Assembly (NCBI RefSeq): GCF_040807025.1
Contig: NC_090946.1
Location: forward strand, 7,172,001 to 7,236,000
Direction: 5' to 3'
Source of the DNA: Struthio camelus
Lineage: Eukaryota; Chordata; Aves; Struthioniformes; Struthionidae
DNA length: 64,000 nucleotides
The notes below the pieces were generated by a model that did no database searches, had not been told where the DNA came from, and saw only the letters and a program-made list of their open reading frames with translations. Shown here one piece after another: positions 1-64,000 of this stretch. The first letter of the stretch is position 1. The number at the start of each line of letters is the position of its first letter. The position numbers were made by a program, and so were the translations under genes.

Positions 1-169
1 GGCTGGCATGGCCGGGGCTCGAGGCCTGCAGGGCATTGTTTTCCCTCTGAACGCAGGTCTCCCCCCCAGGCACCTAAGAGCCTTTGAGGCCAGCACGGAG
101 CGGTGGGAAGGGAAGCAGTTGTCGGTGGGAGCTGGAGAAATGCCTCCCTCCATGCCATGTCCCCTGCAG

Positions 170-3100
170 GTGGCCAACATCATGAGGTGCATGTGCAGCT
201 GCCTGATGGCCATCAAAGAGGCGTCTGCCCGGCACAGCGTGAACAGGGCTCTTCTGGAGCTGACCTGCGCACACCCTCACGAGGCAGTCCTGAGCCTCTT
301 GTACTGTTCGCCGGCATGCAACAGGTACGGGGCTCAGCTGCCTGCAGGGCTCAGGGCCCAGCAGCCTTGGGAGCTCATGCCATGGGAGCTACCAGAGCGG
401 TGGAGATCTCCAGGATCCCTGCTGAGGGACTGGACCCAGTGCTGGTGCATGAGGCAGGGCTGCAGCAGGCAGAGGTGATCAGGCCTGCCTGGAGCGCTGC
501 TCGAGTGAGCCGCAGAGCCTGGCTACCTTGGTGCCTGCCTGCCCCATAAGGAACTGCAGCTCGGCCACGTGCTGCTGGTGGGGCAGGGCGCACTGGCTGT
601 TGCTAGCAAAGGGCAGCGGGCAGAGGCAGGGCTGGTGGCCAGCCTGGGCCCTCCAGGGCAGCCAGGCCACGGCACGCCCAAGGCAGCCTGCTGACAGAGC
701 GCTCGGGGCCTACAGCGCTGCCAAGGCCATGTGGCGGGTGATGGTCTCGGAGCCCGGCGCTGCAGAGAAGGTGCTGCCCGAACTACTGAGGCTGCTGGAG
801 GACTCGCCAGTGGACAAGACATCCGCCTGCATCAGCAACAACGCAGGCATCCTTTCGTGGGCTGTGAGTTTCCAGGCGAGGCCTCCATCACCTTCAGGGC
901 TGCACTTGCCTCCCCAGGCAAGAGGCAGCGCTCCCTTTCGCCTTCCCCATCTGCCCCCCAAGCTGGCACCTCCCACAGGGCACACACACCTCAGGGCCAT
1001 GGCCAGCAGGGCTCTGCCCAGCGTCTAGCCTCTGCTGGGCCAGTGCACTGGGCTGCCGAGCACCGCCTGGAGCCCTGCGCGCACAAGCACGAGGCCTGCC
1101 TGGGCAGCTCTCTGGCCTCCTGGGTCTCTGCATCTCCTGGCCTTCCTCAGCAGGCTGGAAGCTTGTGTTAGGGGCAGGCTTAGCGGTGGGGGCCGGGTTC
1201 AGGGCCAGGCAGGGCCCACGCACAGCCCAAGCAGGCTGCAAGGGCTGACACAGGAGATACGCGAGAGCTGCCCCCCCCCCGCCCCAAGGTTGATGTCCAT
1301 GCCCACGCAGGGAGGCTCGATGGGCCCATGTCACAAACAGGAGCTGAGCCTCAAGAGCTTCCATGACTTAGCCCTGCCCAGACAGCCAGGCCGCGCGCAC
1401 ACCGCGCTGCATCTGCTGGGGCACAGGGCAGCACCTGAGCCTCACGCCCCAAGCTCGGCCAGGGCAACACCATCTCACCATTGACAACTGTCTCTTGGGT
1501 GTTTGTTGCAGGCAACCAGGGCGCTGCACGAGATTCTCCATCAGCCCCTCTGCCCCCAGGAGGTGAAGCTCTTTTTCCCCCAACTCCTCCTGGCACTGCT
1601 CTTCCGCATTTCCCTCGCTCTCGAGATGCCAGAGGAGGTTGCTGTCTTCTGGGGGCAATGCCAACAGCATCAGCCTGCTGCCTCCAGCCCCACCAGGTAC
1701 TGCCTCCCACTTCCCCCACCTCTGCCCTGCACCTGGAGCCAAGGCCAGGGCTCCCAGGGTGACCTGGCCTTTCCTCTGCGGGCAGGTGCGCAGCGGAGGC
1801 CATGAAAGCACTGCTCTGCTGGGCTAACTACAAGAGCCAAGTGCTTGCCATGGAGAGCAAGGGCGCCTGGGACATGCTCCTCACTGCCGCCACCCACCAC
1901 TGCGGAGTGGCTTTGCTGGCCATGTGAGAGCCCCCTTCTCCCCACTGGTGGGACGCCCTATACAATCCCCTTCCTCGTGGCTGACAGGCCGGCCCCAGCT
2001 CTCCACAAAGGAGCTGCACTCTCAGCCCTCGTCACTGAGGGATGGCACAGGGGAACGGCAAAGGGCTGGGGGGGGGGGGTCTCTCTCTGTCACAGCCCAG
2101 CTCTGAGAGCTCCTGGAGGAGAGCTGGTGTTACCAGGCACAAAAGAGGGTGATGCACAGCAGCAGTCGCCTCCCCCACCCCCACCCCCACCCCGGGCAGC
2201 CCAGCAGGGAAGGGGCAGGAGGCACAGGGGAACACTGCAAGAGCCCGCGGGGTGGGGGCACGGGGCATGACTCCACAGTGCGCAGGACATGGGCTGTGCT
2301 GCAAGGCAGACTTCAGGGCAGGAAGGGAGCTTCTCCAGCCTCCTCCACCAAAACGAGCCTCCTCATGTTGGGCACTGCCTTTCTAATGGCAAGGTGCAGC
2401 GGCAAAACAAATGCTGCTGGAGCTGAGCACAAACATGGCCTCGCCCTGCCTGGCCTGGCCTGTGGGAGAACACCTAGACTGGGCAGTGCCATCCCACAAG
2501 AGGTTGGCCTGCCCTGCTCAAGGCCAACACTACCTTCTTCCCCCTGCCAGAGAGATGAGGAAGGCCCCCAGGCCCCAGCGTGCCTACATCTTCCACCACC
2601 TGCTAGAGCTGCTCAGCAGGGAGAAGCCCTCCCATGAGATCCCTGCTATGGCTTTCCTCGTCGAGGTGAGCTCAGCGGCCAGCGGTGCATCTCTGGGGTG
2701 CCTCAAACCACTCTGCTCTCTTGTGCCCACCACTGCACAGTGGGTGGCAATGAATGGAGCAGGGTGGTGGGTGCACTCCGAGCAGTACCTCCGTCCATTT
2801 CTGGTGGGGTAATGCTTGCCACTACCTGTATTTCCTATCTATCTGCTTTGTGCCTGCTCTCCCTACTCAACTGCTCCTCAGAGGCATGACAGTAAGAGGC
2901 TGCAGCAGGTGGCCTGGCCTGGAGGAACAAGCGAGCTAGCTGCACAGCATGCCCTGAGGCACAGGAAAGGGCCACAGGGGCTCTCGCAACCACTGCTGCC
3001 TTCAGGCTGGCCCTTGCCCGGGTCTGGTGGCCTTGCCCTCAGCTGGTGGTTGGATCCAGCACTGCAGGATATGGGGAGTCCTGCAGCTTTGTCAGTCTGC

Positions 3101-6100
3101 CACTGCTGTGTGTGTTTCAGCTGCTGGGCTGTGCTGACCTCAGAGGAGAGGACCATCACATCCTGAACCTCTTCCTGAGATACCTGCAAAGCCAGAGCTC
3201 GGTGATGCGTAGGCTGGTGTTCAGGGGCCTCCTCAGGCTGTGGGAGAGACCCGAGATGGTGAGCGAGCGGGGACAGCCAGCTGAAGCCATGCCAGAGGCC
3301 TGGGGCTGGGCAGGAGGGGCTGGATAACTCAGTAGCTTACAACTCAAGAGCTGTCCTCTTCCTCTGCCCACTTTGGGAGTCCTTTGGGACAGGGCCCTGG
3401 CTCTGCTGCACAAGGAGAAAGGCACCAGTGCCAGCAGCAGACCCTGGCCCTGCACCAAGCAAGCCACCTCCAAACCACCTCAGTCACAGGAATGCTGTGC
3501 TGAAGGAAATTGCACTTCCCACAGGCAAGGAAAATGCAGGCCCTGGTGCCAGCCCTCATGGAGAGCCTGCAGGACGCAGACACGGACATCCGCGAGAAGG
3601 CCCTAGCTCTGCTCAGCAGCATGATCCATCTCCTGGACGGGCAGAGGGCCAGCCTCATCGTTCCGCAGCTGGCTGAGAAACTCTTGCCACTCTTCGATGA
3701 TGTAAGGCTCGGGGGACAGTCGGGCACCCGCTGGGCGCTGGGTCCCCCAGATCTGATGCGGATGGCCAGCCCAGGCTGCTCCAGCCACATTGAGCCCCTT
3801 GCCCATCGTGGTTTTGGAGCAGCCACGGCTGAGCTCCTCTCCTCTTCCTTCCCACCAGGAGTCTGGCTGCGTCAGAAACCTCTCCATCAACCTCCTGAAA
3901 GATACGATGACAATGGTAGCGGGCACCACAAGAAAACTGATGAGGAAGCAAGTGCAGAGGAGCCTGCTCCTCCTCCTCTTCCACTTGCACGACCAGGTCC
4001 AGAGCGTGGCCCAGGTGTGGATTTCTGACCTGACCAGTCATTGCGGGAGGGCAATGCTGACCCCCTCCCCACCTTGGCTGGGCCTCAGCATCAAGAGCAA
4101 AGGCTGCCGGCAGTCGCTCCCTTTGAATGGGTGTTACCTTGAGGCCCAACCTCCGGAGGCCCTGAGCAGGGCACAGAGCCTCCTCCCTGTCTCTACCAAG
4201 CCACCCACTGCCCTGCCTTCATCCTCCTGCCATGCCTCTTCCTGCACAGATGGACAGAGAGCTGAGGTCCCCTCACAGCCCCGCTCCCTCCCTACAGCCC
4301 TCCACCAGTGCGGGCCATAGCAAGAGCCCCGGCAGGCCCAGAGAAGCTGGCCATTTCCCAGAGCTCCTCTACCTGCTCCAACAAGGCTTGGCAGCCATCC
4401 ATGGCCAAAACAGCCTAAGCACTCGAGGCCCCACAGGCTTCCCAGCTGTCCCTGCAGGAGTCAAAAAGCCAGGGTTATGCTCTCCCCATCACGGCCCTCC
4501 TCCCCTCCCGCCCCACCACGCTCTGCCCAGGGGACACACAGGTGTCTGGGCTGGGGCATGCCCCAGCTCTCTAAGGCATGACCACCACAGCAACAGAGTT
4601 CACCCTACCCATGGCCAGGGCACTTGGCCCCTGCAGAGGGGTGCAGCACCCTCAAGGGGTTGCGAGAGCCAGAACATTGCCCAGCCTCCCCCTGCCTGGG
4701 GAGGGCAGAGACACAGACACTTGCAATCAGGGCAGAGAACCAGCCCTGCATCCCAGCTACCAAGCTCTGGAGCCTGGCCACAAGGCAACAGCAACTGAGC
4801 AGGACAGGGAGCCCAGCACCACGCTGGGAAGCCCCAGGGGAGGCTCTTCTGCCCGAGTCCTGCACTGGCATCTCTGGGACTGCAGCACTTCAGCCTCCTC
4901 CTGGCTTTGGCTACAGCTCAGCACCTCTTGGCCATCTCTGTCCTGCTGCCCTGGCAGCATGTGGCACCTGAGATGGTGGTTGCCTCACATCTCTGCCTGG
5001 GGCACTGAACCCAGTGGCAGCCTTGGTGCCCAGCTGCGGCATCTTCCCACCACGGGCTAAGAAAGGCTCTGAGCCTCACCGCAAGGACGGGGGCACAGGA
5101 TCTCCTCCCTTGGGCCACGGTGGCATCTCTCACTCTCTGCTGCTGTGCAGGCCTCTCAGGAAGCCCTCCTGGGCGCTGCCAAGTTCCTGAAATGGCAGCA
5201 GCTCACCTACCTCACCGAGACAGGACAGACAAGGCGCATCAGCGAGTACCTGGTAAGCACAGCCCCAAAGCACCCAGCCTGCATAAGGCCTGGGCCCCTC
5301 CAGGCCCGAGCTGTGCCCCTCACTCACCTCTGGCATGCTCAGGCAACTCCAGCCCACCTGGCACCTCATCATCCCTGGGCAGCACCGGGGCCTCTGCTCC
5401 CTCCAAACCCGAGCGCTACGCGCCTCCTGGCCGGGCACCGTGAACGCCCTGGCAGGGGAAGGAAGGGGAGACTGCTCCTAGGTGGAGGTGCTGGCCAGCT
5501 GAGTGGGGAGGCTCTGCACCAGCCACCAACCCTTGTGCTCTCCCCAGCTGGCAAAGGAGAACAACAGAGCGGAATACCTGCGCCAGAGCCTGCGCTACCT
5601 GCAGAGCCCGCAGGAGCCCTTGCAAGAGGAAGCCGTGAGGTTCCTTGGTGAGCCACAACCCCTGCTGGGGTCCCTCTCTGTCCCAGGGCAGCTTGGCCCC
5701 AGCCCTGGCTTTTGGGCTGGCAGCCACAACCAGCCCCGGGGCTGCCACAGCCCCACCTGCCCCGTGCAGGCAGCCCCGTGCCTGGCAGCTCCATGTCACC
5801 TTCTCCCAGCCTTGTCCACGCCAGTGGGAATAGTGGGGGCCTTGGCCAGTCCCTTACAGCCTCCTTGAGTGTTACGCTCTGGAGAGCACCCTGCAGTCAG
5901 CCCTGCCTGCACAGAGCAGGGCCCGCGGCCACGCCAGCAGGGCTGGGAAGGAGCTCTGCTGCTGGCAGTGCGCTGGCGAGCAGGATTTGTGACAGGCTGT
6001 GTGTGCCTAGGGCTCATTGGACGGCAGATGAGGGAGCAGGATGAGGAGAAGCTGCAGCACATTTGCAAGGGTGAGTGAGGGCAGTGGCAGGTCAGCCAGG

Positions 6101-6587
6101 GCTGACGGGGAGGAAGACACACCCTGGGCAGTGAGCACCTCACCCCACTGCTCTGCTCCCCTTGCGCAGCAGGGGCCTTGGGGGAAGAGGAGAGAGAGAG
6201 ACTTCAGGGGCCCTTGAGACATTCCTGGCCACACACTTGCAGCTGAGCCATTTGTCCCCCCACTTCCTCCTGGCCATGGGAAGAGCTAGGTGGGACCGGC
6301 CCTGGCAGCAGGGGAGGGGAAGCCTGGGGTCTGTGCAGATCCAGGGGGGGTTGATCTCTGCTCTGGTCCTTGCTCTTTCAGCCCTTGAAACCTTGCAGAA
6401 GAGGGCCAGGCCCTCCACTTGTTCGCTGGTGGCCCAAACCATCCTGATCCTGAGAGCTTCAAGGACAAAGTCTCCAGCCAGAGCCAGCCAAGGAACCCTC
6501 TCCTCCTGGATCAGGAACAAGTGGCAGAGGTGGCAGCGGCCTCTAAGACACAGCAGCCTTTGCTGCTGCACCTCTGCTCACTTCTGA
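170..6587 (+). CDS. MROH-family (maestro HEAT-like repeat) protein, 3' half, 5' end outside window
   Basis: Twelve exons with AG/GT borders and compatible phases read as one frame: 170-324, 716-863, 1512-1696, 1786-1923, 2551-2665, 3121-3258, 3525-3701, 3859-4014, 5151-5252, 5548-5647, 6011-6070 and 6382-6587 (stop). They encode about 559 residues. The protein is a run of leucine-rich paired helices typical of HEAT repeats, with segments such as AMWRVM, ATRALHEIL, AMKALLCW, IPAMAFLVE, LVPALMESLQDAD, EALLGAAKFLK, SPQEPLQEEAVRFL and AQTILILRAS, which I recognise from bird MROH2B/MROH7-like proteins. The order and the C-terminal hallmarks fit that family. The true start lies upstream of the window. 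Most introns are 80-650 bases; the longest (4015-5150) is 1.1 kb. The exon ending at 4014 uses a weak donor (GTGTGG). HEAT proteins act as scaffolds, but the molecular role of avian MROH proteins is not established. The exact family member is uncertain. The frame is open throughout, so it is probably a functional gene. Confidence 0.85.
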
Positions 6588-6680
6588 GCCTGGCCTGCTC
6601 GGCCCATGGCCGCCACCGGAGCGTGCAAGGAACTCTGGGGGCTTCCTGGCCTCTCTGCCGCTGCCAGGCCACCCTGTGCT

Positions 6681-7230
6681 TGTTAGAGAAGGACATGGTA
6701 ACTCAGATGGTAACTAGCTTAGCACAAGTCTAACTCTTGCTTAGCACTAGCATCTCAAGTGAACAAAGCCTGCAAGCCTCCAGGCCCAACTGTCAACAAA
6801 CTCGAGAATCATTGCTGACCACAAAACCACAAGGTCAGTTCAAATCAGCTAATGAGGACACACAACTACCTAATGAGGACATACAACAGGATGCATGCAG
6901 GAGACCAGACGGGATGCACCTGGGTGGTGGTTCACCTCTGAGAGGACAAGGGACCATGGAAGACAAGGACATGGCAACCAGCCTGGGATGTAGGCCAAGA
7001 CCAATCAGAAAGAGAGAGACCACCAACTCAGTAGAAACTGAACGAGACCTTCCCTGGCAGGCAGGGAAATAAGACTGTAAAGAATCTCTTTGTTCGGGGT
7101 CCCTCCTTAGAGGCATCCACCTCAAGCTCTTGCTTTGCTCTACCACCAACAAATAATCAATTCCTTTTGCTGCTAGACCTGTGCGAGACTCTGCTCCTTG
7201 GAAACCTAGGCTCAAACTGTTTCCATAGCA
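6681..7230 (+). mobile_element. Probable solo LTR of an endogenous retrovirus
   Basis: The block starts TGTTAGAGAAGG and ends CCATAGCA, so the ends form an imperfect terminal inverted repeat (TGTTA / TAGCA, 4 of 5). It is flanked by GTGCT (6676-6680) and CTGCT (7231-7235), a 4-of-5 match to a short target-site duplication. Inside it has a CCAAT box (about 6990-7010), an AATAAG poly(A)-like signal near 7069, then a TCGGGGTCCCTCC stretch that resembles the R/U5 region of avian retroviral LTRs. No gag, pol or env sequence adjoins it, so it is most simply a solo LTR left by recombination. It lies 93 bases past the MROH stop codon in the same orientation, so it sits in the MROH 3' UTR or just beyond and could provide transcript termination. 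The exact ends are my inference. Confidence 0.55.
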
Positions 7231-10009
7231 CTGCTACACTTTCCCCAAAGCAGCAGCCCTGCCTCTTCACCACATGTCGGGATCTTTTCTTGGTGGAAAC
7301 TAAACGGCAGAAAACTCAGGCCCTGAAGGAATCAGGATCATCCCGAGAGAGCTAGGACATGCACTCTTCCCGCCGGAACACGCTCACACACTGCGTCTTT
7401 GCCACAAAGCGCCAGCTACTCTGCTGGGGTGCAAAACCAAGAGGCAAGGAGAAGAAAAGCTTTCGCATCCCCTGCCCTCTCCAGAGACGTGGTGGAGCAA
7501 GAGCAGGCCTCGCGCTTTGCAGGGCTTACCTGTCCCGTCAAAGGGGTCTCTGGGGTCTGAGATGCAGCTCCAGACCTTTTCTAGCACTGTGGCCTACAGC
7601 ACACAGGCCCTGGAATTGCCCATTTGTTGCCTCAAGCGCTCCATGCTGAGATGGAGGGCAACCAAGGCAGATCCCAGCGGAAAGGTCCTCCCGCAGAGTC
7701 AGTCACTGTTCCAAACGCCCCCTCACCTTAGGACATGCAAGAGCATCTTTCTCCAGCTGGCCTCTGCCTCAACACTGGAGAGGAGAAGCTGGCAACGAAT
7801 TGTGGGAGAAGGACTTTTTCCAAAAAGGGGCCGCAGGAGCAGGTGAACTGGTCATGCTGACCTTGTTGAACCATAGCTGATCTACTATTAGCCTCTTACC
7901 TTCACTGTTACCTGGAAAGCTGAGGGCAAGACGATACAGCTCTTCAAAAGCTACCTCCTTGCTGATGTGTAGACTATCTTCGACAACAAACACAAGCTAA
8001 CCAAGGTTGGTTTCCAACACTAGGGAAGAGAATCTTAGGTTCAACATTTTCAAATGTTAGCTTAGATGTTTATTATGCTCCTGCCATCATCAGCCCCTCT
8101 CAAAGAAGGCTTATTTACAGATTTCTACAACCACTGCCACTTTTAGGGCTTCCAAATGCATGTTTCCAGGGCCTAGCCCCTACAAGGACAACTCCTTAGC
8201 TGACGTTTCAGACACATAACTGCAGAGGGTATTCAGCTAGAGACATACATACAAATACACACCCAGAAACCAAGACAAGCAACTTGAAATGAATACAGAG
8301 AGCTTGTTTTCTGCTCGTTAACATGTATCCTGGAAGTGTGCTGGCACCCTCAGTCCTACTAAGCAAAGCTTCTCTACCAAGAGAGAAGCTTCTCTACCAA
8401 AGCATGGCTGGGTACTAGGTCACAATATCTCTTCCAGTGCTGCTTCCTTAGCAAACAGGAGAGAATACGCCCTTACCCTCCCACCCCCCCCTCCCAGTGA
8501 AGAAGCCCTGAAACAAAGAAAGTTGGATTATTTCTTACTAGAAAATTCTACCCAATGGGGCACGTTTGGCTGAGAGAGCTCAGTTCCAGGAACTCACTTG
8601 CATTACTTTTTGGCCTTAGTACTCACGTACACTAGAGGATAACACTATTCCTTTTAGCTTTAGGGCTAATCACCACCAATGTACTTGTCTGGGCGAGAGA
8701 AAACTCATCGGAATACTTTCTACTAGTAGCACTCAAATTTCACTGCACCTATTACCATCTCACTACTGCCCCCTTTCCCAAAATTCCTCCACAATGCCTT
8801 CCAAAGGAGAAGGCACAAAGAAAGCTAGCTGCTTTACTTATCCCACAGCTTGGAGCCAATCTGTGAAGGATGATAGATCCGAGGACCACCCTCCCCTCCC
8901 CCCCATACACGGGAGGAATGCTGTCAAGAGAAGCAGAGACTCTGCGCCCTTTAGGGCTCACAGGAGAGTGATGGAGTGATTTACCATAGTTTTGGCCAAG
9001 GATGCTAGCATCACCTCAACAACAAAGGACACTGCAAGATGCCTTTGTTCTAGACAAACTGCCTACATCAGCTAAGTGTAAACACACCTCATTCTAGGTA
9101 CAGGCAGCTATTGATGACTCTCAACACGCTGAAATATAGGCCTAGGATGACAGCAGTGGCTTTGAGAAGCAAAGGCACAGAGTACAACTTAGAGACGTGC
9201 AGGCCTGAAGTGATAAGGGATGGGACACAGACTCGGCACTGGAGACCTCCTGGCTATAAACAACTCAGCCAGGCGAGGATGGGGAGCGTATACGTGGTTC
9301 AGCCCAACACGAAGTCTACAAACCCAACAAGGAACAAAGGAACTCTGAAGAGAGCAGCAGGCTTGAGCTGCTTTCAACCCCCATTTTCCTTCCTGGCCAC
9401 TGGACACACTCGGTGTCACGACAACGAGGATATTCTAGAGACCGGTCAGGAGACTGATGCTGGGATTCAACTGGATATTGCAATTGCTGTGCTCTGCTAG
9501 GCGTATGCTGTTCTTTCAGTGCACTGCTGGGACACTGTGCTCAATCAAAATCCTGTGCGACTTCAACATAATTCAAATAAGTACACGTCCTATTAAGCAT
9601 TAAACCCTCCACATGTGGAATATTAAAAAAAAAAAACAAACCCAGAGCATTGGACTCTGACATGAAGTTCGAAGTGTGCAGCTGCACACTTCGAATATAA
9701 TCTGGTTCAAACATGTACTCAGGCTCGGAAATGCTCTCAGCCATGTTTACTCCTCAGACACAATTAACCAAAGGAGATTGTTTCTCCCTGTTCTAACCAT
9801 TCAGCTCCTGCTAGACCTATATGGACTTAACAGATCTTAACAGATCAGACAATTCTGATAACTTCACATCTCTTGGAGTCACCTCTTCCAGTTCTTATCC
9901 TTTTTTTTTTCTGCCAGAGTCCCTCATGGTCTCTCTTCCTCAGCTTGCTTGGGATGCAAAGGCATGGCAGGCTGCAAATGGTACCATCCTCTTCATAAGC
10001 CTTACCTTC
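7231..10009. other. Intergenic region between the convergent MROH and FADS1-like genes
   Basis: No gene is supported here. It separates the 3' ends of two convergent genes, so it should hold their 3' UTRs. A TTTATT on the plus strand at about 8068 (AATAAA on minus) is a possible distal poly(A) signal for the minus-strand desaturase. A 20-base unit (GCTTCTCTACCAAGAGAGAA) is almost duplicated at 8361-8400. Some coding-like stretches on the minus strand at 7388-7995 are described as a finding but could not be assigned. The 28-base palindrome at 9668-9695 is listed separately. Confidence 0.5.
9668..9695. repeat. Perfect 28-base palindrome
   Basis: The sequence reads TTCGAAGTGTGCAG followed exactly by its reverse complement, with no spacer and centred on CAGCTG. 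The bases just outside do not continue the symmetry. It lies about 315 bases beyond the stop codon of the minus-strand FADS1-like gene, so it could fold as a hairpin in that gene's 3' UTR. A role is inference only. Confidence 0.9.
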
Positions 10010-13000
10010 TTATTTGTGTAGGTAGGCATCAAGCCAGAGCTGTCCTGAATTCTTCAGAGAGCTGAGAAAGAGAGAGAAAGAGCACTTGAGACCACATTAG
10101 GAGGAGCTGTTTAGGGGAGTGCTGGTGGGCAAAAGGGAAACAAGAGGGTTTCTATGTGTTGAGATGCTACAGAAGAACAAGCCAACTCTTATTCTTTAGG
10201 AAGCCGGTCTCTCCTACATCCTTCTGTACTTTTCCCAGTGTGTTAACTGCTACTTACTGCACAATGTCTGCAAAGGCGGTGAGCAGTGGCTTACATTGGT
10301 ACTCAATGCCATGTTTGGCACACAAGGACTTCACCAGAGGAGCCACCTTCCAGTAGTTGTGTCTTGGCATCGTGGGGAACAGGCTGCGAAGAGGAGAAAG
10401 GCAAATTCTCTGCCAGTGCCCCATAAGAAAGACTATCCTTCAGATGCTCTTATGTTCATTAGTACTTCCCAGGAGTCTCACAGCCCACACTGAGCAGGGC
10501 TTTCAGTTGCTCCTGTCTCTTCTATCCCCTTGGTGGGGTTTTAGCACAAGTACTCATAGGATTCTTTGGCTTTCCTCCTCCCTTATTTTCCACTCTTTTC
10601 ACTTGCATCTGTGTAACAGCATTTCTCCAAATTAAGTTATGCCATCAGCTTGGAGAATCTGCTTCCCCACCTTTCTCCAGAAGTAACCATCTCCATAGCT
10701 AAGCAGCACAAGAACGGAGTCCATCCCTCAGCTGCATATCTCACTCTCTGGAGTAACAGCATGAGCAGTTAGTACAGATAGGTTTGGATGAGTATGTCAG
10801 ACTATTAATGGAGGTGCCTTGACACGGACATTTTCACATTTAAAGGCTACCACTTTGGAAAGACCCTGCTGCTGCCTGTAGGCTTTCATAGACCCTGCCC
10901 ATATTGGATTTCTGCTGCTTATTCTGGTCTGCCTGCGGATCCAGTGCAAGTTTTGAATTACACTATTATGCTCTGTAGAGATTTCACCCTTCTAAAAGCT
11001 ATAAACCCACTGGTACCCCAATCATTGTCTGTAGAATGCACAGCAAGAATAGGGTAAAAAAAAAACAAGAGGAAAAAAAACTTTCTCTAAGGGGCTGTAC
11101 TCACTGATGTTCAATCTGGAAGTTCAGATGCCCAGTGAACCAGTCATTGAACAGGGATTGCTCAACATTACATGTTGCCTGGAGCTGGAGGAGGGGAAAG
11201 GAAAGCAAAATGAGTACAGACTGGTGTCTGCAGCCTTTCTCATTTCTCTAAAGAGCATAATATGTTGTGCCACCCTGTTCCATTGCTTTTTTCTAGCCTA
11301 AGCTGAGTCACCTCAAGGCAAGGATCAACATTCTCCTTCAGTGATGTGGACCAGCGGTGGTACGCAGACTGGCAAAGGAATTGGCTCTGTGTTCTTGTGA
11401 GCATACAGGAACAGACAGAGTCAAAAGTTTCTCCTGGGTCTTCATGGACCTATGTCTGCAGACAGAGCAGAGATGCTAGGCAGCTTCTGTGATGATCGTG
11501 CTTTACTGCTGGACTCCAGTGAGGAAAGAGGCGGCATTCTACTGGCGTGAAGGAACTCAGCCAGAGCAGGCCGCCAACTTCCATTTCTGGACATGGGAAA
11601 ATGGCCCAGACAGAATGGTGTGACAACCAGGGACGTGTATATATTTAGGAAGGAGAGTTGGGACCTAGCTCCTCCTTCCCTGTTATCACAACTGAATCCT
11701 ATTATTCCATTACTCTTCACTTCCCAGGCACCAACAGGTTTTTCACCCTTTATGCAATGCAGGACTTGCTGCATTGCACCTAGAATTCACACTCAAACAG
11801 CCACAAATCTTAGGAAAGGAAAATATCTTACCTGGGTAGACACCCAATCCAAATTCTTATCATAATATATATCCATTGGGATATGGTTCATTTGTGAAAC
11901 CCAGACAAACCAGCTGCTCTCCAGCATCCTGTGCAGTTAGACAAGAGGCCAGGATTCAAAACCAGATAAATAAGCCCAAAGATGAGCCATTGACATGACA
12001 CTGTACTCAGACTTACAAATACATGGCTAACACCTGCCTCGCTAATCCAACAACTCCAAGAAAACAGCCCGCCAGATGGGGCAGGCTTCTCCCACACATT
12101 CATCACACTGGCACGATGGCTATTACTGCTCCCTACTATTTAGCACTTTCTTATGGAACTCTTGATTATTTACAAAGTTTTGTTATGAAATTGATGCAGG
12201 ATAGTATTCATCTTGTTCTACCTGCACCAAGGACCAAACTGATTAGAATCAGTAAAATATGTGAACTAAATGAAGTGTATACATGCATTTCAGACTGCTG
12301 GCTAAAACATTTGCAAGCCCACGCTAAGCTATTTCTGTTAAATATTCTCTTTCTCTAATCGGTAGTAGATCCACTATCCAAAGCGCTGAACATTATGTAA
12401 ATTATGTATTCTCCAATTTGGTCAGCATCCAGCAAAACCTCTCCGCTGCTGCAGCCAACGAGCTGACTCCAAACTTGGACTAGTGATCAAGCAGAGGAGT
12501 TTCAGTTTAATTTTAGGAAATTATACCATTCAGCAGAAAGTGAGACGGTCAAAGAAAAGGTGAAAGAATAAACAAAAGGCAAAGAAAGGCATGCACACAC
12601 AGATGATAAGAATATACAGGGGAAGGCGGAAGGACCTTCTAAAGAGATATTACCTGAATATAAAATAATATGCTAGGAGACTCTTTATTCCTAATAATGA
12701 TCCATAAGTAAAAAAGAATCTGATATAGAAGGTCAGCATCCAGGCCAGGTCCTACCAAAATCAGAGACAACAAGAAAAAAAAAATCTTTAGAAATTACAT
12801 TCACTTAAATCTTTTCCTGAGCCTCATGTCAGAAGAATGAGAAAATTTGCTGCCTTCAGCTTCTGTAGGCTTTTGCTAAATTACATAATCTAGATAAGCT
12901 CAAGTTATCACAGGCTAATAAGACTGCCTTTTCATGACTTCCTATACTAGAGGTGAATTTGAGCATTTACTCCTAGTAAGTGGATTAATTTGTTAGCAAA

Positions 13001-16000
13001 CGGCATGCATTCAGAAACATGAGTTAAAGACTTATATCTAATCATTGTCCAGGTCTCCACAGTGAATACAGTGCTAGAGCAACAGACAACTGTATATCTC
13101 ATTTTGCCTGTGGCTGGAAGTTGCTCTCTCTTCCTGCATTCATAACGCACTCAAGAGAAGGAAGAATGAAACATTAATTTTGGCTGCCCAGCATAGGGAG
13201 CTATGTAGTTCAGTGTAAAGTGTATGCAGATTGCCTGCAAATCAAGGATTTTTAAGTTCCCATAAATCCACATCCTTCTGCTCCTGACCACTACAGACCT
13301 TCTGCGTTTGCTTCCCAAACCAACGAAGTAGACAGGGCATTTGTTGGTTCTGTGAATGTGGCAAAGCAGCGCAAGTCGAAAAGGCTGGTGCTTACTTTTG
13401 TGCCTTTATCATCAAGCTGGGGAACACAGCAATGGGTTTAGCAGAAAGCATGCAGAGCCACTGGAAGTATTTCAGCAAACTGACTGCAGTATCAGGCGTA
13501 ACTGAAAAGCATACAACATCACACAGCAGGGACTGAGTTCTGAACACAAGCAAGCTCCGTGTTCAGGAGAAAGGTTGAAGGCCCACACCCAATCCCTCCT
13601 AGCTGCACAAGCAGCAATACTTACCGCCCAGTATCTTTTTGTGTATGCAATATAAAATGTGTGACAGTGGAAGTAGGTAGGAAACAGGAGCGGAGGAAGA
13701 GCTGTAAGGGAGAATCCGTTATCACTGTTAATAATAATGAACTGAATAACAGACACCACACTGCAAACTGCAACCAAAGGATCCCCGAACAGTCGCTCAA
13801 TATGGAGAACGTCTGAGAAGTTTCAGGGCTATGGCCTTATACAGACGTTTCTGGAAGCTATCAGTATGCCTCAAAACAGAGAAACAGTGAGTGACCTGGG
13901 AGCCTACTGGTCTCAGAAGTAAAACAAAGGTGACACAAGAAGTTCTCCAAAGCCAGATTGAGGACGGTTCCTGCTCTTTAGCATGACAGTCTTGCTGATG
14001 CTACTGCTAACATTACCTGTGGTCACAGGTAACGTTGTCTTCTGTTTCCTCGTGGGGAGCTATGGCCAAGGCTTCTCTTCAATAAGAGTGAAATGAAAAA
14101 GGGGCAGGGAGAATTCTGCAAAGTAAGGAGGCAAGGTCTCTTCACCCCTGTGCTGAAACTGTGCTAGTTTGGAAAAGGAATAAAGCTTCACTAGGTCAGG
14201 GAGAGGCAGGGGGACAAGCACGAACCTAGTGATCAGGGCTGATGATTATATTCTTCCACACAGGCACCTTAGTGCTACTCAAGTCCTGTGGCTTGGATCT
14301 ACAAGCCCCATTGGTTCTTATGGCATTACAAGAGAATGGAGATACTCACTGATGAAGAAGTATTTGTGCTGATGATTGTATGGCATGTATTTTTTCTTTT
14401 TGATCCCAAGCTGTGAAAAGAAAGAACAACAAAATGCTGAGTGAAGACTAAGCAACCCATTCAGGTAACTTTCTGTTTTCCGTTCTTGTCTCCCAAGAAG
14501 CACTCTTTGTGCATAGTTCCTACAACCCTCATTACTACTGTCTCCCTCTTGTGTACCTGTCCTATTAGCTTACATACATAATATGCCTTAGAAAAGGAAA
14601 AGGAAGGGAAATCTTCAATCCAGTGAACAGCTTTAATGCCTTACAACTTGTAAAGTTCTTCAGCTACAAATAATTAAGCAAACCAGAAGCCTTTCTCCAG
14701 TAAGGGAAAATAAGTGAAATAAGTAAGTAATTGCTACAAGGTAGATCTAGATATACTCATGACAAAACAAAAGAGAGGTAATATAGCCTGTAAGAAAAAG
14801 CTAAATTGGCAGGAAGCAAACTGCTGTCACAGATACCACCATTATCTGCACTGGAAGGGAATAACGAAGCAAAAGTTATACCAGAAGCTTTCATCCATTA
14901 AAAGATGGTGTGATCTCTAAGCGTACAAGGGTTGTGATAAAAATAATTTTGAGGGTGGGTAGAGGTGAATTTTAACTGTTGAATTTCCTTGTTTTTGTAT
15001 TCCTATTCCTATTACATTCATAATTCATTTGGTGCAATCTTAGATATTTCAAGATATTTCAGTTATATTACTGGTCAAAAATAGCCATAAGTACTTCCTC
15101 TGTTTTCTTTTTCTACTTCATTCTCTGATTCCGTATACTTACGCTGACAGCTTCACGCTGGCAAAAGACTTATGAGGAGAAAGACATTTCACCCCTAACT
15201 GTTATAGCTATGCTGACAGAGCCTCAAAAATTGATGGAGTTGGGCAACAAAAGGGATACAGCGTTGCCTCAGGCTGGCGCTCCTGGTGGTGGTCTAGTTG
15301 TACAAGCTGAGAATGTCCTATGCTGTTGCATGACCTCTGCCCATGAAAGGGACCTGCCAATAAACAGTTCTACAGAGCTACGTGAACAGCCCTTGGTTCC
15401 TCAGCCCTGCTGTTACTGGCTGCCTTTTGCGATAAGGCTTCTGCCTTCTCCTAGAAAGCACAAACATGCAGAAGCAGTCTATACCTCTGAGCCTCAGGCA
15501 TTAGTATGAAGCAATAAGGCTTACAGGTTATCTAAGAATCATTAATTAGCGTGTTGTTATGAAATCCAATAGGTCATTAGATTGCTATAATCGTTAATAG
15601 TCCTTTTCGTGGTGGGGCTTCCACAGCACGTAAAACACATAAATCACATCTAATTTATTTACAACTACTCGTCAACTGTCTAAGCAACCTTTAAAGGAAC
15701 TTACTGTAAACTATGACCTGCTCCTGAAGACTGAAGAAAATGGACACAGAAATGAAAGTAATTTTTTTTCAGAAACTGTCATCACATCTTAGTTTTAGAT
15801 CTTTATGTTCTAATGTGCTTCTTGTTGACTAGCGGGTTCTTCCCATTTCCTAGCACATGGGCATGAACACACACACATACACACACGCTGACCTCCACAG
15901 AGAATTTTTTCCCCAAAGTAAACAAGAAAGGGTGCATATCAATGTCAGGATCTTTCTGGAAGCAGTTGGGCTTGGCATGATGCTGGGAGTGCAGAAGAGT

Positions 16001-19000
16001 CCACCATTTGGCTGAGGCCCCCTGTTAAAGTGAAAAACAAAGTATGAAGAGTACGATGATCTCAGAGCCAGTTAAAACATGCACTTTTGCAGTAAGGACA
16101 TCAAATCTAATAGGCGTTTCCAGAGTCGGGTACTTACAATCAAATGGCACATCACAAACTTATGCAGCAAGTGGTTCCACTTGGTCTTCCTGAAGACTGA
16201 AAGATGACCTAAATCATGCTGTAACCAAGAAGCCTGGACCTGGAAGAGGAAAAAGGAACCACTGAGAGCAGGAAAAAGAGGAATCACAATCAGGACAGTG
16301 CCATACCCATCCTTTGCTTTGATTTATCAAGATTTACTTCTCAGCTACTTCTCCAACACCGCAAGCAGATAGGAGCTACGAAGGCTTGACATTCTTGAGG
16401 GTTCCCCTAAAATATCTCTTGCAGGAGGGAGTCACAGATTAAGCATACCGAGAACTCCCCACATGCAAACTTTCTTATTTGCACTTTCTGTAAACACATG
16501 CCACGCAAACTGTGTTTTCTAACAACTGAAGAGGAGAACTATGCCAGGTGAGGAAACGGAGGACTATGAAACTGCAATACTATTATATGTATGACAGTCC
16601 ATGCAATTCTTTGCATATATGCTATGGGCTTGGTAGCTTACCTGCGAAATGGTCAGTGCCGCCAGAGAGACAATAAAGGGTATTAACGATGTCCCAAAGT
16701 AGAAGAGAATGAGCCAAGCAGCAGCATCCAGCAGGAGGATGTGAGTGAGGTGCAGGAAGAAGAAGAGTCGGTTTGGCTTCAGAAGTCCCATCTTCTCAAC
16801 AGTGGCACGCAATTCACGGAAGTCTTCCACCAGCATTTTCTGTGAGAAGCACCAGTGTTAGAACATCCCTTGCTCCTAGGGCATGGCACTGCAGTCTCAA
16901 GGCCCTTTTCAACATGCTGCAATTGCAGTAGGCAACTAGGCAAAGGAAAAGTTGGGGCAGGCTAGGGGGAGTGGGAAAAAGAGAGTCTTGGACAGAGGGA
17001 AGCAGTGAGGTCCATACAGACCAAGGAACGTTTGCACACCAAGACCGCTCCTATCCCATCTGTGCCTCTCTTGTGAGGTTTTTCTTTGACATATCAGATT
17101 GATGACTCCCACAATGCCATCAACAGTGCTTCTGTGGATGATTAAGGAACTGGACTTTGAGACTGCTATAGAGGGCCCTACAAAAGGGCAGTGCCAATAC
17201 AGCCTGTGAAACTAGGCTTATTTTATGGCTAATACACTCTGCCTGCATCCTCCCCCTACAGATATCTACAATAGAAGGGAGTAGTAGGGTTTGAAAACTG
17301 ACTATCAGATGGAGAGAATTTCTGAATATTTGGTTAGCTCTTTCTCAAAGCAGGGGAAAGAAGAAAAGGCGATAGCTGTGATATTCGTGAGAGCAAAGCA
17401 AGGCTCTGTTATTTTGCTAAGGTTGCTGTGATAAGGAAAACTCCATCTTCAGGAGTCTCATTCTAAACCACGTAAACATGGATTCAGACTAATATTCATT
17501 TATTATTCCTAGGCAGTAGCACAAAAAAATAGTGGAAAAAAAATTAGATCCCACTGTTGCAGGAGGTATGCTGATACAGAAGAACAAGGTCTAACGTCAG
17601 AATATTCCGCTTTAATCTACTTTTGGTTTGACTGATGGGGATAGACTTACGTTCTTAGCGGGCTCAACACTGGGTTCCTCTGGTGCCAGCTCCCCAATCT
17701 GCAGTGACTTCAAGTACTTGCTCACGAGCAGCTTGTCAACATGGAATGCTACAAAGGCATCCTGCAAACGTACGAGAGTAAAGGAAGAGATTAGAAAAAG
17801 CAGCACTGTTACTAACCTCCATCCGCTGCGCACACTAACGCTAGGGAGGAGCCACAGCGGCAGAGATAGCTGGCTTACCTTTCCACCTCGTCAAGCTTTT
17901 GCTGACCTTTTTATTCTTGTCTTTGTCCTCCCCTCTCCTTAAGTGAGACCTTATTTCAGCTGACAAACAGAAGAGGTCCGACTTCCACTACTGCAGTTAT
18001 TATGGGTATACAGGTGCCATAACGCAGGGTTGAATGAACGCCTAAAGCGCAGCTTAGTTTCCTTGCCTTTCTTCCCTTTCCCACCCAGTTTTAGTAACTC
18101 TTCTGTCTCCTTTGACTTTCAGGTGCTCAGACCAGCAGACCAGAATCTTGTTTGCTGTGCAATTTGTCAAAAGAGAATGTTGCCTTTTAAATCTGACTGC
18201 TTAAAAGGAAAATGCAGTTCTTCTTATTGACAGACCGGGAGGAATTTTAACCTTGCAGAAATATATCCTTCCCAGAGGCTGCACTCACACATTTCCCAAT
18301 GTAATCATGCAAGAGCATCAAGACTTTTGTCATACTCCGGCTATACATAAAGAAGGGAAACGACACTGCAAGAAGCGATACAAGTTCTGAAGGAGGAGGA
18401 GGATAGGTGACAGCATCGAGAAGCCTGCCCTAGGAGAGGAAGCAGAACAATATCCCTATCTCTGGGTAGAGAACTCCACGCAGGAAGGATTTCACCAAGG
18501 ACCACGTGATGCAGGGAAACCTTCTGTTTTCTCTAGTCCTTGGCGTTATACAAAAGGAAGTGAATGCAAGGATCCAGTTCATATTCACAGGTCTGGTTAG
18601 GTGCCGCTGATCTACCACAAAGAGCACTAAACAGCGATGGTGCGATAGCCTCCAGGCAGGGTCAAGGACAAAAGGGCAGGATACAGAAAGACAGGGGAAG
18701 AGGAAACGCCCTGAGAGCGTATGGAGGGGGCAGCTGAAGCCCTGAAGGAAACAAGAAGACGTGCTTGGATATGCTGCAGATGAGACTCCAGGGTCCTGGG
18801 TATGTTCACCCTGCAGCTCCATGTAGCTGTCACTGAGTTCGCTCTAAACAAGCTAGTTCAGGTATCGCACATAATCAGGCTACACAGGAGAGCACAGAAA
18901 TACACATACGCTAATTTTTCCTGCTTCTGCAAGAGGTCGACTAGTGCCAGCCTCTAAGATAACTGAAATCAGACGGCTTCCTCCGTGCTGTATTACGCCA

Positions 19001-20550
19001 CCCTGCATTGTAGACGTACCTGTAGTGAATATCCCACCTTTTCTCTCTCTCTCTCTCTCAAAAGGTTTTTCTGAGGCCAAGATTCATAGCTGGCAAGTAA
19101 GCAGAGTTCAAGATAGAGCAAGATACTCCAACATCACATGTATCAATTAGCCTTGGAACAAAACCACATTCTGAATACTGTTCCTGGTCAGATGTGATGA
19201 GGCTGTTGTTATCCAAGAGTGCTGAGTTGATGGAGCTTTACTTGCTCTTCAGCATCTCCGGAGCAAAGTTAAAAAGTAAAAACCCTTCCTATTAATTTCA
19301 CTTACAGCCCTTGAGCTGCAGTTTCACGATGCGTGCTTAAAAAACAAAAGGTGGGAAAATAACCAGGCATTTTTCTACTCTGGTGCATAGTCTCTAAATG
19401 TGCACAAGTGTGAAGATATTTGAGCTGGTGTCGCATGAAACTGGCTGAAGTCTGGCAAGGCTTAATGATCTGGTCATGGCAGCAACCTGTAAGAGCCATC
19501 TCAGATCCCAGAAATAAAATATCTGTACTTTCCAAGTTTATGCATTGTCGAGTATTCCAGCATCCTCAGATGAAAGAAATTTGACCGTACTAAATGAAAG
19601 AAAGCTGACTGCAGTAAAGAAAGCAAATGAATGATGGAAAATATGGAAAGCAAGCTATAGCATTTGAAATTTAAATTTAGTGGACTGAAAATTGTTTTCA
19701 CTTCTGTGAGCATCAAACATCCCCTATCTAAGGAGGATCAGGGAACTATTGGCCTTGGGTTGTTTTTCAAAAGACAGAGCAAGGAAGCAAACGACGCTTT
19801 TCACATACTGATTTATTTGTACAGAAGCTGATTTACTCCTATTTTCACACTTTCCACATGTATCAGAAGGCAAGAACTCCAGGGAATATGCCAAACGGTG
19901 TGGCATGTCCCCACAGCTTAGTAGGGACAAAAAATAGCAGTCAAATAGGAAAGGTGGTGAACGGAAGTCTTCTCACCCATGGAGTGACACGCCAGCAGTT
20001 GGACACTTGCTATCGACGTAATTCTTTCAAACAATTTTGCTCACCCCGAGGGCCAGAAGGCCAATATGCAATAACTACAAAAACTTTTCTGGAAAAACTG
20101 CTTGTGAAAGCAGGCTGTCTTTGCCCTCCCTACGTGATGTGGCGTGGCACACGACGAGCGATACCTTTCTTAAAGGTATGTTTCTGGGAGCGACCGCTGC
20201 AGCTACCAAAGGGCCGTTGCTGTACATGTGTGGCAGCATCCCCCTGCTACCCTCGCTGTAGGCACCCACTGAAGTCGCTACAGTACCTGCAAGAGCGATA
20301 CTGGGAGAGAGGGAATCCCCAACACTTGAGCAGCGCACCACCACCACCCCCCCCCCCGGGGGCCCGGCGCGCCCCTCACCGTGGCGTCCTGCCCGGCGTG
20401 GCTGACCAGGAGGCGGGCGCCTCCCGGGTGCCGCCGGCAGAAGCGGCTGATGTCGTACACCTTCCTGTCGATCACCAGCCAGCGCTCCTGCGGCTCCGGC
20501 CCCCGGCCCGTGCGCAGCCCGATCTCCGCCCAGGTGAAGCGCCGCGGGGC
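10010..20550 (-). CDS. FADS1-like fatty-acid desaturase (tandem copy A), start codon unresolved
   Basis: Twelve minus-strand exons: about 20550-20380, 17761-17651, 16839-16642, 16239-16138, 16021-15893, 14410-14350, 13701-13625, 12751-12654, 11928-11832, 11184-11105, 10383-10258 and 10061-10010 (TAA). Exons 2-12 equal those of the copy at 51.5-61.2 kb in length and phase, all borders are GT/AG, and there is no internal stop. It encodes an N-terminal cytochrome-b5 domain (HPGG, then AFH in exon 2) and a membrane desaturase with boxes HDLGH, HSQHH and QIEHH (the last split across exons 10/11), ending LDAYLHK. The family works in the ER on polyunsaturated acyl-CoAs. Motifs such as GQDAT and [13 protein letters not shown] place it nearer FADS1 than FADS2. 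Oddities: no in-frame ATG lies upstream of the RRFTWAEI block. The frame is open back to a TAA near 20730, and the nearest ATG (20587) is one base out of frame. The coding part runs to at least 433 residues. Unusual changes include WWTLLH where copy B has WWNHLH. It could be functional with an unseen 5' exon, or be losing function. Confidence 0.85.
14009..14036. repeat. Near-perfect hairpin, 13-base arms
   Basis: TTACCTGTG and CACAGGTAA face each other across a two-base GT. Extending outwards gives 13-base arms with one mismatch (AACA against CGTT). It lies in intron 6 of the FADS1-like gene. CAGGTA/TACCTG cores can bind zinc-finger E-box proteins, but that is a possibility and not shown here. 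Confidence 0.8.
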
Positions 20551-20830
20551 TCCCGGCCCGCTCGGCGCTGCCCGGCAGCGGCACCATCCCCGCTGCCGAT
20601 CCCGGCGCTCCGCGCTCGGCCCGGCCTTTAGGATCCTCCCTCCCTCCCTTCCTTCCTCCTTGCGGCCAGCCAGCGCCCGCGTTTGCTCCTCCCGGCTTTT
20701 CGCCGGAGCCGCGGGAGCAGGGAAGCCTTAGCCTAAAACGCGCTTCAACCCCCTGGTTGAATCGGCGAGCCGGCACCCCCCGCCCCTTGCAGCTCCGTCT
20801 GGATCCGACGGGAAAGCGCAAGTTACGCCT
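20380..20830 (-). promoter_or_regulatory. CpG island and presumed promoter of the FADS1-like gene (copy A)
   Basis: CG-rich, CpG-dense sequence covers exon 1 and about 280 bases upstream of it, in sharp contrast to the AT-rich DNA on either side. An inverted CCAAT (ATTGG) lies near 20868. No TATA box was seen. Immediately upstream is a run of 24 T (20903-20926). The transcription start is unknown; a further 5' non-coding or coding exon cannot be excluded. Confidence 0.6.
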
Positions 20831-20902
20831 GACGGCAAAGCCATGCCCACGGCCCTAAGAAGTCAGTATTGGGTTTGGGAACCTGCTGAGCAACCCCCTT
20901 TC

Positions 20903-20926
20903 TTTTTTTTTTTTTTTTTTTTTTTT
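20903..20926. repeat. Poly-T run (24 bases)
   Basis: An uninterrupted run of T just upstream (in gene sense) of the copy A CpG island. It reads as poly-A on the gene strand and could mark an old retroposed tail or a nucleosome-free stretch. Confidence 0.9.
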
Positions 20927-22919
20927 GCATTTCCAGTTTTCCAGCGCTCCCAGCAGGAACAGGGCAGGGAGGAGACGACTTCCACGCTGCTGCTACAGTG
21001 CGAAAGACTCTTCTCCCATCCCTGGGCTACGCCTGGGATGGCGCGCACAAAATGTTACAATAGATAACATGCTACCAGCATAAGTGCTTTTGTTCTCCCG
21101 CCCCCTCTTTCTTGCTTGCAAAATTGCTAAGTAAACTATTGATTTTGGGGGGGGGGAATAGAACTATTAACTTCTGGAAATGAATATTAGTTACAAAATA
21201 GCACTTGGTTCAGCTATTTTCTATCCTTCTAAAGCAGTCATAATAGCCACCTGACTTTCTTTTAGCTTAAAGATAGACCATAAAGTCTTGAAAATAATAT
21301 ACAACACACCTGATTCAATGATTTCTTCATTCCATACAAAAGTCCATATTAAAGTCTGCATCAGTATCAATCTGGATGGAGGAGAACACAACTAGGACAG
21401 AGTTTTCTAAAGCATTTGATCAAACCTTAAATTAATGTTTCAGTTACTACTATCTTTCAATAGTTTGTAATATTCCATTTGCATTATTTCCTATACGTTT
21501 GTAACATCTCTCTCGTCTCTACTTTGCACAGTTTTCCCCAGTGTTCATTTGCTTTTGAGTCTGCTTGGGCTAGCAAAGCGCTCTCTCGACAGTAATTCTG
21601 CAGTCTACGTTTATTTTTAGAAATGTTGATCCAAAGAACCACGAGGAACCCCATATAGTTAGAACAGTTTAAAGAGGTGTTTATGACTTTTCTGCTTTAA
21701 AGGGAGGTGTGGAAAGACACAAAAGCCCATTACTCAAGCCAATTCTGAACGACAGCCAATGAAATAAGATGCTTTAGAAATAGGCTTTATACTTGTCCTC
21801 CTTGACCTGTTTCTTTGCTTCTCCCCTTTCACAGTAGGGTGTCGGAGACAAGGGGAGACATGCTCATCCTATGATGATCACAAGCCTCAGTTTATTTGCG
21901 CACTCTTATGATTTATATAACAGAGTTAATTAGTTCATACATATTGCAACAGCCAAGCTCCTTATAGGTTTGATACAACTTAGTGCTTATCTTGCAAAAC
22001 AGTTACTCTCGTGTTAACGTACGTGAGTCCTTCTTAACCACAGTCAGTTATTTACAGCTTCGTTTGTGCTGATTTAGTATTTGACCCTCCTTTCACATCT
22101 GCTTCTTCAAGCACTTCTTCAGACACGAACTTCGCGTGCTTTTTATTGCCCTTTGGCATGTAGCCATCTTGCAGTGAGACTTCCCACAGTAGGGAGTCAA
22201 AAAGCTGGTTTTCCTTCTTGTTCCTGGGCTTTGCCATCCCACACAGTCACTCTCAGTACTTTTTACAGACCTTATTTTTGTTACATTTGAGATCAGGTGT
22301 GTACTGATGCAGTGGATACGACTTAGGGGCACAGCAGAACTTGTTTCTTTTAGCTTCCCTCCTACACTGAATCCTCACTACTGAGTATTCCCCAGAGAAG
22401 GAGGTAGAACTCAGTCCACCTTGTCCTAATTTCATACCTCCTTAGCTGCTTTTTCTGACTCCAAAGCTCCCTGCAAAGTTAAATTAGCTTCCACACCACA
22501 ACTGGTGTTTGGGAACTTAATGTAGAAGTATTAAGCAGCCCTGGCAACCTGGATATTTCAGGAGATAGGTAACAGCGTCACTGGAGCTTTAGATTTTGAA
22601 AAGTGTCCTTAAGCACCCAAAACGGCAGCCAGGCAATTAAGTTCTTTCACGGATGAATGCCAAACCTTTGGACAACCGAATCTTTAATTACTCAAGAATG
22701 AGCCACGCACAGCCCATTCAGAGAAGGAACTCACTGTTGTGTGGTCAGTGCACCGTTCATGACAGAGGCTCCAAACTGTAGACATTACTCTGATAGAAAT
22801 GCTGATAATAATAATTGCTATTGTATCAATTGACTGCTGTTTGCAATGGAATGATATGTTTGATAACAATTCATTTATCTGAACCATAGCTGTCTATCAC
22901 ATGAAGTTGCCAACTACTC

Positions 22920-22963
22920 TTTTTTTTTTTTTTTTTTTAAACTGGAACCTCCCCCCCCCCCCC
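22920..22963. repeat. Poly-T then poly-C homopolymers
   Basis: Nineteen T (22920-22938), a 12-base spacer, then thirteen C (22951-22963). Low-complexity sequence and a likely site of length error. Confidence 0.9.
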
Positions 22964-22989
22964 GAAGCTGAATGTATGCATTTCCAGTA

Positions 22990-25530
22990 TTGCAGGTCTC
23001 TGTTTTCACATTTTGCAATCTGTCCTTTCATAATAAAAGATCTCATTTACTGAAAACAGAAACTTCAGATTATGACTTGAGAATACATCTACCTGATACC
23101 CACTTGTTCCCTTATATAGCCCACATTTTTGTGCTCTCTAATCCATCCTTCCCTTCCTTGCGTTGGGGTGATGTGAACCGAACCTGTGGCACGGTGCTTT
23201 CTTTCACGAAGCCTGAAAGAAAAAGTAGATTTTGAGTGGGGTTAAATGGACCTTGTATGCAGGTTAAAATCAGAACACTGATTTTCCAAACTGTGCTGTA
23301 GCACCTTATAAGTGCTTAACGTATTTGCTGGCTCCGAGGAGGAATGTTAGTTCCCTTTCCGCGAGCCATGGACCACATGGCAGTTCTTGAACACCAGAGA
23401 AACATTAACAAGACAAACGGCACCAAAGAGGTGTCTGGGGAGACCAAGCATGTTCAGGTTTGGACAGGAACTTTCTCTCCACTGATAGCAGGATCATCAA
23501 TAAATCTCAGGAGCATCACTATCTATCCTCTTCTGCCATGACTTGGGAAACCAGACAAGGTGGGATCACATTCAGTTATGAATGCTGTGTGCGTTTGGAA
23601 GACAGAATGGAAGATGGTATTTGTTTCAAAAAGTTTTAGAGGCCACGATACTAAATAGCATTATTGTAGACTCCTTTTGCCTGCACAAATGCTGAAAAGC
23701 TGGAGTTTAATGTTTCCAAATGAAGTGCAACCTGGATATTGATGGACTCCATCACCAGTTTCCACACTCAGAAAATGCGCTAATGAGTAATCCTACAGGA
23801 TTGGGGATGAGTAGCGCCACACTTTAGACCAAACATGTCCCTATCTGCTAGTACGCTATTTTATGGCATAGGCTTATTCTTTCACCCTGGCAGGTGAGGC
23901 AACTGCCAATATACGTGCAACTTTCTTGCCATTTACTACAATTCAAAATATTTATCAGAGGCAGAAAGAAGACACATTATTGATTTGCCTGATAACCAAC
24001 ATATCAGAACCACTGTGGCTTTCTATTTTTGCTATTTTGAACTACCATAACATCAATTCAGGCTGCATCTTCTGTTATAACACAGTAATATCTTTCTAAT
24101 GCGTTCCTTTTCCGTCACAGTTGTGGCCAGTGTTAAGAGTTTCAGTAACAAAAGATATTATTAATTTCAACGACACAAGTTGTTGAAAGGGTGTAATCAG
24201 AGCAGCCAGCCACAAAATAGACCCCAACATCTCCATAAACAGGAATCTCTGAAAACACTGCAATGGTTTTGGGGTATTTTTAAATGGGAAGGAGATAGTA
24301 TCTCAGGCCAGGAGCCTCTTAAAAGCCTGGTGGTTGTACAGCACATAAATGAGCAGAAATTTTTTCCTGTTATTAAGTGATTCAGCAAGATCTGCCTTAT
24401 CAGCTAAGCTACTTAAGCATCTAGGACTTCTGCTGCATAACAGATGTGCAACCATTATCTTCCAGGTGTTTCTAAGTCTTAGGAGAATGCCAATAAGCTA
24501 CCTAAATAACTGCCTCATGATTGATGCTCAGAATGAATCTCTGCAAAGAAATAAAGAATCACTTAACTTTTCCTGCTGAGTGCTTCTCAGATTGAAGTCT
24601 TCACAGAATCGGCCTCGTCATTGGCAATTCACCAAAAATTATGCCCGTCACCTCCTAGACAGCTTCTAACTGTTCTGTGCTTTTTAGCTTTCATTGTTCA
24701 GTGATCAAGCTGGCAAATATAAACAGCAATGGGCTCGGGTAAAAGTAGAACAAAACATCTCTTACACTCTTCATAGCTTTCACAAAAGCTGGTTACTTGA
24801 AGAACATGAAAATCCTTACAGATCTCATACCATATCCATAAGAAAATGAATCTTAAGCAAGCTGTTCCTTGTTTCCCTCCAGTTCAAAATCCCATAACTA
24901 TTTTTGCATCCTGGGGCTAGTTAATGACCATCAGCTCCCCCACTACTTCTGTGAATGAAAGATCAAAACACCTCCTCTAAAGCCACACAGAGGAAGCACA
25001 TCCTTGAAGCAATAAGCCTCTGCTGGCAAGGATCTTTAGCAAGTTTTTAGAAATTCTTCCTTGCACCTCGTTCACGGCCCTGAACACTAGCCTAGAAAAG
25101 ACCCAAGTGAGCAAGCCTCTGTTAAATACGTTTCAGTGGAGTAAATGATGTGGCAGAGCTGATGCTGGTTGTATTCCTTCCAGATGTTCCCCACTGCTCC
25201 ACTAGTGTGCTCCACAGTTAGCTAGCACCACGTTGAGAGGTCCTCCTGATAATGACACAGCAAAGTTTGTTAGAGCTACTTTGTGGAAATTTCTGAAAGG
25301 TTAAATAATGTGACCCAGTGGAGGTCAGCAAAGAGACAAAGAATGTGCAGAACAGCTAGAAGTTCAGAATAAAAAAAAATACGGTATGACTGGATGGGTG
25401 GCACTGGCAGTACTGTATCCTTGCATTTTCATCTGTTGCAACATGTGCTTTCATAATAACAGATCTTATCTACTGCCCCCTAAAAAGCATCAGTGTATGA
25501 CTCAAGATTTGCAGCACAAACATATCTGTC
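22990..25530 (+). repeat. Pair of diverged direct repeats, about 100 bases each
   Basis: The segments at about 22990-23090 and about 25425-25530 share an ordered set of words: a TTTTCA...TTGCAA block, CTTTCATAATAA, AGATCT, TACTG, then TATGACT. The best 28 bases differ at only 3 positions, while the rest aligns loosely with gaps. This could be two copies of an old dispersed repeat or a remnant of a local duplication. I do not recognise the family. Confidence 0.45.
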
Positions 25531-28367
25531 GAATAGAAAAATGATATAATCTCTTTTCTGTCATAGCATGCTACACCCTTTTGGCTAGTAAAACTGATGA
25601 TGTCCTATTCTGGTGATAGCTGCACCCATGATCACAGGGAGCGTGCCTCAACCCCTGGCAGAAGTTATGGAAATAGATGGAAGCATTCTCCCCCTAACTT
25701 GTCTTCTCTTTTAACTTCTTAAACTCCTTAAAAAAACCCTACATTATTCCCATTTGCTGCACTCCAGATTGCTTTTCAAAGCACCAGATCACCAGTTACC
25801 ACATTTTTGTCATACTTCTACCTAAATCAGACCAGAAGTTCCTATACAGTGCTGAAGAGGCACTAAATATGCAGCCCTACATGTCTGAACAGGGCAGATG
25901 AGAGCCTCGAGGTGGAGGAGAGGCTTCCCAGAGCCATGGAAATTCAAAACACATTTACAACCCATCTGAGCTAAACTATGAATACTGTCGCAAGGACAGG
26001 GTAATGACTAGGTTACCTTACTGGGTAAGGGAAAAGAGGGACTTGGACTCTTATTTATATTCTTTGTGGGATGGTGGTTTGCGGGAACCATTGCTATACG
26101 CTGCAACTAGGGAAGAACAGCTCACTGGATACTCAGTCTGATGTATTTTTCAAATTTCTCTCCAACTCAGGCTACACAGCAAAGGAAACTGGCATTCCTC
26201 TAACAGTCTGGTTCCTGGGGGTACAGTAACATGGAATAACTTCTAATACTACTAACAGGACAAAAAGGAAAAGATAATCTGAAAAAGATGCTGGGTATGA
26301 GAAGTTTTGGGAGAAGCGTGTGCTCACATGCTTAAAGATTCTGCACAATAAACCACAGCGCAGATTTTGTAACACCAATGGGGCTGTGATTTCTCTCATC
26401 AGCCTTGTTCCTCGCACCTCAAACTTAGCAAGGCGGCTGCTGGTGTGCATCGCAACTGCAGTAGAGCACCGAAAGGCAAGACACAATAAAGGATCACACA
26501 CCACCTCTACTCCAATCTACACATGAAATAAAACTAAAGTGCCTGATCACCTAGTACCACAGGAAGCATTCCTCCTGTATTAAACAACATGCAGGAATTT
26601 CAGCAACTGAAAGCTTTATCAATCTAGGTAAACTTTGCTTTGTGTTATCTTGTTCCTTTTCCCAGTATAGCTGTTCTGCAAACTGAGACACCTGAAAACC
26701 TGGAAACAGTTAAAATATGTCAAAGCCAGTCATCTGAAAAATTGAAAACATAGACTTAAGGTCATGCCCAGATCACCTTATCTTTACAGTCTTTGAGTGA
26801 TTTCCTAATCTACCAATCCCCCTCTTCCTCTCCTCCTCCCCTGACTATTACTTTGTTTCAGGACAGCAAAGAGAATTAGCCTACGTTTTCCCTCCCAGGC
26901 CAAACATTTACATCTAGACCTAACCTTAAGCCTCTAACTGGAGTGCCTAAGTTAAGGGGCCAGGTGCTTTAAACTCTGTGGCCAATGCAATGAGATGGGC
27001 GATTCAATTTTAGGTAGGCCATAGTTTATCCCCTATGGATTACTATCCTGCGATAGAATTTGAACCCTTTTATTCTCTTGCCCATGAGCCTGGCACTACA
27101 CTTGCACTTACCACTGGACATGAGTTACGCTGGTTATTTCAAAGGACACATGTAACGCTGTCCTCTGTACGCAAGGGGGTCAGACGGAGGGGCTCAGACC
27201 CCGTGGAGATTCTTGGCTCTTCCAGATAACCCTACGTCACAGCATTGCTAAACTGGGTTCTCACCATCCAGCTCACACGGCAAGAGTACCTGGGATATTC
27301 TCAGCTGATTTCCACTGCATACTGCCAGTCTGGCGGGGAGAGAGGAATTAATATATTGTCACTCTTAATGTCACAGTTCTGGGCTTTCAAAAATGTGGTT
27401 TACAGCCATAATTTCTCCCTTTCCTAATCTTCAGAAGTTGCTGTTGTGCTGAAGGTAGTATTTCGAAAAGGCCCAAGATACAGTCTAGCAACTCCTATGT
27501 TTTAGCAACAACAAAATCATTGCAATTACAAAAGCAATCTCAAATTACATTATGGAGCAAGTGAAATATGTCTTTTATTATAGGCCAATACAAAGTCAGC
27601 AGAGAGACAATATAACATTTAGAAGTTATATTGCCACGGACCAATGACAGTGGCAGGGAGAATACAGAGAAACCTGGAATCACACACACCCCCAAAGCAA
27701 ATTACAGAGAAACTTGTGGCAGCTTTCCACAATAACTGAATATATCATCCAGAAAAAGAGAAGGGCATTCTGTATGTAAATGCTACTGCACTCTTTCTTT
27801 CTCTTTTTCCTATACAGCAGCAGCTGTATAGGCAGCCCAAATTTAAGACTAAGATAAAACTGAAGTTCTTGAGTTCTACTCAGATTCTCTCTGAGCTCCT
27901 TCCACTTGTTTTGGACAGTTACCAACTTACCTGCTAACATTCTCTTTCATAATTGAAATTGTACTTTCAGCTCTTATCATCAGGTCTCCTGTTGTTGTTT
28001 TATTAACAATTGAAACATATTTTAGAAAAAGTCTAAAGAAGCAAGTAAATTAGAAAAGCAAACAATCAAAAAAACCTTTTGCAGACCATATATATGAGTA
28101 ACCAATGTGCATTCACCACCTCTCACCTTTAGTAATGAGCCCATACGATACTTCTGTTTTTCCCAAGGGAAACAGAAAATTAAAATATTGGTCAATTATT
28201 CAACCAACCTCAACTGAGATTGGGTGTGTTGCACACTTAGAATTGTCTTACAAAATCCCAGACACCCCCTCACTCTAGGGGAACATTCTATTCACTTTTA
28301 TTTGAGGGAAAGGAGAGGGAGCAAAAAAGGGCAATATAATTAATTCTGCCAATTAGCAACCAATCAG

Positions 28368-29280
28368 CAACCTCAGCAAGTTTGCTGATGATACTGAACT
28401 GGGGGAGTGGCTGACGTGCCAGAAGACTGTGCTGTCATTCAGAGGGACCTGGACAGGCTGGAGAGCTGGGCGCAGAGGAACCTCCTGAAGTTCAACATAG
28501 GCAAGCACAAGGTGCTGCACCTCGGGAGGAAGAAGGCCAGGCAGCAGGACAGGCTGGGGGTTGACCTGCTGGCAAGCAGCTCTGCCGAGAAGGACCTGGG
28601 AGTGCTGGTGGGCAACAAGTGAAGCATGAGGCAGCAATGTGGCCTTGTGGCCAAGGAGGCCAATGGGATCGTGGGGTGCCTGAGGAAGAGTGTTGCCAGC
28701 AGGTGGAGGGAGGTGATGCTGCCCCTCTCCTCAGCCCTGGGGAGGAGGCCTCCCCTGGAGTCCTGGGTGCAGTTGTGGGCTCCCCAGGACAAGAGAGACA
28801 TGGCACTACTGGAGAGAGTCCAGCGGAGGGCTACCAAGATGATTAGAGGGCTGGAGCATCTCTCCTCTGCAGAAAGGCTGCGAGAGCTGGGCCTGTTCAG
28901 CCTGGAGAAGAGAAGACTGAGAGGCGATCTCATCAATGTGTGCAAGTATCTGAAGGGTGGTGGTGGTGGGGGGGTGTCGAGAGGATGAGGCCGGTCTCTT
29001 CTCCGTGGTGCCCAGTGACAGGACAAGAGGCCACGGGCACAAACTGAAGCACAGGCAGGTCCACCTGAACCTGAGGAAAAACTTCTTGACTGTGAGGGTG
29101 AGCGAGCACTGGAAGAGGTTGCCCAGAGAGGTGGTGGAGTCTCCTTCGCTGGAGACATTCAAAACCCGTCTGGATGCAGTCCTGGGTAATATGCTGTAGA
29201 GGACCCTGCTTGAGCAGGGAGGTTGGACTAGGGAGATCCGACCTCCCTAGGTCCCTGCCAACCTCAACCGTTCTGTGATT
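28368..29280 (+). mobile_element. 5'-truncated CR1 LINE (reverse-transcriptase 3' end and 3' UTR)
   Basis: Plus-strand translation gives the C-terminal part of CR1 ORF2 in several frames: KFADDTELG, then VIQRDLDRLESWAQRNLLKF and AEKDLGVLVGNK, then [16 protein letters not shown] and [13 protein letters not shown], then LFSVVPSDRTRG and REVVESPSLETFKTRLDAVL. The frame breaks near 28620 and near 28980 (a GGT/G run), and there is no upstream RT or endonuclease region, so the copy is dead. The 3' end (CCAACCTCAACCGTTCTGTGATT region) matches the usual CR1 tail. It is little degraded, so it is younger than the other CR1 relics here. It lies between the two desaturase genes, on the opposite strand. 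Confidence 0.93.
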
Positions 29281-29978
29281 AACAAGATTAAAAGGGAGGA
29301 ACAGTATTTTGTAGCTGGACCGGTTTCTTGCACAACATGCGCCTAGCACCTACTAGTTTATCTGATTGCCTCGGTTTACCTGAGGGGATTGGATCCATAT
29401 TTCACCACGACTCATCTTTTTGGATCTTCTTCCATCTGTTTCCCCACTAGGTAGAGAGAAGCAGAAACAGGAAGTTAGCTACTGTGTTAGTCAAACTATG
29501 CAAATTGTTATTACTTGCCAAACACAATTTATTGGGTTAACTGAGATTTTGGCACACAATTGCATTTGGAGAAGTAAAGAAAAGAAGTCACAAATCACCC
29601 TTATCTGTGCCTTTGAGAATGTGTAATAATAGTCTATACCTCTTCGGAAAGATTCTTACATGTTGATAATTATAATAATGTTTAGTGTTCCTTATGTTCT
29701 ATATTTTGTTCCTTTACAGTCCAAGTGTAGTGCGCCCTGGCACACAAAAATCAGATAACAATTCACTTATATTGGTTTTTCAAAATACATTAAGAAAAAA
29801 AGATAAATGAATTTTGAATTGCAATGGCTCCTTTTAGAGGATTATTATATTAGAAACATCCTCATACAAGAGCAGGAAACGGTCACACGTTGTCACCTGT
29901 GCTCAGGGACAAAACAAGCACTTGCATGTTTTTCAGTTAAGGTCAGAAATTTTTCAACATAGGTTGACGTTTAAGGAG

Positions 29979-30013
29979 ATATATATATATACATATATAT
30001 ATACACATATATA
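29979..30013. repeat. AT/ACAT microsatellite
   Basis: Alternating TA with two interspersed CA steps. Purely a simple repeat. Confidence 0.85.
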
Positions 30014-32555
30014 AGAACCTGAATTCTGACCATGACCCAGTCATCTATGTATTCTTTGAAGGTTAAAAGAATTAAGACCTATATAGCTTTTGCTTCAGAT
30101 CCAAGCTCTTTTGATGCCAAGAAACGCTTGAAAACATGGAGTGTAACCACTGTAGCATCTCAGAAGTGTGAAGTGCATCGAGGGAATCACCTCAAAGCTA
30201 AATGTTCAGGAAATTAGTTGAACCACCACCAGCATAGAAAGGTATTTTGCAAAAGCAACCGAACATGTAGGGATGGCAGACAGTAAATAGAATTTATTAT
30301 GAGAATCAGTAATACAACAGCTATAGCTCCTATTAGACTGTGTTTATAATTAGTTCCATACCTATTGTGGTAAAAGTTTTAATTTGATGGATGTGCTGCC
30401 AGGACCCTTAGGATGAACTTCAAGCATAAGCCGCTTTAGGCACAGTTTAGGCTTAGCTCCGTATTCCAAACCCCTGTGGTTTACCACCTAACATATTAGG
30501 AACATGGGATGAAAGATTGACAGGTCTCAAACCGGTGTCAGAACAAGCATTCATAAATCATGACAAATACTTATGTATTTGCTTGCACAATCCTTGCATA
30601 GCCTCCAAGGATCAACTGTGCGGTCTTTTATGGATGTCATCAGCACCAGCTGGCTCAAGAATCTAATCTTTTGATTTACATACATAATTGTTCAAAGTCT
30701 AAGTCAATAGTCTCAGGACTACTGTTATCAGAAGATTATTTCATGCTTTTATATTTTTGTCAGAAGATTATTTCATGCTCTTCATTTAAAGCTGACCTGC
30801 TTTGTTGAAAGAAAAATTGGCACAAGTGCAGGAGTTTAACTGCTCCCAATTAAGTTTTACTTCAGCTTTTACAAATTACAAGTCAATGGAGGCAGCAAAG
30901 AGAAACTGTTTATAGGAGTTTATTCAGCGTATCTTGATTTGTGGGTGTGTCACACGGTAAGACAAAGGAGAAACGGGGAAAAACTAAGTTTGCAGGAAGT
31001 ACCCCTGGTGATAGTTTGAGAGCTGAAATGAGAATTGTGAGCCATGATCTAAGGGAACCGAGGCACTAAGGTTGGTCTACAAGTGGAATCAGAGTTATTA
31101 AATCGATTTGTCTAGGGCCATTCTGTCCTCATTTTGCAAATGGCTGTAAACATGGACAATAAATAGGTGAAATCAAGCAAGCTTTCTAATATACCTTTTG
31201 GAACACACGAGGCTGAGAAAGCAGGGCTAGGAGCTATATCCTAAGAAGGGCACTGCACTGTTGGGAGAGACTCCAAGCTTAGATTTCCATACCTCCAGTC
31301 AATAGAAAGGATGTGATTATTGAAGAATCATGTTATTAAAGCATGAGTAGGGAGGTCAGAATATTATCCTGGGAAAATCTAGATGACAATCTGATAAGCA
31401 TGAGAAAACAGGTTTTTCACTCCCTGCCTCTTTTGGAGAATACCTTTCACTCCTACAGAGAAGAAGGCTGCCTCAAGTTATCCATCTTCTTCACAAAGTT
31501 AGGTACCTAACAACCTCTCCGCTAATTCTGTTACTCCAAACTTGAAAATAATCACCACACACACTTCACCTGTATCGTAAGGCCTTGAAGAACTCACATG
31601 GTTCCAACAAAAGTCGCCATACAATCACCTTTCTAAAGGAATCGCCAGTTCTTCTCCCATCTTTCTTCAGTTTTCACTACGCGATTGTGTAGCAGGGGTG
31701 ACCTCAAGTTCTGACACACAGCTCAAGTCTTGATCTGTGTTTCATCAGTTTTTCTAACAAATATATCCCTAAATCAAAACTACCTCTCTCCTCATTCCCT
31801 TAATATATTTCATACTATGCTATTTCACAGAAACTCGGTACTGCCATTTTCAAATCCTCTAAGGAGCTCGTACCACACCGACAGGAATACACCACGCAGA
31901 CCATCCTTATTACTGAACTTGGGAAACTGTATGCAGTTCTGCTCTGGTATGCTTCAAAATGGGTGAATTCGACCCTGGCCATGTACAGAGAAGGGACACT
32001 GAGCTTCCTTGCAAATATTTGGAGAAGAACACCACCACGCACATGAAGACACTCCAGGTTGGCCTCACCAACACCCTTGTTATACACCCCCTTTGTGGGT
32101 TGCAAGCATCGATTCACAGATTGAAGACTAATGGACTAACTCACATTACTTCCTATGTAACGTATATCAGAGTTTTTAGTTAGTCCTTCACTGAACTCCA
32201 GTCACTGGCCTACAGTCATTTTCGTGATGGTTTTACACCTTTGCAGTTGATGGATCGAGAGCTATCCTTTCCTAACGGAAAGTGGCTCATTGAGGCACAG
32301 ACCCTAGATCTTTCTGTGGATTTGTGGACCAATTACATTGGTCAACCAAATAGAATGCTTTTTCCTTCAGCATCTGTAAACACTAGATTCTAATACTGCA
32401 TTTTCCTTGGGTGTCCTGTCGATCTGCCTGGATGATTAATCTTGGGAGGGAATAGACTGTGTTTTGAAACTACATATGTTTTGTAAGCGCTTTACACCAC
32501 CCCAGCATGAGGGATGTAAAAAGATATCACGCAACTATCACCTATTTTTTTTCCT

Positions 32556-33475
32556 CTCTCCGCTCTGTTCATGAATACAGGATTTCATCTATTTTTGTGA
32601 CTGCCAGGAGCTGACCTGTTAAGAAAAAGAAAAATCCTACCACCTAGTTGCTCCTAATCTTTGACTGGATAAACAGAGACCTCGGACTATGCCTGTGAGA
32701 TACCTCTGAAAATCCAGGCAGAGTACTAATCATTTAATCTTAGCCCTGGGTGGCCACTGGTTGCTTGTATACTGATTGTTCCGTGATTATAAGTCTAAGG
32801 AGGCAGCGATTTCAGAAACGCAGCGTGCTTCACAATACATTGGCTGGCCCAGTGCTGCAAGTGCTGCCTTTCAGATATAAAACAAAGCTTGACAGCAGCA
32901 GGGATTATCCCTGGGAAATCTGGATCTTGAAATATGACCTTCCACAGCAAGACCTCCCAGTGTTGTGGAACAGAAGGCTGATGGCAACATAATTAAATTA
33001 ATTTGAAACTAAAGGGACTGCATCAGGGACATAATGCAATTACATCTCCCTTCGCAGGAGGCATACAAAGGCCTCACGAGCTGCAGATCGAGATAAAGGA
33101 ATGAGCTCCGTTAGCCTCAGCTGTCGGAGTCAGTCCCAACCACTACTAGACCATCACAGAGATATCAGACAGAGCGAGCAAAGGATGCAACATACTCCTA
33201 GGCTATGACACCACATCCCTTCTTTTCATAGGCAGTCACTAGACACAACCTAATCTGAAGGGGACTGAAGAACTTCTGCTACTTCTAATGCCTTGGTATT
33301 TATCCCAAGACACTGACCTGTGCTTGCTTTCCTCTGCGGACGCATTTCCAATGGTGGTATCAGTGCTTGTTAGTGCTATTGTCAGCCTTGCACTTGTAGG
33401 TCCTTTTCTTGACAGGTCAGCTCCTGGCAGTCACAAAAACAGATGAAATCCTGTATTCATGAACAGAGCAGAGAG
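32556..33475. repeat. Inverted repeat: 65-base arms, 62/65 identical, 790-base spacer
   Basis: The left arm is 32556-32620 and the right arm 33411-33475. The reverse complement of the left arm matches the right arm with only three substitutions (A/G, T/C, G/A); shared words include CAGGTCAGCTCCTGGCAGTC and AATCCTGTATTCATGAACAG. Similarity fades on both sides, with weak traces beyond (a TTTTCTT run inside, an A run outside). The spacer shows no coding frame I recognise. It may be a pair of oppositely inserted copies of one short element, the ends of a non-autonomous DNA element, or a local inverted duplication. No target-site duplication was found. Confidence 0.9.
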
Positions 33476-36400
33476 GAGAGTGTCAAAAAAGGTACAATAA
33501 GTGTTGCCTTATGCTTACTCAAAAAAGCTTGAAACCTTGACCTCAGTGCATAAGAGGAACCCAGAAATCAGTGAGTGGTCAGAGAAGTTTTTGTGGGGAG
33601 GAGAGGGAGGAGAAATTCATTTGTTTTTCATTGTTTGTTTGTTTGGCTAAATACACTTTAAGCACTTTAAAGTAATTCTTAAAATACAGTTGGCACTTGT
33701 AGGGTTAAAAAAACCCCTATACTCTCCACTTAATTCCACTACTTGAATTTTTGAGTTTGACAGTCTGATTTTATATATATTCTGAACAAGGTCCCTTTGT
33801 CCTGCACGGCAAGTAGGACCTACATTTGACAGCAAGATCCTTGATTTCCACATCATTCACAAGTCAGCTTCAAACAGGTTAATAAATTACTATTTTACCA
33901 CATCAATCCTGAAAGCAAACACCTGCTACAGTCACTGTGATGCTCCCAATAGTTTTCTGCAGCAGACCAGCTATTGGTAGCCTGCCAGCATCACACTGCA
34001 GGGAAGCTTTGGACCCAGCCACGACCCAAGCCCATGTCACCTCAACCTTTACCTGTTATTCTCCTCTCCTCAGCCAGGACCTTTATCTACCCTGGAAGCA
34101 GAAAGCCAAGCACTGAAGGACAGGCACAGTAGTCACAAGCCGCTGCCCTGCTTAAGTACTTTGTGCTAAGTCCCCATGTGCACTTTTACCGTATAGAGCT
34201 TTTAAAATATTCACCTCCGTTTCCACTGCAAGCTGAGAGCTTACACAAAGCAATTAGCTGTGGGAAGTGGAGAGCAGAGAGTCAGACTGTTTGCTCATGC
34301 CCTGAGCCACTTCTGCATCTGCTGATGCACAACCCACGATCCAGTCGGAGCCTTCAGTCTGCTTTGCAAACATTAAAGCCATGCAGTTTTGCAAGGGACA
34401 CTCAAACAGGGGAAGCAGGGAGCGTCCCAAGGAAGCAAGAGGTCAAAAACAGCAGACCTAGCTGCTTTGGCTGGACCTGAGAGAAAAGGACTAGCCTTTT
34501 TGACCTTTTCTGTTTCATCTGAAAAACAAATCACAGCTTGTAAGTCACAAACACCTTCAGCTTTTTAGCTTAGTTTTTCCAAGAAAATGAGATTTACAAA
34601 GTACCTGTTTCTCAGCTCTCTCTTCCTTCCAGCCAATAACATTTGAACTCACCAAGGCCTCTATCTCGTTTCAAATTCGAGTAAAATGGGCCTAGGATAA
34701 CTTTCTACAGGAAAAAAAAACCAAAAAAAATAAAAACACAAATAAAAAACCCCCACAACTTTCAACCAGAACTTGCAACAGTTAGAGGAATAACAGGGTA
34801 ACAATAATAAATAAAGTTATTTATAATAAAGTTACAAGAAACTAGTCTATGTTAGTTAGCACTCATCAAAATACATGTGTTAGAGTAGAGTCATATCTTG
34901 GCTTGTAGATTTATTTGTAATTGGAAATGGGCAGAATAACTAAATATTCACTCTGGCTAGACTGACCTTGTTCCTGAGTCTTGCTTTCTCCTACGGTTTC
35001 AGATACAGATTTTTACTGTCAGACTAAGATTGCCCCTTTCCCTTTCTGCAAGCTGGACTGAAAGAAGAGGCTATTTGTGTGAGAGGCCCTGGAGTCATTC
35101 CTGTATTCCACTTCTTGGAGAAGAGTTTCTGGAGGAGTCTTGTGGTGCGGAGGGGAACGCAGGGACCCTGACCTGGCACCCAGACCCTGGGTCTGGGTCT
35201 TCCCCTCAGAGAAGGGGGCACCATAGGTTGACAGCCAAGAACATCTTCTGTGGTCACTGACTTAGTTTTCTCAAAAACGACATACCTTGAGGGCGCGGGC
35301 AGATTCTTTTTAGTATCCAAGGCTACGTCCAAAAGTAGATGCTAGACGAAAAAGGCCCATTGGTTGCTCCTTCCTCTGTGTCACGGTGAAAAGCAAGGAT
35401 AATAGCGCATGAGGCAAGAAGGCTGATCTGCCTTGTTTGGGCTCGCAAGCAGTAAGGTGTGTAGGCAGGTATCTGTCACGTCCTTTAGTTTATGAGCAAG
35501 CTTGAATTGTCCTCTTAATTTGTGGGAAAAAAATGTGGGATTACACTCAAAGGACAGGACGCAGAGAAGTCAGCACACATCTACAGAAAAGAAGTGCAAT
35601 AAGGCATTATTGTGATATTCACAGTGTGTAATTTTCCACGTGGTGACAGTTTTCCTTGCTGTACAGGAACTGCTCTCAAGAGGTAGTTTTTGGCTTAAAG
35701 CCATGAATTTCAAGTCCCTTCTAATCCTAGCTTCCAAACAGCCTGCTGTTATCAATTAAGCCACAAACAAAGTTAGTGTTTCACCTCGTCTTTTCTCCTT
35801 TTTCAAGCTCCTTACAAATCGATACCTTAATCGACACCAGGCTGCAGCTGGCTCTAGATCCAGCACACGTGGCATTTGTAGCTTGTGCATTGTCCTGGAG
35901 AAACAGGTCTTTCGATGTTGTTAGCTGAAGCATTTCATGCTTCAGAAATACCTAACACAAGCGATAACAGCAGTAACCCGGGGGGAACATGTTATTTCCA
36001 TTGCCATTACGTTTCTTTGCCTAGCTTTTCCAGGTTAAGTGCGCGGGACTTCCATGCAAAAGTACTAGAACTTGGACATTTACCTCGGACACGGATGTTA
36101 AGCCTGTCTCAACAGCGGGCAAAACTGCATTCTGTCTTTGTCATAGCTGAACGATGCTGGCTGGCATTGAGAGCGACCGCTGAAGTCCTGAAAGGCCAAG
36201 GAGGAGCTAAGCAGTCTGTTCTGACCAGAGCTGTTCCAGCCGCTGCAGTAAACAGAGGAATTTGCAGAAGAAAGAAAAAGAGCTTTATCCAGCTCCAGGA
36301 TAAACAGCCTGACAGTACCACAAGGGGGCAAGCTGAGATTAATTTTTCCCTAGAGTTTTTCCTTGAGAAAGGATGCACCTACAGTAGTCTAAACTGTTCT

Positions 36401-39070
36401 GGAGATTTTAAGAGAGCATTTTATCACGGTTGCAAATACTCAGATTGCAAATAAATTCCTCCCATGGAAATCATGCTGGCAGCTATTTGCGACAGTGCCC
36501 CATCGCACAGCCTCCAAGCAAGGCGAGCAGGGCAGGCCCAGGGACGTTCAGCCGGGAGTCCACATCACCAGACAAGTTTGCGGTGATGAGGCAAGTCCAA
36601 GGTCAAGGTGGGAAGTCAATTCACAGCTCAGGGTCAGGAGCAGGTCTGGTGAAGGTAGCCAGGGTCAGACGCAGCCCAGTAACCTCCAGGCAGGCCCACG
36701 GGCCAGGGCGGGGGGGGGTCCGTCTGTTAGTGCCCTCAGGGCCCTGACGTAATCCACCTTATTTTAGGTAATGGATAGAGGAAGAGATGCCATTCATGGT
36801 GTGCATAACAGCCTAATGGCTAAAAAAAACCCCTCACCCCAAACTGTGCCTCCCCACTTTGCAACCCGCTCCCTCCCAAGCTGGAAATAAGAATCCTTTT
36901 ACTCTCTGCCAGCAAAACCCTCACTGCACAGCAAAAGGTGCAAGGCGTACTGAGCCAGAAAGAGACTAAACAAGTACAGAATACGCTAGGTCACCAGTTA
37001 GAGACTTGAATCAATGACTGTTTAATGCAAAGACTATGTATGACCAGTCCTGATAAAGGTATCGCAGACTATACCAGTCAGGAGGCAAGGGTGATTTGGG
37101 GCCCCAAGCTACGTAGCTCTTTATAGGTTCTACGTAGTAAGCCGACGCTCCTAAAACATAGCCAAGTTAAATGATGCGACTCTCTCAACCCTGCCAGCTT
37201 TCCGATGATCACATTTTTGATCTACTCTAGACTTTCTCCCACTAGTTTTCTGCACGGGAGTCAATTGTAAACCTAGACATTTCTCCCTAGAGGGCGAAAG
37301 CAAGAAACAGCAGTTTTTCTCCAGAGCTGGATCTAGTCAAACCCTTCTTTCAAAACCCTTTGCAAACAAAAAGGGTTGATTTGTCTTCAAGTCATAAGGG
37401 GAAAAAAATCTGATTCCAGCACTGAAGTAAAATGTATCCAGTGCACTCCAAAATAAGGTGACTGATACATTGCAAACTATGTCACCACATTGTCTAAAAA
37501 TTGTCTCCTCAAGAAAGGTCCGAGAATTTATGCACGAAAATCTAAGGAGGAGCAATCTTTCTCCCCAGCGCGCCTAGAATGCTTCTCTCTGCAGAGAAAC
37601 GCGATCCTGTGGACAACTGTGTTGATATTATTAACCCTGGCCTCTTTTTCCTATAACTTTCCTATAACTTTTTCCATTTTTTGTTTTGTTTTCTTTCTAA
37701 GCTTAGCGTACCTTAAGTAGCATCCCGGCGTGTGTGGTATACAACGCATTTCATTTTCACTGTGACGCATTTGCCACTGGAGGGAGCACACTGCCACGGT
37801 TACTGTTTAGCCTTAGTGTGCACACGAGCTAGAGATTCTGGGGCTGGCAGGTTCTGCTGCTAGTTCCAGATCAGGATTGCTTGAAAAGTAGCAGGCAGCG
37901 ACCCAAAGGACAAGTTCAGCTCACCTTGAGCGCAGAGTGAGTGCAGGCTATAGGGCAAAAGGGGTTAACGGGGAATTAGAGAGATGGGAAGATGCAGTCG
38001 CCAGTAAATAACAAGGGGTTATCATCAGCTTTTCCTGGCAGTCCTACCCTGCAACAATTCATTAAGATAGCTTAAGCTGTTAGCAAAGAATTAAAGAACA
38101 ATGTTAGCAAGTTCTGAAACAGGAGAGGCAAACTGTGTTAGGCGAAGATGTGACAATTCCTTCAGCTGTTGATCTCAGACCCACTACATGGAACGTTACC
38201 CAGATCTGAAGCTCGCTAATCTGAAGTATATAGAACAAAGCGGAAAGGTTCTTTCTCTCTTCCGCAGAAAGGAGAGAGCCAACAGAAGTCAGATGAATTA
38301 ACAACAGCTGTCAACAGAAAAATCCGAAAGCCAGTCACAGCAGGAGCAGTAAGCTCCCATCACCCTAAGAGCAACGATCTGTAGTTTAAGATTAGTGAAT
38401 GTGGTCAATAATGAAGCATTACCTAATAGAGAATAAATAAGATAATGGTTTGGACTCCTAAGGTCTGTATGACACTGCATGCAGGTCTCCATGCACAGTA
38501 AATAAAATTCACTGACAATGTTTAGACTTACAAGCTCTAGGTATGCCTAGAAAATTTAGACTTCTCAAGGCTCATACAGGACCTGGAAGACTGGGAGCTC
38601 AACATTGGACTTGCATGCTTTCACCCCACCTATCCATCCCTCTTTTTTTATCCTTCATGCAACATATCTTGGAGACCGCTAACTGCAAGTAGAGTATTTC
38701 CACTTCGAAGGATTTTCTACTTTCCATTGCTTCAAAAGATTAAGGAGCAGGGGCTTAAATCCAACTTTAATTGGAAGCTTTTCATCATCCACTTTATTTT
38801 ATAAATCTAAAATAAATGGAGGATGCAATTAACTCATCCTAAGGAACATGACATCTGCAAATGTAAACCTGCCAGATAAGACACTCCAGGCAAATAGGTA
38901 GGACACGTCATGTTGTTGCAAAACCACCACAACCACCTTGTGTTAAGAAAGCTGAGAAAAAAGTTACACATCTAAGAATTTATTCTTTCCCTGTAATCCA
39001 GCCTGCCACTTTAAACTCTTTTGTCTTTCTTACACCCACAGCGGCTTTTTACCCTAAGTGCCAAACTGGT

Positions 39071-39094
39071 AAAAAAAAAAAAAAAAAAAAAAAA
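39071..39094. repeat. Poly-A run (24 bases)
   Basis: Uninterrupted A run without a recognisable retroposed gene in front of it. Confidence 0.9.
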
Positions 39095-41332
39095 GTTAAT
39101 ATTTTGTAGTCTGCCAGGGCAGAAAAGGAGGCAGGAATAAATCATATGCTGCTCGATTACAAGTGAGCAGGCTCCAGTTATCTGTGTTTAACACTGGACT
39201 TCACAATAGATTATAACCTTTTCTGCTCTTGACCATTTGTGAAAAATTCATAATTCACTGTTAATTCAGTGTTTCCCTGAGATCCGAGTCCAGAACACCA
39301 AGCAGAGATTAGTCCCCAACCATTACTACATCCACGCTTTTAAAATAAACGCATGTATACATTTTAACTTGACATAGAGCAGAAAATAAAGGGGAGCTTA
39401 AATAAAGAGTGATTGGATTGGAAACTTAGCAGGACATTCGCTGTCTCTACTTCAGGTTCTCTTTATTTGTTGCCTTCTCTGTGAGCCTTTAGGTTATATT
39501 CAATCATATTGGAGCAAGAGAGCTTGAAAATAAAGACAAGGACTAGAGAGCTGATCTTTTAAATTCCAAAATAAGATTGGAACATATTTGTATGATTATA
39601 GATGCTGCAACTTTAGGAAATTACTAAATGTTGTGATTATCATGACTGTTTTGTGTTAGTAAATGAGAATCTAGCATTAAGTATAGCTCACCTAGCATAA
39701 ACTTATTACAAGATTAGTTGATTATATTTGACGTTAAATTACATGGAAACTGCTGAAGTGAGATGACAATTTTAAATGTGTATTCACACTACATCTAAAT
39801 TACATTTCTTAACTGTGTTTCCCTCTAAGCATCCTTAACAAACGTGGTGCTACAATCTAAAATGGTATAAAAATGGTAGCTCCCCTGAAGGCAATGTAGT
39901 GTATGCCTGTTCAGATCAATTCAGGCACAGTCCCAGCAAGTAATCACGATAAAAGTAGTATCACCTACCTGTTTTGCGTTTGGGCTGAGCCGAACAGAGC
40001 GCTGAGCGTTCGCCTTCGTCTCCTTCAATGAGACTTCCACACCTCTTGCTTTGCTCAGAACCTTGTTGATTTTGATGAAGGTCAGGAAAAAAAAAACACA
40101 CACACACACACAGGTGTTTGTTTTTTTCTTTTCAAAAGATTAACTCAAAATGAACTGCAATCTAACGAAGTAAAGCCCAGAGTCTAAATTTTGGTCTTTC
40201 ATTATCTGCATTCTGCAGAAAAAGAACTATAAATGGAGCACCGATACCATTAGCAACATGACCAGAGTAACGTGTTGCACTTGCTAAGAGACTGAAAATC
40301 AAAGCTGAGAGTCTTTGACTGCTAATACTTAATCCAGTGTCCTCTGCTGCTTAACTCAGAGCAGATCATTAGCCTATTCATCTCAAACAGTCTCAAATGT
40401 CAACGAGGAATACAAGGTGAAAAGCGGTTTTCAGAGTAGATGGAATCAAACCTTTAAATGCTTACGAGATTGATGACAACTAATATGATGTTACACATGG
40501 AAATGGGGCAGATAACAACATACGGAGGCAATTGTATTCCATCTAGAGATGCGCAAGGTGTTAAACTCGTACATATCATCAGCTTAACCAAAAGAAGTCA
40601 AGTCTAAGTGCTGCATTCAACTCCTTAACAACAGGCCACTTAAGAAAAAGTAAAATAGTGTTAGATTCAACTCTTTAATAGCAGACTATGCTTGAATTCC
40701 CAGCATTACCAGCTCCCTCCACATCATCCGAAAGATTTGCAGTGTTTCCTCAGTTTAGATACAGCCCACCTTACCTTCTTCCCTCAAATATTCTAATCTA
40801 CAGGTTAATACATTTTTACTCTTGTGGTTTCAAGTTCTCATCAGACGCTCAAAGGTTAATAAAAAAAAATTAGCATGAAACAGAACACCATCTCCCATCG
40901 TCAAATGAATGCACAATTTTCTGGGGTGTACCGAATGCACTGCCAGGTCCCTAGAACAGGTTGGTAGTGGTAGAATGAAGCGCTGCCTTGAGATGTACTT
41001 GTGGAGAGTAATTGTGCCTCTTAACAGCTGTGCAGAGGAAGGAAATAACTCTCTACATAGATACGCAGCCTGCTTCTTTGCGTGTGGCTGAGCAGAAGCA
41101 TAGATCCAAGAAGCACAAGTGGGACATGGCCTTCCCTTCACATCTCTCCAGAGAAATAGGTCCTAATGTGCTATAACAGAGTAGACCTCCTGCTGCTGTT
41201 TGTGTCATAGCCCTTATACAAGGGGAGAGGGCTGGGGGCTGAAAAGCTCTTAGGACAGTTCTAGCATTGGCTAGATGGGATCGACCTGCCAAAGCTCAGA
41301 GAGCAAAACAGCCCTTTCCCTGTGTATAACCC

Positions 41333-41350
41333 TGTGTATAATTATACACA
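41333..41350. repeat. Perfect 18-base palindrome
   Basis: TGTGTATAATTATACACA is its own reverse complement. The half-unit TGTGTATAA also occurs just before it (CCCTGTGTATAACCC), so it probably arose by local slippage and inversion. Confidence 0.85.
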
Positions 41351-44079
41351 ATAGCAGAATAGCAGTGTTTCACCTCATTAGCTGTCAGAACATCATGGCT
41401 TCTTACTGACAGCATTTTATTTAAAAGTTTATAAGGGCAATCAGAAGTAAATTAATTTTAAAAGGATTTAAAAGTACCCTGAGAACCTCTCTTTCATTTT
41501 CCTACACCCACACAGCTTGCACCTTTATTTGTAGGATCAGGAAACTTGCATCATCATCCCTTAGGTTGAGCAAATTTTGTATCAAACTTCTAGCAGATGT
41601 CCCACAGCTGACAGGTAAAGCTGTTACACCAAGCACTTTTACAAGCGGTACATACCTGCTTGCTTTGCTCGTTCATGTGCACGGCTGATGTACAAAAGCA
41701 GTTCTGATTCAGCAAATGGGAGCTTCATAATGGTGTGCTGAAATAGTGCATCAGAAATCTCAACAGGCCCTAGTGGAATAGCAAGATAGGACAGTGTGAA
41801 ACTGGTCAACTCCGCGCAGCTTGAAAAAACAGGGATAATACAGGGAACTTGAGTTTGAAATCACTGTTTTTATAGCATAGCTTACTATTTTTAGGTAAGC
41901 TCCTACTGCGATGTGGTAGCTAAGAATGTGCATTCTCTGAAGGCACAGTCAGGAAAAATCACACAGAAACACAGAGAAGGCTTTTTCACATACACTATTA
42001 CTGTGATTTGTGTGTATGTGTGTGGCTCTAGTGCCCACTTCAACAAATTTTACAAGGCTGAAACAAACCCCTTTGCAGCCTCAGGAGGAACTGCAGCCTG
42101 GAAAGTCGATTTCTATTTTAATAGACTAAAATGGCTCAGGCTATTTCACAAGCTCAAGAGGAGCATAAGAAGATTAGCCTTTGGCATTCAGCATGAAGGT
42201 GGGATTTGCAAAGGTCCTAGTAGGTCAATGGGAGTGGGATGAGTAATTCCTGAGAACAGTTACCCTTTAAATCACTGTCAGCCACTGCCTCAGTTCCCAG
42301 AGCTGTCATTATTATCCTTCCCGCATTGGATACATCACTGTGCATCCAGTTCATATCTGAAAATAAAAGACATAATCATTAATCCTTACTGAATCTGCTT
42401 TCATATCCTTCTTCAGGCATCCACTTCTGGATACTGAGCTAGCTGGAACACTGCTCTGATCTAATGCAGTCTCTTGTATACCAACTCCTGCTTTTTTGAT
42501 ATGCCTATTTAGAACATACAAATCAGATTTCTGAAGATATTTAGTCACCTAAATAGCAGGATTGACTCATAAATATCTTTTAAGATATAACTCAAAATTC
42601 CTTGGGCCCTGAACTGACCCAAAGACTGACTCAAATGTGCATGCTTAGGGCTTAAACTACACCTGGAAGCCTAAAAGATTTGTAAAGAATATATTCAATG
42701 TATTGAAAATCTAAACACCTAAGAGCGTATATTGACTATGGAAAGATCTCCTCAGCTAGACCCTTCACTGCAGAAGTTGAAGGAATTACTCAAGATCAGT
42801 ATAACAAGCATAAATCAGCACGTTATGCCTTATATTATGTAGTAGTGAGAAGTCAGTCACTTAAAATCAGCTACCATACATTAAGCTGTAAAATACTTTA
42901 CATTAAAATGCAATGATGCTAGCAGTGCTGTTTTACAAATGCATCTACCTTTATCACACACACACTTTTCAGTGTCTAGTATGAATAGTGTTCTCCACGG
43001 CCAGGCAGGCACAAGTAGACCTGTCTATGTGTCAGTGATATAACACGTTGTAAGTGGGTAGGCAAACCCACATAAGCAAGCCTTAGTTACATATCGACTG
43101 GTTTGCATCCGCCACGCACAGCTCTGTTCACAGAAGTGGAATTATGAGTCAGACGGAAGATTACAGTCATGTAGACGTCTGTGCACAATGAGTCTTACAG
43201 AGTACATAGGCTTTATTTGCCTAATTAGCTTGCTCTTATTCAATGTTTTCCATGCTGCGTTGGTAGAATATCAGCATAACATTTTTGGCACAAGAACCGT
43301 GCTGCAGTGGTAACCAGACAATCCTAAACTGCCCAACAGTTCTAATACTAGATACCTGAATTGAAGCAGGGTGAAGCTATTCTCACAGTCGGGCACGTAG
43401 AGAATCAGTTTGAGAGAGCCTCTGAAATCATCTGACATGAGGAACAAAGTTTCCGTTTCAGCTTTTCCTTGCACAAGGACTTTCACAGTCTCCTTAGCAC
43501 TCATTTGCCTAGTCTCACCCCTTTCGTGAGATAGAAGTCTTTGATGCCGTTGCTCTCCTGTCAATTTTGATAAAGAGCAGGCAACACGATCTTACAGGTG
43601 AGGGAACGCACGATCAGCAGTAATCATACAAGGGTGGCTTCTGCAGGAAACCTGGCTTAGAAAACAAATCCAAGATTAATTCACACTGGAGTCTGATGCT
43701 GGAGGTTCTAAAGGTTCATGCTGGGTTTCTTGGGTATTATATGCAATAAGCAAAACCAGGAGGAAAGGAATAGCGTTTTACAAATTTTCCCTTATTTTTT
43801 TTCTCTAACGTAAGTAGTCTGAATCTCCCCTAACCCATTTTAGATCAGAATAACAACTCCAGTGGAGACACCCTTGAATCAATAAACTTGATTAATTAGC
43901 ATAAAAAAAACATCGCTTGGATCACCGTATATGTCTCCAACTGAACATACTAATGTTTCAACACATCACTCCCAAAAACAAAACCTCAAATATCGGTTAA
44001 GAACATAATTTAAACAATTACCACTTAATCTATGAGAAATCATCAAATGATGTTTCGAGTCAAAAGGACTGAAACTCAC

Positions 44080-44580
44080 GTCATTCAGTATTTTCATTAG
44101 TGATCTGGAAGGAAGCATAACAACCCTGCTGACAAAATATACAGATAGTATGAGTACTAGGTGAGTGCAAAATATATATAAGGTTAGGGCTGTCAGCAGA
44201 GAGAGTTTTAGATCCCAACAGAACCTAAACCACCCCCAAAAGTTTGTATTTTCACATATATGTATACCTGTTTTCAAATGTTGAGTGATACTTTCAAGAA
44301 GGAATACAGACCACATCAACAGGGAGGACGACTGTATCTTGGAGAGCAGTGACTCAGAGGAGTAGTTGTTGCGCACAGACAACGCACGAGCTCCCGAATT
44401 TTATGCTGTGGCAAAAAGGCTAGCCTGATCTTAGGAGGCAAAACAGAAGAGTAATAAGTAGTAGCAGACAGGCGACCTCACCAGTGCATATGGCAAACCT
44501 AACATCGAATACAGAAGAAACTAAAAACGTAGCGAGAGTTTTTAGAATCATTCAAGGGTTGAGGAAAACACATTCCATGG
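44080..44580 (+). mobile_element. Highly degraded CR1-type LINE fragment
   Basis: Plus-strand frames recall the CR1 reverse-transcriptase end in the right order but with stops: FISDLEGSITTLLTKYTDS (compare the CR1 pattern of a short D-L-E block followed by KFADD), then LESSDSEE, TDN, YAVAKR and SAYGKPNIEY. Spacing is roughly kept, but about half the residues have changed and a middle part is missing. This is an old copy; the boundaries are approximate. Confidence 0.5.
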
Positions 44581-44848
44581 AGACCCAAACAACGTGGTCT
44601 GTATTCGCTTAGCTTGATTACTGACTATAAATAGCCTTCCTGCGGGGAGAGGGAAGGGGCGACAGGTATTAGACTGCTCTTTTCTCTGCTACAAGAGCCA
44701 ACGGAAGGACCCTGACACTAAACAGAATTAAAGGTGAAATGAACACTGGGAATAGTAACCTACTCCCAGGGTTAGAGACAGAAGTACGCTTTCAAATCAA
44801 ATCTGCATGCTGTTTCGGAAGATTTCCAGTTTTAATCAAACAAAACAA

Positions 44849-44929
44849 TTCAGCACAAAACAGATATTTGCTCTACTGTTGTTGTTGTTTCAGCACAAAA
44901 CAGATATTTGCTCTACTGTTGTTGTTGTT
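44849..44929. repeat. 40-base tandem duplication
   Basis: A unit starting CAGCACAAAACAGATATTTG and ending in GTT repeats occurs twice in succession (44851 and 44891), essentially identical. The GTT repeat at the junction suggests replication slippage, and the identity suggests a recent event. Confidence 0.9.
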
Positions 44930-47900
44930 ATATAACAATAGAGCAAAGGTGCACAAGGCAAGCTAGGTAGTTCCTTCCAGTTTTAAACTCTTTGAAGATA
45001 TACAACATACGCCATCTTCGAGCTCAGAAACTCGAGATTAAAATGGCTCAGAAGTGGGCCCTTTCATGAGAGGCCCACTGAAGGAAAACTAAAAGAAGGA
45101 CTTATACCCCCGCCTTTTCCATTGAATTGAAACAACTCAAGTTTAACCTGAAACATCTAGGAATCGAAATTCAAGTATGATTACAGAGCATGGCCTCTTT
45201 TACTACTGCTGCTTACCTGCCAGAGTGATCTGCTATGATTCGTCCACGAAGGAGAGCCAACGCGCCTAAATGAGCTAGAACAATAGAACCAGTGAAGCTA
45301 TGTGAGCTGACTTTGTGTGTACATATACGTATATGTGTGTGCATATACATATATCTATTATACATAAATATATATATGAATAGTACCAACAGAGCAAATT
45401 TTCTGTGTTAAGAAGCAAAGTTTTATTATTTATTTTATTAACTATCCAGGCACGGATAATCTACCACTTCCCTGGTGAAACGAACCGAGTCAAAATACAT
45501 TTGCATCAGCTCACTTAGGGCGTTTCTTTACAGAGGCATCAGCTTATTAGCTCTATTCTACGCAGAAGCTTCATAAAAATTAAGATTACCGCACAATTAA
45601 TCTCTGTTTCTCACTCAGAACCTCTCCTGTGCTTCTGCATGTAACTGATCCCCCCCTAACACTCAAGGCACCTTGTTGTCTTATTCTAGATGTTAGTAAT
45701 GAGTACAACGAGGGCACAGGAGAGATGCTCTCCTCATTTTAAATTATTCCTTCCTGGTATTAGAGGCCTGTCTTGGAGCTTCCCAGCCTCTGCGATGTGT
45801 GCACAGGGCATGTCCTTTGATAGAAAGCTCCTCAAAAAGGATACCAAAAAAACAACGTTTGAACAACTGGCTCAGTCCTGGCACACGATTTTCTAGTACC
45901 TTGTGGAGTCGGAACAAAAACAGTTTCCTTGTTCCAGCCCAGGCTGCCAAAGATAACGGCAGTTAGATACCGTAGGAGGCTTATGGGTGCAGTTCTGAAG
46001 GACGGAAATGGCTTTTGCAATTATCAGCAACCACTGAATCTAAGGTGTAGAAAGCCTCTAAAACGGGAAGAGTATTCTTGCCCAAGAAGCATTCTAAGAA
46101 CTAGACTAGAAACACCAGAAGACAGTTCTGCCAGTCTTTAATTCTTTGTTGGACGGTGGTACAGCCTCCAAGGCGAGGGGAACATATCACTATCCAGTCC
46201 ATACGTGGGCGAGAGGTAGGGAACATGGCTTTGAGTCGCTTTTGCTAGGGAGAGAAATGAACCTACGCAATCACGCTGCCGTAACCACTGCATCGTACTA
46301 CGAAAAAAAAGCAGAGCAGCTCTTCCAGCTGCATTTTAGAAAGAGAATGAACATCATAATTCTCTGAGAAGCACAGTCCTGCCAGCGTGTCGGGAGTCTT
46401 CTGAGCATGCCTATGGCATCAGCTCCCACAGGGGACGCGGCAAACAGGAATAACTAGCATGCCCCACCTGTGGTGGGTGATAAGAAACAACACTGAAAAC
46501 TTCTAATAATTTTTTGCAGGGGCGCGTGAGAAGAGGCATCAGTCAACAAGTCTCGTGCAGGAATCATTTTATCCTTTGGTGGGAGGAGAGAAGAGAGGTG
46601 CCGAGTTGCAGTCCTGCCACACAGAGCAGGACGCCAGTAGAAAAGGGAGTTGTTCTTTCCATTTCTAAATTCCTTCAGTCATCTTCCATCCAAACCGTCT
46701 TATCTAATTACCTCCCTCAGTCTAGAGCCTGAGCGATTAACAAAAGCAAAGACACATACTTAGGAGAGGGAATGCAACTACTTATACCTCCCTTCATAAT
46801 GAAATAAACTTTGCTCAGCCAAGCTTAGCCTTATCTCCCCAGAGTTTCACGCTCCTTTTTCATCTGTGTGGTTTATTTGCTGCAGCTTCATTGACATTAT
46901 TAATCCGTACAAATAGCCACCAAGCCAGCATCCTTGAAATCTTTCAGAGAACTTAAGAGAAGAAAGTTTGGAGTCTGATTAATCATGAGGAGATAGAAAT
47001 ATTCACCAGTTGAAGGCAAGAGAGAGATTGATGGAAATGCACTTAGAAAAGTATTAAGGGAAGCAATGATTTAAAAAAAAAAAAAAGATCAACAAAGAGA
47101 TCGAGGGAAAAGCAGAGAAGTCAAAGGGAAATACAAGAGTTGGGTAATAGGAAACGAAAGAAAGTGGAATAGAAGGGACAACAGATTTACAACGTTCTTC
47201 CTCCTTTTACTATAGCAAATTATACTTACAATTGCCTAAACAGTATGTCATGTAGGTAAAGGATTTGATGATGGAGGCGGGAAGACAGGCTCAGTGTCCA
47301 TTACCAATTTGAGAGAGAAGCTGCTTGTGAGAAATGACCTTGCTTAGTCAATTGGGAGAAGAGATAATGGAAATTTAAGAGACTTAAGAGTTGGAGCGGA
47401 AAGAGAAGGAATATAAGCTCTCTCCACACATCACTTTTAAAGAGTCCTTCTGGAATATTTTGCTCTGGTCACTTTAAAAGTGGAGAGACTTCCAGACACA
47501 TGACCTGAATCGTCACCCTTCTAACAGTTTTTGCACATTTTTGTTTACTCTCATCTGTAAGATTTCTGGAAAGGCACATCCAGGAGACTGGCTTTGGTTT
47601 GATTTTTCTTCAAAACCATATTTTACTAGAGGTTAGGCTTTTGATTATGTTTCTTCTCAAAGGCCTCTGGTTTCTTTGAAGTTATGACCATTCAGAAAAG
47701 CAATGCCCGGAAACATATTTTTGTTATGAAAGTTTTCCTCATGCAATTCTGATTTTGGAAAGAAAGTAGCCTTAATTCAAACATGAAAGTCTTTATAGGG
47801 CTCTTTATAGGAAGGTCATTTCTTCAAAAAGGCAAGTGCTTACAAATAGCATCTGTGCAGTGATTATGTATAGATGAGCTTCATAGTTCAGTCTTCTACC

Positions 47901-48739
47901 TCCAAGGATAGTCTCCAGCTACCGAGGCACTAGCTTTAGGAGATGGCTGCTATGCTAAAATAGTTATTAATACAGAGACAGGAAGCATAGAGAATAAAGA
48001 CACACCTTTGGGTTCTTCTGCACCTATGTACAACAGATATTTAAGAGAAACTGAACTGCTATTTCTGTAACAAAGCCTTACCAGCCTATAAAAGCCATTT
48101 ATAAATGCCTCTCCAAAATGCCTCAAGATGCATCATCCCGGCTAGTACAGCTGCCAGAATGGTCAGTTAGAAGCACCGAAATTTCTAATGCCAATGGTAT
48201 CCTGGAACGGCACATCTGTAGCTCCTTCACTGAACAGAGCAAAGCCTGAAACATGGGATTTCCAAGGAAGAAAACCCGAGACTATCACAATCTGCTCAGG
48301 AGAAAGGTACATCCAGGCACTGCACTGAAAGCACTTCACCTCCTACTCAGGCTTTTTAGGGTCTCTCACTCCCTACTCACACACATAAACCTTCTCGTTT
48401 CAGTCTCCCTGATCTTCATGCACCTCAAAACATGAGGTTAGTGGTAACGCTTCCTAATTCACTTACTGCCAAACATAGCTAACGCTCAGTTTACCTCTCA
48501 CGAAATCCCTTGGTCCTGTTGCTCTCAAGCTAAAGCGCTACGGTAAAATCTTCCAGTCCAGACAATCTTTTTCTCCAGGGAAAGGGCAAGAAAAACAACT
48601 TATTTCTAAACCACTCTCCTCTCTTTAGCTGCTTGTTGCAATCTGGCTACAGTCTTTTATAATCCCGTTGATTGAGCTGACGAGATATCTCAGGTGCGTG
48701 TAGCTTGGGCATCGTTTCCCTTTGCCTTTTCCCTGCTTT

Positions 48740-48764
48740 GGGGGGGGGGGGGGGGGGAGGGGGG
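48740..48764. repeat. Poly-G tract
   Basis: Eighteen G, then A and five or more G. Together with the fifteen-G run at 49389-49403 it could form G-quadruplexes on the plus strand, though single homopolymers are also common sequencing-error sites. Confidence 0.85.
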
Positions 48765-51333
48765 AAGAAGCTCACTCAGCACAGGACAGGCTGAGTAACT
48801 GTGAATTTAAAATGACACAAAATGATTGTATTAAGGCAGAGGAACTTTGGGAACGCAAATACAACTGGGTATACAAGCCAAACGATATCAACTTCCCATT
48901 TATTTCGATTGGAACAAAGCATTGAATTAAGCTCCAAGAAGCTGGGCATAGGATTGCTGCATTAATAGAAGCTGCATCATTCTACATAATACACTTTATT
49001 TAAATGAGCAGAACCCGATTCCTAACAATTGACAATGATTGTGCCACATTTCTTTTGCTGTGCTGTTCTTACATAACTGTACATATCGTTCTAACTCACC
49101 TTGGTTTTAGGAACACAGAACTATTCTAGGTACTAGTTAGAGGGGATTTTCAAGTGACATTCAAAGCAAATTTTGAATAATGGTACTTTTTAATCAAAAT
49201 CATCTTCAGTAATATCTATCAGCCTCAATGACAGCTGATTATTAGGAAATCACTGGAACAATGTTATTTGTAGCTCCACAGACACACATAAATTATAAGT
49301 AAAGGGAATAAATGGAGATAGTCTTCAAAAACAAAAGAAAAAATAAAAAGTCCAGACTTCTACTTTGTGTGCTGAGATATTTAACTGAGGGGGGGGGGGG
49401 GGGCTGATATTATTTGTTGCCTAGAAGAACACTTGTTGTCCGTAGCTTGTAATGCATATAAAGTTGTTCATCAATGGATTGCAGCTGGATCAATTTATTT
49501 GTCTGTGGGGATATTTCACTCTAGGATGTTTCACCTTCTCCTCCTCGAGTGGTTTGTCCACTGAAGGTTGGGGGCACAGAGTTCTGGATGTGAATGCCAC
49601 AGGAGGAGAACTACTCTTCTTCCACGTGGTCTTCACTCTTCTGAACAAATTTTCTGATTTATTTAGCGTAACAGCCTACCTTCATGGATTTAGGTCAGTT
49701 AGGTGAAAACAGTACAGTACAGGTATTGCCAATACAGCTCAACCTTCTTATAATGGACTATGTCATCTGCGGGTCATACAAGAAAATGCTCTCACTGAAT
49801 CATCATTCATTTGCAAAAATCAGCAAGGTTAATCAGAGGTCATAAATTCTTTCTAAAACAGGTATTTGTCTTTTAATCTACAATCTACATAAAGAGGCAC
49901 CACCATATCTTCTTGAAAATCAACCCATCCCTTCCGAAGATTAAAGCACCCATTACTTCAGTCTTGCAATCAGGCACATTGCATCAGGCACGCTGACTGA
50001 ACACAGAAAGAAAAAGGGTAAAGAAAAGAGCACAAAACAGGTGGAAAACCACCTCGTTCATCTACATGAGACAGGAAAAAATGGGATTGGTCCCAGAACA
50101 CAGTTAAAAGAGCTGAAGGCTTAAAGACAAAAAGATGATGGAGCTGTTTTCACCAGTGTTATGCCAAGTGCTATGTCCGGTTTGGCATCTGTAACGTTGG
50201 TGTAGCAAACGATAAGACACCAGGAAATCCAGTAAGGCTAATACTCAAATAGATCGCACAGTACATGCCCTCTTGGGGTGTGTTTTGAAGGCACATCATG
50301 CAACAGAGAAAGACCAGCAATGTACTGGCTGATGCGTGTCTATGGATACACAGCCCACTGGCTTCTGCTGGTTGAAAGGTTAAATTCGTTTAAACAGTAC
50401 CCTAAACCCTAACGCTTCTACAACTGAATTAAATTTGTCTTCAGCTCAGATTAGGAGCACCTTACGGTCCATGGGCCAAAAGTCCCAAATTCTCTCCACT
50501 TAACAAACCATTCATTTGTACAGAGGTTCAAATAGAACTAAGCTGCAGGTAGCCACAGATGGATTACCCTTTTGCTTCTTTAGGAACCCATACAGGAATC
50601 CTGAGTATGGGCTTTCCATGTTTCTGTCTCTCCTGACTATCAGTAATTGGTTCAATAGCAGTCAGAACTATGGCACTGCGGAAACAGCTGGCAGAGACTC
50701 CAAGGGAAATTACAAATCTGCAAGTAACCCAGAGGCCTTCACCGTAAAAGAGATGCACAGGGTAGCTTTCCCACAGAACATGGCATGGCTGTCACATCCA
50801 CTTGCCTGGGGAGGGGAGTAACCTGCATTTTCCAGGTTCCCTACCTCAGCTAGGGTCTCTTCCAGTTTGGTCTCTTTTTCTCATACTTATTTCTACAGAA
50901 CTCTTGTCTGCATCTTCTCCCCCTCATCCACATATATACATTTGGGGGAACATACATGTTTCCCCACTCCCTCTTGGTTTGGGCACTTCTATTGCCATTG
51001 TTAACTGCATATAGATATTTGAAAATGTAGCACCTACACAATTTCTTCTTATTGCCTCTACGTTTCAAAAACTCCCCTGTTCTCTAATCTCACACTGTCT
51101 CAGCTTTCTTAGCTCATTCACAATGACAGCCATCTCACAAAAACCTATGTTAGATAAGAGATTTTCCTCCTATATGCTCAGTAAATGAAATATCAGCAGA
51201 CAGAAAGGTATCTGTTCCCAGCCTCAAAGCCGCTTCCAGCTTGATAGAGCCTCCTCTGTTCTACTTTTCGTTGTAGCTCAGCACCAGAGAAGAGGAACGA
51301 AAGAAGCATGAGAAGAATTAAGAACACATCTTA

Positions 51334-51355
51334 AAAAAAAAAAAAAAAAAAAAAA
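51334..51355. repeat. Poly-A run (22 bases)
   Basis: Uninterrupted A run about 150 bases beyond the FADS1 stop on the minus strand, so it is probably in that gene's 3' UTR, where it reads as poly-U. Confidence 0.9.
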
Positions 51356-51507
51356 GTCATATTAATCACTTTCATCACTGGAATTAAGCTGGGGCATCTC
51401 CCCACCTCTGGCTTAGCCAGTTCTCTCTCCTCTGTGAGGTATCTTCTTGGCAATGACCACAGGAGGCAACAAGGGTGGGGAATTCCTCTGTAAGGATCCA
51501 CTGCTTT

Positions 51508-54500
51508 TTATTTATGTAGATAAGCATCAAGCCAGAGTTCCCCTGAATCTTTCAGAGAGCTGCCAGGACATAAAGAGAGAAGCATATTTCCTTAGAAACA
51601 AAATAATGAGATATTGGGGGTGAGGGGGAGATTAAATTCTAGGGAATATAGACCCATGGGGAGAAGTCCTATCTTTGGATTGAGCTAAGGAGATCCTCAG
51701 ATACCAGGTGATTTAGACTACAGCTCCTTGGAAAGACAAAGGAGGAACAAATCCCTGGGCCTACACAAAACAGACTGGACGGCTAAAGCAAACAACTCAA
51801 GTACAACCACATGACTTTTCAAGGGAATAAGAAATGTCCATGGGAGGGGAGAGAAGAAAGAAGAAAAAAGAAAGAACAACTGAAAGTTGAGGCTTGTCTC
51901 TATGAAAACACCTCTTTCCCTAGAGCATACTCAGAGGGAAAGGCACCAGACCTAATATCCCACTGACAGAGAGCAGAGGTGATGAAGAGGAGCTCTCCAT
52001 TAGGTCATTCATACTGACACCTTCTGCTTGCTGATACTGAAACCAGTACTAAGGCTGAACAGTTTCCCAGCCCCTTCCCGTAGTCATCTATGCTATCTAC
52101 AGCCATTCACAGAACTCATCTGTGAATCCAGCTGGCTGCCTCTCCCCTTCCAATGTCCATTGCTTGTTCACTCTGTAATACAGGACAACCCTTCACCTAG
52201 GGAACGCTGTGGCTTGATACATACTGCACAATGTCTGCAAGGGCGGTGAGCAACGTTTTGCACTGGTACTCAATGCCATGTTTGGCGCACAGGGACTTCA
52301 CCAGAGGGGCCACCTTCCAGTAGTTGTGTCGAGGCATTGTGGGAAAAAGGCTGTGGAAAAAGAATAAGGTGGTATCAATGGCATCAGTTATCACCCCGCA
52401 GAATTCCTGCCCCTCTTCTGTGCCTAAACCTAGACATGTCTCAACCTCCCCTTGTGATTATAGCCATCAGTGCTGTGTAACGGTCCCTTCCACCTCGCTT
52501 CACTCAACACTGGTACTAACCAGGAGGCTGCGTAACTCTCACTCACTCCCGTGTCATGCTACTCACATCTGAAGTGGTATTGGTGCTCACCAGCGCTCCA
52601 GAAAGCTTCCGCCCCATCACTTGGGGTTCCCACTCCATTCCCATACAAAAAGCACACAGTTTCCCCCCTTTGTCTTTGTATTAGCTGATAGAGAGATGGG
52701 GACCTTGGAGGCTCTTCAGGCCTAGAGTAACTAGCACTCCTTGAAATTCCCTTGCATCCCTGTCCCGTCCTTCAACTCACTGGTGTTCGATTTGGAAGTT
52801 CAGGTGTCCACTAAACCAGTCATTGAATAGGGAGTGCTGAACATTGCAGGTTGCCTGGAGCTGAGGGAAAAAAAACAGATAGCATTCAAGTGTTGTTCTA
52901 GGAATGCCCCTTCCCTTGCATTTGTTGGACACGATGGCAAACAAGTACCCATTCCTTATCACCACGTGCCTTCTGATTGAATACATCAGCTCCAAGAGTT
53001 ATAGGACCCAGTCAACACAAGAAGGCCATGCTGCAATATACAGTCATTAGCGATACGGTTTAGGAGAACAAATCTGACTTCCCCAGTAAGACATGTCATA
53101 ACAACCATGAGAGTCTTTCCTCTGTGCAGATCCCCTCATACCTCTCACTTAAAAAGCTGAACAATGTCTTCAGAAGCAAAATAAGAGAAAGCACAAAAGA
53201 GAGCACAAGAGAGATGTATCCTTCACGCATGGGAAGACCTCTACCTGAAGAGCATTGCAGCATCTCCAGTTCTTTTCCTTGAGGCACTTTTGTTCAGCAT
53301 TTGAAGCTTCCATCTCACTCCTGCACCTGCTTTCTTTGCACTAGTCAGTCATTTCACAAAGTGAGGACAAGTTGCTTATGTTTTCCTCTCTCAACTCCCA
53401 ACACTTCTGTGATCACCCGTCTTGGGCATTATGTACCCTGATCTACAACTCCTCCCATTCAGGGCATCAGCTCTTTGGAAAGAGGAGGGTCTTACCTGGG
53501 TGGAGAACCAGTCCATGTTCTTATCATAATCGATGTGCATCGGGATGTGACTCATTTGTGTAACCCAGACAAACCAGTTACTCTCTATGAACCTGTGCAT
53601 ACAAACACACACAAAACCATCACTGCCTTATGCCACAACAAGTCAGTACAAAACACACACCCAAGCTAGTTGTCACTTGATAAAACGAGTGCCAGGAACC
53701 CCAAACGTTTGGCCAGCAGATCAGGCTTACACAGACCTTCTACATTCCACACAGACACTTTTTACCTTCTAAAGACACATTTCCGACAGAGAACAACCTC
53801 TCTCTTGCCAAAAGGCATAATGGGACAGAAGAACAGGGAGTAGATGGGAAGGATAAACAGAAGGCTGTGGAAGAGTTGACATGAAGGATCAATGAGAAAT
53901 AGGTAGAGGAACTGGAGGAAAAATAATTTAAACGATACCTGACTAACAGAAAAAGCCCCAGGATACCTTTCACCTCCAGTAAGAGAAAGTAGGTGAGAAA
54001 GAATCGGATGTAGAAAGTCAGCATCCAGGCCAGGTCCTGTAATGAAGGGAACAAATAAAACTCAGTCAAGAAGAATTAGTGGCTCCCAAATTTACAGTCC
54101 TCTCTACGTGGACTCCCTCTAAAACCTCCCATAGTATCTTCCATTGATAGATTTTCCTCCCCAGCCCCATCACATGCAATCTGAAACAAAGCCACTCCCC
54201 AGCCATCGCTGTGCACTCGAGTTATCTTCTTGTGTTTTATGAGCCCACCATAGGTCAAACACTAGAGAGGACATACTCTGAAGCACCACATTTTGTCTGA
54301 TTCTAAAGAGAAAGCAAGCAGTGCAGAAAGCAGAAAGCTAGCCAATGAAAGGGATAAAGAGCTCTAATTCATGTCCATCTCACTCTCTTTGCTCCTCTCT
54401 ATATTTCTTGTGGTCTCTTATTTTCTTCATGATCATTTTCTCCCAGCTATCCCTATCACCAGACAAGGATAGAACAGCTTAAGTGACTGGTTTCCAACCC

Positions 54501-57500
54501 TTCCACGTCTCAAAGAAGAGATATCTCTTTTGTGCATTCCTCCTGAAGTCTCTGGAAACCACACTATTCCTCAAGATTCTGTATTTTCCCCAAGCAAACT
54601 CTCTTCCTAACAACTCCGCAAGTCCACTACATCCACTCCATTTCCCTTTGTTCCACTGCACATTGAACTGCTGGAGGGGTTGGCTATAGGCTACCAAGAG
54701 AGGCCCAAGACCACAAAGGGGCAATGAAAGAGCTATCTCATGGCAGGTAGATGGGGCAAGGCTTGCTACAAGGGAGAGCAGGCTTTTGCAAGATGAGAAT
54801 CTGCAGCTACAAATCTCCGCGTTTCTCCCAATAATGCTTCATTTCCTGCACTGATACAGATCCATAAATCTAGGAGAAGTCACCAGTGGCAAAAGGGAGC
54901 TGACTTACCACCCATTGTTTCCGCTGCACCACAAAGTAGAATATGTACCACTGGAAGTAAAGCGGCACCAGAGCTGGGGGACCAACTAGAGTGGAAAAAG
55001 AGATTGTAGAGACATTAATCTGGCCCCTTTAAAGTGAGCTAAACTGGAAGAGGAAGTTGAGCAAATGCTGTTCATAGAACCACGCAAGGGTAGGGTTACT
55101 CACTGATGAAGAAGTACTTGTGCTGGTGGTTATAAGGCATGAATTTCTTCTTCTTTACACCAAGCTGTTAAAATAAGCAAATTACTCAGGCCACAAAGAA
55201 AGCTAAAGACCTGCACATTCACCCGCTACTTACTCTGTCAAAGAAATGCATATTTGGACACCTCCTAACCTTTGAAAGGGATGTCCTATCAAATCATGCC
55301 AGCATCCATCATGCCATTGGCTTCATCATCCCCTGGAACTTCCCTCTGCGACTTCTATGATAATTTTCCTAAGGAGAGTCTCCTTACTCTGCCTTGGATG
55401 CACTATACCCTGGGTAGTCCCTTGCAGCACAAATAATATCAAAGTGCACTGGAAGCTTTTCTCCTACAGAAGGCGCAAAGCCTCGTTGCCAAAGGCATAT
55501 CATTTATTACTCCTATGCCAATGCTACTAAGAGGCTGAAGAGCTGGGTGAAAGCCACAAACATCAGAGGACACACAGTGATATCTAGTAGATGTATACAA
55601 GGCCTACACATGACCATCCACTTGCATGACCAATTTCCTCTGGGCTATCGGGATTAACTCATACCAGTCAGCAGGCCATGAACGTCAACACCTCCCCAGG
55701 GTTCGGACCAAAGGCGTGCAGCCCACCCAAACCGCAATACTGGAGTTTGTGCGACAGGAAGGTTTTGCCGCTCTCTACAAAAGCTTCTCATAGCCAGTCT
55801 ATAGCTGGCACTAGCTAGACCTTGTTTTCATGGATCAGGGGTCCTACGAAGAGGTCTGTCCTCATGCCACCAAGAGAGAAGTCAAGTAAAAAAATGTCAC
55901 CTGCAACTTCTTTTCCTCATCCTGTTATCCGCCTTCATTTTCCTCTTCTTTCTGATTCCCTTCTCTAGCTTGTCTGCCTTGCTCCTCCATTACTTATAAA
56001 GTGTTGATTTTTCTTGTTTACTCATTAGCTTAATTTTAAGTCTGTTAACACATATTTATATCCATTCTATGCTGCCTGTCTGAAATTGTAATTCTGAGCT
56101 TAGGGTTTTCATTTTTAGTCATCTTTTTGTGTTGAAAGTGAGGCAGGTCCCTGACCAAATCTGGGGTCATTAGTCTCCCAGCTCTCTAAAACCTTCTGAA
56201 TCCTAACGCTGTAACCTCCGCAGACCTCACTAGGACTCACCTCCACAGAAAGTGTTTTTCCCAAAGCAAAAAATAAGGGGTGCATGTTAATGTCAGGGTC
56301 CTTCTGGAAGCAGTTGGGTTTAGCGTGGTGTTGGAAGTGGAGGTGATTCCACCAGCTGGCTGGTGCTCCCTGCAAGAACGGATGAGAACAGAGTGACAAC
56401 AAGAAGTTAGGTCTCATGCCTTTAGCCCTCCCTCCTTAGCAGTTCCATTGCTTTCCCTTCCTTCTTATGCTGAGACTGTTTGGGACTGCAAAGTCGCCCT
56501 TGCTAGTCTCTGGCAGCCACTCTCAGCACTTCACGCTCACCTTCAGATGGCCGATCACAAACTTGTGAAGCCAGTGGTTCCATTTGGGCTTGCTAAAGAC
56601 TGAAAGGTGTCCAAAATCATGCTGGAGCCAGCCAGCCTGGACCTAGAAGGGGGGGAAAAAAAACACTGGGAAAAAAAGACAACTCAGGAGACTTTGCATC
56701 TGAAAAGGTGTCCCTCCTCTCTACACTCACCGTTCCCACTCTCCCCATAACATACCCCCAGCTAGTGAGAGCACATTCTGCTGTTGCAGAGAATTATTTC
56801 CACTACTAATATCCAATCCAAAAACTTATCTTTAACTAAGTCATACGAATGAAATCCAAACTCAGTCTAATGACTGTTAGTCCCAGAGAGTTGTTTTCCC
56901 AGGGAAGGAAAAAAAAAAATGGAAAAAAAGATCAGGGAGCTAAGAAACAGAGCATTTATTCTTTTACTAACTGAGCTGAAATCAGCAACAAAGTATCCTT
57001 TAAGGAGCAGCTTGCTTCCTCGGAGTACTTGTAATTCCAGGGGGATTGCAGGAGAAATAGCTGGGGCTTTCAGAGCTGCTGTGTCCTCTGGGCTAAGTCA
57101 CTGCACGTTCCCATGGGAACACGAGGGCCTGGCTAGTGCATAGCGCCTTAGAGCTCTGCCCCAAGAGATCTCAGAAGCGTAGCCTGGTTTTCAGTATGTG
57201 AAGAAGGCTGAGAGTAAAGAGGGCTTGGACGGATGATGGGAAGCAACGACCAGTTTTGAGCCCGCTTTACCAGAAAGCACGTCATGGTACTGTAATTTTG
57301 CCCCTTCAGCGGAGCCCAGGGAGGAGCAGAATTATGAGGAGCCCAAAAGGATCGACATTTCTTCCACGTTTAGGGTAATATGAACCTAAATCTCAAAGGA
57401 CTGGCTTTTGGCATTTCCCAGGATTGTTTTTACCACTTGCAATGCCTAGCTGCTCACCTGGACAGTGCCTAGAAGTACTGCAGAGAAGAGGAAAGGCACC

Positions 57501-60500
57501 ATGGATGATCCAAAATACCAGATGGTGAGCCAGGCAGCAACATCCAGCAGCAGGATGTGACAGAGATGCAGCATGAAAAACGCGCAGTTGGGGTTGAGAA
57601 GCCCCATCTTCTCAACAGTTGTACGGAGTTCTCGGAAATCTTCTACCAGCCTCTTCTGTGGGGAGACCCAAAGCTGTACATTTGCTGGTCTGAAAACACC
57701 CCAGGAGCCCCTGAGAAGCTCACGTTCCCCTCTAAAGGAATTACTGTAGCAATAGGGAAAAACGGAAGGTCGTTTAGAGAGGCAAATTCGCAGTAGCTAT
57801 ATTATGAACCCTGAGGAGGCAAATAACTTGATGACACTGAAGAGTTTCTTAATAGCTGATTGCATTCACCCTCTCGACTCCCACCCACAGGTGATGGCTG
57901 CTGCAGGAAAGTAAATCCTTTGCCAGTCTGATTTACCCTTTCACACCTGTGATTCTGGACAGACTCTCTACTGTGCCTTGGTCCCACACTAAACGGGGAG
58001 AGCTGAAAAACAGAAGGTAGCTAAGAGGCCCTAAAAACACAAACTAGTAAAGACACAAAGGCAAGGAAAAGCTTCAGACTGACGAGGTGATTCCATGACA
58101 TTTATCATTTTACATAAAGAAAATTCTGGCTGCCGCTAAGGAAAGCGAGTAGCACAATTTCAACCCAAATAACCAAGTTTTTAAAGGCACTTACATTCTT
58201 GCTGGGCTCAAAGCTGGGTTGATCTGGTGCTAGTTCTCCAATCAATAGCGGACTCATATACTTTCTGACCAGTGCCTTGTCAAGATGAAATGCTATGAAA
58301 GGATCCTGAAATACAGATATAGAATCAGGATGAGAAAAACAACACTTTGGGGTGGCGGCAAAGAAAGATATTTCATGGTATCCTGGACTCAGCAGGAAGC
58401 AATCCAGCGAGTGGAGCTGGATGGACCTTTCTTTTTTTTTTTTTTTTTTGGCCACAGATCTTACTGCTTTCTTCACATCATAAAATATTATTTGAAGTTG
58501 AATTCTCTATATCATTTTCTAGCTGGAGGCTGTTATGTTATGGTGGGCTGGGCGCCCACCAAGAAACGTGGGCTCACCCCCCTCTTCTGAATCTGAAATT
58601 TTTCATTTTCTGTTGAACCCCAAGATATACCATCTCAAACTCACTTTCTCCTGTCTCTAGTTCCTCTTAAGCTTCCGTCTTATCTGTCCTCAGCCCAGTC
58701 CTTCTCAGGCCCCGTACCCTGAAACGGGAGTCAGACTAGGAAGGCAGACAAAATGGTAGCACAAACACTGAACCAGCTAGCTGAATGGGTCAAATAATGG
58801 GGTGAGAAGGAAATAGGTCACGGGAGCTCACCCACGCCAGCCTCTCAAGAGCCCCAGGTTGTTGCAAAGGTGTCTTCTTGTCCACCTCATCCTTCCACAT
58901 CTTCCCAGCTCAGCTCTGCTTTCTTGCTAGCTGCCTCCCGTTCTCTATCTGCTTCCACTCCACCATCCTGAAGAGTCCCCTAATTACATCTCGTTTCCTC
59001 TTTGTGGTTCAAGAGCTCCCAGCTAGTGAAATCGGTTACTTCCACCAACTAAATGAAATGTCAGTCTCCAAGGCAACCAGGCAGCCAGGTACTACATGTA
59101 TTTGTAACCAGTAGGGATTATCACTGTATTTAGATTCTATCTCACTGCCGAGACCAGCTTCCCTGAGCACACAGGGCAATTTGGCATCTAATTCCCGTTT
59201 ATCTCCTTTGGCTTCTTTCTCTGCTGGCAACCTTTGCATATGCTTTACAATCTCCCTCAGCTTAAGGGTGCTTTTTGTTTTTTTTCTTTCCTGAGCCCAG
59301 AGCTGCCACTGCACCAGATCAGCAAGTTCCCTGCACGAGGTGCTGTTCAGCCGTGTAACTACCGGCTCATCTTTACAAGCTTTTCCAATGAACTGCCCCT
59401 TTAAAAGCTCTCCGGTCAAGAACCGGGTTTAAAAAACAGCTGATCCAGCCAGCTCGGGGTTCAGTCCCATTCGTACTCCAGCAGATCTAGCATCGTCTCC
59501 GCTCAGAGCTATCTGAATACAGGAGGGAAGAGGAGAGAGGGATTTACATTTGCGTCTTCTCACTGGAAGAGGAGAAAAAAAAAGAAAACACGAAAAAGCG
59601 GGAGGAGAATGTGGGCAGAGCATCGGAGGATGGTACCACAAGTTTAGACCAATCATTACAATAGCAGCTGAAAAATCTGGCAGTGCAATCTCAACGGGAG
59701 GTTGAGGGACTTCCTGCTGCGCCTTCTAGAAAATCCAGCGCTGTAGCAGTGCTCAGCAAGCACGGAGGAAGGGTGCTCTTTCTTTACCTTCTGTCCTTCT
59801 GCTTTTTCAGGAGCCTGATTCTTTTCCTTTCCTGAGCAAAACTATTCAAAACGAAAGCTGGAATTTACTTGTCTCGGGTTCCCAAGAGGTCGGCAGTTCA
59901 GTTCTACCCCAAACAGCGGCACAGATCCTAACGCCTGAAGGATGCAGCCGGTTACGATCCAACCATCTATCTGCGTTCGCTCCTACGTACCAGCGGTCCC
60001 TAGGACCAACGCATTTCTGATCAAACAGTGGCGACGGGGCTTACAAAAAGCATGGGCTTATCAGACCTCACAAAGGATGCGTACGTACGTGTGTTATCTC
60101 AGGCTTTCCTCTATACGCACGTTACGAGCTAAAGGAAAGCACCAGGTCTCAACTTCCATCCTTTTTCTGGCCCGTGACTAGCATCAAAAGGGACAACGTT
60201 AAATTGAAATGTAGTCCCTCAAAACACCCTGGAGTTTCAAACTGCATGCCTGCCCTCGAGTCCAAGTACTAAATTTGGAAAAACGTAAGCTTTCCCTATT
60301 ATGAGAAACCCAAGCAGCCACAGGAAGGGAACCACCAGTACTCTTTGCTCCTGCTCGCAATTCTAACACCGTTTACTGAAGTTTGTAACAGCAGCAGGCG
60401 TATTCAGACAGGACTGGTTGTGGTTTTTTAAAGATCAAAACGCGGCTATAACAATACTTCACACTAGTATCATCTCTTAGAAACGTTCTGCAGGAACGTT

Positions 60501-61167
60501 TAAAGTTAGAGGAAGATGGTTGCGGCCATATACTGGCCAATAACAATTGTATCCGCGCGCATGCTGGCGTAACTATGTACGCAGCAGGTATCTGTGTTCA
60601 GATCTGGCCAGAGACCAGTTCCGACTGGGCGCGTACAAGATGTGAGTATTCGCACTCGCTGCACGCGTGCAAAGATGCTTGCTTTTCCCCGGATCTGTGA
60701 GCCATTACGCACGCCGCATCAGCACACGTTTCGAGTTACTCCTTCCAAGATTTCACTTGCTCCTCAAAGCAATCAGCCCGGGACAGAGTCCCAGAACTAA
60801 CTTGCATCCGGGGACACTTTGTCTCCGAATATAACTTCCCTCCACACACACACCCCTCCTCTCCCCCCCCCCCCACCTTTTCGATCCTGAACCTCCGCAT
60901 GCAGTGGGCAGCGGGCAGGAACACACACACACACGCACGCACGCACCACCACCACCACCCCCCCTCCCGCCGCGCGCCCCTCACCGTGGCGTCCTGCCCG
61001 GCGTAGTGGCTGATGACCCGGGCGCCTCCCGGGTGCCGCCGGCAGAAGCGGCTGATGTCGTACACCTTCCTGTCGATCACCAGCCAGCGCTCCTGCGGCT
61101 CCGGCCCCCGGCCCGTGTGCAGCCCGATCTCCGCCCAGGTGAAGCGCCGCGGCCCGCAGTCGCCCAT
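51508..61167 (-). CDS. FADS1: FADS1, acyl-CoA Delta-5 front-end desaturase (tandem copy B)
   Basis: Twelve minus-strand exons: 61167-60985, 58305-58195, 57655-57458, 56642-56541, 56369-56241, 55164-55104, 54985-54909, 54036-53939, 53592-53496, 52860-52781, 52350-52225 and 51559-51508 (TAA). All borders are GT/AG and in phase, giving 437 residues, close to the usual vertebrate FADS1 length. Residues 1-75 form a cytochrome-b5 domain with HPGG (45-48) and a second probable heme ligand at H68. The desaturase boxes are HDFGH (172-176), HFQHH (209-213) and QIEHH (375-379), which bind the di-iron centre. Hydrophobic helices occur around 122-160 and 265-318. [18 protein letters not shown] and HIPMHID match FADS1 rather than FADS2. 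In the ER it should desaturate C20 polyunsaturated acyl-CoAs (for example dihomo-gamma-linolenate to arachidonate) using cytochrome-b5 electron transfer. I chose the ATG at 61167 because its context (GCCATGG) is strong; an in-frame ATG at 61230 is weaker. Assignment to FADS1 against a lineage FADS1-like copy rests on motif reading only. Confidence 0.92.
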
Positions 61168-61720
61168 GGCCCGCTGCTGCTGCCGCCGCCGCCGCCGCTG
61201 CTGCTGCTGCCGCCGCGGCTCGGTGCTCATCGACCGACAGCCCCCTCCTTGAGAACCGTTCCGCTAGCTCGCCTCTCATTGGCTCTGTGAGGCGGCAGGC
61301 CCCGCCTCCGCTAGAACCCGCCGCGCCCATTGGGCGCCGCTCGCCCGGCCCCCGCCCCGTCGGGCCGGGGAGGCGCCCGCTGCCGGAGGCGGCGCGCCCG
61401 CGGCCCGCTGCCCCGCTCGCCCCCACGGCGCTCTCTTAAAGCACGCCGGGACGTGGGGAGGTTTAAACGCGCGGAGTCAGCGTGCGCCCGGCGCGGACAA
61501 TCCGCAGCCTCGCGGTTGGACTTTGGGAATCGGCCGCAGCAGGCGGCCGCCGGCCTCGCGTCTTCCCGCCGCGCCGCGCGGGGCCTGCGAGGTTTCGACG
61601 CCGCAGGCGCCAGCCCCGCAGCGCGCGAGGGCAGCTAGCCGGGGACGCCCTGCGGGCCTCAGCTTTCGGGTCGGCTTCGTCTGCCTTGCTCAAAAAGTAG
61701 TTCGGAGCCAAGGCGGTTAG
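60940..61720 (-). promoter_or_regulatory. CpG island and promoter of FADS1 with two CCAAT boxes
   Basis: Dense CpG and GC boxes span exon 1 and about 550 bases upstream. Two inverted CCAAT boxes (ATTGG on plus) lie at 61278-61282 and 61329-61333, with a CCCGCCTCC GC box at about 61301 between them. NF-Y and Sp1 sites commonly work with SREBP at lipid-gene promoters, including mammalian FADS genes; here only the CCAAT and GC boxes are seen. No TATA box was found. (CA)n and (CACG)n repeats lie at 60919-60945, at the intron 1 side. Confidence 0.7.
61168..61230 (-). other. Possible 21-residue Gln/Arg-rich N-terminal extension of FADS1
   Basis: An ATG at 61230 is in frame with the FADS1 start at 61167 and open between them. 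The triplets are CAG and CGG runs, giving four Q, five R, three Q and an R. The context of this upstream ATG is poor (T at -3, A at +4), so the tract is more likely 5' UTR, but leaky initiation would give a 458-residue protein. The CAG/CGG runs make it a candidate for length variation. Confidence 0.5.
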
Positions 61721-64000
61721 GCGGTTGCCATCCCCCAAGGGGTCAATACGGGTGCCAGGGCTATTTAACGCCAAATGGGAGAGACGCACCTTGATCAGGT
61801 TGGCAGATTATATCACATTGGGGAAGCGGCTCATCCACTGGAGGGCAGCAAATGGTGCTCAGTCAGAGAGTCCTCAGCAAGCTGGAGGACCAGGCCAGCA
61901 AGGACATGAAGAAGCTCAAAAAGCGCAAAAGCAAAATCCTGCCCTGGGGAGGTGAGAAAACTGGCTTAGAGAGATGACCACAGTGTTTGAAGACAGCATA
62001 GAGAAAGTTCAAAATAGCAAGCAGCCGGTCCTAAAGTAACCTCCTAGTTGAGCAGGACAGAGGGTAAGTTGTCAGCGTCACGTGCCGGGGGTGCCTGGAA
62101 AATGATATAATTCACCCAGACGGCAGGCACCCAAGCATCTTCCTTTTTTGGCCAGTTTTACAACCCGTAAAAGGGGTTCCCCTCCCAGGAAATCTTTCCC
62201 TCTCTTATCGCCATCCGGCCTCCTCCTTCAGCTTCCCCATGGCTACATTTGGCTGCTGCTGCCTAGCCATGCAGCCAAAAGGAGGCAAGGGAAGGATAGC
62301 CCATAATATGCCTGTTTGATAGAAGAGTGAATTACGCTAAACCAAAGGGACAGATCCACCTGTGCGGGACTTTGTCCGCACAAATTAGGAACGTACGTTA
62401 AAATGCCTTTCTCCACATTCAGCTCTCACCTGGCCTGGAGAATTGGAGCTGCGAGAGCAGTTAGCTGGGGTTTTTTCTAGCAACAAAGTCTTTTCTCTGA
62501 ACTCTCACCACCGATTCCAAATTTCCTCGCTTCGTTTTTTGTTCATGCCTTCGAATCTGACCTACTTAGAGCAATTCAGGAGAAAGTAACCATAGAAACA
62601 AACAATCACTAGACTGCATCCCTTCTTCTGAGCATCACCCAGTCACTACATCAGTTCTTTCTAGTGTGGTATAGTACGCCTGCAAAACACTGAATCAGAC
62701 ATCTTTTTTTTTTTTTCCCTTCCCTTTATCCAAAACTAATGCCTGAAGTAAGGCATCTCATACATATTTGCACTGCCATCCATGAAGGAAAAGGTTCTCT
62801 CCTGATCTCTACAACAACAACAAAATCAAAAGTTGCTTTGTATGTTGACTGCAGATCATCTCGCAAACAACCATAAAAGGTATTAATGAATAATATTTAA
62901 CATCTTCTTTTTAAATTTAATCATTATATTCAAATTGGTGCAGTAATTATTTCTATAGGCTGATTATCCATTGTGCAAAAAAAAAAAAAATTGTCCTATA
63001 CCTAAGTGATATTTCCAAATTGATTTTTCATCATGAACCCAGCGGGGGAGACTGGTATAAAAAAAAAATTAAAAAAAAAAAAAACTAACTTTCTTCCTAC
63101 GCAAGTTAAACCTTTGAATACTTGCTTTAAGGGATTTTTAACACTAGTCAGCACCACTGAGCCTGAAAAACTCTGCACTTCTTTGTGGCCCCTCTCATTT
63201 CAGCAGGACTACAAGCTAAAAGGGGTGTTAACACCTCAGTGACCCGACTTTTCAACAGACGTTGTATAACGTACCTGGGGAATAGGCTCAAAGTTTCTTC
63301 TGGTATAAAATCTGTGACTTCAGGTTTTTTCACCTCGGTGATGATTCAGCCCAAGGAGGCTACTTGAATCATCGAGCTTGAAGCAGTGAAAGGTTTAGTG
63401 TCCTGCTAGATATTACAGGCTACATTACAAGCTGCTATTTGTCAATAGCGGCTGGTTCTCCTGCACTTGCCATACTCAGGATCTCAATGGGCCTCACATA
63501 GGCAAGAATGAGGTCTTTGTAATAAAGGCTGCAGGGGAAAAACAGCTGCCATTATACACTCACTAGCATCCTGCATCCAGCTGTGACTATTTGCATTAAG
63601 AGAGAGTCAATCCTTGTTGAAAAGCAATTAACTACGTAAAACCAGACCTGACCACTCTGCTCTTCCAGCAGCTTTACTTCTTTTCAGTCCTCTGGCTCGT
63701 TGTTTTACCTCCACTACTCCCATTTCCGTTTCTCCTTGTTCTGGCTGCGCCTCAGCTTCACCAGCCCAAGCTCTCCAGGATCGCTGAGGGGAGGAAGGAG
63801 GTGGTCTTTGTCTCACTCCTCGGATCTGGCTGCCGCTGGGTGTTAACAGCCTAGAGGCCTGAGGATCACCAGAAGCTGGAGGAGAAAAAATAAAAACTCC
63901 TTACATCACTCCCGTGATTTGGCCGCGACCAAATTTCGGATATCGAAGCAACCTGTGTGGCAAGGGACTACTAAACATTGCCGAGGGTGGCGACCAAACC
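61231..64000. other. Region upstream of FADS1
   Basis: The CpG island fades at about 61.7 kb; beyond it lie a CR1 scrap (61785-61960), poly-T (62705-62716) and poly-A runs (62979-62991 and 63061-63084), and otherwise AT-rich sequence. No exon with recognisable motifs or splice sites could be supported on either strand. Confidence 0.5.
61785..61960 (+). mobile_element. Short degraded CR1 fragment
   Basis: The plus strand follows the CR1 RT-end consensus at nucleotide level: a TTGGCAGATTATATCACATT block in place of the usual GCTGATGAYACC, then CTGGAGGGCAGC, TCAGTCAGAGAG, AAGCTGGAGGACCAGGCC, AAGAAGCTCAA and a CTGGGGAGG end. Reading frame and flanks are lost. It lies about 550 bases upstream of the FADS1 start, at the edge of its CpG island. 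Confidence 0.6.

Follow-up and report, generated by a model that had tools for sequence, protein, structure and literature searches.

Two tandem desaturase genes lie on the minus strand of the window, the whole 64-kb stretch of Struthio camelus DNA that was analysed. Their first exons are nearly identical, silent sites included, and the rest of their coding sequence has diverged. Comparison with other birds makes it very probable that recurrent interlocus gene conversion keeps exon 1 of the two genes, A and B, alike while exons 2–12 diverge, and indicates that this conversion is confined mainly to exon 1.

Two desaturase genes and their first exons

The features on which the comparison rests are given below.

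20587-10010, minus strand: gene A (FADS1-like), 12 exons with GT-AG introns (splice model)
20380..20587, minus strand: gene A exon 1, from the only nearby ATG at 20587-20585 (splice model and three-frame translation)
20419..20544, minus strand: homogenised part of gene A exon 1, 42 codons (RRFTW...HPGG), agreeing with gene B at 41/42 residues and at every shared silent site
20398..20418, minus strand: gene A patch ARLLVSH, which appears to escape conversion (motif comparison with bird and squamate A proteins)
20336..20399, minus strand: gene A resumed identity (20399-20367), then a G-run and TGG repeat (A-B comparison)
17761-17651, 16839-16642, 16239-16138, 16021-15893, 14410-14350, 13701-13625, 12751-12654, 11928-11832, 11184-11105, 10383-10258 and 10061-10010, minus strand: gene A exons 2–12 (GT-AG introns, cytochrome b5 frame without internal stop)
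61230-51508, minus strand: gene B (FADS1), 12 exons with GT-AG introns (splice model)
60985..61230, minus strand: gene B exon 1, with its ATG at 61230 (splice model)
61024..61149, minus strand: homogenised part of gene B exon 1 (A-B comparison)
61003..61023, minus strand: gene B patch ARVISHY (VISHY in 9/9 bird B proteins)
60947..61004, minus strand: gene B resumed identity into intron 1 (61004-60972), then a G-run and TGG repeat (A-B comparison)
58305-58195, 57655-57458, 56642-56541, 56369-56241, 55164-55104, 54985-54909, 54036-53939, 53592-53496, 52860-52781, 52350-52225 and 51559-51508, minus strand: gene B exons 2–12 (splice model; Pfam)
20101..20900, no strand: CpG island over gene A exon 1 (window scan)
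60551..61850, no strand: CpG island over gene B exon 1 (window scan)

Both genes encode Cyt-b5 and FA_desaturase Pfam domains together with an HPGG motif, a domain make-up that classes them as predicted front-end (FADS1-type) desaturases. The best named hits among the matches listed are acyl-CoA (8-3)-desaturases, and bird B joins other FADS1 proteins in a tree built without any FADS2 sequence; on sequence grounds we assign gene B to FADS1 and gene A to a FADS1-like paralogue. Exons 2–12 of gene A have an open frame that is under constraint (dN/dS between the two genes 0.14). From 20547 onward gene A is read in the cytochrome b5 frame; the only ATG near its exon 1, at 20587, belongs to another frame, and upstream the cytochrome b5 frame stays free of stops as far as 20727 and offers no ATG. 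The two frames diverge at a run of four C (CCCC, 20546-20549), where the shared tract has its upstream edge, and the break would be either a consensus or sequence error or a recent real break.

Several other features were recorded in and around the window. To its right, at C5:7244984-7261870 (+), a further desaturase gene, probably FADS2, runs in the opposite direction to gene B, in a head-to-head arrangement. For the third bird FADS1-like paralogue, C, a search of this genome gave 24 matches, none of them close (identity at most 77%). Positions 1-6500 hold many open frames, and 3504-4028 gave a weak HEAT-repeat match (Pfam E 0.0036, below the curated cut-off), so that a HEAT-repeat gene perhaps lies left of the desaturases. 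A 79-base inverted repeat (94%) occupies 32552-32630 and 33401-33477, an exact two-copy 40-base tandem repeat lies at 44849-44929 and a perfect 28-base palindrome at 9668-9695. Scanning the window for tRNA genes and Rfam families produced no match.

Base-by-base alignment of 20415-20547 with 61020-61152 bore out the initial annotation in that 1/133 bases differs, a C/T change at 20513/61118 giving Arg against His. The residue matches noted there for exon 2 (24/37, 0.649) and exon 3 (44/66, 0.667) were likewise recovered in per-exon counts. Synonymous divergence, which it had asked to have computed per exon, was 0.036 in exon 1 versus 1.19 in exons 2–12 (dS, gene A vs gene B, Nei-Gojobori), and the 1.5 silent changes counted in exon 1 by that method all fall inside the patch. 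The difference in silent divergence between exon 1 and exons 2–12 is significant by Fisher's test, with fractional counts taken as whole numbers (p 1.4e-13). Before the patch, codons are identical at 43/43 positions where A and B share a residue, which has a chance of about 10^-7.9 given the extreme codon usage of exon 1 itself. As the initial annotation had argued, purifying selection on the protein is thus an insufficient cause, and we rejected it as sole explanation since silent sites are identical before the patch.

The longest A-B runs are 99 identical bases and 134 bases with one mismatch. When the 432 codon columns were permuted 20,000 times, no permutation reached the observed run length, the longest one-mismatch run in any of them being 80, and the longest such run outside exon 1 is 38. 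A whole-genome search (1.45 Gb, 262 contigs) with the 133-base stretch as probe returned 2 matches, the two exon 1s, and no others; this search leaves simple repeats aside and assigns scores to its top candidates alone. Within the window, near identity that includes silent sites therefore stands in paralogues that are otherwise diverged, as is characteristic of interlocus gene conversion. Exon 11 was considered as a second converted exon (126 coding bases, 88% DNA identity) and rejected, since its dS of 0.69 marks it as conserved rather than converted; nor did it show a within-clade A-B excess in the clade test described below (24/24 relabellings, 4 clades).

Edges of the shared tract and the patch within it

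The initial annotation described identity as stopping abruptly at both edges. This holds upstream, where the edge lies at 20547 and the N-terminal codons of A and B beyond it are unrelated; downstream, identity instead skips a short patch and then resumes. The patch occupies seven codons, 20398-20418 in A and 61003-61023 in B, in which 2/7 residues are the same, and 9 mismatches fall within the 14 bases 20400-20413. Past it, identity continues for 33 bases (20399-20367 and 61004-60972), crosses the splice site into intron 1, and is followed by a G-run and TGG repeat common to both genes to about 20336 and 60947. Since the resumed stretch consists in part of constrained sequence (the AGQDAT codons and the splice donor), it carries less weight than the block before the patch. 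The tract measures 134 bp with one mismatch, or about 210 bp if the patch and the intron part are included. Copying through a transcript was considered and rejected: because A-B identity runs beyond the splice site into the intron, the template was DNA.

Among the matches listed, the patch motif is L[IL]xSH in 16/16 bird A proteins, VISHY in 9/9 bird B proteins, and I-L-x-[SG]-H, nearly the bird A form, in 7/7 squamate A proteins. As bird and squamate A share the motif, it is older than birds, and the patch is best read, from these alignments, as an old island spared by conversion and left standing while the 42 adjoining residues were exchanged. That it is instead a recent compound mutation, acquired by gene A after conversion, is extremely improbable: the difference is compact and alignable with small gaps, as such a mutation could be, but the same motif is found throughout bird A and almost unchanged in squamate A.

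Aligned to solved cytochrome b5 chains, the patch corresponds to the seven residues between HPGG and AGGDAT. Acidic residues at that cytochrome b5 site assist docking with partners. A peak of divergence amid conversion is a recognised signature of a difference kept by selection, as described for opsins in the available part of PMC3924837. The patch could also have been kept mechanically, by two separate tracts or by heterology that blocks copying, and as a rival to this last step only we give that reading an appreciable chance, though we lean against it. Nine mismatches in 14 bases could halt strand exchange, and the coding and splice-site bases beyond the patch are constrained anyway, which weakens the evidence for one tract; against this, the patch was retained in 16/16 bird A proteins while adjoining residues were exchanged in several clades.

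Comparison of the paralogues across birds and other reptiles

Three protein searches (the best 120 of 1857, the best 120 of 138 and 75 of 75 matches) gave 204 different proteins, which are cluster representatives at 90% identity. Trees were built from 63 of these and the two window proteins, with 32 non-bird proteins of our own selection; other species were compared as proteins only, and silent sites were compared in the window alone. Bird proteins left out of the trees were P0004 (Aquila A, model without part of exon 1), P0014, P0026, P0044, P0144 and P0146 (extra models of included, or near, species), and P0015, P0019, P0033, P0073, P0100, P0115, P0184, P0185 and P0192 (no or partial exon 1). 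The extra C proteins P0142, P0148, P0149, P0156, P0158, P0162 and P0163, the FADS2 protein P0196, and the unnamed fragments P0125, P0126, P0128 and P0129, which have no desaturase domain, were also omitted. Apteryx A (P0009), whose model lacks exon 1, was used for exons 2–12 only, and the exon-1 tree omits both it and Pelodiscus.

In the tree of exons 2–12 (65 sequences, short search, SH-aLRT supports), bird A forms one clade of 17 sequences (99) and is joined with squamate A (100), and bird B forms one clade of 9 (95). The partner of window B is Apteryx B (87). Among the A sequences, the other 15 from birds form a group (96) that excludes window A and Apteryx A; these placements make a palaeognath origin of the window most likely. 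As bird A groups with squamate A, the A/B duplication is dated by this tree to before the lizard-bird split. In the exon-1 tree, window A and window B are sisters (99/81) with Apteryx B next (99/91), Strix A and Strix B are identical, and Calidris A groups with Alca B (100/88). Since this tree has few columns, about half of its forks are open; AU tests on exon 1 nevertheless reject a single bird A clade (p 0.018) and a clade of bird and squamate A (p 0.008).

Six bird clades have exon 1 of both genes: palaeognaths, Galliformes, Anseriformes, owls, shorebirds and songbirds, with 1, 3, 1, 1, 1 and 3 A proteins and 2, 1, 1, 1, 1 and 1 B proteins, respectively. A and B come from one species in only 3/6 clade pairs. 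Over the 42 residues of exon 1 before the patch, A-B identity was 0.913 within clades versus 0.810 between clades, the best of all relabellings (1/720), and the result remained 1/120 when any one clade was left out; the three same-species pairs alone gave 1/6. Exons 2–12 showed no within-clade excess in the same six clades (0.688 vs 0.688, 392/720). Apart from exon 1, the sole exon to depart was exon 3, with a slight excess (0.668 vs 0.655, 4/720) that perhaps reflects minor conversion there; in this per-exon test exons 5, 8, 11 and 12 had fewer clades and exon 7 was left out. Paralogue C, compared with A as a negative control in three clades, showed no within-clade sharing (0.657 vs 0.659, 5/6). 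Within species, exon 1 identity before the patch was 41/42 in the window, 42/42 in Strix and 36/42 in Anas, versus 0.73, 0.71 and 0.68 in exons 2–12.

Among these proteins, same-lineage paralogues are thus closer than orthologues inside the tract and not outside it. Together, within-clade sharing of exon 1, its absence from exons 2–12 and the sister exon 1s point to repeated interlocus gene conversion. Conversion as the best explanation, proposed from the window alone, is upheld by the within-clade sharing and the exon-1 tree, and bird proteins gave the opposite of the outcome named as speaking against it, namely that each exon 1 would be nearer its own orthologue than its paralogue. The proposed "recent conversion between tandem copies" needs amending: conversion stands, yet it recurred across birds rather than as one event, and the duplication is far older. 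As to direction, a Cys before HPGG in Strix and 2/3 songbird A proteins, as in several B proteins, is a possible sign of transfer from B to A. Ala at the first patch residue in window B and Falco B, as in 15/16 A proteins, is a possible sign of transfer from A to B; Ala is also present there in turtle and crocodile B.

An assembly or polishing artefact would have arisen if reads from the GC-rich gene B exon 1 had been mapped to gene A and had replaced its sequence except in the unalignable patch. This would suit the GC-rich setting, the length of the tract, which is about that of a short read, and the one-base frame break at its edge, as a consensus error could give. We regard such an artefact as very unlikely, because the tract holds an orthologous A-specific island, with a patch in the A state known from other birds, and because Strix, Anas, shorebirds, songbirds and a turtle show the pattern as well; moreover, the flanks diverge within a few bases, and the contig is 84.6 Mb long in an assembly of 262 contigs. 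Systematic error across several assemblies is a variant that stays conceivable here. Annotation chimeras, with B exon 1 joined to an A model, were rejected for the other birds because those A models bear the A patch. Still less probable is that early birds underwent conversion once, long ago, and that strong purifying selection then held the cytochrome b5 region without any later exchange. Such a history would account for the likeness of bird A and B exon 1 throughout (A-B 0.819, A-A 0.802) but not for clade-specific residues common to A and B (1/720), nor for the identical silent sites outside the patch in the window.

Outside birds, the hawksbill turtle Eretmochelys (P0031 vs P0036) has 42/42 identical residues before the patch, 5/7 in the patch and 265/373 in exons 2–12, a pattern that probably reflects independent conversion. 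No bird-type homogenisation was seen in 13 squamate and crocodilian pairs (exon 1 0.52-0.79 vs exons 2–12 0.58-0.72), including the 4 crocodilian pairs compared; one Anolis pair (0.79 vs 0.69) and one Alligator pair (0.71 vs 0.62) lean towards an exon-1 excess.

Recombination setting and known systems

The CpG-island setting of both exon 1s, to which the initial annotation had drawn attention, was confirmed by a scan with 200-base windows (GC at least 0.55, CpG o/e at least 0.65): only two islands of at least 400 bp occur in the window, each covering one exon 1. Birds are without PRDM9 and their recombination favours CpG islands, according to the available parts of PMC5519329 and PMC12047795, which fits conversion limited to two islands. 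In zebra finch, non-crossover tracts average about 32 bp according to the same excerpts; as the tract in the window is longer, a long event or several would be needed. They also report that turtles keep PRDM9 and that crocodilians are without it. Since our turtle and crocodilian results do not track PRDM9 status, the hotspot reasoning fits only imperfectly and is offered as hypothesis.

We infer that exon 1 is homogenised by repeated non-reciprocal copying of DNA between the paralogues. Breaks would arise where chromatin is open, in the CpG island of one exon 1, and the sister island about 40.6 kb away would serve as repair template. The upstream limit of the tract would be set by missing homology, the N-terminal codons being unrelated. 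Copies with an overwritten patch would be purged by selection, so that the patch survives; as it follows the haem-ligand HPGG of the cytochrome b5 domain, it may set a paralogue-specific contact. We tentatively extend this to a reading that is quite possible, if somewhat short of probable: the exon-1 CpG islands of FADS1 and FADS1-like would form a lasting ectopic hotspot of PRDM9-free, promoter-directed recombination through much of bird history, with selection keeping the seven-residue cytochrome b5 patch different between the two enzymes, as the feature by which they are distinguished.

Parts of this arrangement are known elsewhere. In a published case of tandem paralogues, the copies are likewise tens of kb apart and undergo ongoing conversion while a small protein-changing island stays different; unlike that case, the rest of the gene is saturated here, exon 1 alone is homogenised and the duplication is far older. 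Concerted evolution for more than 100 million years is described for BMP8A/B, DDX19A/B and TUBG1/2 in mammals, which share with our genes a mosaic of concerted and divergent exons and a higher GC in the concerted part (PMC2720389, in excerpt). They differ in that ours are bird genes in which one 5' exon alone, situated in a CpG island, is concerted and includes a spared patch. Islands of divergence also persist despite conversion in the GOT1 paralogues of the copepod Tigriopus (PMC3728101, in excerpt), in another organism and gene, whereas the island here spans about seven codons within one exon. The genes belong to the same family as the FADS1 expansion described for birds and reptiles (PMC3285190, in excerpt), and the term "gene conversion" is absent from the main text of that paper. 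In the available portions of the open-access literature we found no report of FADS exon-1 conversion in birds.

One small, well-bounded locus would allow recurrent conversion, CpG-island recombination and selection against conversion to be read jointly across the many bird genomes now sequenced. Exon 1 is misleading for orthology and dating in the FADS1 family, and the residues of the patch may separate FADS1 function from that of the FADS1-like paralogue.
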